NCBI GenBank assembly: GCA_025435555.1
Contig: JAIWWG010000022.1
Span: 62,001 to 126,000, forward strand
Source of the DNA: Chytriomyces cf. hyalinus JEL632
Lineage: Eukaryota; Chytridiomycota; Chytridiomycetes; Chytridiales; Chytriomycetaceae
DNA length: 64,000 nucleotides
Direction: 5' to 3'
A program made the position numbers and the translations under genes. Below the pieces are notes generated by a model. The model searched no databases and was not told where the DNA came from. It was given only the letters and a program-made list of their open reading frames with translations. This document shows positions 1 to 64,000 of this stretch, in pieces (position 1 is the first letter of the stretch; every line of letters begins with the position of its first letter).

Positions 1-1072
1 TTCCCTCAAAATGATTACATCAACATTGCCGACCATTTTCAAGTACTTGAGTCCACTTTGACGCATGAGACGAACCCGCTTGGCCCAGAACTACCAGAGC
101 TGGTACCCTGCAATCGCATTGCTGTGCGCACACAAGCGCCGTTGTACAAAATGGCTGTTCTCGTGAATGAAGCGAAAGGACAGTTCTGCGTTGCTATTGC
201 AATAAGGTGAGATGCATTTCCTTAGTTCTTGCTAGTCTGAGCCTCTGTTTTCGTCAAGTCACATGATTGTGGATGGTGTCAACTTCTACTCGCTGCTGTC
301 CATGCTCGACAAGAACCAAGCTGCGTCCTCACTCGAGTTCAGCTTCCGCCAAGGCAAAGAGGACACATCGTTGAAGCAGTCGTTCAAAAGCGTACTTCCA
401 AACTTGCACCAGTCAATGTTCGAAATTATGCCCACGTTTGGCCAACCGTTGCAATTCGCAGTGTCCGGACTTGTGCAGCGCATGAAAGCAATGCCGTCCA
501 TTTTGAAGGGAAGTGAGAAATGGCGGCGCGTTGATGTCCCATCAAAATGGATTGCGGACCAGAAACGACATGCCATACAGGACCTCGGCAATGCAGCGCC
601 GGACGGCAAACCCGCGTTTGTGTCCACGAACGACGTGCTTGTGTCTTGGTTCCTGCGCAGAGCGGGTGTCACAACCGGCGCCATGATCATCAACCTCCGT
701 GGCAAAGTAGACGGCCTGAACGAAAACAGTGCTGGGAATTACATGCGCTTGCTCACGTTCCAAACGGGTCAGTTTGAAACTCCTAGCGTAATTCGTGAAG
801 CCATTTCTGGGAACGGCAATGTCTTGAAAGCTTGTCCTGAATTGAAACGGAAGGATGCGAGGATTGGGTTCAATGCCAAGTTTGGTGTTGTGTCGAACGT
901 GTGTGCGTTGTTTCGGATTGTTGAGCTGCCAGAGTGCGAGTTCTTGGAGCATCACTACACGCATCGCGACGCGGATGTGTTGGCTGGGATCCCATACTGC
1001 ACAGTGTATATGGCTGCCCCAGGGAAGATTTGTATGCTGACAAATGTCGATGTGCAGTTTTTGCCTTCTTAG
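1..1072 (+). CDS. HxxxD-type acyltransferase (BAHD/condensation superfamily), 3' part
   Basis: The gene enters from the left edge. Exons are <1..206 and 259..1072, joined over a 52-nt GT-AG intron that restores the reading A-I-S-H-M-I-V-D-G. The HMIVDG stretch matches the HxxxD(G) catalytic motif of the BAHD/condensation-domain acyltransferases, in which the His acts as general base for acyl transfer from CoA or a carrier thioester. At least 340 residues are present. Downstream there is a typical second-half segment with a Val-Ser-Trp-Phe helix and an NLRGK strand (around 645-715). The plant-type DFGWG motif is not visible near the C-terminus, so this is probably a fungal acetyltransferase-like branch. 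Substrate is unknown. The family call rests on one motif plus general layout. Confidence 0.6.
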
Positions 1073-1181
1073 TTTCAATTTCGATCTATTAATACTTCAG
1101 CCGAGCACAACATGAGGAATAAATACTTGATCAGTCACTTCACCAACTGCCTGACTCTTTGAAATCACTGGGCCACATTTA

Positions 1182-4100
1182 TTACAACACACTCGCTCCA
1201 GTTATCAACCCCATGCTGCCCCATATCTTGGTCAAATCAACCACTCCCCGCGCGTTCAGGTTAATGAATCGCTGAATCGACAGAATGACTGGCATTGCTT
1301 CTATTTCAGCTTGCCGTGCCAAAACATTCAGCACATTACGTTGAGTCTCATCTGCACAGAAAGTCGGCCATCAGATAACGATGCAAGAAGAACTCCAACT
1401 CAACCAACCAATTTTTCGGTTCTTTTCAAAGCGCTTGATTGTAGAATCTGCACTGAAAAGAGACTTGAAGTACTGAAGCTGAGTGAGCAGCATGCTGTCC
1501 GTGAACTGCAAAAAAAAAAAGTGTTCAAATCAAAAAAATTACTTCCCGAGTCACAGCATTCACGACACGACACATTATCTACACTCACTTCAGGGGCCAA
1601 GACTCCTTTGCATGATTTCACTGGGCAGCGACGACTAATGACTGCAACACAACGCACACGTGCACCGCAACTCTTCTCATCACATACATTGCAACCTGAC
1701 ATGTACGTGCGAATTGCACTTCGAATGGCAACGAGAGTTTGTTGATTTATGCATCCATCTGGAATGCGTGCATGACAATCTGGGTTTTCACAATACAGGC
1801 CTGAAACAAACGTATGATGTCCTTCTGCAGAAGTCTGAGCCGAACAGGAAAGGGAGCAACGACTACATTAGACGAACAGCTTGCATCTTCATCCAAAAAT
1901 AGATTACCTCCAGTCTAAGGAGTCCTTGAAGCTGAAATGATGATTCGCATGTTGGACAAAAGATATTGAGACGGGTACATCTCTTGAACCTCTCTTCTTC
2001 ACTGATAGTAGACTCTAACGTGAAGAGCTTCTCTTCAATCATCTCAGAGGCATCCGTACTTGCATGGAACTTGGAAGCATCCAATCCTGGTAAAATGAAA
2101 CATCTGCATGATCAGCAACCTGAAACTGTGAACCTGTCAAGCGTAATTACCAAGGCAAGCAGCGATTCTAGATTGGTCAGTCCCATCAATTGGACTCAAC
2201 AGTCTTGAAAGCGGCGGAAGGACTTGATTTGCAAGATAGTACTGGTAATCCACTTTAAAAGGTGAATCTGTTTTCTTGACCTCATCAGGATGTTGCGCAC
2301 GGCCGGCAAGCCCGGTGCCTTCTCCAACCACGATCACGTACGGAACAGTATCACCAACTCGAAACGGAGACCCTTTGGCCTTCATCTGCAGTGCAACTTG
2401 AACGTGCGGCTGATTTTTAACGTCTGCATAATCCTCAGGGTTTTTCGTGAGACCCTGTGCACCAATGAAGATTCAAAGTTGTGAGCAAACATTTTGAACG
2501 AAGCATTGGAAAAAGAACCTACCTTGTTGATCACAAACTTGTCGACCGAAACTTCCCCCTTCTTCACATCTTCACCCAACTTTGCCAGGTAATCATGAAT
2601 ACTGCTTAACATTTCATCACGACCTTGGTCCGAAAAAATGGCATTCAGAACAAACCTGTCATCAAAATAATCCGACAAGATCGATTAGAAACACGAAAAG
2701 TCGGTTCAGAGTAGAGAGGAACACTTACTCGGATGCATCATGCGACAAATTGCACCAATCTCTTCGCACCACATCAAGACCTTTCTTTTCCATCGTGACA
2801 CTTGTTTTTCCATCCTTTTCTTCCACAATCAACGCTGCGTACTTTTTCTTTTTCAGCAACAGCATCTTTTTGAAGATACCATCAATCTCAATTTCAAGCA
2901 ACCGATACCGCTTGTTCACTGCCCGCTTGAAGTCGTTACCACACTTGATCACATCTTTCAGCGTGTCCGTGTTGGTATGAATCATGATGGAATCCGTGTC
3001 TCCATAAATAACGTCCAACTTCTCGCTTGTTGCTAAATCCACCGTATTTTGCAAAATTTCACGCCCGCGTGAGGTGACAAGCATTGCGAGAGGTTTTGCG
3101 TAGAATCGTGAGTGAGTGAAACCGAGACATCCATACATGGAGTTTGCAGTTAATTTCAGCGCCTGCTGGCGAATGTTAAGTTCGGAATATTCCGCTTCGC
3201 TGAGCTTGGGGCTTTTCATAAGGCTTTTGACAGCGCGACGGCGTTCAACGAGTGTGGCGAGAAGTTTGGGAAGAATTCCTTGGGGAACGCTCGAGTCAGG
3301 AGGTGTTGGGACTGTGTCATCATCCTGACATTTACAACATTAGCTAGAATGTTCACGCAGTTCCAGCAGAACTTATAGACGAACCATATCAGCAGGGCGC
3401 TCAACCGTGGTAAAGCAGATGTTGAACTCTTGAATAATTGACGGGTACAGCGAGTTGAAATCCAACATCAGGACAAACTTTTCATACAACCCCTTTTTGG
3501 GTTCAAGCACAAGACCTCCCGCGTAAGCCGGCTTACGGCGAGTCGAGATGTTTGCGCGAGCAATTTCACCTCCAAATCCATCGTCTGTAAGGAAAAAAGC
3601 CGACGTTCAGATGCTTCGGTTTTTGGAGACAAAAAGTCCATACCATCATCGTCCTTTTGGAAATCAACCACTTGAGCTTTCTGCCTCCCCAATTTGTCCG
3701 GAACGATGAATTTTTTGTTGTGGAATTCGTGAAGCAGCAGATACTCATTTCGATCTGCTCTGGATCCAGCCATAATGGTTCGAGACCTGGTAAGACCCCA
3801 TTTAAAAGAACAAACACCAGCGTAAGAAGCAGCAACACAAACAAACCATAAATTCCCAGCTAATCCAGTCAACTGTTTCGTCAATGGTAAAACCTGCAGT
3901 TTCATCATCAAGCTCGCCGAAAGCACACAGTCAGTTTCACAATGCTTCAACAGCCAAAACAGCTGCTGAGCATCCCAAAACAGCTGTGGGATTTTGTCCA
4001 AATCCAATTCTTGGCGAACAATTTTGAGTTGGGTCAAAGCCATATTTGTGAGCGTGTAGCTTTTAGCTTTCATCACATAGTCCTGTCGGAGTTCAATGTT

Positions 4101-7056
4101 AAGATGCTGTTACAGTTTCATTGAAACGCAAAGACAACACCTTCGCGGACATAAACGTGTCACAGAGAATGCGACCACTAGCAACGGTTCTTTCTTGAAA
4201 CGTGGTGTCTCCCGCACCACCGGCACCTGCTTGCAATTTTGGCCACTTCGTTCGGCGCAATCGTCCGAGCTTAGACCAGCCATCTGACTTGTTCGCCTTC
4301 AAACGATGCAGAAGGATATCCAAATCAACACCAATGAAGTTGTGGCCGACGATAATATCTGGGTCGGCTCGATGAATCTGGGCTGTGATGGGCGATTTAG
4401 AGACCAGAAGTGGTCAATTCAGACGGTAATTTACTCACCAATTAGATAGTTCAAAAGCCCCTTTTCATTCGGAAGCCGTTCAATCGCACGGCCACTTTTT
4501 TTCGCAGTTGCAATCAGCTCATCAAAGCCCGCAGGCATAGGCACCCCTGTTAGAGGCCTGATGGCCGAATAAGATAACGGTGCGCTCGGCGGTGATGTGC
4601 CGTCAATTGAAACTGGATTTCGAAATTGACATCAGGCATGGGTAAAAAAAAAGGGCTTGGGAATTCTGACTGAATACCATTATTGTAAACCATCGCGCAA
4701 GCAGCCACAATTTCGTTTGTATTTTTTTGATGGTTCATCACTGTACGCAAACTGATGCTCATCGCGGTAAACGGGGGTGGCGACTTTAATCGAGAGATCT
4801 CTTCCATTTGCGATTCGGTCGCGGCCTTAACCATTTTGGGGCCTTCAACATGGATTTCAAGTTTCGTCCAAGAGATCTACTCTCATTTGTTAAGGATGGA
4901 CATGATAATATATGTTACTTACTGGGTTGGTTCGACTGATTTTGGGCTGCTGGATTTGAATCCAACATGGTCCCATCAATTTCCGTTTGATAATGAAGTT
5001 TTCAAGCGCAGACGTATTTGATCCAAAAACATGGCTGAAATTGACACCACTCGTATCCATTGGAATTGCTGGGTCTAAGGCAAGTAAGAGGTGAGAAGTT
5101 GAGGCAGGCTGCTACCCTCGCTAGGACGCTTACATTTATACGAATAGGCCACCTTCAAGTAATCTGACTCAACAGGTACACCTGGGATCTCGAAAGCATA
5201 TTTACGCGTCACTGCACAGGATCTTTTCTCCTTGACGCCATGATTGGACAGGACATGATCGATTTCATCGAAAACATCTTTCATGGTGACATCAAGGTCT
5301 GTGTCATTCCCGGCTAAATGAACAAAAATGTGAGGAATTCTTTCCAATCTTCACAACCATCTTGCAGAAGAAACTGTCTGAAGCATACCTTGTTTTCGTT
5401 GGACTCTGGGTAACACAAACAGAACTCGACTCATGTTTTGTACAGTGATGCAGCAACTCACGAATCTGGAATCCGTCTTGTTGAATACCTGAGCAAAAAA
5501 ATTTAGGCACCACAAAATTAATTCCTGTTGGAAAATATCACCTTCGCAAAAACATAAACAATTCCATCCTTTTCATATGCATCGAACCAATAAGCAAAAA
5601 GGCTTCCATCTTCTTCAAAGTAGTCAGCTTCGTTCGCACTGCCGCTCAACATTGAGCTGGAAGTCCCTGCTCCTGGTCCATTTTGTTGAGTCGCTGTAGT
5701 GTCTCCTACCGCCAATGAGTCCATCACACTTGTCCATGAAGTATATCCTGCCGGCGTTGCAGTTTCATTTTTCGGGCCAACTGAAGTGGAAGCGACAGCG
5801 GGGGCTTGTGTTGCGAATTTCGGAACAAATTGGGCCGCGGACACACGCTTAACAGATTTGGCAGGATCAGCTTCGAAGCTCCTAATTGTGACCCCTGAGG
5901 TGGCAAGCTGCGGTTTCGACGATTCAAGTGGTGGAGGCGATGGAGCCTCTTGCTTTGCATTTACATCATCCGACAGGTTGGCGCCGGTGAGTGTTGGCGC
6001 TTCAAGTGGGGTTTTCCCAGTTGGCAACATTTCCGCCTCCTTTGGAATCACGTCCGTATCGGATAAGTTGACTCCATAATCAAAATCGTCCATTGGAGCT
6101 TGCGTCATGTCCTCGTCCACAGGCAAAATGTCGCCCATAATGTTTTCATCCTCCTCCTCATTATCCGAAAGCTGGGTACGTATCATTGAGCAAAATGTTC
6201 AGACCCACAAAATTCGTCGGTTGGCAAGTTCGCATCCACTAACCTGAAAAGAGTTTGCAAATATATCATTTCGCCTCGAAGTCTGAAAGTCGCCCACAAT
6301 CCCGTCGTACTTGAATAGGGATTCATCAGTGCTTGGTTCCGTGGACTCAGTGACAGCAAACATGGGGTCCACTTCTTCGGCGGCATCCAAGTCCTTAAAA
6401 ATGTCATTCATGAGCGCTTCTTCATTCACCGCAGGCATATCCTTCTTTTTCTGGACAACTCGTGGTGCTGGCTTTCCGACGTCATCTTCAGTAGCCGAAG
6501 CAGAAGTTGCGGCAAACTTTGCTGCTTGCTTGTTAAAGAATGTCGACACGCGTGCATCCTTGTGCGCCTTCTTCTGCTTTGATTTCTTGTTCTTCCTGCC
6601 TGCGAAGTTGCTGTCAGAATTAAAACGAATGCACTTGAGAAGGCTGGATGCATTACCAAATGTCTCTTCGTCGGCTTCGCTGTCTTCACCGCTCGAACCA
6701 TCGCCGCCCATGTCATCACCGTAGTCCGCATACCCTCTTCCATCGTCGTCAACGATGAAATCGTCTTCTTGGATACGTTTCTAAGATATTTCAAGTTACG
6801 ATGGGTCTGCCAAACAGCGGGGCCAGTTCCCACCTTTTGAATGGCGTTGAATTCCTCTTCTGTCACTTCATCGTAAACCATCTGTGCCTGTGCCGAGAAT
6901 GAAATGAGTCAGGGGCCCGTCTTCCGAAGAGGAGAACACTCGCACGGCACAACATACCTCCTGAGACGTGTCCAGTGCACTGAGTCGTGATGCACCGTCA
7001 TTTCGGATGCGTCGCAGTTGCGCAAGGGACTCGCTCCCCTTCTTTTGTCTGCGCAT
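1182..7056 (-). CDS. POL1: DNA polymerase alpha catalytic subunit (replicative B-family polymerase)
   Basis: Extends primers made by primase at origins and Okazaki fragments in the nucleus. Twenty exons (minus strand, low to high): 1182-1351, 1409-1505, 1589-1834, 1908-2086, 2151-2454, 2523-2655, 2729-3324, 3385-3584, 3644-3786, 3847-4082, 4141-4382, 4439-4612, 4678-4876, 4923-5074, 5134-5313, 5389-5488, 5542-6171, 6244-6780, 6834-6887, 6958-7056. They close in frame to 1556 aa. Diagnostic parts: N-terminal VYDEVTEEE and DDFIVDDDG blocks; FSHVFGSNT; exonuclease-like region; motif [11 protein letters not shown]; motif [10 protein letters not shown]; motif C YGDTDS; KKKYAAL; and two C-terminal zinc modules (CPTC with CENPDC, then CNVCDEKSC with CPVKSC). 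The C-terminus ends [10 protein letters not shown], as in the family. The ATG at 7056 gives the expected basic N-terminus. It is divergent from the SEL1 gene, so the two probably share a promoter. Confidence 0.97.
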
Positions 7057-7124
7057 CCTTTTTTTTTTAACTTTTGTTGCAAAATTCGGACAAGAAAACG
7101 AACAAGTTAATTGCAAACCAAGCT

Positions 7125-9029
7125 ATGCGTCACAAACTCAAGGACGCTCTTGCATCGTCGAAAGGAGGCTGCGAAAAGGCGAGTCTTTCAGAGATCGAGA
7201 TCCGGATTTGTGAACGGAAGAATGAATGCATGGCGGTCCAGCATGTTGGTCGCGTACTTAACGACCGTGTGCTCCTTCGAAACAGACATCACTTGCGCTC
7301 GCCCATTTCCACGCTTCCATCAAAAAGGGCGTTGATGCCGTCCGCTTCTTTGAGCTTGCTCGTAATGCGGGAATCGAGGCCAACACAGTCTCAACTTCGA
7401 ATGCTGCCTATCACATTGCATTGCTGCACAGAAATGTATTTCAATGGATTCGCCCTTATTTAAACTGTCTCGTCCTTCTCATGGGCATTCTTTCACTCGT
7501 GCTTGTGTCCTATGTGTATCAAGGGTTGTGGCGACTTGCCTCCTTCAAACTCACTTTCAATTGAATGGATCACGCGCGCTGCCACCGACGGCAGCGATTC
7601 ATGCTGGATGGTGATTGCATGGTCTCTTCACATGCCCATCAACGAATCACTGATACATGTCTCTCAGATTCTCGGCGACTGGCACATGCAAAATGCGCAG
7701 AACCTACCAACCGATACACGTTACAGTGAAACATCCGACTCTGACCACGACGATCAAGAACAACCCTCAAAAAACTCATTTCAAGAGCGCAGTGTCAAAC
7801 TGGCGCTGAAAGCATGGTCTACCGGTGCAAAGCGAGACAATCTTGAATGCATCCTTCGACTTGCATCCCATTACATGCAACAAAAAAATTTCCAAGCCGC
7901 TTTAAAAATGTATCAGCGTGGGTCTGATAAGTTTCAAGACCCAGAATGCGTCCGAATGCTCGCACAAGTTCATTCAGTCATGGTCTCGGAAGTGATTGAA
8001 GATGGATGCGTTGTCGCTGGATCCAATTCGGCGGATCATGTTGTTGAGTCTTCGTCAATGGGCGAGACGCGTCTGTTAAAAAAGCGCAAGCGCAACGCGG
8101 ATCAACTCTTGAAAGACGCTTCTGATTCTGACGAAGCGGACGGCGACTTTTCTTCATGGTCCGCTTCCAAAATTGTTTCTCAATATTTAAAGTATTGCAA
8201 CCTGGCCGCAACACAAGGTATAGCACTGGCAAAGATAAGCTGTGAAACTTGTGGATCCAACTAAACACGTCTCAATCTGAAAAAAAGATGACACATCTTC
8301 GCTTCTTTCTCTCGCATCTAGCACCTCAACAGGCCTTAAAAACTCGTCGTCTGAAACTCCTCTTCTCTCTCGCGATACCCCCCGTGCACTTTCCCTGTAT
8401 TTAAAAGCGTTTGAAAAGGGCGCTCCTCCTGCCTCATTATATGCGGCAGCTAAATTGCTTTTCGAAGGCAGTGAAAATCTTGCTCGTGACCGTGTTCGGG
8501 CAATGGATTTGTTCCTTGTCGCTGCAAGGGCAGGATGTGGTCAATTTGCCCGCTTAGGTGATCTGCTGGCACATGGTAATGAAGAAGACACTGGTCAAAG
8601 CGAAGTAGAGAGTCGAATGCGTGCTATTAAAGTGTATGAGGAAGGTTGCAGCGCTGGAGAGGCTGAATGTTTTGTCAAACTGGGAGATTGTTTTAGGTGA
8701 GAAGGTCCGCATTTCGTTCACTGCTGATGATGATGCCACCTTGATTTTAACATCCTTTCAGGCTGGGACTTGGCTGTGAAAAGGATATCTTCAAGGCGTT
8801 TGGTCTGTACGAACGAGGTGTGCGAATGTTTGGTGATGCTCAAGCAACAGAACGACTTGCCTTTTGCCTTCATCATGGAGAAGGCTGCATCAAAGATAAA
8901 CGGCGGTCGAGGTGCGTGCATGTTCTCTTCAATTGGGTAAAGGTTGCCCATCTAAATCTGAGAAAAAAGAGCGCTCCTCGAATCGATTGGGAGGAAAGAT
9001 GTCGAAATGTAAAGCAGCGAAGAATGTAA
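7125..9029 (+). CDS. SEL1-repeat (TPR-like) protein
   Basis: Exons read: first exon from about 7125 (uncertain end, about 7244), then 7286-7435, 7524-8217, 8288-8696, 8762-9029. The protein carries several SEL1-like helical repeats, for example NAAYHIALLHRNGCGD followed by SLSIEWITRAATDG, then ALSLYLKAFEKGAPPAS, RAMDLFLVAARAGCGQF, RAIKVYEEGCSAGEAEC and KAFGLYERGVRMFGDAQ. An acidic and basic low-complexity part (SDSDHDDQEQ, KKRKRN) lies in the middle. SEL1 repeats act as scaffolds in signalling and ER-associated degradation. No signal peptide or membrane segment survives splicing, so an Hrd3/SEL1L role is not supported. A 51-nt stretch near the 3' end (8911-8961) could be a further intron without changing frame. 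It lies 68 bp from POL1 in divergent orientation. Confidence 0.75.
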
Positions 9030-9120
9030 TAAGTTCAGCAGACAAGTTCGATTGCGTCGATTGCGTTCATTCATTCCCAATTAAAACATGCTTCTCACCC
9101 ACCTAAATTGTCCGAAAATA

Positions 9121-12099
9121 CTAAGCGTCCACCTTGAGAACTTCGTTGAACAGCGGGTACATGTCACACATCACAATCACCCGGACAAGGTCCCCTTCCC
9201 CACCACCAACCTTCCACATGGCATTCGCCAAAGATACGGCAATCTGCGCTTGTCCAACGTCGACATCCACTTCCACACGCATCACGGCTTTATAGTCCAG
9301 ATAAACCGGCACCCTTCTCACTTCGTCAAACAAAACAACCCCAAACACAGGAGCCCTTGCACCAACACCACCACTCACCGTCACTTCGATCACATACTCA
9401 GTCCCTAACCAACCAGCCGACCGCACCGCCGCCTTGCTCACTTTCCATCCACGCGGCTTCTCACTCACAGAACTCGCATATACTCTTCCTCTTGCCGCAC
9501 CCACCGTTACGATCCTCCCGCGCGTGCTGCACATGTTTGTTTGAATCGCACCAATCAAACTGCTGATACTGTCTCCACACCAGGAACTCCATGACATCCA
9601 CGACGGCGCAGTAGGTGTCCCAAACATGCCCGACTCCACATCAAAATGACTCGCGACACTGAAACCTGTCATAGGGATCGGTGGTCCACCGGTAATAACG
9701 CTGAATTGGCTCCACAGTTCGAACGTCGTGCCGTCAGGATGGATGCTTAGAATTCCCGGGGCAAGTGTGGGTGTAGTTGGATCGAGGATAATACTTGCGT
9801 CTTGTTCGAGGAGACCGGCGGCGATCCAAACGAGGTAGTCTGTGGAGGTGTCATTCGAGGAGATGACGTGAATGATTGCAGCGAGAAGATTAACGCTGTC
9901 GAAACCGATTTGATTGAGGGAGATCCAGCTGGGAGGATACGAGGGCTTCAGATTGTAGATATGGAGAGTGGTGGCAGATGTCAGACGTGTGGTATTGATC
10001 ATGCCAGAAAACATGGGCACAAGCTTGTTTGCTGCAGTTCTGAAAGTAAAGAGTCGTTTGGTGGATGTCATGCTGTTGTCAAACATTGTTACGGTGAGGT
10101 TGTATTGCGTGTCACTGGCCAAGAACCCACGCGGTGTGATCAAGACACTGCCAGATGTGGACAGGTACTCAATAGTAAGGCCGTTTGTTGGAGGCGATAA
10201 CTCGGCAGTCGCTTGCAAAACATGTGCCACACGCGGTTTGTTGTCTGAAACGATCAACAAGCGAATGTGCCAGACACCGCTTGTGGTGAACCCGTCAGGA
10301 ACATCGTTTGCAATGATACCGCCTGGATATAGGTAGTAAAGATTTCTTCCGTCAGACATCCCAACCGCATCGATTTCGCTTGTTTGTGTGTGGCATCGAG
10401 GGTCCTTGCGTGTCTTGGCTTCCAAGCAATAACGGTACGGAATGGAAATGATACGGCCGTCTTCAGACCCAAAAACTACACTTGTATGCCCGAGTGCTGG
10501 TGATGCGTTGATTTCCCGATGATCAGGGTCCTACACACGCACAATGTCAGCACGAGACAAAGAAAAGTCATAAAACATGGTACCTCGGTTGTATCAAAGC
10601 TCCAGATCAAATCCCCGGTATCAGGTTTTAGCGCATAAATCATCCCGTTCGCGGCTCCAAAATAGACGGCGTCCAGAGCGAGAGCAGGTGAAGTGCGAAT
10701 GGGATAATTTACGCGGTACCGCCAGACTGACTTTCCAGTGAGCGAGTTGACTGCATAAAAGACTCCATCTTGACTTCCAAAGTAAATGCATCGCCTGGCA
10801 GCGTCAACAGCCACACCGCCGTAAATCTGATCACCAGCCGAAAAAGTCCAAACTGAAAAGGATTATGATGGATGGCAAGGATATCGAGCCGAAAGAATTG
10901 TTGCCAAACCAGTGTGCCCGTTTGTGTGGTTCACTGCCCGCATTACGCCGTTCCAGGAACCAAGAAAAACCATTTTCAAATCAGCTTCCACAGCTGGACC
11001 GCTTGAAATCGAATACATTTCCTGCCAGTCGGAGAGATGTTAAAAATGGAGAGCCCAAACAGAAAGTTAGTACCTCATGAAACCAGATACACTTTCCATT
11101 CTTGTCGAGTTTGAAATATTTGCCATTCATGGACGATCCAATCACACTGCCGGAACGTGTAATAGCAGGCCCGCTCCAGATTGTCCCATAAGGTAAAGGT
11201 CCCGGATAAAAGTTGTACGCCTCAGAACCATTCGCATGAATGGAGTAGAGGCGGTAATCATCATTTCCAATATAAACGCGACCATCGATCGGCGAAATCT
11301 GAACCTGTCCTTCAAACCACGTGGAAGTGCCTCCGTGCGCAGTTATAAAGCTTTCTTCCCCGCATGTGAGTCCTTCGTGCTCATCGGCAGTTCCTTCCTG
11401 GTGGTGGGCAGCAAATTTCCAGTGTATAGTGCCGTCATGAATGGACGCGTTGTACACGTGTCCGTCTCCACTTGCAAAGATGATGTTTTCGCCGTGTATG
11501 GCCGCAGCGGAATCAATGATTTCACCGGTTGTGATTTTCCAGAGAACTTTACCAGTAAGCTCGTCTAGTGCGTAGAATTTGCGGTCTGCAGAACCAATGA
11601 GGATTTGCCCAAATGCGGAGATGGCCGGTACTGAAAAGATTCCGCGACCAGTTTGGAAGGCCCAATAGTTTGCGTTGTGATTTGCAGTTGGGTCAGTTGC
11701 TGGCTTTAAGTGAGTTTTAAAGGGCGCAAAACCCGTGTTTTCACACGTGGACCTGAAGGAGGGCCAAGGATGGGACAAGTGCTTTGAGGTGGACGCTTGG
11801 GACCGAGTCCGTTGCTTGGCGCCGAAGCTTGTTTGGAGATGCGAGCCAAACACAAACACGAGTGCTGTGATGAGGATAATAATGACGGCGGACAGAGCAA
11901 GCTTGAGCGGAGCTATACCCTCTTCTTTTGGTTGGCGAGAGCGAGTTCGGGAGTTTCCGGGTCCGGAGGAACGGGCAGCGCGAAGGTCCGGACGACCGCG
12001 TCCATTGCTTTCAGTTGCTTCAGGCCGCGTCTTGGCGCGCATGGTTGCGGGCCTGCTCCGGCTCCGGACTGCACGGCGACGCGTTGGTTTGTCTTCCAT
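9121..12099 (-). CDS. Membrane-anchored PQQ-type beta-propeller protein
   Basis: Exons (minus): 11074-12099, 10910-11021, 10584-10852, 9121-10530, giving 938 aa in frame. The N-terminus is strongly basic (RRRAVRSRSRP), then one membrane segment (about residues 66-86, LALSAVIIILITALVFVF). This predicts a type II protein with the bulk in the lumen or outside. The next about 400 residues hold PQQ/quinoprotein-like blades, each with a Tyr-Ala-Leu or Tyr-Ser strand, Gly-Asp/Asn turns and a closing Trp: KFYALDELTGKVLWKI, VYNASIHDGTIHWKF, RLYSIHANG, VFYAVNSLTGKSVWRY, MIYALKPDTGDLIWSF. The last about 450 residues are a Ser/Thr-rich beta domain without a family I recognise. No PQQ-dehydrogenase catalytic residues are identifiable, so a scaffold or sensor role is more likely than an oxidoreductase. 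Confidence 0.8.
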
Positions 12100-12270
12100 G
12101 TTTGGGAAATAAAGTGATTATAGTTTTTGTATCTTGTCCAGCTTGCGCAGTCTCCACGGCTGTATTTCAAACAGTCATTGTCAGTTTCTCGCCCGTTACA
12201 GCTACAGCAACGGTATTCGAACTGCTCCAAGCCAAGGTTAAAATGAAGAAAGAGATTCGAAAAACCCAAA

Positions 12271-14581
12271 ATGCGACCCAATCTCATCGAGCGCATTGCG
12301 CACAAGTACGCTGTCGGGCTCGAGCACGGACAGCGGGTCAAGAGCGGCGACTTCATTTCGCTGCAGCCTCGGCATGCAATGACCCACGACAACACCGGCG
12401 CCGTGATGAGCAAGTGAGGCTCCCCGTCCCTGATCCTGGACAAAACCATGCACGCACTGACTCTCTCACCCGCAAAACAGATTCAAGTCTATCGGTGCAT
12501 CTCGGGTGCTCAACCCAGTGCAACCCGTGTTCACGCTCGACCACGACGTACAGAACATGTCGGCAGCAAACACGGCCAAGTATGCGGCAATTGCTCAGTT
12601 TGCGCGCACCCACGGCGTGGACTTTTACGGAGCAGGACAGGGGATTGGCCACCAGATTATGGTGCCGTTGTTAGCACTGTGTGATCTTATCTTGTACTGA
12701 CAGACTGTGCAGGTTGAGCAGGGATACGCCTTCCCGCTGTCGCTTGCCGTTGCGTCGGACTCGCACTCGAACATGTACGGGGGTGTCGGGTGTCTGGGCA
12801 CGCCGATAGTTCGGACAGACGCGGCGGCCATCTGGGCCACGGGCCGGACATGGTGGCAGGTACACAAACCCTTATCTTCTTTGCCCTTTTTAATCTCCAT
12901 TTTGCTTTTTGTTTAAAGGTGCCGCCAGTCGCAAAAGTCCATCTGCTCGGCACTCTGCCCAAGGGATGCTCGGGCAAAGACGTTATCGTTGCGCTGTGCG
13001 GACTCATGAACAAGGACGAGGTGCTCAACCACGCGATCGAGTTCACAGGACCCGGCGCCGCATCCCTGTCCATCGACGAGCGGCTGACGGTGGCAAACAT
13101 GACTACCGAATGGGGTGCGCTTGCAGGCGTTTTCCCCGTCGATGACGTCACTTTATCCTTCGTCGAATCGCGTATCAAGACTCTTGGACCTGCTCATCCT
13201 CGATACAATCTGCAATCCCTCTCCGATCTTGAAAAAGAAGTGCAAGCGCTTGCTTCTGAATCTAACGAAGAAGCGCACTACGCGAAACATATCTCGTTCA
13301 ATCTGTCCACGCTATCTCCGTTCCTTTCCGGCCCAAACAGCGTTAAAGTTGCCACTCCACTCGCTCAGCTCGAATCGCGATCCATTCAAATCCATAAAGC
13401 TTATCTTCTTTCATGCACTAATGCACGTCAAAGCGACATCAAAGCTGCCGCAGACATATTCCGTGGTGCACCTGTGGGACAAAGATCCGTTTTCCCTGGT
13501 GTCGAATTTTATATTGCGCCTGCGAGTGTCGCTGTCCAACAAGACGCCGAATCAGCTGGAGATTGGCAAGTTCTGTTGGACGCCGGTGCAAAACCTTTGC
13601 CTGCTGGATGTGGGCCTTGCATCGGACTTGGGCAGGGTTTGCTGAAGGATGGAGAAGTTGGCGTGAGTGCCACAAACAGGAACTTTAAAGGACGAATGGG
13701 GTCCCGGTCGGCCGAAGCCTACTTGGCTTCACCAGCGGTTGTCGCTGCTTCGGCATTGTTGGGGCGTATTGCTTCTCCGGAGGCTGTGGGGGCGGATCCT
13801 GCTGTCTATCACGCCGGATTGAAGGCTCAACTCGAAAGTCACTCCAAACCTGAATTCTCTGTTACTATCTCTGCTGCTCCTGTCTCTGCAACCAAGAACA
13901 AGTCAGACAAATCAACCGCTACCAATGTGAAAACCACAATCGAAGGATTTCCTGAGAGGCATGTCGGCGAGATTGTGTTCTGCGGAACCGATAATTTGGA
14001 CACAGATGGAATTTACCCTGGTGCATTTACTTACCAAGACGATATTCAGCCTGCTGAAATGGCCAAAATTGCCATGCGAAATTACGATCCGTCCTTTACT
14101 TCATTGATTCAAAAGGTGAGCAGCATTCATGAAGAAAAACGGGAAAATTGACAAGTTCAATTATACTTATTAGAACGACATTCTCGCGTCTGGATTTAAC
14201 TTTGGAACTGGTTCTTCTCGAGAACAAGCAGCCACTTGTCTGCTGTACGCTGGTGTACCACTCATTCTCGCTGGATCTCTTTCTGAAACGTACAAACGAA
14301 ACGCCATCAACAATGGGCTTCTTTGCCTTGAAGCACCTACACTTATTCAAGACCTGTACGCGACATTCGGTCGTGCAGGCAAGCAGCAAGATGGCGCCAA
14401 GAACACAGTTCGAACGGGATGGATGTGCGAAATTGAGTATGGGACTGGAGCCATGCTTGTGAAAAAGGCAGATGGGAGCATTGTTGGAGAATATGTTTTG
14501 CCTGTTGTTGGTAAGGCTGCGCAAGAGTTGATTGTTGTGGGAGGGTTGGAAAAGTGGGTCAAGAAACAGATTGAAGTGTGA
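12271..14581 (+). CDS. LYS4: Homoaconitase (homoaconitate hydratase), lysine biosynthesis
   Basis: Catalyses isomerisation of homocitrate to homoisocitrate with a 4Fe-4S cluster in the fungal alpha-aminoadipate pathway, normally in mitochondria. Exons 12271-12413, 12481-12661, 12713-12859, 12919-14115, 14174-14581 give 691 aa, close to the family's usual length. Landmarks: [65 protein letters not shown], a first cluster-ligand segment SCTNARQSD, then GCGPCIGLG with the Cys-x2-Cys ligand pair, [12 protein letters not shown], and the swivel-domain [14 protein letters not shown]. The ATG chosen is the only in-frame one. It begins almost at the conserved region ([10 protein letters not shown]), so a mitochondrial presequence is not visible and may come from an unseen upstream exon or be absent. 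Confidence 0.96.
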
Positions 14582-14637
14582 GAAACGCCATAAAATATTT
14601 TCAAGTCCACTCATCTGCCAACAAAAAGACCTTATTG

Positions 14638-17910
<3,273 letters not shown>

Positions 17911-18204
17911 GAGCTGTGGCGCGATGTTTAGTGTTATTTCTGTTCTTGTCTTCTATGATTTAGTGAATAGTATTATTTAGACAGCATTCGTTTGCTGGTG
18001 CAGTTTCTTTGTGAGTTTCTGAGTGGGACTTTTTAAGGGGTACGGCTGTGAGATGGCTCCTTGCATTTGGCAGGGCCAAGGAGACTCTGAGGGGAGGGCA
18101 GAGAAGCAACTCTGATGCACGAAACCGGTGGATAAAGAATGAGAGTGTGCATGTGATACCTCTGTGATGGCAATGATGAGCCTTAATTAATTTTATCTGA
18201 AACG

Positions 18205-21002
18205 ATGGCCTTGCAAGTTCACACAAAGGACATCTTGCAAGCCGTGCATCAGTACAAGGAACAGAGCCGGACTGGCACGCATCCCTTCAGCGGCATTCTG
18301 ATCGGTACAACTCTATCATTGGCACTCCCGCTTTCGAAAGGTTGATCAGAAACCTTGCCCAGAGCTTTGCAATCAGCACCACCCATCATCCGAACTGAAC
18401 CAGGATGAAAGCAATGCTGGAATGGTCCTTGTCAGATTATCTCCGGACGTGTCTGAATCGCTTAAGCTTGGCCTGGCTGATCCGACTGGCCCCAAACGTG
18501 TGTCTGTCCCTGCATTTGGCGTGGCAGCAGATGTGCGACAACAGGTGCAAGATGAAATGATTGATCAGGAGTTTATCACGCCTGATCTGCAAAAGATAGT
18601 AATGGTTGTTGGTAAGAGTCTGGAGGTCATTGCTTACATTTCTTAACTGTGCCTGACAGGTGCCAAGTCTCATTCTGAACAATTCGCAACGGACTTTGAT
18701 TTTGCGCATGTTTCTATTCCTTCGCATTTGGATTTGGAAGCTGTGATTGCATTCGTGAGGGCCGCCTTGGAGGAGCATTCCCACATGCGAGGGGTCATCT
18801 TAGGTAAACATCTAGCGAGCCTCTGTTCCACCTGCAAACAGTCTAACGTGATGTTACCAGACGACTTTCCTGCCACCATTTCCTTTGCACAATCATTTGA
18901 ATCAAGCTTCGGCACCCCTTTTGCGGTCCTGCATCTGTCGTCGCCGGCAGATGTATCGACAGACAAATTCTATCAATCCGAAGGCGAATTGGATGCCCAT
19001 CTTCATGCCCAGGAGGAATTAACTGCATTTAACGCGCACTACAGTAAAATCCTGTTGACGGTCGCCATGACAGAGTCGGAACTTGACTTTGCTTATTCCC
19101 GCTTCAGAGATGCTCTCATCAATGCTGGAGTGTTGGCACCCGCATTCAATGTCGTTGCTGTGATGGGTATATTAATATCTTCAAAATTTTGAATCGCGAC
19201 ATGATCTGACGGGAAAATGCATTGCCACAGGTCATCAGAAGGACTCGTCCGACTCGGAACTCCTCTGCTCACAAATTGCTGAAGATTTCAATCTGCAACT
19301 CGTTCGAATCGGCGAACAGAACTCGGACCCCTTAAAGGTCCTTCATCAGGAATCGAGCATTGCAACACTAAACGATTCCTTGCTGCTACTGGACGACAGT
19401 ATCCCTTCCGTACTCGCAGCAAAGAGGACAGAATCCACCGAAGCCCAGTTGGCAGAGTACGAAGAAGAAATCCAAGCACTCAACAACGTCTATGCAGATT
19501 TACTCAAAGTTGTCCAAAGACAAAGAAATGAAGCTGAGGTCAGCGCGACAGATTTCAAAAAACAAAAAGCCGCGCTGTTGGATCAAATCTCAACTTTGGA
19601 AAACTCGCTGAGGGACTCTCGTCAAACTGTGCAAAAAGATTTGCCCGCTGAAGAAGTTTTGTTTATCGGGACCGATTCGATTCGTTTGGAAAACACGCAA
19701 TTGAAGGAGGAGCTTGAAAAAGCGCGTTTGGAACTTGAAGCGTCCAAAGCAGCGCATGTGAGCGACGTTGATGCCCTCAAAATTGAAATGGATTCATACA
19801 TTGAATCCAACATTGTTGAGCGGGACGGGTTGGAAGCGCGGGCCGAAAAGGCGAGGGCTGAAACTCAGACGGCGTTAGAGGAAGTTCGGTTGAAGAATGC
19901 AGGCCTGGAAGATGCGCTACTTGCGGAGCGCACGGCATTGGAAGTAGCAACCACGAACTTGCATCTGGTGCAGGAAGCTGCTGTTGCTCACGCCGCTGAG
20001 GCAGTTGAGTGGACACAGCGCCGATCTGACCTTGAAAGCCAAATTTCCCAGCTGCAAAGTTCGCTCGACAAAGAAGTCTCTGAACGTAAAACCGACGCAG
20101 AAGCTCAAAAAACGCGTATATCTCAACTGGAAAGCTCTCTTGAAGACGCGCTGAAGGAAAGCAAAGACAGTTCGGAAGCACAAATGGAATCAGAAAAAAC
20201 GATTTCGCAATTATCCGCCGAGCTCCAGCAAGTGAAAGAAAGCGCAAGTCTCGAATCCACGCAATTGAAAGCCACACACGAAAGCGGAATCAAGATCCTC
20301 CAGTCCCAACTGGACATGCAACAGCGCAAAAATGAAAAGGCCCGCAAAGAGTTTCAAGAAACCATTGCAAAGGCCGAAGCCCTTCACGTGCAATTGAGCG
20401 AAACCATTCGAGACCTGAAGCAGAAACTGGACGGGTTCGACAATCAAAAGAAAGCCGAGCATGAAGCCCTCGTGAATGAAAACCAGGATCTCAAAACTGC
20501 TCTAGATGGAATCAAGGCCGAGCACGCTGCAGAATTGGCAACGGCGTTCGAGAAGCATACAGCATTGGAAACGGACCTGGCAAGTGTGCGTACTGTCTTC
20601 CAGGAGTTGACCGAGTCCCATGCGGCACTCAACCAGTCCCATTCTGAACTGCAATATCAATTGAGCAAAATCGGCGATGAAACGAATGCTATGAAGGAAG
20701 GATTTGAATCCCAGATAACTCAGCTCAAGGCCAGTCTCGCGGAAGCTCAGGATGAGCGGCGCGCTGCAATGACTGGCTGGGCGGAAACGGAAACGAAGCT
20801 AAAAGTCGAGTTGCAGAAGGTGTTTGAAATGGAAAACTTGATTGGGTTGATGAAGCAGCAGATTGCGCACTTGTATGAGAAATCTCGGCGATCGCGAGTC
20901 CATGAACTGGAGGATGAAATTGTTAAACGCGACAATGTCATCACATCGTTCAAGGCAGAGGTCAAGTTTCTCAAGTCTTTGATGAGGAGTAACAACAAAT
21001 AA
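18205..21002 (+). CDS. P-loop-less adenylate-kinase-like coiled-coil paralogue of the preceding gene
   Basis: Exons 18205-18304, 18363-18611, 18660-18803, 18861-19166, 19231-21002 give 856 aa. Its order matches the upstream neighbour: a short N-terminal segment ending in a hydrophobic strand (SGILIG), AK-like blocks, and a long coiled coil (about residues 320-850) ending AEVKFLKSLMRSNN. The AK blocks are recognisable from RGVILDDFPATISFAQSFE, which aligns to GILIDGFPRALDQAKRFEE in the neighbour. The Gly-rich P-loop is replaced by GAKSHSEQF and GHQKDSSDSE, so ATP binding in the usual manner is not expected. It is a tandem duplicate, 294 bp downstream and in the same direction, with no other gene between. 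Probably a structural partner of the active paralogue; function not shown. Confidence 0.78.
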
Positions 21003-21117
21003 CTATGGAGCTGTTCATTTTAATAAAGCTTCTTTTTCATTGGTAATCTGAATCGACCTGCACAGCGCGCTAAGACAATCACAATCACAACGCTAATGTC
21101 AATATTGCAGCTTTAAT

Positions 21118-22681
21118 TTAAAATAGAAACAGCGATGAAAATGCAACAGCCCCAACTGCAGAGTAAAATGTGATGTAATGTCCTGAACTAGATTTGATGG
21201 TCCCTTGGACAACATTTGCAATGGCCGGATTTCGGCCAAGAGCCAACGCAAACCCAATCCACCGCTTCTGGAAGTCAAAGATATTGACGTAGCGCTTCAA
21301 AAATGTGTTGCCAATAAGGTAAGTTCCTGCTCGGTATCCTCCGGCTCTTCCTGTGAGTGCAAGGAAGCAGTTACCGTCTCCATTTTCATCAGCCTCAACG
21401 TATTCCAACGCCGTAATCGTCAAGCTACCACCACCACTGAACATTAATGTAACAGTGGGTCCACCCATTTCTGATTTTGCGCCACATGGAACCACATAAC
21501 TGATATCTTTGCTCCCTGAAAATCGCACTTGCTTCGCTCCGGGTATCATTCCTCCAAGAGTAGTGACAAGAGTATCAGACACAATGGATGAAGCGGTTCC
21601 AGTGTCCCAACTCGCGGCGCCTGTTGTTCCTTGCGCTTTTCCCGTGATGGGGCTTGCATGCGATGTAAACGTTTCGAGAGTCTGCCCATTCACAAGAACT
21701 GAAACAAGAGGGAGAGCAAGTTTTCCGGCAATGAAGAGATCATCGTTTACAATCATGGGAACCCACGCTGGCTGAGCTTTTGGGTCTTGAAAAAGCGTTA
21801 AATCGTATCCTCCAAAAGTTGCATAGCCTTGAGCCTCGTCAAGAGTTATGTACCACGAAAACTGTGGGTAAGGAAGATGCCCGTCCTCGACTAGTTGTTC
21901 TATCAGAGTATTCGATGCCCCAGCAACTCGCGGGTGGAAACCCATCCCGACAATACCATCCTGGTAAGTGTCCGCCGCCGAAACACCCGAAGGACTCGAA
22001 GACCTGTAGTTGGTGACTTGCGTGAATTTGAAGTTTTGAACTTGATAGCCGCTCGCAATTATGGTATCCTGCACTAGCGTGCCGTTATATCCCGATCCGT
22101 CGGCATAACTTTGAGATCCTGGTGGGCCGTTGACCACAGCTCCGGTTGAGCTTTTAGTAACATCATAAGAGTTCTTCGCGGCTTTGCATGCAGCGTCTGT
22201 ACATGTGGCACCGTACAGCCACATGGTGAAGGATCCTGTATCGAAGAGGACATTGAAGTTCTTTGGCGGTGTTCCGACCTGCATAGATGCTTTATAGGCG
22301 GTGATCCCGAGTGCGTATTGTTGCAGGGGAAGGTCCGACGCTTGTTTGGTAACGGCGGCGGCGGCTGTTTATGAGAGCGAGGCATGTTATTCTTAAGGTT
22401 TCAGCGACATTTCCAAGAGTGAATTCACCTCGCATCATGGGCCTGTACTTGGTGATTTCCACCATTGCATACTGCATGGTCGTGCTGGATTCAAAGCAGG
22501 TGTTAGAGCAAGCCAGACTGACAGGAGAGCGAAGGTACCATTTCCCGTAATCCCCGCAAATGACCGTTGTGCCGTTGTCGGCCTCTGCTGCTGTTATGTC
22601 TGTATTGTTCTCGGCGGTCGCTTGGGCCGCTGAATACCGCGCCACGAGCGCAACGGCGCAGAGGAGAGACGGGGCAATCAT
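21118..22681 (-). CDS. Pepsin-family (A1) aspartic protease, secreted and probably membrane- or GPI-anchored
   Basis: Exons 22429-22681 and 21118-22364 (minus) give 499 aa. A signal peptide is seen at the start (MIAPSLLCAVALVARYSAAQ). Both catalytic Asp motifs are present: LFDTGSFTMW and, about 220 residues later, SWDTGTASSIV. Other A1 landmarks are SYADGSGYNG around the flap, YQDGIVGMGF, FGGYD and the C-terminal GTYLIGNTFLKRYVNIFDF. The protein ends in a short hydrophobic stretch (YSAVGAVAFSSLFLF) after a Ser/Gly-rich run, which fits a GPI signal as in yapsins. It is the leftmost of three related proteases here, and the others lie on the far side of a myosin gene. Confidence 0.93.
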
Positions 22682-23090
22682 TTTGTGAAACAGTTTGTTG
22701 TCTTCCTGCCCCGCAAATTAGATTTACAAAAATGGCCTCAATTCATTTTCATTTAAGTACCATTCGTCGTTGTGTGCTGGTGGTGTTTGCATTGGCCGGC
22801 TCGGATGATGCATTAGCCACGTTCCTTTGTGTAAGGGTACTGGGAAGGACGGCGTGGCTGCTTTGAAGGAAGCGGTTTGGTTTCTTATTCCCTCGCAAAG
22901 ACCCCAAAAGTGCGATGACCACTGTTTGAGACGCCCAACGTTCACAAAACTGTCTGCCAAATGTGATGATTTTTGTTCGGTTTGGCAGCAACAGTCGAGA
23001 CAAGTCTCAAATGAATGGGTATTATTCGGCAGCATCAAAAAAGAAGGGAATGTTCATAAAGGTTAAAGAAAAACGTGGCTTCTATGACTG
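22682..23090. other. Intergenic: protease promoter side and myosin 3' side
   Basis: 409 bp between the start of the first aspartic protease and the stop of the tail-less myosin. I looked specifically for remains of a DIL domain in all minus frames, because the adjacent myosin lacks one, and saw none. No TATA-like box or repeat stands out. Confidence 0.6.
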
Positions 23091-26000
23091 CTAAGGATCT
23101 TCGGTGCTTTTGACTACAGGGGGCGGCCGCCGCATGACCGAGTAACGGTTCGTAATTCGGCGATTCAGCAACGCCTTCTGCCTCTCGCGCTCTGCTTCGG
23201 CCAGAATATCATCCTCCTCATAGATGGACTTGGATCGTATCCCAACTTGGTATATGGAACTCCTGTGCTGGACACTGCGGAGAGACTCAACGGTGGACTT
23301 TAAAAATTCGTTCTGCGTCTTGAGGGATGAAATCAAAGAGTCGCGCAACTCGCTCCCTCGAGGCATGGGCGCAAAAGAAACGCGTGCATGTGCAAGGATG
23401 CTTTCGCGCCTTTCCGTCCACTCCGGCTTGAATTTACTTTCAGGCAGTGAGAATCGCGCAACGGTGCATGAGTCCTCCTTTGTATCTGGGATGAATGGAA
23501 AATCGCCAAACGGTGCCAACAATCCATCTTGGATACAGTTGCTGAGCGTATTTGCGAAAAAGTCTCGCTCCTCTTTGTAAATGTCCCGCTCAGCCTTCAG
23601 ATCCACAATTTCCTCCTTCAGGACGCCAATCTCTGAGGAGGCCGCTTCGTATTTGCCCTTCCAGTTGCTGATTTGTGATTCGTATGATCCCACTTTGCTT
23701 TGCAGGGCAACAATCTGGTCCACTTGAACAACGACTGTTTTTGCCAGTGTTGACAGGGTATTCTCAAGCGATACTGAGGTTGCTGAATCACGCATTGGCA
23801 GCGATAGACGCGCATTTCTTGCAGTTTGAATGCGTATTGCGCTTTGAAGCCGGATAATAAGCGACTGCTGTTTGGCAAACGTGGCTTTGGCCCTGTTTGC
23901 GCGCCATAGAGATTGAATAACGATTGCTGATCGAACTTTCTTCTTCTCTGTCCGCCGCTTCCTTGCCAGGAAACTGCGAACAAATGCTTGAATCGTGATC
24001 GTCGCTGCCTTCGTCCGTTCGTAGTTTCGCTGAATAATTGAGCGCTTGAAATTCTTTTGGGTCAGGACAACCAGGTATCGCACCCGATCTTTTCTTCGAT
24101 TTTCGAAAAACGCAATCTGCAGAAAAATATGCTCAGAAAACCACGCAGAACGAAAAAGAAAGTTAATTTGCAAAAACCTGTCCATTTTTAAGAAAAACTT
24201 TTGTTTTCCCAAACTGGTACTTGGATGGATCCGTTAATATGCTTGTCACGATTTTCATGGCCAAGGCCTTGTTATCAAATGTCGTTCGCGACAGAGCATC
24301 GACTAATAGCCCATAACGAGTTGCGAAGATTGCATATTCGAGCTTGTTTGGATATCCGGCGTTGCTGATTTTGATTGTTTCCAAAACACCGCAGGCTGCA
24401 TTATTGTAGAAATCCCATTGGTATTAGAGACAAGGATTCAACAAAGCATTTTTGATGCGTTTAACCTTGCAACTGAGACAAGACCATGGCGCCTTCAAAC
24501 TGGAACGGTTCCTTGGCCATGTTCGGCTTAATGCATCGGATATACTACCGAACGAAAAAGTTTTAATGAAGCAGATAAATGACGCTAAATCATTTCTTAC
24601 ATGACTCTCAGTTTTCCTCATGGTCGCCATCAGATCCTGCAACGAAGCTTTGAAAACTGATCCTAGAGTCGGAGTCTTTGCGGAAGCCCTTCCAGCCACT
24701 TTTCCTGCAGGAACCGCAGCAATTGCTGAAACTTGATCATCGGCCAAAAGCTCGCGCAGAAATGGGTTTGTGGACTTTGCCAGCACTTGTTTCAGCTCAT
24801 CGCTCATACTGTCCTTGTTCTTGTCGATGAAATTGTGGCTTGCATATTGTACTGAAACAGCGTAATGCTTGACAACAAAATCCGTTGTTCCGAATCTTGG
24901 TTTCGCGTAAAACTTTTGGGAGGGTGTCGCAAAATGGGTGTTGAGCTTGGTGACTAGATTTGCATCGGTTCCATTCTGAAGTCGCGATTCTTCGTCCAAC
25001 AGCGCAAGAATGCCCAGTTTTCCCTCAATCAACTCAATACACTGCTTGTTGTCTGTAAACTCAATCATTGTCCATTGAATGCCTTCTTGGATGTATCCCT
25101 CCTGCTCTATCCGGAACACGTGCGCGTTGAACTCTTGTTGAAGCTTCTCGTTTGCGTAATTTATACAGAACTGTTCAAACGAGTTGGTCGCAAAGTGTTC
25201 GAAGCCGTAAATGTCGAGAACGCCGATAAATTGCTGAGAATCCGTGGACTCGCGCATCAGATTTTTGTTAATTGTTTTAACGAGCCAGTCAAAGAGTTTT
25301 GTGTATCTGTTTTGTGAGTTTTGCGTTGAGAAATTCTAAGTGGGCCAATTGCAGAGGGCATTCATACAGAACACTCACATGACTTTTGTCACAGAATCGC
25401 GTGCAGCAACAGCAGCTTCCGATTTGACATTCTTTACAAACTTTTCACCGCGGATGATATTCTGCTTTTTGGTGATCCATTGGATAAACTCAGATGAGTT
25501 GATTCCCAGTAGCTCAGTGCACTTGATCAAGGCCACATCGATCTCAGAGCATGATGCAGCATCACGATTTGGCGCAATTTCAATATTGCCAATGTGAAGT
25601 AAGGCAGCGCATATTCGAAAGATTTCCCTACGTTATCCAAAAAAGAACAGTCAACTTCAGATAGAAATGCGCACGAACTTTCAAAAATACCATTGTAGTG
25701 CGACAGGGACGCCAGCAGTCGATAGCGCTTCCTGAGTAGTCCTGAATTCTTCCACATCGTTCACGTTTCGAATGACTCCCGCGTTTCCTTGCCGCAGATA
25801 GGCGAAATTTTTCCATGCAGTCAATCCAAGCATCTTTTTCTCAGCGAGAGGAGCGGCGGCGCAGAGTTGGTAGAAAATGTGGTAATTGCGCTCTGAGCAA
25901 TAAAAATAACAGTCAGGAATATCGACAAATTGAACCGCGAAAACAGTCAAGTATCGGGAACCTGTATCAGGTTGGTATATAAGCCGCGACCGTTCCAACA

Positions 26001-27238
26001 GATAGGTCTGGACTTTCGCCCCTGTGATGTGAACCTTTCCGGAATACGGATTTGAGAAGAAAAGCTGCACGAATTTCCCGAAGCGCGATGAGTTGTCATT
26101 CCTCGTCGTTTTTGCATTTCCGAAAGACTGCGCGTGTAGCCAGTTTGTCGGTTATCTGCCGACGACAAATGGGGAAGAATGCAGTTACCTCCAGAATTGG
26201 ATTTGAAGCCAGCACCGCTTCTTCCGTTTCGCTTCTTAAATTCGAAGATTCTGATTCTGTCAGCGAGTCTACTGCTGCCAAGTACTGCATGATATAACGA
26301 GTAGACTGTGTTTTGCCCGCGCCAGATTCTCCCGACACGACAACTGATTGGTTTTTTCCTTCAAGCATGGCTCGGTAGCATTCTTCTGCAATCCCATACT
26401 GTAGTTTTCGTGGTTGAATTTTCAGGCTTGTCAAGTCTTTTTTTTTCATTGCAGTGTCTGAAAGACTCACGATATGTGGTGTCATTTCCGCCCGTTTCTT
26501 TCCGCCAAACTTTCTCATGATTTCGTCCGTGTAGATATCGACTCTCTCGAATGGGTTCATGGCTATTAGAACCATCCCGGAGTATGTATAAATTCGCTTG
26601 CTTAAGAAACGGTTTTTGATTCCCCAGAATACGGCTGGTCTGATAGGCATCGTTGTCAGTTGGAACTTAATTCGCTAGCGCATATGACAGATTCTTACTC
26701 GTGTAGATGCGAGAGAAGTGACAGGTCATCAACATGATCCTGTGTTGGTGTGTTCGGATGAGACATAACGAACGCTTGCACACAACACAAACCATGAAAT
26801 CCGGATTTTTGGGAGGAGGAAGATCCGAAGCACTGTTTATTTTCGATAGCGGCAGTTTGAAGTCGATCGCCTGTGTTTTGGTTTGGCGGCGCATCAGTTT
26901 TCAATGTTCTGTCGGCCCTCCAAATTGGCAGCGCCTTTCACCTCGCCGGAATCAACGTCCTTGAACAGAATATGCACTACATTCGAGGATATTGTAGCAT
27001 CTGACGCAGCTTCGGCCATGGACCAGCCATGCGCGGCATGTTTGAAGTACCTGTCAAAGAGTCTAGTCAGTGATGGGGGCAACCTTGCTAGCAGGCCCCG
27101 ATGTCTCACGCTCTCGATCCCTGTCACACCAGATGGCGTCAGTAACAAGACCTACAAGACCAACAAGACCAAGCACAAACAGCACTGCACCTTCTGGTAG
27201 TCCAGCAACCGACGCTGCAGAACGTCCGTTTCGATCAT
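23091..27238 (-). CDS. Class-V-type myosin heavy chain lacking the DIL cargo domain
   Basis: Actin motor of 1103 aa in 14 exons (minus): 27191-27238, 27110-27120 (an 11-nt microexon), 26942-27050, 26793-26870, 26699-26739, 26471-26639, 26189-26398, 25962-26127, 25691-25892, 25379-25627, 24601-25306, 24466-24544, 24178-24395, 23091-24116. Order: SH3-like N-terminus, P-loop GESGAGKT (about residue 175), switch [10 protein letters not shown], switch II DIYGFEHF, KEPFQFEGAMVLSQL and GYPNKLEYAIF in the converter side, then IAFFENRRKDR. Three IQ-like motifs follow (ATITIQAFVRSFLARKRR, AIVIQSLWRANRAK, IIRLQSAIRIQ), then a short coiled coil. It stops after SKSIYEEDDILAEAERERQK plus a basic tail. The two paralogues continue about 300 or more residues further into a DIL domain; this one does not. 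Confidence 0.93.
27110..27120 (-). other. 11-nt microexon of the tail-less myosin
   Basis: Exon 1 ends Leu-Asp-Tyr-Gln-Lys in phase 0, and the SH3-like exon begins in phase 2, so the two cannot be joined directly. The 11 bases GGATCGAGAGC, flanked by TGTGACAG and GTGAGA, fix the phase and add Gly-Ser-Arg plus part of Ala. The same-sized microexon stands at the same place in the myosin at 32 kb. Confidence 0.85.
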
Positions 27239-27351
27239 AAATTGCCTTCAAAAAATTTATTTTGTTTGTCTTTCCAAATTGCTTTGTTTTTATTTTTAGA
27301 TTGTTTTGATGATGCTCAAGTTGCTTTTATTTACGACATGACAATGCTGGT

Positions 27352-29198
27352 TCAAGGTCCGTAGTATGCACGCGCAGGCTGGACGGGGTACACTGGCTGA
27401 GTCGGGTACATTGGTTGAGTCGGATACACGGGTTGGTTCGGATACATGGGTTGAACTGGATACACGGGCTGCTGAAATGGTGCCAACGGTTGAGCATTTT
27501 GTGCATAGTATGGTACATTCTGCTTGTAACCCATTTGAGATGGTGCGCCATTTCGGCGGAGTTGCATGCGCCGGAACAGAAGCGTTCCACCGCAAAGCAA
27601 TAACCCGAATATCAGCAAAAGAGACGACCACACTAGTTGATAGTTTCTGAAATTTCTCATGACACCTCCGAGGACACCCGGCGCGTTGGGATTAAAACTG
27701 ATGCTGGCGTCTGTCGAGCGTCCCTTCCCAAGAGCAAACCCAATTCTTCTTTGATCGTAATCAAACACTGTCACGTATCGCTTCAAGAAAGTGTTTCCAA
27801 TCAGGTAGGTTCCTTGGCGGAACCCTCCATCGGCTCCTTGCAGCATCAGCTGGCATTGGCCATTCACTGGTGCGCTCACATATTCCAGCGCTGTGACGGT
27901 AATTTGGACTCCTCCAGCAAACTCCAGAGTGACGGTAGGACCTCCATTCTCAGCCTTAGAGTTGCAATCCATGATGTATGTAAATGCTCCTCCTCGGCCT
28001 ACCCTCGCGCGACGTGCACCAGGTATTGCTGATCCAATTGCGTCAATTAACGCGTTCGAAACAATAGCTTGACTTGTTCCCGTGTCAATAATGGCAGAGC
28101 CCGTGTTTCCCTCTGGAGCACCGGAACTGGAAGCGTGTGAGGTAAACTTGTCCACAACTTTGGAGTCGCCGTTCTTGCTCACAATCACACGCAGCAGTGG
28201 AAGTGCCAGTTTACCATCTTTGATGGAGTCATCTGAGAGTAAGGAGACAAAAGAAGGGGCTGCAGTTGTGTTTTGGAAGAGGTTTGGGTTCCACCCCCCG
28301 AGGGTTGCTGTGCCACCCGCTTCCATCACGTCAATAAAGTAGCTGAATATGTTGGACTTCAGTGCCTTGGAGGATATAACTTGCTCGATGAAGGAATTGG
28401 TTACACTGCTCGCCAATACTAAGAGGGAAGATGCTTGTTAAGATTTCATACTTTTCCAAACCGTCAGTGAGCCTAACCTTGTGGATGAAGTCCCATTCCA
28501 ACAATTCCGTCCGAATCTGCGTCCGAAGGGTTGAACCGGTTGCTACCGCCTTGAGAAACGTAGCTGGTGACTTGAGTGAACTCGAATGCTTTCAAAGCCG
28601 CCGCGCCAATAGCAACATCATCTGTAACCCTGAACCCCCCATAACCAGATCCATCAGCATACTTCCCGCCCAGCGCCGTTTTGTTGAGATTGGCACCAGA
28701 AGAACTTTTTGTAACATCGTATTTGTTGTTTGCATTTTTGCAAGCCTGTTCATTTTTGTGGGGGGAAAGCTGTATAAGTCACGGCGTTGACTGTTCATGA
28801 AAACGACGACTTACCTCAGATTCGCACGTGGATCCGTAAATCCACATATCAAAAGATCCAGTGTCCAGCAGAAGGTTGTACACCTTTGCAGGGGTTCCGA
28901 CCTGTACCATTGCGCGGTACTCGGTCATGACGTGCTGGTACTCTTGCAGCGTGATGTCCGAGTCATTTGACGCCGTGGCAGCTTTCGAGACAAAGTAGTT
29001 CATGAACCGCGCCGAGAAGGAATTCGCATCCAAGTTGTCCTTGAGCAGTGTGTTGATGGGCGTCATTGAGTTTGGAGTTGTCCCCATAGGAATTTCAAAG
29101 TAGTCCGGCTCTTGTGCCAGTTCTTGGGCATGCTGTGCCAGTGCCGTCTGAAGAAGCGCCGCTAGAGACAAAGGCACCAACGCCCTCAGTTTCAGCAT
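27352..29198 (-). CDS. Pepsin-family (A1) aspartic protease with transmembrane segment and YPxQP-repeat tail
   Basis: Exons 28815-29198, 28478-28745, 27352-28418 (minus) give 572 aa. The ATG at 29198 gives a signal peptide (MLKLRALVPLSLAALLQTALA). A propeptide-like region follows, then the catalytic motifs LLLDTGSFDMW (about residue 113) and AIIDTGTSQAIV. Family landmarks include KYADGSGYGG, DGIVGMGLHPQ, GTYLIGNTFLKRYVTVFDYDQRRIGFAL. After the protease domain there is a transmembrane helix (LVWSSLLLIFGLLLCGGTLLF), a basic stop-transfer LFRRMQLRR, and a cytoplasmic tail built of PVYPxQPMYPxQP repeats. It lies 113 bp from the start of the myosin, on the same strand. Confidence 0.93.
27366..27475 (-). 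repeat. Coding tandem repeat (YPxQP) in the protease tail
   Basis: Six or so copies of a 15-base unit encode PVYPTQP/PMYPTQP/PVYPVQP at the C-terminus of the second aspartic protease. Unit differences are mostly Val/Met and Thr/Val/Asn changes, showing repeat growth by slippage under coding constraint. Confidence 0.85.
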
Positions 29199-29373
29199 TC
29201 TGGGAATCGGTATTGTCAAAATTTAATCCGTCCCCCGTTCAAATGCTTCACACTCTTTGGTGGCAATTTTCATTCATTGACAAGTTCGAAAAAAAAAACC
29301 ATCTCTCGTGATTTCCGCGTAATAATAACAATACGATGGCGTTCATTTATTAGCGCCCTCTTCATTGCCCCAC

Positions 29374-31065
29374 TCACAATCGCTGGTAGTTCTTATCCAC
29401 CACAAAAAACTGTTGGCTCATGTCTCCAAAAATGCTTTCCCTTTCTAAAGGCCGGGCATCATATATATCTATTGCTGAGAGTTGTGATTGCAGACGAGCG
29501 TGGGTTTTCATTTCAGCCAACCTTGATGATCGCTTTACCATGCGGTCGAAATTGGCGTCCAAATCAGGATATACTTGAGCTACGCTTGTGGTAGAATGAT
29601 AACTGCTGCAGATATTGTTTGTCTGCATCATTTGTGCAGAAACGCGCTTGGAAGGCTTGCATTTGATGTACAGGCACAAATAGAGACTTGCCAGCAGCAC
29701 AGCTGACGCAAGAACCACAGCACACAGCACAATGGATTTCGTACTCGTTCCCAGCCCAGCGGCAAACGCGCTCGCAACGCTTGCATCGAATTCAACGCCG
29801 CTTACCATGCGAGACCGGCCTTTCGCAAGCACGAAGCCAATTTGTTGGTTTTGGTAGTCAAACACTGTGACAAAGCGTTTCAAGACCGTGTTTCCAATCA
29901 AGTACGTGCCTGGATTCAAACCACCCAAGCGGCTCCCTTGGAACAGGATTTGGCACGCTCCGTTTTTGGCTGGTCTGCTCACGTACTCGAGCGCGGAGAT
30001 GGACAGTTTGACGCCATTTGCAAATTGAAGGGACACTGGCGGGCCGCCGTTTTCGCGCTTTAAATCGCATGGGACGGTGTAAACGTAGTCGGTCCCTGTT
30101 TGGGTGGTTAGCACTCGTTTTGCATTTGGAAGCTGCTGAGCAAGCGCGTCAAGCAACTTGTACGATACAATGGACTGAGAAGTTCCTGTGTCAATTACGG
30201 CGCTTCCCGTGATTCCCTCTTGCGCCGCATTCGAACTGGCAAGAGATCCGTGGGTTTGAAATTGATCAACAAGGGTAGTTCCCACATACGACTGAATCAG
30301 CGGAAGCGCGAGTTTTCCAGCTGAAAATGATCCATCTTTGAGAATCGGGATCCAGACAGGGACATCTGCCGAGTTTGAGAAAAAAGTCGCATCGTATCCC
30401 CCAAGTGTTGCAGTGCCTGAGCCTTCGGATACGTCAATGAAAAAACTAAAAATCCCAGCTGGAAGCACGCGTGTCATGATTGCTTGCTCCATGAAGGTGG
30501 GGATTGATTTTGAGGAACCAGTTTGAGGGCTGAAGGCCATGCCAATGATACCGTCAACATCGTTGTCGATGGGGTTGAAGCTGCCTCCTTGCGAGATGTA
30601 CCGTGTCACCTGAGTGAACGTGAACGAAGGTACGGATACAGAACCCATCGTTACAGTGTCCTGCACCAGGTTTCCTTGATAGCCTGAACCATCTGCATAG
30701 CTTCCACCAGGTGCTGGCGTTTTTAGGTCCACTCCCGACGTGCTACGAGATACGCTGTACTTGTTCTTTGCGGAAGTGCACGCCGGCGAAGAACAAGCGT
30801 CACCATAAAGCCACATGTCGTGGCTACCAGTGTCAAGAAGCATAGTGAACTGGCGTCCGCCGACTTGTATACTTGCGCGGTATTCCGTCATGACGTTCGG
30901 ATACTCTTGCAGGGGTACGGAGTCTCGAGCTGACAGTGTGGATGCATTGATGTTTTGAACACTGCCCATGCTGTGGATGATGAACGGGATTTGCGGTAGG
31001 GGTGATGCTGTGGTGGGGAATGCTTGTGCAGGAGCGTGAAGGGGTGCAAGAATGAATGCTCGCAT
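29374..31065 (-). CDS. Pepsin-family (A1) aspartic protease, intronless, with transmembrane segment and long cytoplasmic tail
   Basis: Single exon of 563 aa from the ATG at 31065 (MRAFILAPLHAPAQAF, signal-like). The frame stays open upstream to 31140 but begins with GTG, so 31065 is preferred. Catalytic motifs are MLLDTGSHDMW and AVIDTGTSQSIV, with SYADGSGYQGN, DGIIGMAF and GTYLIGNTVLKRFVTVFDY. A transmembrane helix (SIVLCAVVLASAVLLASLYLCLY) is followed by a basic KCKPSKR and a cytoplasmic tail of about 95 residues without repeats. Its two paralogues have one and two introns, so this copy has lost introns or arose by retroposition. It is the rightmost protease and faces the 32-kb myosin head to head. 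Confidence 0.93.
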   Translation of the reverse strand: MRAFILAPLHAPAQAFPTTASPLPQIPFIIHSMGSVQNINASTLSARDSVPLQEYPNVMTEYRASIQVGGRQFTMLLDTGSHDMWLYGDACSSPACTSAKNKYSVSRSTSGVDLKTPAPGGSYADGSGYQGNLVQDTVTMGSVSVPSFTFTQVTRYISQGGSFNPIDNDVDGIIGMAFSPQTGSSKSIPTFMEQAIMTRVLPAGIFSFFIDVSEGSGTATLGGYDATFFSNSADVPVWIPILKDGSFSAGKLALPLIQSYVGTTLVDQFQTHGSLASSNAAQEGITGSAVIDTGTSQSIVSYKLLDALAQQLPNAKRVLTTQTGTDYVYTVPCDLKRENGGPPVSLQFANGVKLSISALEYVSRPAKNGACQILFQGSRLGGLNPGTYLIGNTVLKRFVTVFDYQNQQIGFVLAKGRSRMVSGVEFDASVASAFAAGLGTSTKSIVLCAVVLASAVLLASLYLCLYIKCKPSKRVSAQMMQTNNICSSYHSTTSVAQVYPDLDANFDRMVKRSSRLAEMKTHARLQSQLSAIDIYDARPLERESIFGDMSQQFFVVDKNYQRL

Positions 31066-32094
31066 CGTCAATACGGCGTGTTTTTCGTTGACTTGTTTGC
31101 GCGGCAGATTGAATTTTACTCCTGTTTTCAGACGCCGCACGAAATTTTAAACAAGCTGAAGTCAACTACAACAGCAAGTACTATCTCTTGGTCACTGTTA
31201 GTCGCGTGTTCCAGCACACCCAAATAGCGTGCACAAGCGTGACCAAGCTGTGGCCCAAACGAGTGACAACAGGATGTTTAATACAAAGGGACTGCTTTAT
31301 CATTCCCCCCCACTTCGCTTTCCACCGAAATAGAAATGATATATGTGCAACTCACGTGGAAAAGCATTGAGGACAAGATAAGTTGTCTCCATCTGGTGGC
31401 AATAGGTAAAAGTAAGGCGCTACGTCACAGGCTGGCACCCAGATTGGCAAGACTCAAGTTGTGAATGCAACGGTAAACAAGGTTTAAAAGGGCACCATCT
31501 TCAGGGCAGGGATTTTCCAGTAACTCGGCGTCGTGAGTCCATATACGGACGCGTGCTCTTGGGTCGTCCAGCAGATTAAAGCTGCAGATGGCTTATCAGC
31601 CAAGAGACACCTTCCAAGCACCTTGAATTGAGCAGACTGCAGGTGCAGCAGTCAAAAAGAGTTACACAAGGCGTCGGTGGTTCAGCGCAACCTTTGTTGT
31701 TTTCGTTTGGCTGCCACGCCAGGATGAGATCATACGCGATACTATGACGTGTATGTGAAGATATATCACTGAGTGTATTGGGAATACGAGAGACTACGGA
31801 GGCGTGTCGGCTGTGGTCCAGCTTGGCACGAAACCCGGCGTCGAACCTGACAGCATTGAACCCTGGCCGGAGTTGAACCCTGCTCATAGTTCAAGTTGGC
31901 CGCTTCAAACACGGACGACTCCCTCGAGCACCTATGCGCCAGTGCCGACAGAGCGCATGAAATGTGTCCGAGAATCCATGAGTCAAGCTGCTGTGATGGG
32001 AAAGTCCAGTATTTTCTCGCCAAAAGTTGTCAGCGGACTTGTTTCCTTTACACAAAATACAGGTTCACATCCAATCCATTAAAACATCGCATAC
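31066..32094. other. Divergent intergenic region, about 1 kb
   Basis: Lies between the start of the intronless protease (minus) and the start of the 32-kb myosin (plus), so it holds both promoters. Short open frames on both strands (longest about 103 codons) have no recognisable domain and no paralogue support. A patch around 31850-31900 with repeated TTGAACCCT does not fold as a tRNA by eye. I see no transposon ends. Confidence 0.6.
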
Positions 32095-35000
32095 ATGGCG
32101 GCACCACCACCTCCACCAGCAGCACCCCCAACCAAAGGAATCGACCTGTCCAAAGTGTTACTGGACTACAAAAAGGTGAGGACATCTTCGACAGCTCCAG
32201 CTCCTAGCAGCGGAAGATCAGATCCACTTTGAGCCACGCCAAGATGACCCCTAACATAACATTCATTATCCCAGGGTTCCCGTGTGTGAGTGTACAACAA
32301 CGCATTGTCAGCAGTAGCAGCTTTGTAATTGCGTTCGCAGATACTTTACAGATGACGAGGATGGCTGGGCAATGGCCCAGGCGGAAGAGGACCCACAGAC
32401 AGATACCGGGTCCCTCAAGATCAAATACAGAATGGTCGAAACGGGCGAGGTGCGACTGGATTGCTGCATTTGTTGATGATGCATGCTGACGTTTGTTGGT
32501 GCAGATGCGGGATTTCAAGATTGCGTTGTCTGCGCTCAATTCAACGTCGCTTTTACCGCCATTGAAGAATCCCGGCTTTATGGTACGTTCGAAATCCAGC
32601 TTCGCACTTATATGCGAAATGCGTGGCGTCTTGCGATTGACATGTTCTTCCTCTTCAGGACACTGTGGATGACCTTTCTCTGCTTTCGTATCTTCACGAG
32701 TTTCGTATTTGTTCATATTGCTTCAATCTTTCGCATTCTGACATTGAATCACAGACCGGGAGTCTTTTGGGGAATCAAGAACAGATTCGCTGCACAGAAG
32801 ATTTATACCTACTCCGGAATGGTCCTCATTGCCGTGAATCCATTTGAGCGCCTTAACATCTATTCAACTGACATCATGCGAGAGTATGCTGGAAGCAAGC
32901 GAACGGATTTGGAGCCGCATGTCGTGAGTTTTCCATCCTTCTTGCGACAACCAGATTTCATTGTCTAAACGGCGCATTTCAAAGTACGGAATCGCCGAAG
33001 AATGCTACCGAGCAATGCTTGAAGGTCATAATCAATCAGTTATTGTTTCTGGAGAGTCTGGAGCTGGAAAGACGCAGTCAACCCGCTACATCATGCAGTA
33101 CCTTGCCGTTGTCGACTCTCTCAGCAGAATCGATTCAGTCGAAGCACTCATGAGACCCGAATCAATGAATGCCGAGGTGAAGCGGAGTGAGACTGAGGAG
33201 GCTGTGCTTGCTTCGAACCCTATCCTGGAGGTAAAGTAACACCAATTTAAATTCGCCTGGGCATAAAACGCTCACATACGCCTGAAAACAGTCGTTCGGT
33301 AACGCCAAAACAACGCGTAATGACAACTCGTCGCGTTTTGGAAAATTCGTCGAGCTGTTCTTTTCAAATCCAAGCAGCGGGTCTGTGCGAATTACGGGCG
33401 CTAAAGTGCGAACTTATTTACTCGAACGGTCGAGACTGATCTTTCAGCCAAAGACAGGTGTGCAACAGACTTCTTCACTTTCTCATTGTAGCTTTGTGTT
33501 AATTTTGTTTTCAGAGCGAAACTACCACATCTTCTATCAATTGTGCGCTGCTGTTCCTGCTGCGGAGCGGAAACATCTCGGGTTGGATCGATGGGAAACA
33601 TTCCATTATCTAAACCAAGGAAATGCTGGAGTGGTGCGAAATATGAACGATGTGGAAGAGTACAAGCTGACGATGGATGCTCTTTCCACCTTGGGAATGT
33701 CTGTCTCCACTCAATGGTAAAAAAAGCTTGTTTTCAGTCAAATCGTCTACCAAGGACGTCAATCTAAGCAAAGCGGCGCTGGCGCATTTTTAACAGGGAG
33801 ATTTTCGGCATCTGTGCCGCTGTACTGCATATTGGAAACGTCAAGATTTTGACGAATGGGAACGATGGAAGTTCAATTGCCGAAAACGATCCTGCAGTTG
33901 AAAACTGTGCGCGATTGCTGGGCATCAATAAGTCCGACTTCATCAAATGGGTGACCAAGAAGCAGACCACCGTCGGAAAGGAGAAGTATGTCAAGGACCT
34001 GAAATCGGATCTGGCGCTTGTGGCGAGGGACTCGGTAACAAAAGTCATGTGAGAAGGTTTTTTGTATCATTGTTATTTTACCTCGCTGACATATCGAACT
34101 TGTCAGCTACACAAAGCTGTTTGACTGGTTGGTGAAAAACATCAACAAGAGCCTGAAAAGGGACTCCACGAATGATCAGAATTTCATCGGAGTGCTTGAT
34201 ATTTACGGGTATTTGTGTTTTTCCTTGGTTCAATTATCGTGTAACTCACACATCAGCCAGTTTCGAACACTTTGCAGTCAACTCGTTCGAACAATTTTGC
34301 ATCAATTATGCCAACGAAAAACTCCAGCAAGAGTTTAACTCGCACGTGTTTCGGTTGGAGCAAGAAGGATACATCAAAGAAGCAATCGATTGGGAAATGA
34401 TTGAATTCACAGACAACCAAGGCTGCATTGAACTTATCGAAGGACGTATGGGAATTATGGCGCTCCTTGATGAAGACTCGCGCCTTCCTGCGGGAACAGA
34501 TGCCACGTTTGTTGGGAAACTGTTGAAAAACTTTGATGTTCCGACTCAAAAGTTTTTCGCCAAGCCTCGGTTTGGAACGACGGATTTCACCGTGCGACAC
34601 TACGCTGTTGATGTTACTTACACGAGCACTGGTTTCATTGACAAGAACAAGGACAGCATGAGTGATGAACTGAAGGATGTTTTACTTGCTTCCACCAATT
34701 CCTTCTTCAAAGACGTGTTTTTGGGGATTGGGACTGGTGGCGGTGAAGGAGTTGAGAGTCCAAAATCGAATGGAGGGACTATTGATAGAAGGAGATCCAC
34801 GATGGCAAGAGTGCCAACCCTTGGAAGTATGTTCAAAGCTTCGCTGGCGGAGCTGATGGACACAATTAGAGCGACAGAAAGTCATGTAAGTTGCGTGTTA
34901 TGCCATATCGTTTTGTAGAACTGAAACGTCATGACTTTTCGCAGTATATTCGATGCATCAAGCCAAATATGGCTAAGACTTCTTTTGCTTTTGAAGGAGC

Positions 35001-38000
35001 CATGGTCTTGTCACAACTGAAAGGTTTTTAAACCTTTTGAAAATATTTTTGTCTTGGAGTGTTGATCTGACTGAAATTATCTGATCTCAGCGTGCGGAGT
35101 CCTGGAGACCATCAAAATCAGTAACGCTGGTTACCCAAACAAACTGGAATATGACCAGTTCGCTTCTCGATACGAGATTCTTGTGAGCTCATCATTTTGG
35201 GATATGCCTGACAGGAAGGCCTTGTGCATCAAAATTGTTACAACAGTTCTGTCCGACCAATCAAAGTACCAGTTTGGAAAAACAAAAGTTTTCCTGAAGA
35301 GTGGACAGGTGATCTCCACTGTTTTGATGAATCATTCGAAGGGTTCTGATGTTCTTTCTTCTGGTCAGATTGCCTTCTTTGAAAATCGCCGAAAAGACCG
35401 CATAAACTACTTGATTCTTCTTGCCCAGAAAAACATGAAGAAATTCCTCCAACGCACACGCTACCTGCGCATCAAAGAAGCCGCTGTTGTTTTGCAATCT
35501 GCCGCTCGTGGCCACCTTGCCTACAAACACTACGTTGAAATGCGTGAAGAAAAGGCGGCCGTTAAATTGCAAACGGCCATTCGTGGATACCTCTGCCGCA
35601 AGCATTACCAGGCGCAAGTACGCAGCCGATCAGCTGCTCTTACCATTCAACGCTGCTGGCGCGGCCATGTTGCGCGAAAAGCGTGCACCATTGCGAGGGA
35701 CCGCGTTGTTTTGATTCAGAGCTGCGTCCGTAAATCACAGGCACGGAAAGCGTTTAAGACATTGAGGCTGCAAGCCAAAGACTTGAACAAAGTCAAAGAA
35801 AAGACGTTTGGATTGGAGTCAAAAGTGGTGTCCTTATCAAAAGCATTGCAAGAAAAGAGTACCGAAAGCAAGGACTGGAGCGAAAAGTGTGCCACGTTTG
35901 AATCCATGGCTCACTCGCTGAAAGAAAAGTTGGAAGCGTCTGAAGCGAAATTTAAGGCTTCGGCGACCGAATTGTTTACGCTGAGGAAGCAGGTGCAGGA
36001 TCTACAGCATGAGCGCGATGTGTTAAGAGCCGAGAAGGAGCGATACGCATTCGTTGTCGATCAAGCCGCTTCGGAGGGACTAATTTCTCCTATCGAAAAC
36101 ATTCCCATCATCTTGAAGCCTGATGGAACATCTTCTCGGGGAGTTAGTATGTCTCGCAATGGGAACTTGTCCACAGGAGCTCGCTTTACGCATAGTCCAT
36201 CCGGAAGTCGTGAACCGTCCGCGAATCGCGAAATGAAGCGCCCAATTCAGAGACTGAACAGTATTGCCGTTGGAGGAGCGGATAGTGGCAATGCTTGGCC
36301 ACGAGGTGGAAATTTGCTGACACCCGAGGTTTCCAGGGGTCGCACTGTGTCGGAGCTTTTCCCTCAAATGCGCAGTTCCGTTTCACCATCGGGCATTGCA
36401 AGCGGCTCCTCTGGAACGGGTGCGCCGAATATGCCGCTTCCCGGAAAACCAGGGCCTATGGGCAGACTTGGCAGTATTAGTGCCAATCCTAACGGCGAAG
36501 ATTCCATAATCGCATCACTCCGAGCTGAGAATGAGAACCTCAAGAAAATCATTGCGTCTAAAGGAGGTGCCGGAGGTCCTCTAGGTCCTGCAGGTCCTGG
36601 AACGGGCCCACGTGCGGTTCCAGTTCCTGTTCGCAGGACAACGATGCGGTCACAATCCATTTTTGCCGGGGATATCTTGGGCGACGCTGAGCGCGAGAGA
36701 CAAAAGGAGTTGCACAAACCTGCACCAACGCCGGTTCCAACGAGCAGTGATTTGAAAAAGTTCTTGTTGACGACACCGTTGGGCGGGAACATGCTGTCTG
36801 CATCACCCGGAGCGATTCCGTCGCTGATGGCCTCTCCTTCCGCTCTGGCGTCTGACATGCGAACATCGCCCACACCAATGCCAGCAATCTTGAGAGCTGC
36901 TCCACCGTCGCCAATGAAAAACATTGCGCCGGGCATGCTCCTGCCTCCATCCACGCTTGCACCACTTGTTGCTGAACCTGAGGAAGACTACCCATCACGC
37001 AGTTCCACGCCAACCTTCCTGCCAAGACGGTCCAGTATCAAACAAAACGTGAAGCTTCAACAAGACCGAGCTGAATTGTTTGCGAGCGAAGAATTCAACG
37101 ATGTCATCTGTGATGAGCTGATATTGAATCTTCAAGTACCCCCTATTACGAGCAGAAGAGACGCTTCACCGCGGTCGCAACAGGAAGTCTTTTACCCTGC
37201 TCATTTGCTTGGATCTATTATTTCCATGCAACTTGAGGTGGGTATGTTGGTGGAATTGCATGGGTTTGTCAATGATATCATGAATGCAGTGTGCAAAGTC
37301 GTAATTGTGAGTGTTTTCTGGACCTTGATGGCCCATAGCAATTTTTGAACAACATATTTTCAGGATAATCGCGATAAGTCAAGCATGACTTTCTGGATTT
37401 CGAACATTCACCAGTTATTATGCATCACTGCTCTGATTCACTCACAAGAAGTCAAAAAGCCCAACAACCGCGGTAACCTGAACGGAATCCGAAACATCCA
37501 AAACGATCTTCATGATCTTCTCGAAAACGAGCTCGTGCCCATCCTTTTGAAGCGACTAAGAGAAGAAGTTGCATCGTTAGCCGCCCCTGCAATTCTGCAG
37601 ACCCAAGAACTGCCCGGTTTCGAAACCTCGCACGACGGGACCTTCTGGGACATGTTTGGACGTGTCATGGAACGGAAACCGGAGGGGCCCAGTGACTTGT
37701 ATAAACTTAAGCTGCTCCTTACCACAATTGACAACACACTTTGTGCATTCTATGTGCCGGACGCTTTGTATTCAAAAACTATGATGGAGATGATGCGGAC
37801 TATTGGAGTTGTTAGTTTCAATGGACTACTGCGGCGGAGGAACCTCGCAAACTTTAAGCGAGGTTGTCAGATTCAGTACAACTTGAAGCAGATGGAAGAG
37901 TGGTGTGCGAAAGTTGGTCTTTCTTCAGGTGAGTTGTCCAAAAAAAGTTTCTTGTCATGTTCAGCAAAAAATGCTAACGGTCGACAGCATTAGCGCATCT

Positions 38001-38409
38001 TGAAATGGTTGCGCAGGCTGCGAAAATTTTGACGCTGAACAAGATGGAGGCGGAGGATGTCACTGCGGTCTTTGAGATCGGTTATTTGCTCAATGCGAAC
38101 CAAATCAACCAGTTATTCTCAAATTATTCAATCACTGATCCTGATATGCCTGTAAGTTTGCTCTTCTCTCGGGTTTTCCGTCTGCCGATCTCGCGCATTC
38201 GCTGATCCACGTTTTTGCAGATGTCAATTGAGTTTCAATCTCTCATTCGCGATCGGGCAGCTGTCACAAACCATCGCGATGTTGTCAGTATTTCTCTGGA
38301 CCCAGAACCGCAATACCCCCTCATGACAATCACGTCGGTTCATCACATCGATAAATCTGTGCCAGCATCTGTTCGGATTCCACCCGACTATCAGCGGATT
38401 CTTGCGTGA
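32095..38409 (+). CDS. Class-V-type myosin heavy chain with DIL cargo-binding domain
   Basis: Actin-based cargo motor, 1744 aa in 18 exons: 32095-32175, 32275-32285 (microexon), 32341-32449, 32505-32582, 32659-32699, 32755-32923, 32985-33230, 33292-33457, 33515-33716, 33797-34048, 34107-34208, 34261-34885, 34945-35023, 35091-35308, 35369-37306, 37364-37928, 37988-38151, 38221-38409. Order: Pro-rich start (MAAPPPPPAAPP), SH3-like domain, P-loop GESGAGKT (about 186), switch [10 protein letters not shown], switch II DIYGFEHF, converter, four clear IQ motifs (AAVVLQSAARGHLAY, AAVKLQTAIRGYLCR, AALTIQRCWRGHVAR, VVLIQSCVRKSQAR), coiled coil, a Ser/Pro/Gly-rich hinge, the conserved GDILGDAERERQKE motif, and DIL from about residue 1363 (MTFWISNIHQLLCI). 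The intron 35309-35368 is 60 nt and stop-free in frame, so its retention would add 20 residues. Confidence 0.95.
32275..32285 (+). other. 11-nt microexon of the 32-kb myosin
   Basis: GGTTCCCGTGT, between CCCAG and GTGAGT, is the only short exon that joins LLDYKK (phase 0) to YFTDDEDGW (phase 2). It yields KKGSRVYFTDDEDGW, the expected SH3-like beta strand of class V myosins. Confidence 0.87.
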
Positions 38410-38766
38410 TCTGAATAGCATATTTTCTTTCCAAAGAGCGCGTTTCTTTTATTCCACCATTTACCATCATCAATCATTGGAAATAAAAAGAAGCTGGAAC
38501 TACTGACTGCCGGTGAGCTGGTCATTTCCTTCTGAACGCTTTTGTCCTCCCCAGGAGAAACCAATCCTGGAGACACTCACTGCCTGCAATCCAGTTCGGT
38601 GTTCATGGCTGAAGACGAGAACTCTTCTCATAGCGCGTACAGAAGTGATCCAAAGTCGGTGAAATCTGTTCATCGCCAACCTCAATCAAATGGAGGCAAA
38701 ATCCTGTGAAATGGCCGAGGCGGCAGTTGAACATCTGCATTGAACAATTCAAAAAATAATTTTGCA
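38410..38766. other. Intergenic between two same-strand myosins
   Basis: 357 bp. A GGAAATAAAAAG sequence near 38478-38489 may serve as the polyadenylation signal of the upstream myosin. The rest is presumably the promoter of the downstream myosin. No coding segment is convincing. Confidence 0.55.
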
Positions 38767-41700
38767 ATGATGTCCGCTGGTCCGCCGGCACCGCCCCCGT
38801 CGCAGACTCCTGGAGGAAACAGTGAGCAGCTTGCAAAGGCGCTTCTTGATTACAAGAAGGGCTACTACGGGTGTGTCTCTGACGATTGAACGATTGAAAT
38901 GCTAATTCAGACTCGATGAACAGTTACTTTGAGGACAAGACCGATGGATGGATTATGGGCGTTGTGACGGCAGATGCAGCTATCTCTGAGGGGTCGCTTT
39001 CTGTCTCGTTCAGGATCGAAGGAGGCGAGGTTGGACCGATTCATGTTGTCTCCCGTAGTCTAATTCCCATGCGATCGCCGCTCCAGACTCGCGAGATTAA
39101 GGTCCCTGTGTCTGCGTTGGAAACTCTGCCGCCTCTCAAGAATCCGGATAACATGGTAACGTGCTTGGCATGAGATGCGTCCAAATAATTGTCTCTCTCA
39201 ACACTGATGCTGTTATTTTAGGATTACGTGGACGACCTTTCACAACTGTCATACCTTCATGAGTTAGCTATTCTCTCTCTCTTTGCGTCCTGTGTTGAAT
39301 CTGACGCTTTTTTGTTTCAAGACCTGCCGTCTTCTCCGCAATCAAAAACAGATTCCTGCACAAGATTGACCCCAAAATATACACCTACTCAGGAATGGCC
39401 TTGATTGCCATGAATCCATTCGCAAAGGTGGATATTTACTCTGAAGAGATCATGAAAGAATATGCAGGCGTCAGCAGGGAAGCGATGCAGCCGCACATCG
39501 TGAGTGCTTAAGTCAAACTCTTTTTACAATCCCGGACTAAGTGTTGATTCATTGCAGTATGGAATTGCCGAAGAATGTTACAGAGCTATGCTGACTGGCA
39601 AGGATCAGTCCGTGATTGTTTCGGGCGAGTCGGGTGCAGGGAAAACGCAGTCGACGAAATACATCATGCAGTATTTGGCAGTGGTTGATTCGCTGTCCAA
39701 GGCGCGATCAGAAGCGAAAATATTGAAAAGTGAGACGGAAGACGCTGTTCTTGCTTCCAACCCAATTCTTGAGGTTTGAAAGATATCCTCTTAAACATGC
39801 GTTCATCTCAATTGATTCTGTTTTAATTTGTCCGCAGTCATTCGGAAACGCAAAAACGACACGAAATGACAACTCGTCCCGATTCGGAAAGTTTGTGGAG
39901 CTTTTCTTTTCAGACCGCGACTCTCATTCTGTGCGCATTACTGGCGCAAAAATCCGAACATATCTGCTGGAGAGATCTCGTTTAATTTTCCAGCCAGAAT
40001 CAGGTCAGCATCACGTTCCCTCAGTAATTCGTCTAATTTCTTTGTTTTTCGATAAAGAGCGAAACTACCACATCTTTTACCAATTGTGCGCTGCTGCACC
40101 AGCCGCTGAAAAGAAAAGGCTCTCCCTTGACCGTTGGGAGTCATTTCATTAGTGAGTACTGGATGCTCTTCTTAAGCAAAGACAAGGCCAAGTGGCACTC
40201 AATCTTGCTGATGTACCTTGCACTGTCACTTAGTTTAAACCAAGGAAGGGCTGGAGTCGTCAAAACAATCAACGATATTCATGATTTCAAGGATACTCAA
40301 GATGCCCTCTCAACCGTTGGAATTCCAGTCGAATCCCAATGGTGAGAGAGCTCTGTTTTCATGGCATTACAACCTGGCCTGATACGTTCCACCAATATCA
40401 GGGATATCTTTAAGATATGCGCTGCTCTGTTGCATTTAGGAAATGTTAAAGTGAAACCCGCCGAAAAAGATGGATCGCTGGATAAATCAGAGTCTTCTAT
40501 CGCAAACGACGATTCAGCATTGGAAACTTTTACGACATTGCTCGGAATTACGAAGGCCGACTTCGTACAGTGTGTCACAAAGAAACAGACCACTATTCGA
40601 AATGATACCATGGTAACAAGTCTTTCGGTTGACCTGGCAAACGTGACCAGAGACTCCGTTACAAAAGCCATGTAAGTGGCGTCCTTTTGCATGCCACAAG
40701 CCGCTTGTTGAAATGACCGTTTCCGTCTTGTAGCTACACAAAACTGTTTGACTGGCTCGTCCGTATCATCAATCGTGATCTGAAACGCGAGTCTGTCCAC
40801 GGACAGAACTTTATTGGTGTGCTCGATATATACGGGTTTGTATTCGCAAATTCTGTCAGCCATACCAGTTTATATACTCACAACGAAAAATGAAGGTTTG
40901 AACATTTTGCCGTAAACTCGTTTGAGCAGTTTTGCATCAACTATGCGAACGAAAAGCTCCAGCAAGAATTTACGAAACATGTTTTTCGACTCGAGCAAGA
41001 AGAATATATCCGCGAAGGTCTCGAAAACTGGACCATGATCCAATTCAGCGACAACCAGCCATGTATCGATTTGATTGAAGGCAAGGTCGGCATCTTGTCC
41101 ATCCTGGACGATAAATCCAAAGTCCAAAATACCAAGGATGAAGAGTTCATTGACAGCATGAACAAAACTCTGGCGAATCCCACTCAAAAATACTACATCA
41201 AGGCGAAATTTGGAAACGATACGTTCACAGTCAAACATTATGCCGTCAACGTGACTTACACTGCAGCTGGTTTCATTGATAAAAACAAGGACAGTGTCAG
41301 CGACGAGATGAAGGATGTCTTGAGGGCAAGCACCAACTCATTCTTCAAGGAAATATTCTCACCTGATCAGTCTGCGACTGAGGAACCAGCGTATGCATCT
41401 TCAGACAAAACTCGAATGCGAAGATCGACGTTGAAGTCCAAAAGCACCTTGGGATCAATGTTCAAAAGCTCTTTGGAGGAGCTTATGGAAACGATTCGTG
41501 CCACTGAAGGACATGTTTGTGCTCGTTTATTTTGGCGCGGTTATTTCTTAGCTCACAATGTTATTTTTCTTGCCTCAGTATATTCGATGCATTAAACCCA
41601 ACATGGCCAAGACGGCGTTTGGTTTTGAGGGTCCTGCTGTGTTGGCGCAGTTAAAAGGTACACGAACTCCCCATGGATCTTCAGCTAAACTAACTTTGTC

Positions 41701-44376
41701 GTCTTCAGCGTGTGGTGTGCTGGAAACCATCAAAATCAGCAACGAAGGCTTCCCAAGCAAACTCACTTATGAAGAGTTTGCCGAAGGATATTACACTTTG
41801 ATAAACTCAGACTTTTGGGAGAGCAAAGATAAGCGCGATGTGTGCAAGCGGATTATTTCGCCGCTCATTGACTCGTCAAAGTATCGATTTGGTAAAACCA
41901 AAATCTTCTTCAAAAGTGGACAGGTTTGGGACATGCATGCGACTTGCTTTCTTTATTCCTTGAAATGTAAATAATTGGTTGTAGATTGCATTCTTTGACG
42001 CTAGGCGGCGCGAAAGGGTCATCTTCCTGATGAACTACGGCCAGAAGAATATCCGGCGCTTCCTTCAACGAACAAAGTACAAGGAAACTCTCCTAGCCAT
42101 CAGCGACATGCAGATGCATGCGCAGAGGTACATTGCTGAAAAGAAGCTCGCGAAACTGCGTCATGAAGCTGCCCTCCGCAAAGCCGAAGAAGAACGGAAA
42201 AGGCTGCTTGCCGAGCAAGAAGCCGCTCGCAAAAACGAATCCATCGTTCTTCTTCAGAGTTGTGTCCGTCGCCGAATCGCTTTCAGTGTCCGTCAAAAGC
42301 TCAAGCAAGAAGCCAAAAATGCGGAAAAGAATGCGGAACGATTCAAAGAAAAGGCGTCCAGCCTTGAAAATAAGGTTGTCTCACTTGCCGCAGAATCCGC
42401 AGCAAAGCAGACGGAAATTCAGGATTTGGCAACGAGAAATGTGTCTCTTTCCAACGATCTCGACACCGCGAAGTCTGCACTTAAGGCTGCCCAAGAGCGC
42501 ATTCAAATGCTGGAGTCGGAACTTGAGTCGGTGAAACGAGACACTCATGATCTGCATGCATCATCCGGCTATTTGAACGGGCGAATGTCTGTGTCCACCG
42601 AGTCTGGTGTTTACATGGCAAAATCTCCAAGCCGTGCAGGTCGTCATGGTCTCTCAAGGGCACCTTCGCTGAAAAGATCGAACAGCATTGTTTCAAAAGA
42701 ACATCAATCAGAACTCAAGGCTCTTCGAGCCGAAAATGATGCATTGAAGATGATGTTGGATGGAAATCGCGCGTCTACTGTGACAGCTGGTTCAAGTGGA
42801 ATGAAACGGGGGCCAACAATGACCCGTGGAAAGTCCATCTATTCTGGGGATATTATGGAACTTGCTGAGAGAGAAAGGCAAAAGAATGGAAACTCTGCGT
42901 CTTCCACGCAAGAGACAATTCAGCAGCGAACTACCAGCATTCCCGAGAATGCCAAGGCGCTTGTAAGACTCTTGCCCATTTCGTTGCAAATACCAAAACT
43001 AACAGCCATCAAATACACTCTCTGCGGTAAATCAGTCTCATCGAATCGAAGTACTCGGCCGTGAAATGTTCATCAATGATATCTGCGACGCTTTGATCAC
43101 CAAAGTGCAAATTCCTATGCGCATTGGTAACGACCCATTGTATAAACGAGATGTCCATTTCCCGTCGCACATTTTGGGATGTTTGTTCGCTGTCGAGATG
43201 GATCTTGGAATGGTTATTGAGTTATATGATTTCTGTGAAGGCGTCGTGGAGGGTAAGTTCCCCCATTTCGTTCACGATGCGGGTGACTATTTCTGACTGG
43301 CAGTTTCTTTATTCAGCCTTTCAGGAAAAAGCCAAAGTGGTAAGAACGTCATCGACGGCTGACGTTAAATTCTGTATTAATCGAACTTTTTAACCGTGAT
43401 ACCAGGATGGAAACAATCGTGCTATCATGTGTTTTCTGATTTCCAACGCTTGTGAGTTGCTCGGCATCGTGAGTGGCCTTCAAGAATCCGAGTCCAAAAA
43501 GCCAAATAATCGGGCAAATATGAACATTTTGTCAAAAATCCGAGCATCTGTCTACGGTTTATTGGACATTGACCTGCTATCAGCATTTTTGGCAAATGCC
43601 ATTAAAGAAGTGATTCCTCTTTCGGCGCCGGCGCTACTCGAAACTCAAGATTTGGCCGAATTTTACATTCCAGCTGCGCCGAAAACGACCTGGTTTGGAG
43701 CTGCGGAAGAATTCGCCAATGACGGTCTTGCCAAATTGAACATGTTCCTTGTGGATGTTGGAGTGACGCTTCGGAGCTACATGGTCGAAAACTCACTGTA
43801 CCAGCTCATTATGATGGAGATTCTTCGAACAGTCGGAATGACAAGTTTCAACGACCTTTTGCAACGCAAAAACTTCCTTTGCCCGAATCGTGCGATCCAA
43901 ATCGAAAATAATGTTAACACGGTGATAAGCTGGTATACCGCTGTTGGACTGGACGCGGCGCCATCGCTGACAATTCTGAAGGAGGCTTCGAAAATTGCAG
44001 TGCTTCAGAAAACCAGCGCCTCGGATATTCAGGCAGTTTACAGCGTAGTGAATCAGTTGAATGCTAACCAGGTTCAGCAATTGCTGACTGTTTGCTATAA
44101 CTCAAGTCCAGCACCTGACAATGTCGATATTCCGGTACGTGGGGACAAAAAGAAACTGTCTCCAGATGACGTGAGCTAAAATACCACTTTTAGATTTCGC
44201 TTGAATTCCGTGAGGTGGTTCGAAGTCATGCAACGGCATCAAAAACAGCCGATATTTTGGCGATTGGTCTGACGAAGCAGGACCAGCCGTTGACAGTTGG
44301 AAATGTCCACAGTCTTGACAAGTTTGTGCCGCCTTCTGTCATTCTACCGGAAGAGTATGTTCAGTTGCTCCAGTGA
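38767..44376 (+). CDS. Class-V-type myosin heavy chain with DIL domain and reduced IQ array
   Basis: 1527 aa in 18 exons: 38767-38870, 38924-39155, 39222-39262, 39322-39499, 39558-39773, 39838-40003, 40058-40151, 40234-40341, 40402-40671, 40734-40835, 40896-41514, 41579-41657, 41709-41923, 41985-42962, 43006-43252, 43317-43339, 43406-44134, 44194-44376. P-loop GESGAGKT about residue 208; switch [18 protein letters not shown]; lever segment [14 protein letters not shown]. The IQ array is degenerate: after [13 protein letters not shown] comes a charged helix ([20 protein letters not shown]) and one IQ-like [15 protein letters not shown]. Then a coiled coil, the conserved [19 protein letters not shown] motif, and a DIL domain from about residue 1154. 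The microexon intron seen in the paralogues is absent here (fused exon), and an extra intron splits FHY/LNQG at 40152-40233. Confidence 0.94.
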
Positions 44377-44689
44377 CAATGCTGCTGAAGCTCCGTGAAT
44401 GCGCTTTGTTTTTTTTCACTTCTGTTTCAAGCAATAAAAGAGGTTGCCATTTGCAAGCACGCGAAGGAATGTCGAGGTAACACGCCCCGATGAAGGATCT
44501 ACTCCTCACGTATGATTCCCAATTGTTGCACTGGCAAATCAGTGATTATGAAGCGATTCAGTTGGACCTGCGGACTCGTAGCTCCACGGATCAGGACTTT
44601 CGGATGTCATCAGCCGTGTTGCTGAATATGCCAAGCGCCTTGAAAACGAGTGTATAGTTTTATTATTCGCATCTGTCAAAGAATGCCCT
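44377..44689. other. Convergent intergenic region with polyadenylation signal
   Basis: 313 bp between the stops of the 38.8-kb myosin (plus) and the motorless DIL gene (minus). AATAAA at 44433-44438 follows the myosin stop by 57 bases and is the likely poly(A) signal. A 55-codon open frame (44490-44657) is present but has no domain, no intron and no homologue in the window, so I do not call it a gene. Confidence 0.6.
44433..44438 (+). terminator. Polyadenylation signal AATAAA of the 38.8-kb myosin
   Basis: Canonical hexamer 57 bases after the stop codon, in a short convergent spacer. Confidence 0.55.
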
Positions 44690-47439
44690 TCACACTAACA
44701 GTAATTTCAAATCCTCTGGCAAACTGAGAGATGCTGGAATCCGTAATTCCCATTGGTCGACTGGCTCCACCGTGATTTCAGCCTCGATTGGGTCATCCTC
44801 CTCGTTCATCTCTTTCGAATCAGGTCCCAAATTCTGATCAACAGCTCGATGTTTCATTTCAACGAGGAAAGCGGGAGACATCTTTTTGGAAAAATGAATA
44901 AAATAATGAGTCAAGAAACCTCGCGTGAAGAAATGAAACAAATCCCTTACCGCCAGACTTTCCTCTGCATCCCAGCTACAACAATGATCCAGCAAATAAA
45001 GCATGTCTTTGATGCCAACCTTTTTTGTACAATTCAACAGCAAGTCCAAATCCTCTGGCACAGTTTTCTTTTGCATCAGCACAGCCTCAACAACTTGCTT
45101 CAACAAAGCTACCATACTTCCAGCTTGGTTCATACCCACAGCAATATACCAGCCCACGATGGTATCCAAATTCGCGTTCACTTTCCTTGCAACTGTGGGT
45201 GTCAAGAATCCTCGTTTCAGTTCCATCAACGAGTTGAATCCACTCAACCCAACGCTGCGCAACATGTTCAAAAGAACGCGTTCTCGAAACTCTTTCGGAA
45301 CATGGCAGTTTTTCAGCACTCGCCCCACGTCGCTCATCATACTGTTCAACTGAAGCAGACCATTCGAGGTCGCACCACCACTGGCACCTCCCAACCCGAA
45401 AATCGCCGTCATTGTAAACCGATACCCTCCTTTCGAACCGGGAAATTCCACACCATGTAAAACAGACGCATGCGCAATCTCTGACATGTCGTGATCCAAA
45501 TCTTCAAACAAATTTGGAAGCAGGTGGTCTTCGAGGCATACATACATGCGATCCATTATACGAGCGAGAATAGCAAGTTGTGAAGTGCGAACGTCGTGTT
45601 TGAGGGTTTGTTGTTGGCGTCTGCGGAGGGATTCAAGGATGCAAATGAGTTGGTGGATGTTGGAGATCCAAAAGATGAGGCTGGGTAGGTTTTTACGGGT
45701 TGGCGCGGTTTGCATTGCTTTTTTTTTTTTTTTTTGTTGAAAATTGGGATTGTCAAGTGGTTGCTAGTTTGTCTTTTCAGGGCGTTAGTTACCGTTGATT
45801 GCAAACAGCGAAAATTCGTTGAGTTCAACGAGAAGGTCGTTTGCCAGCATGTACGCGCACACAGTGCCGATCGCGTGCGATGGGAACAGAATCTCACGTT
45901 GTTCAATTGCATCCCCAGTCACATCCGGAATAACAAAGTTGGATACAACCAAGCTGCAGAATCTTTCTTTAAAGTCCGGGGCCCTGGCAATATCTATTCG
46001 TCTCATTTCCTACGGGGAAAAAAAAAAGTGCATTTTTAGTAAGTTTTGACAAAAAGAGTGGGTTTCCAAACCAAGGTCACGAATAGAGGCTGCATGCTCG
46101 TTGTCCGAACCGGAGCATCAAACTTTACAGGCTTTCGTGCCATTGATATTTTTCGCGCTAATCCGGCGTTTGAAAGGGTATTTGAATCTTCCGCGTTGCT
46201 TTTAGCCATTGCACGGTGCGATTTGGATTTGGCCATTTTCACAAGCAACGCTTCTTGGTCAAAGGAAAGTGGATGTGTCGAGCGAGTTGGTGAGTCTTTC
46301 GGGGTTGGCACTCCAGGATTGAATAAAGGTATCGAGGCTTTCATGGTGGAGAGTTCCGTTTCGAGGGTTGTTATTTTCAGCTGGTTCTCCTTTAGCCGAC
46401 GCTCGTATTCTTCCTTGATTGGGATGATACGATCCTTGTTTGGTGATTCCGTCTGCTTTGCAAGTTCCGCTTTCAAGGCGCGTAGATTGTTTTGAAGACG
46501 CGCAATTAATGAATCGCGTTCGTTTAAAGTCTTGTAATGATCGGATTTGACTTTAGCTTCGGCTTTCAAAATTGCAAGCTTCAATTGGGAATCAGGTGAC
46601 GAGATGGATTGAGAGCTGCTTTGGTTCTGAAGCTGAATAATAGTATTGTTGAGTTGTTGGATTTGCAAGTCCTGTTGAGACTTGAGATGCTGAATGATGG
46701 AATCGTTGTCTCTTTGGCTCAAGTCAAGCTGCTTGGCAGCCATTCGATCTTGTTCCCTGAGGCGGGTACAGTCGTGTAACTGTTTACTCAGATCCTGTAT
46801 CTGCGATTCCTTCAAAGCCAGAGCAATTTCCCTCGCCTCCAGTTTAGCCGTGACGGTTTTAACTTCCATTGCAGCAGCGTTCAAACTTCTTGTCGCTGCA
46901 TCACAGGCCGCTGTTTTCACGCGGACATGGCCTTCGAGGATGCTGCATCGCTCATTGGCAAGCGCAAATCGCGTGTCGAGATCCTCGAGAGCAGCCTTCA
47001 ACTCGCTATTTGCTGCATTGAACACGGGTAATTGATATAATAGGGATTGTAGATGAAGAAGTTCGTTTGTTGTTCGACCGAGCATGTCTCGCGTGGCAGC
47101 GTGCGCGAACTGGGACTGCGGGGTTTTGGGTTTTATGAATGTGATCATCCCCCTTCGTTTCAAGAAATAGCATGATTTTTGCACGTTTACCTTCTCAAGC
47201 TCGTTTTCAAGAGTTTCGATCGTCAGTTGCTGGTTCTTGAGGATGGCTTCCTTTGCACTCAGATCCTCCTGCAATTGCTTCGCTCTGCCCAGCCCAAACA
47301 GACCCACACTACTGTTGCTGCTGCTGCTGCTGCTCTCTTCCCTCCCGCCCTTCTGCATGCTATGTCGAGAGCCCGAGAATGCGGTGGCCTTCATAAAAAG
47401 AAGTGTTGTTTTTTTTTTTTTTGGACGTGTGTTGTCCAT
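44690..47439 (-). CDS. Motorless myosin-V tail-like protein: coiled coil plus DIL domain
   Basis: Exons (minus) 47191-47439, 46081-47115, 45793-46009, 44951-45717, 44690-44881 give 819 aa. The ATG at 47439 starts a basic N-terminus (MDNTRPKKKK), a poly-Ser run, then a long coiled coil (about residues 60-350). The last about 380 residues are a DIL domain: FKERFCSLVVSNFVIPD, ILFPSHAIGTVCAYML, SLIFWISNIHQLICILESL, LLNMLRSVGLSGFNSLM and KVNANLDTIVGWYIAVGM, each aligning to the tails of the two full-length myosins. The splice between the first two DIL exons is also at the paralogous place (about ING/AMQ). There is no P-loop, switch or IQ sequence anywhere upstream. Introns 47116-47190 and 44882-44950 are multiples of three and stop-free, so retention would keep the frame. 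Confidence 0.88.
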
Positions 47440-47763
47440 GTTCAAAAAGGTGTTGAACACTTTGAATCACTTCAAACTTGTGTCAGCCGTCGTGCTGAGC
47501 ATTAATGAGTTATGTATATAAGATCCTGCTCGAGTATGTGAATGGGATCATCAGTTATGGCTGTCAAGGAGAAACCTTGCCCAACTGTACACTCCTCTTC
47601 CCAATGTAATTCTCCTCTCCGGATCACCCAAACGAGCCAGAACCCCCTCAATAGTAAATCCAGAACGTGCTCGAAGAGATGAACTTTCACAAGAATAGAT
47701 CCCAAGTGTTGGTGATGTGGGCCGCGAGTAAACACCCCAAAAGAAAAGAAACGCAAAAAAAAT
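47440..47763. other. Divergent promoter region
   Basis: 324 bp between the starts of the motorless DIL gene (minus) and the F-box gene (plus). No recognised elements beyond general A-rich stretches just before the F-box start. Confidence 0.5.
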
Positions 47764-48878
47764 ATGGACAAACTTCCCAACAAGCCGCTCCAACAGATAC
47801 TGCAATACCTCTCATCCACAGACGCCCTCCATCTCGCATGCACATCTGTGCGGGTTCTTGCGCGGGTGCGGGGCCTTGAGACGGTTGGGCCTTTCCGTCA
47901 AGAACACAATGCGACACTGGCGATACAGAGGAAGGCTGTTGGCGTGACCCGAGTGATGAAGGATACCCTGGACACACATGCGATGCTGAGGTTGGGTCTG
48001 TGTTGTGCCGTGTGCGGGGATATATGTGTTGACGACTTGGAGAAGGTTCTGGTAAAGTATCCGTTTTTCCTTCTCTCTAGCCTGCCCCTGCACACAGTCC
48101 ATGAAACAATTCCGCTCACTAAGTCTGTTCAATTTGAAATATGATGCGTTTGCTTGCAAAAAAAAAACAGAAACACGCGTATTCCGATATAGCACACGGA
48201 AGGTCATACAATCGACCAGCATCAGTAACACAATGGCAATGTCCCCTCCAATGCAACAGCACCTCTTCAATTCTGTGCTCACAGCTATGCGGTGCCCCTT
48301 CAACATCTCTCGTCGCATGTGTAGACCACGCGCAATGCACAGACACGGGGTCACACGGCTGCGTTTTCTGCTTTGAATCGAACGGTGCTGCAATGGAAGG
48401 TGACGGCGGTGTATGGGAATGCATGGCTGGGTTGGACAGCGATGGGGGTGGCAGTGGGAGTGATGAAGATGCTTTGGAGGATAGCGATGCGGAAGGGGAC
48501 GTGTTTGGGGAATCGTGGGGTGTGGCAGGAAAGAAGGCGGGGGGTTCGTCATCGTCATCGTCGTTTTTGAGCGGGCTGGGTGTACCGTCATTTGCAACCA
48601 TTAATTCAAAGCGGAGGAAACTTGCTTCACAGAATAGCGACGATGTGGATGCAAATGCCGTGTCTGCTGTAGAGAGAAAGCGCCGGGAACGCGAGCAGGA
48701 AACGAAATGGTGGGGTGCAGCAGCCAAAAAGTGTCGAGCACGAGAGAGTGACAAGTATGAATGCATCTGTGGAGAGTGTGATTTATTCAAAGAGGCGCTT
48801 GGCAGCGAAGACAAGGAAGAGGAGGAACTGGGGGTCGATGATGAAACTGCAGATGGGAACCAGCATGACGAGTCATAG
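47764..48878 (+). CDS. F-box-like protein with Cys-rich segment and acidic tail
   Basis: Exons 47764-48051 and 48171-48878 join in phase 0 to 331 aa. The first 40 residues fit an F-box (MDKLPNKPLQQILQYLSS, then a Leu/Ala-rich helix with LHLACTSVRVLARVR), which would bind Skp1 in an SCF ubiquitin ligase. A cysteine cluster follows: CAVCGDICVDD in exon 1, then CPLQC, CSQLCG, CVDHAQC and CVFC in exon 2, possibly zinc-binding and reassembled by the splice. The C-terminal half is Gly/Ser/Asp-rich with a basic KRKRREREQE helix and another CICGEC. No substrate-binding repeats (WD40, LRR) are seen, so the target is unknown. Confidence 0.68.
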
Positions 48879-49330
48879 CAAGTGAGTGCAGGGATGAATA
48901 AAGAATCCCCTCTTCCAAGAGAGTGTGTGTGTGTGTGTTTTTGAATGTGCTGCTGCTGGTGTTCCAGTGAGAGTCAGCTGACAGTCCCTTTTATGTTTCT
49001 CTTTTTACGGGCGGGCATGTCCCAGTTTATTCAAGTTAAAATAAACTCTGCACTTTGCATGCATCAATTTGTGAAGCAAATAGACCTTGTGCGTCCCATA
49101 TGCATCGATACAAGTCGACAAAATTATATAAAGAAAATAACGATGCTCGTCGATGGAAAAAAGAAAATATTTGCCCCATGCAGAGTGAGCAAATAACAGA
49201 ATGTAAAAAATAAAAATATTTAAAAAAACATTGCATCCAAAAAACAAATAAAATATATTTTAAATCCAAGAAAAGAGAAGAGTAATATTATTTAATCAAA
49301 GTAATTTAATCAGTCACTGCCCAAGTGAAG
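48879..49330. other. Convergent intergenic region, A/T-rich with GT repeat
   Basis: 452 bp between the stops of the F-box gene and the HAD phosphatase. Contains an AATAAA at 48897-48902 just after the F-box stop, a (GT)n run at 48923-48938 and a strongly A/T-rich part (about 49195-49310). No coding signal. Confidence 0.55.
48923..48938. repeat. (GT)n microsatellite
   Basis: Eight GT units in the 3' flank of the F-box gene. Confidence 0.9.
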
Positions 49331-49867
49331 TCAAAGTGCTTGTGACACGTGGGTAATCAACTCGCCCGCATCGCGCCACCAAAGCAGCGGTGCTTGCAAC
49401 TCATGCACACGCTGCGGCTCACGCTCAATCAGGAGGCTCTCGAGAGAATGTCCCAACCGTCCCAACGCAACATCACGAGGTCCCAGTTTACTCATTCCAC
49501 AAAAGTCACGCTCTCCATCCCCAACAAACAGGACACGATCGTATTGAGTCTTGTACTGCCCAACTTCAAAGCCTTTGCACAGGTTCACGGGACATGTGCT
49601 TGTACATCCGTGCGGAGTTGTTGAATTGGTTCGTGGAGCCACGTGGAGACGGCCATCGGTGGTCCAGGATGCGGGATTGCTTGCAGTGTCTGAGATGAAG
49701 TGCGTTGCGTTTTGGGAGGCAAAAAACTCGGTAATGAAAACAGTGTTTGCATCGGATACGACGGCAATGTCTCCGCCGCGTTCTTTGACGAGTGCAAATA
49801 ATTGAAGCATGTCCGGATTCTGTTCATCCCATCATTCATCATCCATCATCCCATTGAGAAATATGCG

Positions 49868-49903
<36 letters not shown>

Positions 49904-50161
49904 ATAAAAACTCACAAAAGCAAATGTGCGCATTGCACGGATGATGGCATCTTTAGAGACTCCGGCTGCGTACAACTTTGCAAATAACATGTCATTCAGT
50001 TCGTTCCAGGGCATGTCCCAGAATGCATCAATTGTTGCGCTCTCAGCAGGAGCCAGCTGCTCCATCATGTGGCTCGTGCTGTCGCAATCAATCAGCGTGT
50101 TGTCAAAGTCGAGAGCCACGAGGAACTTGTGTTGCTGCTGTTGCTGCTGCTGCTGGGTCAT
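49331..50161 (-). CDS. HAD-superfamily phosphatase of the PHOSPHO1/2 type
   Basis: Exons 49916-50161 and 49331-49819 (minus) give 244 aa, the usual size of this family. The nucleophile motif is DFDNTLIDCDS at about residues 18-28. Motif II is VVSDANTVFITE, and motif IV is GDGERDFCGMSKLGPRDVA, all in the order typical of PHOSPHO1 (phosphoethanolamine/phosphocholine phosphatase) and PHOSPHO2 (pyridoxal-5-phosphate phosphatase). CPVNLCKG also fits the family's conserved Cys segment. The true substrate cannot be told from sequence. The N-terminus has eight Gln after Met-Thr, coded by CAG/CAA. The intron carries a 30-base homopolymer. Confidence 0.88.
49872..49901. repeat. Poly(A)/poly(T) homopolymer of 30 bases inside the phosphatase intron
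   Basis: Unbroken run of A on the plus strand, read as poly(T) in the transcript's intron, where it can act as polypyrimidine tract. Confidence 0.95.
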
Positions 50162-50310
50162 TGCGCTCTGTTTAGATGTTTTCGATTTGAAATACTTTTA
50201 GAACAAATGAAGCTCTCTCTGGTGCAACGCCGATGCAATGAGTTTGTCGTGCGTGTTCTCCGAGAGTGTGTAATGCTGCTGCTACTGCTGTGATGCATGT
50301 CCATGTCTCT

Positions 50311-50311
50311 C

Positions 50312-50365
<54 letters not shown>

Positions 50366-50373
50366 CTGTCTGT
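50311..50373. repeat. (TCTG)n tetranucleotide microsatellite
   Basis: About 15 units of CTGT on the plus strand, almost perfect, ending in one interrupted unit. Confidence 0.95.
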
Positions 50374-50696
50374 ACTTTTGATGATGTGAGCACACCAACG
50401 CACGCAGACGGATGAATGAATGAATAGCGGATGAGAGTGAGCAAGTGACGCTGGTATATCCCATTCAAACCCGCATGAATGCACCCCCCCACGAGTGAGG
50501 AGCAATGTGTGAGAGAGGGTGTGAGACAGAAGTGGCCAACTAACTCATTAGGGTTGATTGATTGATTAAAAAAGAAAAAAGTTTTTTTGAAAGAGGGGCT
50601 TGTGTCTGTCTGTATGTCCTCTGTGTTTGTTTTTTCACAAGTGAATGATATTTTGATGCATGCATGCATACATGCAGACTGTATTTATTTTACTGC

Positions 50697-50699
50697 ACG

Positions 50700-50743
<44 letters not shown>

Positions 50744-50745
50744 TG
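50697..50745. repeat. (GCGT)n tetranucleotide microsatellite
   Basis: About 12 near-perfect GTGC/GCGT units on the plus strand, just after an alternating TGCATGCATGCATAC stretch. Alternating purine-pyrimidine sequence of this kind can adopt Z-form. Confidence 0.95.
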
Positions 50746-51457
50746 AAAGGTTAAAGTTAAAGAGAGACGAGAAGAGAAGAGAGGAGGCGTCAGAGTTGAG
50801 TTCATTTGGTGGTATTTTATTTTATTTCAGATTATTCTTTTGGTTTGAATCAAAACCAAGAAAGAGAGAAACGAAGCAGCCAAGTACAACAACAACAACA
50901 AGAACAAAATAAACAAGAAGCAGCAGCAGATATTTGGTAAAATAAACAGACAAGTCACAAGTTGGTTGGAATGAGAAAAGAATAATAACACTTGAAACAC
51001 CAATTTCACAACTTTTTTTTTTTTTTTTTTAATCTAGCATCACTGCGCTGCAAGCCCCCACTAATCGCTAATGGGTGTCTTGTCTCACACGCACACATCT
51101 CATCGAATGTGCTCGAAGGGGCACCCTCATGTCTATGCAGTCACATACAGCATACGCATACACATATACACACACACAGCACACAGCATACAGCTGCGCG
51201 GCTGAATCGCAAGTCTCGCCCGCACGCGCTGTGCAACCCGCACCGCACCGCACCGCACCCACAGACGCAGGTGGCGTGATTTGCCACTCTCTGATTGAAA
51301 AAAAAAAGCCCTTTCAAATTGATACAATTTTCACGCTGCAAAAAAATTTGAAAAATTGGAGGCAAAAGAAAACATACAAATAGAGCCCCTCTTCCCACTC
51401 GCACAAAGAAACAAAAGGAACGAACTTCTATCCAAACAACCAACACACACACACAAA

Positions 51458-51769
51458 ATGAGATTCAACGCCGTTGCCCTTCTTGTCGCTGCCGCCACCG
51501 TCCTCGCCCAGGACTCCTCCTCCATTGAGGCCACCGGCACCGTCGCTGCCACCGCTGCTGCAACCAAGCCCGCTGCCACCTCTGCCGCCGCCGCCGCTGC
51601 CGAGACCACCTCCGACGTTGTCATCAACCCCAACTACGTCAACGAGATCATGGGACGTGGAAAGGCTCTGTGGGCATTCCTGCCAGTCTCCATCGTCGGA
51701 ACTGTTGCATCTCTGATTCCATTCTTCCGCAACTTTGACCAAGGAGTTCAGGCTGATGAGCAATCATAA
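51458..51769 (+). CDS. Small secreted/membrane protein, copy 1 (unknown family)
   Basis: Intronless, 103 aa. Signal peptide MRFNAVALLVAAATVLAQ, then an Ala/Thr/Ser-rich stretch of about 45 residues, then a conserved C-terminal block VVINPNYVNEIMGRGKALW, a hydrophobic helix AFLPVSIVGTVASLIPFF and a short RNFDQGVQADE tail. Topology is probably a cleaved signal plus one membrane helix. Codons are strongly biased to C-ending forms (GCC, ACC, GTC), unlike neighbours, which suggests high expression. AATAAA lies 190 bases after the stop (51959-51964). A near-identical copy lies about 0.9 kb downstream. I do not recognise the family. Confidence 0.82.
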   Translation: MRFNAVALLVAAATVLAQDSSSIEATGTVAATAAATKPAATSAAAAAAETTSDVVINPNYVNEIMGRGKALWAFLPVSIVGTVASLIPFFRNFDQGVQADEQS

Positions 51770-52682
51770 ACAGCTCTGCTTCCTCTTTAGACGTGTGATC
51801 CAAGATAGATTGTCCAAACAGCTGGTCTGCGATTGCCGTTGTCTGTTTTGTTTTGTTTTTTGTAGTTTCTTTTTCCTTTCTTGTTTCATAATCTAAGGTG
51901 AAGGTGACGGTGAATGTGTGTGCGTGTCCCTCTGCATATCGTGATTCTGTGCGGAGGGAATAAACGACAGCAACTATGGTTGTATAGAGTAGAATCAAAT
52001 ACACCCACCCGCCTTTAGAAAGTGTTTTGTTGTAATTTGAAATCGCCTCAAGAGGACCCTACTTGTCTGGATTGTTTGCTCTGGCAGTATGCTAAAACAG
52101 ATGGATCCATACTCGCATGCATGGGACATTCACTGACTGGACTCGATCGACGCAGGCAGGCATTTGTCATGCGTATGTCCGAACAACAAATTGCTGCGTG
52201 CGTGCGCTAGCTTGTGAACAACTCAATGACCAATCAAAAGACTCGGGAATGGAAAATGTAATAATTGTGCCAGTCAGTGTCTCTCTTCTGTCTGTTGTCA
52301 TCCATCCATCCATCCATCCAAAGCATCCATCCATCAGATACCTGTTATTCATGCCCATCCATCCATCCATCCATCCATCCATCTTGTCATCCATCCACCG
52401 AGTCAGACCCTCTCCCACTCTCGCTGAGAGAGAGAGCAGCGGTGCTGATGATCGCAAAGGAGGCATGTTGCACCAGGAAAGTATGACTCATTTGCGGAAG
52501 AGGCGCAGCGTTATGGAGATGGAATGGATGGGATGCATCGCCATAATTTCAAAAGCAAAAGAATGCCGCTTCGGATTTTAAGAGGTGGCGAACCAAGGAA
52601 CGGGATGATATTACAGAAAAATCTCGGGTGACTTGCTGAGATCACACAAAAAAACAACACTCAACAAATCCCACAAGCACAC
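51770..52682. other. Intergenic between the two small paralogues, with CATC arrays
   Basis: 913 bp holding the 3' UTR of copy 1, a CATC-repeat block (entered separately) and the promoter of copy 2. No credible coding frame. The frames on either strand are generated by the repeat. Confidence 0.6.
52299..52398. repeat. (CATC)n arrays, interrupted
   Basis: Three blocks of CATC units, at about 52299-52320, 52324-52336 and 52355-52397, separated by short unique sequence. Confidence 0.93.
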
Positions 52683-52985
52683 ATGAGATTCTCCGCCGTT
52701 GCCCTCCTCGTTGCTGCCGCCGCTGCCGTCTCCGCCCAAGATGCCACTGCCCAGGCTACTGGAACTGTTGCTGCCACTGCCCAAGCCTCTGCCACCTCTG
52801 CCGCCGCTGCTGCCGCCGAGACCACTGCAGAGGTTGTCATTAACCCAAACTACGTCAACGAGATCATGGGACGTGGAAAGGCTCTGTGGGCGTTCCTGCC
52901 AGTCTCTATCGTTGGAACTGTTGCCTCCCTGATTCCATTCTTTCGCAACTTTGACCAAGGAGTTCAGGCTGACGAGTCATCGTAA
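52683..52985 (+). CDS. Small secreted/membrane protein, copy 2 (tandem paralogue)
   Basis: Intronless, 100 aa. Same design as copy 1: signal peptide MRFSAVALLVAAAAAVSAQ, an Ala/Thr/Gln-rich stretch, then a C-terminal block of about 47 residues identical at protein level from VVINPNYVNEIM to GVQADE. Only the low-complexity middle and the last two or three residues differ. At DNA level the block is also nearly identical, with scattered synonymous changes, so the copies are recent or homogenised. Codon bias to C-ending forms is again high. AATAAA at 53211-53216 is 225 bases after the stop. Confidence 0.82.
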   Translation: MRFSAVALLVAAAAAVSAQDATAQATGTVAATAQASATSAAAAAAETTAEVVINPNYVNEIMGRGKALWAFLPVSIVGTVASLIPFFRNFDQGVQADESS

Positions 52986-53760
52986 AGCAGCAAAATGTGG
53001 GCTCCGCATTCATTCCCTCCATCAAGTAAAACAAAAAAACTCTTATTTTCCATCGATATCGTTTTCTTGATTGAGCGCCCCTCGGTTTTGTGCGGTGTGG
53101 TCTCTCGTCCAGTTGTTTTTCTTTTCTGTATGTTGAAGTTGGGGAGTTTGTGCTCTTCTTACACTGTTTAGACTTGTCCCCTATGTTTCGTTTGTGCCCA
53201 AGGATACTGCAATAAAAAGACGCAGAACTGCAGGTGCAAACTGACTTGGTTGTCAATTGGGAAGTGATGATGAAAAATCAAGAAATTTGGATTTGTTTGG
53301 TCAACACTGGATATGTCAACAAACAACTGCTTCTCCACGTCCACAAAAGCCAGTGTCCAGTGCTACCCACCCAATCCTTGCTACCAAGCTCGGAGACCAC
53401 ACGCAACACTTGGTCAGAAAACGCCCCGCTCTGTAAAAGCTTGGATCCATTTGCCCCCAAATTGTCAGCATTTCGTGTGTGCACGTGGGACCCAGTAAAG
53501 TGCGGGGCACACACATACAACACTGCAAATCCACTTTTGTACAGCAGGGGAATTTCTCTTTGTCTGCGAAATTTGGAGTAGCCTGTGTGTCGTGGTGGTC
53601 CCACCCGGTTTGATCCACACATTCTTGAAAAAATTCTTTCACGCGCGCATCACTTTCTACGTCCCTTTGAGCGGGAATCGACAACATTCCAATGCACATT
53701 ACGAAAGTGGGGTGTAGTTTTATTCCAAAAGAAAAAAATATGATCATACAAAAAACATCA
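52986..53760. other. Convergent intergenic region
   Basis: 775 bp between small copy 2 and the first LRR-like gene (minus). Holds the 3' UTR of copy 2. Frames of up to 143 codons on the minus strand show no domain, signal peptide or paralogue. Confidence 0.55.
53211..53216 (+). terminator. Polyadenylation signal AATAAA of small copy 2
   Basis: Canonical hexamer 225 bases after the stop, similar in spacing to the AATAAA at 51959 of copy 1. Confidence 0.5.
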
Positions 53761-55370
53761 TCAGGTTGAAGGTCGTGTAGGTACTACTCCTGATGCTTGT
53801 ACTGGCACCACCGCTGTTCCTCCTACCCCGGATTGCTCAGCTTGAACCAGTGGAGCCTGTTGTTGTCCCACCGCCACCGCCCCACCAGCAGCAGCAGCTT
53901 CCTCATACTTTGGCACTTCCGGCACATACGCCGGCAACAATTCTTCAACTGGCCGCATCTCAATCCCGCCCTCCTGATTTCTCCTCGCGTAAATGTATCG
54001 ATCTAGCCCCGATTGTTGCCGCTGCGATTCATAATCGGATCGCATCATTTGCCGGCGTTTCAGGTATACCCAAAAACTGATGCACACGAGCGCTAAAAAC
54101 GCAACCGATAGGAATGTGGATGTTATTGAAAAGTTTCGTTCATCCACGAGGTATCCGGAAGCTCCAGTTAACGGCCTTGTTGCCCGCGGTGGTGGCGGGG
54201 TTGTTGCAGTAGTGTTGTTGCAGTATGAAATGAGTGTGTCGGTACTGAGTAGACAGGTCGGTTGCATGGTCCATGAGGCTGGGATACACAGTAACGTGTT
54301 TGTAAACGAACATTGCCTTGCCTCCGTCCACCGCTCCGATTTTGTAATATTGTTAAAGTATGCCGATGGAAGCGGGCCAGACAAGAAAGTATTGTTTGCG
54401 ACGGAAAAGAATGCCATCGTGTCTCCCAAGCTTGCAGGAACTGGGCCCGTCAGATTGTTGTTTTGCAGATCAATGAGTGATAACAAGCCGTCCCGGCGAA
54501 TGGCGTTGTATGAGAATTCGGGGATGGGGCCGGTTAAAAGTTTTGAGGCGGTTTTCTGGTTTGCGATGCTTCCACTTAAGTCTCTGTTGTATGTATGTGT
54601 GCCGTTTCCCAGTAAATATATGTTGAGCGGATTGCCTCAAGTTCTAACATGGACTCACAAAATGCGCAGGTACTTTGGAGTTTCGATCCACTGAATCAGA
54701 GGTGCAAGGATGTTGCTGCCAGCGAGAGCATTGTGAAACTCGAGGACTGCCAAATTCGGAAATGAAGGCAATGAGGCGGGAAGTTGGGTGGACGGTCTAG
54801 GCGGATTGGTGACGGTGAGATTGTAGACTGTGTTGACGTCGCAGAATGAGGCAGCAAGGTAAGAGGTATCGTCAGTGCCGCTTTTTATGACGGTCTGGTT
54901 TTAATCTGTGGGATTAGTAACTATCGTGAGGAGAGAGGGGTCTTGTCACCTTTGCAGTACAGGCGACGTTCGTGGTTGTGAAACCAAACTCAGATGCCAT
55001 CGACAGCACGGCCTGAACGAGTACAGACAGATGTGCCAGTGGTGGTGAGTGTGTGTGGGTTGAGAGAAGGGACAAGAAACTTGGAACGCACCTGGCATTG
55101 AGATCCCGATTGATCGACGGGCCTTTTGTCAAGCAAGTCATGCACACGCCCCTCTGCATCGTAACAGCCTTCTGCTTTCTGAAACTGGGCATCGCTGCCA
55201 AAGAGGTACCAGTACAGGACACCGCCCGCAACAACGGCAAACACGAATAGAGCCAGTGTCGCCACCAATGCCCGTTTGCGACCCACTGTGCTCGTGTCAA
55301 CGGGTGTCGTGTTGATGCGTGCATGTGATCTGTCCATGTACGAATCAAGTCGTTCGCGGATGCCGGGCAT
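53761..55370 (-). CDS. LRR-like protein with two membrane segments, copy 1
   Basis: Exons (minus) 55092-55370, 54950-55012, 54659-54894, 53761-54583 give 466 aa. Cytoplasmic N-terminus of about 30 residues, membrane segment 1 (LVATLALFVFAVVAGGVLYW), then an ectodomain with a Cys-containing part (GCYDAEG, QCQ, ACTAK, FCD) and plant-type LRR-like repeats (LPSFPNLAVLEFHNALAG, LLSLIDLQNNNLTGPVPASL, MAFFSVANNTFLSGPLPSA). Membrane segment 2 is STFLSVAFLALVCISFWVYL, followed by a cytoplasmic tail of about 120 residues with LPAYVPEVPKYEE. No kinase domain. This looks like an LRR sensor or adhesion protein with both ends inside. The start at 55370 is the only ATG that fits. Confidence 0.78.
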
Positions 55371-55444
55371 TGCGATTAAAAATTTTATGAATTCAAGCAA
55401 ATCACTTTTTTTTTTTTTGTTTTTACATGTTTTTCTTTATGGCT

Positions 55445-57296
55445 TCACCGTCCCCCATCAACGACCACGTTCGGCGCATTTGGAGCCACAGCTGCATTCT
55501 CGCGTCCGGGCGCGTTCGTACCAGAAGGAGGAGGAGGAGGAGGAGGAGTCTCTCCACCCTCCGCATGCAGTGTATACTCTGGCAGCCCAAAATTATTTGC
55601 CCTCTGAAGCTCCAAATCCACTACAAGCGGCCCTCCATGATTCATTGCCATAGCCGCTGTCACAGCCGCACTCCCTTCCGAAGATTGCCGCGTCTTTCTC
55701 AACCTTTTCCCTTGTACATACATGATGGACCCCACAGAACCCAGCAACACGATCCCAAACATGAGCGCAACAATTTTGGACACGTTTGATACTACTCCCG
55801 ATGCGACTTGAGCTGCATTCGTTGTTCCGATGGTACCGCCACTTCCACCGCTTCCGAACCCGAACCCGTTTGTTTTGGATTTGGGGTCGACTTCTACAAG
55901 TGGTTTTGGATCGCCGCCTCCACATGTTGGTAGTGCAAGCATCGCATTTCGTAAACAAGCCGGTTGCGCTTTCCATGAAGATGGGATGCAGAGAGTTGTA
56001 TTTGTAAGCCCGCATCGCAGCGCGGCTGTCCATTCTTCCTGCTTGGTTTTGTTGGCGTTGATGGAAGCTGGGAGTGGACCAGACAGGAGTGTATTATTGG
56101 AAACGGTCATGAGTTGCATATTGTCCGCGAGTGTTGAAGGGATTAAGCCGGATAGGTTGTTGTTTGCGACCCAGAATTCAATGAAATACGCTTTGGAGTC
56201 TGCAAGGCGGGCGTTGAGTTCGGGGATGGAACCGTTTAATGTGCGGGATGTGTTTTGGCTGTTTGCGATGCTTCCTGTCATGTTTCTTTCAAGAGAAAAG
56301 CGTGAGGATGTGTTTCTAGTGACAGATCTTTTTCAAAAGGGGATAACTCACAATACTTGAAAATATTTCGAATACTGCAGCGTATCAAACAGAGCAGCTA
56401 GAATTTTATCGCCGTAAAATGCATTGTTCATCCCGAGCGTGGATAGATTGTTGAACGATGCAAAAGATTGGGGAACCTCGGGGAGAGGGATGGGAGGGTT
56501 CTCCACATGCAAATAGTAAACGGCCTCCTCGTTGCAGAATTGAGCAGAGAGAAGCGATGACGCGTCAGAAGGACTTGTAAACGTGGTCTGTTTGAGTAAA
56601 ATGAGTCAGAAAAGTTTGCTGGGGGGCACCAAGTGACAGCCACGCCCAGCTTTACATTTTGGTTGCAGGTTGTGTTTGCGTCAATCGGGAAACCAAACAA
56701 CTTTCCCATGTCCAAGACAGCCTGGAGTGTGAGGGGGGAACAGAGTCATGTTAATTTGTTTTTGTTCATTTGCGCAAAATGAATTTTGACGGGATTGAAC
56801 GAACCTTGCATTGAGCGGACGTTTGGTTCACACTGGACGACTCGTCCTTGAACAGAGAATAAACACTGCCAGAGGTATCATAACATCCATCGAGAACGCC
56901 TGCAGAGCTTGAAGGCGGGATGCCTCCTGGTGCATTGCCAGGCGACGAGCTTTCCTCACCAAAGGGAAGTGCCCCGCTGAAAATGACAAAGTAGACGAGT
57001 CCAGCTGCTAGGAAGCTGGCAATCACGAACGTGAACCATCGGAAATCTTTCCGTCGTTTTCGGGAGATGCGGGAGGATGGTAGCGGCCGTTGTTGCCGAG
57101 ACCATTGAGAGATGCGTTGTCTGTAGGTGACTTGAGGAGCGGTCGGCGGCGCCGTTCTTACGACTGTTTGGCGAGGAAGGATTTCGGGGGCAGCAGCAGC
57201 TGGTGACACTGGTGCAGGTTGTTGGGATGGTAGCGGTGGTGCCACGGCCTGATCGGCTTGGTTGGTGCGACGGCGGCCCTGAAACAAGGCAAGCAT
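55445..57296 (-). CDS. LRR-like protein with two membrane segments, copy 2
   Basis: Exons (minus) 56805-57296, 56656-56721, 56352-56587, 55445-56285 give 544 aa. Same architecture as the neighbour, and the third exon has the identical length (236 nt). The Pro/Gln-rich cytoplasmic N-terminus is longer (about 100 residues). Membrane segment 1 is FVIASFLAAGLVYFVIFSG. The ectodomain has GCYDTSG, QCK, TCNQN and FCNEE, and LRR-like runs (FNNLSTLGMNNAFYGD, EFWVANNNLSGLIPSTLADN, MTVSNNTLLSGPLPASI). Membrane segment 2 is IVALMFGIVLLGSVGSIMYV. The tail holds GLPEYTLH and a Pro run. A TTTCAG just before GRRRTNQ could also be a splice acceptor, so an upstream start exon remains possible. Confidence 0.77.
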
Positions 57297-57632
57297 AAAA
57301 AAGATTTGGTTCTAAAGTAATAAACAACCTCTTTCAATTGCAACGATAACTGGAATTCAAGAAAAACAAAACATATGCAAGATGATCAACTCCCAAGAGG
57401 TGCCGAGGGGAAGTGGTAGTGTACGACGCATTCTGCTGCTTCATCCGTTGCCGTTGATTCGACGCTGAGATCAAGATCCCAAAACTAATGTTCACATCCC
57501 TCTCTCACTCTCACTCGCGTTGCTCACGCGATTACAAACGGAGCTCATTCGTGCATCGCAGTTTCCGCCTGCTCTGGCTCATGCGTTGTTGAAGGGGCTT
57601 AAAATTTTTTTTGGCCACAACAAAAACAAGAC
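57297..57632. other. Divergent promoter region
   Basis: 336 bp between LRR-like copy 2 (minus) and the MYND gene (plus). CT-rich patch (CCCTCTCTCACTCTCACTC) at about 57496-57514, as seen in many fungal promoters. Nothing else stands out. Confidence 0.5.
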
Positions 57633-59831
57633 ATGAAACGGGGAGGCAATCTGCAACTTCTCAAGGCATCCCAACTAGCCGAGGGCCGAACAAGCAACGG
57701 ATCAGAGATTGTCGCGTGGGCCGCAGCAGCCTTCCTGAGCGACTCGCTGTTACCAACGATGGCGCTCAATACGCTGGGTACCCGCATCGAGCGCATAGAA
57801 GGACATGTAACGGGCTCTACGACCAGTCCAGACCCGCTTGAAGTCTGTTGTGGGCTTATTTATAGAGCAGGAATGCATGCGTGTTGGCAGCGGTTTGGTC
57901 CTGCTGTTGAATCAATGACAAAGGTGTGGCGATCAGTTGTTTACTCGCTCAAACATCCAACTTTAAAAAAAAAACAGGCTCTGCAAGCGGCAAAAAAAGC
58001 GAAAATCAAGTCCAACGCGCCGGTTCACTCGGCTTCATCAGTGCTCACTGAACTCGGCTTCACAATGCCAAAACTCAAGGCCCAATGCCATGCTCTGCGT
58101 TCAGCCTACCACGCGTGTAACGGGTCCGCCAGTAAGGCACGGGCAGATCTTGTGGATGCTCTTGCCCTGGATTCGCACAACGCCCAAGCTCGTGGCAGTA
58201 TGACCATCTTGCTTTACCGACTCGGCGAGCGCGATGAGGCGCTAAAGCACGCACAGTTTATGAAGGCACATATACCGGCATCCCACTTTCACGTGGCAGC
58301 CTACCAAGTCGCCGCAATTATTTTGCTGACGAGGCCTTCCAACCCTGACATTACTGCCAAGACAAAGTGGCTGGATGTCGCTGTTCGGTTATCAAAGGAG
58401 TTTGACGAAGACTTGACGCAAGACTTGATGGACATTGCAATGTCCGAATATGAGTCTTTGCACAGAATCAAACAAAAGGAGATTCCCAATACTGTGATTG
58501 AAGAAACGATCGGGCCCATTATGGATGAATATGAGCGTCTCGCCGGTACCCCCGAAGATGCAACGACAAGACTTGCAAAAATGATGGCAGCTCTATCTTC
58601 ACGTCAAAAGCGGTCAAGTATGATTGAAACGTTACAAGGTCGGACCAGCATGGTACCAGCAAGCAAAGTTCCAAAACATGTGTTTGTAAAAGAGGACGGT
58701 GACCAAACACCAATTTGTGGAGCCGCGGGGGATGGACTGAGAAGTGATTGGGTGACTGGAATGGATTTCGACCCATACAAAATGAATGAACTCTTGACGC
58801 TTTGCATGATGGGCGCCGACATCAGTGACCCAAAAATCAAGGCAATATTCGATAAAGCGTCTGCGGCAGATTTGGAAAAACGCGTATCCCGAATGAACTT
58901 TAGCCCGCTTATCCTCGTCGTTGAGGGATGCCGCCAGCAAGCCTCGGACGGCCAAGGACGCCCCTCGGACCATATGCCACTCCTAAAATACCTTGTTCAC
59001 ACGCGCAAAGTCAATTTAGAAGGTCGCGACGTGATTGGGAACACGGCATTGTTCCATGCCCTCGCACTTGGAGCGAACGAAAAGACAATTGCCATGGCAC
59101 ATGTTCTCGTTAAAGCCGGCGCCAACATTAACATGCAGAACCGGTTTGGATCCACGGCTATGCATGAAGCTGTGCAGCGGCGCGATCAACTTGTTGTGCG
59201 GACCATGATGGAGCTTGGTGCGGACTGTCGAATTGAAGAATACGAAGGGCTTACTCCGTTACAGATGGCAAAGCATTGGCCCGTCATGTTCAAAGTGTTG
59301 GCAGACCATGAGGGCAAGAGCCAGCGTAAAACTGCGATGGCGACCATGAAGGACGACGGGCTCAAGTGCCACTGCTGCACTCTCCAAGGCAAGCCTTGTG
59401 CATGCATGAGTATTCGGTACTGTGGAAAAGTGTGCCAGAAGGTGGACTGGAAGCGGCACAAGGATGATTGCAAAGCTATTACTGGAGGGGACGGGTTTCT
59501 GACTGTGCAGCTTCGCGACGGAATCCAAGTTGTGCCCCATTTTGCCACTCAAGTTCAGTCGGGCAAGAAAGCGCATTCTGTGCGAACTGTCAAGATTCAA
59601 GTGGCTGGTCCGGGGGATCCGTTGATGGTGTACGACAAGACGCGTAGCTTTCAAAAAATCATTGTTGACTCAGAGCCAGGATATAATCGTATCTACAACA
59701 TTGTCACGACAAGGGGTGTGCTGGGGAGAAAGGCATATTTTTCAGCCCATGTCAGTGATGAGTCCAAGGCGAAAGGGGTCGATTCATTGAGACTGAAGGT
59801 TGACAAAGTCGAACCACCTTGTGACTGGTGA
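57633..59831 (+). CDS. TPR-like, ankyrin-repeat and MYND-finger protein
   Basis: Single exon, 732 aa. Residues about 150-215 resemble a TPR pair (SKARADLVDALALDSHNAQ, RLGERDEALKHAQFMKAH). About 465-560 are ankyrin repeats (GNTALFHALALGANEK, LVKAGANINMQNRFGSTAMH, MMELGADCRIEEYEGLTPLQ). About 577-609 are a MYND zinc finger with CHCC, CAC, YCGKVCQ, WKRHKDDC. The C-terminal about 110 residues are basic and beta-rich without a known domain. Ankyrin-MYND proteins bind partner proteins through proline-rich motifs. No SET or catalytic domain is present, so this is not a SMYD methyltransferase. No signal peptide; likely cytosolic or nuclear. Confidence 0.9.
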   Translation: MKRGGNLQLLKASQLAEGRTSNGSEIVAWAAAAFLSDSLLPTMALNTLGTRIERIEGHVTGSTTSPDPLEVCCGLIYRAGMHACWQRFGPAVESMTKVWRSVVYSLKHPTLKKKQALQAAKKAKIKSNAPVHSASSVLTELGFTMPKLKAQCHALRSAYHACNGSASKARADLVDALALDSHNAQARGSMTILLYRLGERDEALKHAQFMKAHIPASHFHVAAYQVAAIILLTRPSNPDITAKTKWLDVAVRLSKEFDEDLTQDLMDIAMSEYESLHRIKQKEIPNTVIEETIGPIMDEYERLAGTPEDATTRLAKMMAALSSRQKRSSMIETLQGRTSMVPASKVPKHVFVKEDGDQTPICGAAGDGLRSDWVTGMDFDPYKMNELLTLCMMGADISDPKIKAIFDKASAADLEKRVSRMNFSPLILVVEGCRQQASDGQGRPSDHMPLLKYLVHTRKVNLEGRDVIGNTALFHALALGANEKTIAMAHVLVKAGANINMQNRFGSTAMHEAVQRRDQLVVRTMMELGADCRIEEYEGLTPLQMAKHWPVMFKVLADHEGKSQRKTAMATMKDDGLKCHCCTLQGKPCACMSIRYCGKVCQKVDWKRHKDDCKAITGGDGFLTVQLRDGIQVVPHFATQVQSGKKAHSVRTVKIQVAGPGDPLMVYDKTRSFQKIIVDSEPGYNRIYNIVTTRGVLGRKAYFSAHVSDESKAKGVDSLRLKVDKVEPPCDW

Positions 59832-60597
59832 GGATGAATTTTTGTTTGGGCAGTTGGCAAAGTGCGTTGCAATAAATAGGTGATACATTGGGAGGGTTGA
59901 AATGATACTTGTGAAACTCCAAAGCCCCTCTCGCCAAAGCCCCTCTCCAATACAAAGAAGCTCATGCAGCCCAGACAGACGTCCATCGCCGTCGCTGCTG
60001 GGGATGCATGGCCCCCATCTCGAGACTGACATTCCCATGTTCCAACTCCAACTCTCGCATTCCAGAAAGACAAACGCAAATAAACGTGTTTCTGATGGCA
60101 CACTTTTATAAATTGTCGGTGACTGTCAGAGCACGCATCACACTGTCAAATTGTCAAATGGAAGGTCACGCGGGGAGGGTGCCACTTGATGTGACTAACG
60201 TGATTAAAATTTTGCGATCGCTTGGGTCGTTACCGACTGGACGATAACGATAAGCTGCTTTGCCTTGCATTCCTGATGTGGGGTGGGGTGGGTGGTTGGC
60301 ATGGCTGCTGTCTGGTCCGTGTCGTGTCTGTGCATGCGCAGGTGCCGTCACAGCGTTGGTGCCCGTGCTGCGCTGCGCTGTTTGCAATCGAGCATTGTCG
60401 TTATTTTTGGCCGAACGAATGAACGCCAGCCAGACCCGAAATTTCATTTTGCAGTTGAGCCTTCGGTGTAACGAGCGAGTCCAAGTAGAGATGAGATGGC
60501 AAATGGAGATTGGAGATTTGGAAATTCGTATAAAACGCGACTGTTTGCGCACAACCTTTCTCCAGATCCAAAACAACAACAACAAACACAAACAACT
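59832..60597. other. Intergenic, promoter of the glucanase gene
   Basis: 766 bp between the MYND gene stop and the glucanase start, same direction. AATAAA is seen at 59871-59876. A GGGGTGGGGTGGGTGG G-rich stretch lies at about 60279-60294, and a TATA-like element at 60529. Frames on the minus strand reaching 368 codons run through this region but continue into the glucanase exon antisense and have no domain. Confidence 0.55.
60529..60535 (+). promoter_or_regulatory. TATA-like box of the glucanase gene
   Basis: TATAAAA stands 63 bases before the ATG, followed by a CAAC-rich leader, the layout typical of strongly expressed secreted-enzyme genes in fungi. Confidence 0.5.
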
Positions 60598-63500
60598 ATG
60601 AAGTGGATTCTCGCTCTCATCGGAGCGACTCTCGTCCACGCAACCTTCTGGCTCGAGAACATCCAGCACCAAGGCCAACCTGCTTTCAACGCAGACTCCA
60701 GCTACAAGGTCTTCCGCAATGTCAAGGAATACGGCGTCAAGGGTAACGAGCTTTTCATTCAAATTGGAATTTGGAATCTGATTCAAATATCGCGCTGACC
60801 CGCAGGTGATGGAGTTACCGACGACACGATTGCTCTGAATGCCCTCATTGCTTCTGGCGGTCGCTGCGGAAAAGGCTGTGACTCGTCGACCATCACGCCG
60901 GCCATCATCTACTTCCCCCCGGGAGTGTATCTCGTGTCCAGACCCATCATCAACTACTACAACACGTTCATGGTCGGAGACTACAACAACCTCCCAGTGA
61001 TCAAGGCTGCTCCGTCCTTCGCGGGCATTGCCGTCATTGACGTGGACCCGTATATGGATTGGGGCTTCAACTGGTAAACTCTTTTTTTTTTTTTTTTTCA
61101 TTCTGGGCCTGTGAGCACGTGACTGTCCGACTGACCGACCGACGATCTTGAAATTTTTTAAATTTTTTAAATTTTCAGGTTCACTCCGCAGAACAATTTC
61201 TTCCGCCAGATCAAGAATTTTGTCATCGATTTGACGGCGATGCCGAAGGAGAACAACGGCGTCGGCATCCACTGGCAGGTCTCCCAGGCGACCAGTCTGC
61301 AGAACATCTACTTCAACATGGTCCAGAGCGCGTCGGGCAACACCCAGAAGGGCCTGTTTATCGAGAACGGTGAGCGCGTCTATTTTATGTTTTGTTTTGC
61401 TTTCAATGGTACTAAAGGATCTGACTCAGGCTCTGGTGGCTTCTTTTCAAACTTGACCTTCAACGGTGGAAACTACGGAATCCACTGCGGAAACCAGCAG
61501 TTTACCACCCGTGAACTTGTCTTCAACAACTGCAACACTGCCATCCAAATGCTGTGGGACTGGGGCTGGGTCTTCAAGTCTCTCAAGATCAACAACTGTC
61601 AAGAAGGTATCAACATGGTTGGCAGCAACACAAACGCATCTGCCCAAGAAGTCGGTTCAGTCATCGTCTTGGACAGTGTCATGACCAACGTCGGTGTCGG
61701 TCTTGTCACCTTGTACGGACCTAACTCTGGACCAGGTCCCTCAGGATCCCTTCGTTTGGACAATGTCAACTTTGTAAACACCCCGGTTGGTGTCAAGTCT
61801 GCTACCGGCGGAACCTACCTGCAAGGTAACCAGCTTGTGCAGGCATGGGCGCAAGGAAATGTTGTGACAGGAACTGTTACCTCGCGGGTGCAAGGAGCAG
61901 TCGCCCCAATTTCCAAACCAGCATCCCTCATGTCCGGTTCCAACGTTTTTGAGAGAAACAAGCCAGCTTACGAAAACCTCAAGCCTGCCGATATTCTCAG
62001 CACCAAGTCGAATGGCGCCAAAGGTTTGTGGAGTCTTTATCATCATGTCCATTTCGCTTCTTGCTTACTGAACACGTTGTTAACCACCAGGTGACGGACG
62101 CACGGACGACACTGCTGCTATCCAAAGTCTTCTCAACAGAGCCACACCATCGCAACTTGTATTTTTCGACCATGGAGCGTACGTTGTCAGCAACACCATC
62201 ACTGTCCCCGCTGGTGTCCGCATTGCTGGTGAAATCTGGCCAATCATCCTCGCCAAGGGAGCCGCCTTCCAAGATTCCAATGCACCTGTCCCAGTTTTCC
62301 GTGTCGGCCGACCAGGAGACGTGGGTTCTGTTGAAATCTCTGACCTTATCTTTGAAACTGCTGGCCCCCAACCCGGTGCAATCATGCTTGAATGGAACAT
62401 CAAGGCTGACAAACAAGGATCGGCTGCACTCTGGGATGTTCACGCTCGTATTGGTGGATCTGCAGGTACCAGTCTCAGTGACGACAAATGTGCCAAGGGT
62501 ACTTTGGAATTCAAAACCTGTTTGGGTCCATTCATGTTGGTCCACATCACCCCGACGGGCAGCGTGTACATGGAAAACACATGGTGGTGGACTTCCGACC
62601 ACGACCTTGACAGCGCCACGCACAACCAAGTGAGCATTTACACTGGCCGCGGTATGCTTGTTGAGAGCACAAACGCTGTGTGGTTGTACGGAACAGCCTC
62701 TGAGCACAACCACTTGTACAACTACCAATTCATGAACGCTGCAAACGTTTTCGCTGCCATGTTCCAAGTTGAGACACCATACTACCAAGGCGTGCCAACA
62801 GCCCTTACTCCCATCACACCATTAGCCGCTTTCAATGACCCAACTTTCTCAAACTGCACTCCTGGTGACAAGCGTTGCATTAAAGCGTGGGGTCTTCGTA
62901 TCATCAACACCAGAGACATGATTGTCTACGGTGCCGGCTTGTACAGTTTCTTTGAAAACTACACTCAAACTTGCTTGGACACTCACGACTGTCAAACCAA
63001 CATGGTTACCGTTGAATCCAGTATTGTTTCATTGGTTGGTCTGAACACTATCGGAACATCCAACATGATTCAGGTAGACGGAGTTGTGGTCGCCAAGGCG
63101 ATTCCAAATCTAATGAACAAAATTGCCGCTGGGCTCGGTTTCATTGCAATCAATGGAAGGCCAACTGCTGTCACCTCAGCTCCTGTACCAACATCGACTG
63201 CAGTTCAGCCAACGTCGTCGTCGATCAAGCCAACAACCACTGTGGTGCCATCCTCTTCCGCACAACCATCGCCCACTAAGGCTACCAGCACGGCAGGCCC
63301 ATCCCCAACAGGCATTGCATGGGTGACTAACCCAGACCAAAGCTTCTACGCGCCGGGCTGCGACTTTGTTGGAAACGATATTGGAAGCCAAGCGTCCGCC
63401 TCTGACAAGTGCGGCAGTGTCTGTGCTCAGAATCCAAGCTGCACAAACTACGCTTGGAGCAGCTACAACGGAGGCACTTGCTTCATGAAGAGCGGTAACC

Positions 63501-64000
63501 TGACCAAAGACAAGGCAATTGTGTCCGCTACAGCTGGTAATTTGTCATCATTTTTCTAAACATGTTGTGCAACGGCTTCACTGACTACATCTCGACCATA
63601 GGTATCATTTGCGGAGGAAACGCTCCAAAGGTGAGTTCCACAACCACCACCACCACCACAACAACAACAACAACGACCACCACTACAACCACCACCACCA
63701 CCACCACAACCACCTCGGCGAAACCGGTCACAACTGCAGGCTCCGCCATTTCCTGGAACACCAACGCAGACCAAAGCTATTGGGCATTGAACTGTGACTG
63801 GCCAGGAAACGATCTTAGCAACCAGTTGTCTACTGCAGAACAGTGTGGCGGTATTTGCGTCCAGAACTCTGCTTGCACAAACTTTTCTTGGACCACGTAC
63901 GTGGGCGGAACTTGCTGGTTGAAGAAGGGCAGCATGCCCAAGAGCATGGCATTTGTTTCAACCTCTGCGGGTAGCGTCTGTGGTGGGGCGCCAAAGGGGG
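60598..64000 (+). CDS. GH55-like exo-beta-1,3-glucanase with Cys-rich PAN/apple-like modules, 3' end cut
   Basis: Exons 60598-60742, 60806-61073, 61179-61369, 61430-62023, 62091-63536, 63602->64000, at least 1014 aa. A signal peptide (MKWILALIGATLVHA) leads to two right-handed beta-helix halves, each opened by the pectate-lyase-3 motif: YGVKGDGVTDDT and AKGDGRTDDTAA. This is the layout of GH55 laminarinases. They are joined by a long first helix and continue to about residue 840. Then come a Ser/Thr/Pro linker, a Cys-rich module (CDFVGND, CGSVCAQNPSCTNYAW, GGTCFMKSG), a poly-Thr linker, and a second module of the same kind (CDWPGND, CGGICVQNSACTNFSW, GGTCWLKKG). Such modules resemble PAN/apple domains that bind carbohydrate. 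Acts on beta-glucan outside the cell. More modules may follow beyond the window. Confidence 0.88.
63640..63714 (+). repeat. Coding (ACC/ACA)n repeat, poly-Thr linker
   Basis: About 25 Thr codons in a row with mixed ACC and ACA between the two Cys-rich modules of the glucanase, a likely O-glycosylated spacer. The AAAGGTGAGT at its 5' edge looks like a splice donor but the frame is open through it. Confidence 0.9.

What the first reader, a model, noticed from the sequence alone, without database searches (positions are those of the whole stretch)
23091..47439. Head/tail separation in a class-V myosin cluster: a motor without DIL and a DIL protein without motor, beside two intact paralogues
Three myosins share motor, neck and a fungal tail motif, but the one at 23-27 kb stops just where the others enter their DIL cargo domain. 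The gene at 44.7-47.4 kb is the reverse, with coiled coil and DIL but no motor. The DIL splice position is shared with the full-length copies. This fits gene fission or complementary loss after local duplication. The two halves could pair through their coiled coils to form a two-chain myosin, or the free tail could compete for cargo. I know of no described fungal case with both halves in one cluster, but I could not search.
Basis: partly seen in the sequence, partly recalled or inferred. Interest (0 to 1): 0.88.

Follow-up and report, generated by a model that had tools for sequence, protein, structure and literature searches.

The report
Short-tailed and headless chytrid myosins
An aquatic chytrid fungus has, in one gene cluster, a transport motor that lost its cargo-binding end and a separate cargo-binding protein that has no motor, but family trees suggest they arose independently rather than by one gene splitting in two, much as plants are known to have done with their equivalent motors.

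Summary
The anatomy is real. The window lies in the genome of Chytriomyces cf. hyalinus JEL632: gene D equals its NCBI protein letter for letter. Myosin A (23091-27238, minus, 14 exons, 1103 aa) has an intact motor, IQ neck and coiled coil and ends with no DIL domain. Gene D (44690-47439, minus) is coiled coil plus a globular tail domain (GTD), with no motor. No leftover DIL was found near A and no leftover motor near D.

The fission story is not supported. A sits in a clade of 8 sequences from six genera (99/95); 8 of 8 lack DIL and share a tail of their own. D was found only in the C. hyalinus complex (word-limited searches). It has relatives at a locus with no myosin head hit, and its GTD groups with neighbour C's tail rather than with A's nearer relative B (some measures disagree). 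D's coil is not recognisably related to A's.

So: an old short-tailed class V myosin and a younger headless DIL protein, both from one family. Plants have both types in class XI (PMC3850447). Most likely A is a motor free of GTD control and D a free tail competing for cargo or inhibiting motors in trans. Function is untested.

The parts
23091..27238 (-). Gene A: short-tailed (DIL-less) class V myosin, 14 exons, 1103 aa
   Evidence: orthologue P0009 of the same length
24105..26819 (-). A: motor domain (residues 74-766)
   Evidence: Pfam Myosin_head on orthologue P0009 E 2.9e-240
23796..24104 (-). A: neck with IQ motifs
23517..23774 (-). A: coiled coil; LK[AT]ERD in 8 of 8 clade members and 0 of 113 other listed myosins
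23121..23237 (-). A: C-terminal stretch with the shared AERER motif and clade-specific NRYS (7 of 8 clade members, 0 of 113 other listed myosins)
32372..38409 (+). Gene B: full-length class V paralogue with DIL (14 predicted exons; start and some introns provisional)
   Evidence: orthologue P0016, 96.6% identical
37091..38406 (+). B: GTD/DIL region
38767..44376 (+). Gene C: full-length class V paralogue with DIL (16 predicted exons; some introns provisional)
   Evidence: orthologues P0032, P0039
43066..44373 (+). C: GTD/DIL region, nearest to the D family's GTD in the tree
44690..47439 (-). Gene D: headless protein, coiled coil plus GTD/DIL, no motor or IQ; tail-to-tail with C, 313 bp apart
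44693..45976 (-). D: GTD homologous to yeast Myo2 GTD
47116..47190 (-). D: possible extra intron (in frame, GT..AG) spliced out in three of four orthologue annotations

Best explanation
Two independent products of one class V family. (1) A is the Chytriomyces member of an old Chytridiales subfamily of short-tailed class V myosins: motor, IQ neck, coiled coil and a conserved C-terminal stretch, with the GTD lost before the genera split (shown by tree and domain content). It most likely works as a homodimer without GTD autoinhibition or GTD-bound adaptors, attaching through its own tail stretch (inferred). (2) D is a younger headless protein whose GTD comes from the Chytridiales-type tails, most likely the C lineage, placed behind a coil of separate or unrecognisable origin (inferred from tree, introns and profile comparison). 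D most likely acts as a free tail: it binds adaptors or cargo of the B/C-type motors, or their heads in trans, and so competes with or dampens them (inferred; about 45% for this function, which is untested).
For: A clade 99/95, 8 of 8 without DIL, tail motifs present in 8 of 8 and 7 of 8 and in 0 of 113 other listed myosins. A's rod is homologous to B's and C's (98.9% and 97.4%). No DIL remnant near A, no motor remnant near D. D family of three genes, two in tandem on C1 where no myosin head was hit. D family inside the Chytridiales GTD clade (100/100) and sister to C (100/98); AU test against D with all B p 0.016, with Chytriomyces B p 0.009, outside B+C p 0.009. D's GTD introns match a subset of C's and not of B's. 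Six residues shared only with C against three shared only with B types. D is 89-93% identical between strains. Precedents: free GTD inhibits a GTD-less motor in vitro, Ki 0.5 uM (PMC8873201, passages); overexpressed GTD is dominant negative in plants (PMC4591342, passages).
Against: D lies on a long branch. By plain identity it is equally far from the best B and C types (24.4 and 24.0%), and profile comparison favours B (7.9e-33 against 3.7e-25). With the C rows left out, D goes to the B side. AU groups were chosen after seeing the tree. A's grouping with B types against C is only 92/91, with B types unresolved. Absence of D elsewhere rests on word-limited searches that did not return even C1b, which was in the query. 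The first shared intron (columns 102-104) lies in a poorly aligned linker. No expression or interaction data.
Confidence: 0.75

Rival explanations
1. Gene fission: an ancestral full-length myosin split into A and D, whose products still pair as a two-chain myosin.
For: Same cluster, and apparently the same contig in another C. hyalinus genome, judging by equal contig length (95093 for P0009 and P0005). Complementary domains. Both conserved.
Against: A's DIL loss spans six genera while D was found only in one species complex. D's GTD groups with C, not B (but). Rods not detectably homologous. D's nearest kin are at a locus with no myosin head hit.
Confidence: 0.07
2. D derives from the widespread fungal ankyrin-DIL proteins rather than from a myosin tail.
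For: Motorless DIL proteins with ankyrin repeats exist in fungi (PMC3850447 passages); three predicted genes that look like this occur in this genome (C25, C26, C183).
Against: D has no ankyrin repeats. The D search of the own genome hit B/C-type and ordinary class V tails but none of C25, C26, C183 at E<=0.01. Introns shared with C and ordinary class V tails. The ankyrin-DIL proteins were not put in the tree.
Confidence: 0.07
3. Annotation or assembly artefact: A and D are broken full-length genes.
For: Single assembly; no RNA available.
Against: Same structure in annotations of 4 other C. hyalinus genomes for D (P0002-P0005) and in 7 other sequences for A. No remnants in the window. Intact frames.
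Confidence: 0.02
4. D and A are relics drifting to loss, with no function.
For: Headless plant copies include a likely pseudogene (PMC3850447 section 9).
Against: A's tail motifs are conserved across genera; D is 89-93% identical between strains over about 800 aa with open frames, and its family has been duplicated.
Confidence: 0.09

Closest known systems
Plant short-tailed class XI myosins, subtype 11D (PMC3850447, section 10 read)
   Same: Motor, IQ and coiled coil kept, DIL lost, a clade-conserved C-terminal stretch, long-tailed relatives retained elsewhere
   Different: Plant class XI, not fungal class V; independent origin by lineage (inferred); tail sequences not compared here
Plant headless class XI myosins, AtMyo11E2 and Poales Myo11E4 (PMC3850447, section 9 read)
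   Same: Coiled coil plus DIL without motor; AtMyo11E2 lies in tandem beside its parent; introns shared with the parent tail; no phenotype seen for AtMyo11E2
   Different: The plant copies keep coil exons of the parent (and Myo11E4 three IQ motifs); D's coil is not recognisable as a class V rod and its GTD has diverged to about 24% identity
Fungal class V myosins (yeast Myo2)
   Same: A's motor and neck; D's GTD by sequence
   Different: Neither A nor D is a complete class V heavy chain
Fungal ankyrin-DIL proteins, afadin/Canoe, RADIL, RASIP1 (PMC3850447 and PMC11006394 passages)
   Same: DIL domain without a myosin motor
   Different: No Pfam partner domain found in D; its GTD is of myosin origin by tree and introns

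Membership tests
Class V myosin (gene A) | motor domain branching with class V motors | tested here: met
   (all rows are class V-like hits; class assignment of the outgroup by their names and DIL tails)
Class V myosin (gene A) | IQ neck and coiled coil | tested here: met
Class V myosin (gene A) | C-terminal DIL/GTD | tested here: not met
   for A; for six clade members. A is class V by descent of the motor, not by full architecture
DIL/GTD domain (gene D) | homology to a solved myosin V GTD over most of its length | tested here: met
   profile match to class V GTDs 99.05%
DIL/GTD domain (gene D) | Pfam DIL above the curated cut-off | tested here: not met
   18.5 against 24 bits
DIL/GTD domain (gene D) | GTD fold | not tested
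Headless myosin (as in plant class XI) | coil plus DIL, no motor, tail derived from a myosin family of the same genome | tested here: met
Headless myosin (as in plant class XI) | coil homologous to the parent's coil | tested here: not met
Short-tailed myosin (as plant 11D) | DIL lost, own conserved C-terminus across species | tested here: met
Ankyrin-DIL protein | ankyrin repeats N-terminal to DIL | tested here: not met
Split (two-chain) myosin V from gene fission | both halves from one gene, same age and distribution | tested here: not met
   with the search and long-branch limits stated
Split (two-chain) myosin V from gene fission | physical association of the two chains | not testable with these tools
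   needs biochemistry or complex prediction

The most novel reading that the evidence does not exclude
The chytrid cluster naturally separates motor and regulator: A (beside the full-length B and C) is a motor, and D evolved as a diffusible GTD that switches off or redirects these motors in trans, a dedicated headless inhibitor or adaptor of class V myosin encoded next to its targets.
Probability: 0.15. Interest if true: 0.72.

Novelty: new variant of a known kind. Interest (0 to 1): 0.42.

Why it matters
It suggests that a fungal class V lineage dropped and freed its cargo domain in parallel with plant class XI, which makes the GTD's two roles (cargo binding and autoinhibition) testable with natural GTD-less motors and natural free tails. 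A second, even shorter motor type appears to sit in the same contigs in Obelidium and Siphonaria. Surveys that rely on the Pfam DIL cut-off miss D.

Tried and rejected
Fission and pairing: not supported, as above. Ankyrin-DIL origin for D: disfavoured (not put in the tree). Shared splice positions as proof of local origin: rejected, because C's GTD intron positions also occur in the ordinary class V gene C217 and mostly in C165, hence ancestral. D as a simple head-clipped C: not supported for the coil. Pfam alone: fails for D. My heptad score is a home-made heuristic, used only for location.

Literature: 10 searches. I saw no described short-tailed or headless fungal class V myosin in their listings; most subscription papers are not held. 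Read as passages: PMC2375034, PMC3942036, PMC8873201, PMC4591342, PMC11006394; PMC3850447 as passages plus sections 9 and 10.

Structure: the job for A had not finished in 17 polls, so no structural result is used.

Other DIL-less models: further proteins in the list bear a myosin head without DIL outside the A clade (for example P0026, P0067, P0084, P0090, P0106, P0110, P0111); several are partial or short annotations, and I followed only P0026 and P0111.
Full report
What is there. The window is contig C134:62001-126000 of a 37.8 Mb genome. Gene D's predicted protein is identical, letter for letter over 847 aa, to BJ741DRAFT_648580 of Chytriomyces cf. hyalinus JEL632, a chytrid of the order Chytridiales. 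The cluster reads: A (23091-27238, minus), B (about 32372-38409, plus), C (about 38767-44376, plus), D (44690-47439, minus). A lies among pepsin-like aspartic protease genes.

Gene A. Splicing by a home-made coding-potential predictor, corrected against its orthologue, gives 14 exons and 1103 aa. Motor loops are intact. The last exon ends in TAG at 23091, about 400 bp before the next reading frame on the same strand. tblastn of 41 tail domains against the window gives strong places only at B, C and D; eight weak places (E 0.058-0.64) lie elsewhere, none between 21 and 23 kb. Eight motor queries hit only A, B and C. So A lacks a GTD in the DNA, not only in annotation.

A is old. In a motor tree of 38 rows A sits in a clade of 8 (bootstrap 99, SH-aLRT 95): JEL632, C. 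hyalinus, Chytriomyces MP71, Entophlyctis, Siphonaria, Obelidium, Rhizoclosmatium and Podochytrium, which is six genera (the 52-row quick tree gives the same 8, SH-aLRT 96). None of the 8 has DIL: six were scanned, Podochytrium is by the precomputed Pfam column, A itself. For the other genera this rests on annotated proteins; I had no DNA. They share a rod with LK[AT]ERD (8 of 8) and a C-terminus with NRYS (7 of 8, not Entophlyctis); among the other 113 proteins of the list neither motif occurs (0 of 113 each). The Podochytrium model carries aspartic protease domains, which suggests the same neighbour gene as here. The nearest full-length relatives are B types (92/91), unresolved among themselves; C types lie outside.

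Gene D. It has no Pfam match at E<=0.01. Its GTD matches yeast Myo2 (E 1.1e-6), and the family profile does so over nearly the whole domain (E 5.8e-11). Orthologues of 791-835 aa occur in four other C. hyalinus genomes, and a second family (about 61-62% identical in the tail) in at least three genomes. In this genome that second gene lies on C1, followed in tandem by a third, shorter headless gene, C1b. No myosin head was hit on C1. A profile search, limited to 8000 candidates by shared words, returned 8 proteins, all from this species complex.

Where D's tail comes from. In a GTD tree of 41 rows the D family falls inside the Chytridiales B/C tails (100/100) and next to C (100/98). Holding D with all B types, as expected if D were A's lost tail, costs 21 log units (p-AU 0.016); with Chytriomyces B, p 0.009; outside B+C, p 0.009. 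The groups were named after seeing the tree and the branches are long. Without C1b, D stays with C; without the C rows, it goes to the B side. D's GTD introns (columns about 103, 178, 484) match a subset of C's (103, 178, 187, 484); B has 187, 417, 484 and lacks 103 and 178 (the first lies in a poorly aligned linker, columns 102-104). These positions also occur in the ordinary class V gene C217, so the shared splice positions are ancestral. Against this, plain identity does not separate the best B type from the best C type (24.4 and 24.0%), and hhalign scores B higher (7.9e-33 against 3.7e-25). Shared-only residues are 6 with C and 3 with B types.

Coils. A's rod is homologous to B's (98.9%) and C's (97.4%). 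D's rod matches none of A, B, C or ordinary class V (0.5-2.4%). Pairing of A and D through related coils therefore has no sequence support; it is not excluded physically.

Synteny. Equal contig lengths place A, C and D orthologues together in one C. hyalinus assembly (95093: P0009, P0032, P0005), B, C and D in another (55904: P0016, P0039, P0002), and A, B and a further short motor in Obelidium (224957: P0019, P0017, P0111). This is inference from lengths, not from maps. C223 carries a B and a C paralogue (78% and 70% identical), with neither A nor D in the stretches I fetched and no second copy of either in the genome searches.

How it probably works. Class V heads are held off by their own GTD (PMC8873201, passages). 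A, having none, should be free of this (inferred). In plant MYA2 a free GTD inhibits a GTD-less construct with Ki 0.5 uM, and overexpressed GTD slows organelle traffic (PMC4591342, passages). D resembles such a protein made naturally. I favour D as a free tail acting on B/C-type cargo or heads; whether it acts on A is open.

Known kinds. Plants have short-tailed class XI (11D) with a conserved C-terminus of their own, and headless class XI proteins, one in tandem with its parent (PMC3850447 sections 9 and 10). The chytrid case is the fungal class V counterpart, with both types in one cluster and an unrelated-looking coil on the headless one. I found no fungal description in 10 searches of an incomplete library.

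Noticed in passing
P0111 (Obelidium, contig length 224957) and P0026 (Siphonaria, contig length 18006): A second short motor type of 704-882 aa, B-related (pair 100/100), ending soon after the neck with similar C-termini and no coil or DIL; apparently in the same contigs as A, by equal contig length.
   Followed up: partly
L015 (C1:948000-955500): Two headless DIL genes in tandem on C1; the second (C1b, about 477 aa) was not returned by the protein searches and may be unannotated.
   Followed up: partly
L014, L016, L017 (C25, C26, C183): Predicted DIL proteins that look like the ankyrin-DIL type of fungi (ankyrin repeats judged by eye, the type is described in PMC3850447 passages).
   Followed up: no
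window 21118-22368, 27352-28437, 29374-31146 (-): Pepsin-like aspartic protease genes around myosin A; similar reading frames precede the C223 copy (by eye), and a Podochytrium A model carries such a domain.
   Followed up: partly
C178/C217 and C26/C183: Near-identical gene copies on different contigs (96% for C178/C217 with prediction differences; C26/C183 by eye), suggesting two haplotypes or recent duplication in the assembly.
   Followed up: no
window 27110-27120 (-): An 11-nt microexon in myosin A restores the reading seen in P0009.
   Followed up: yes
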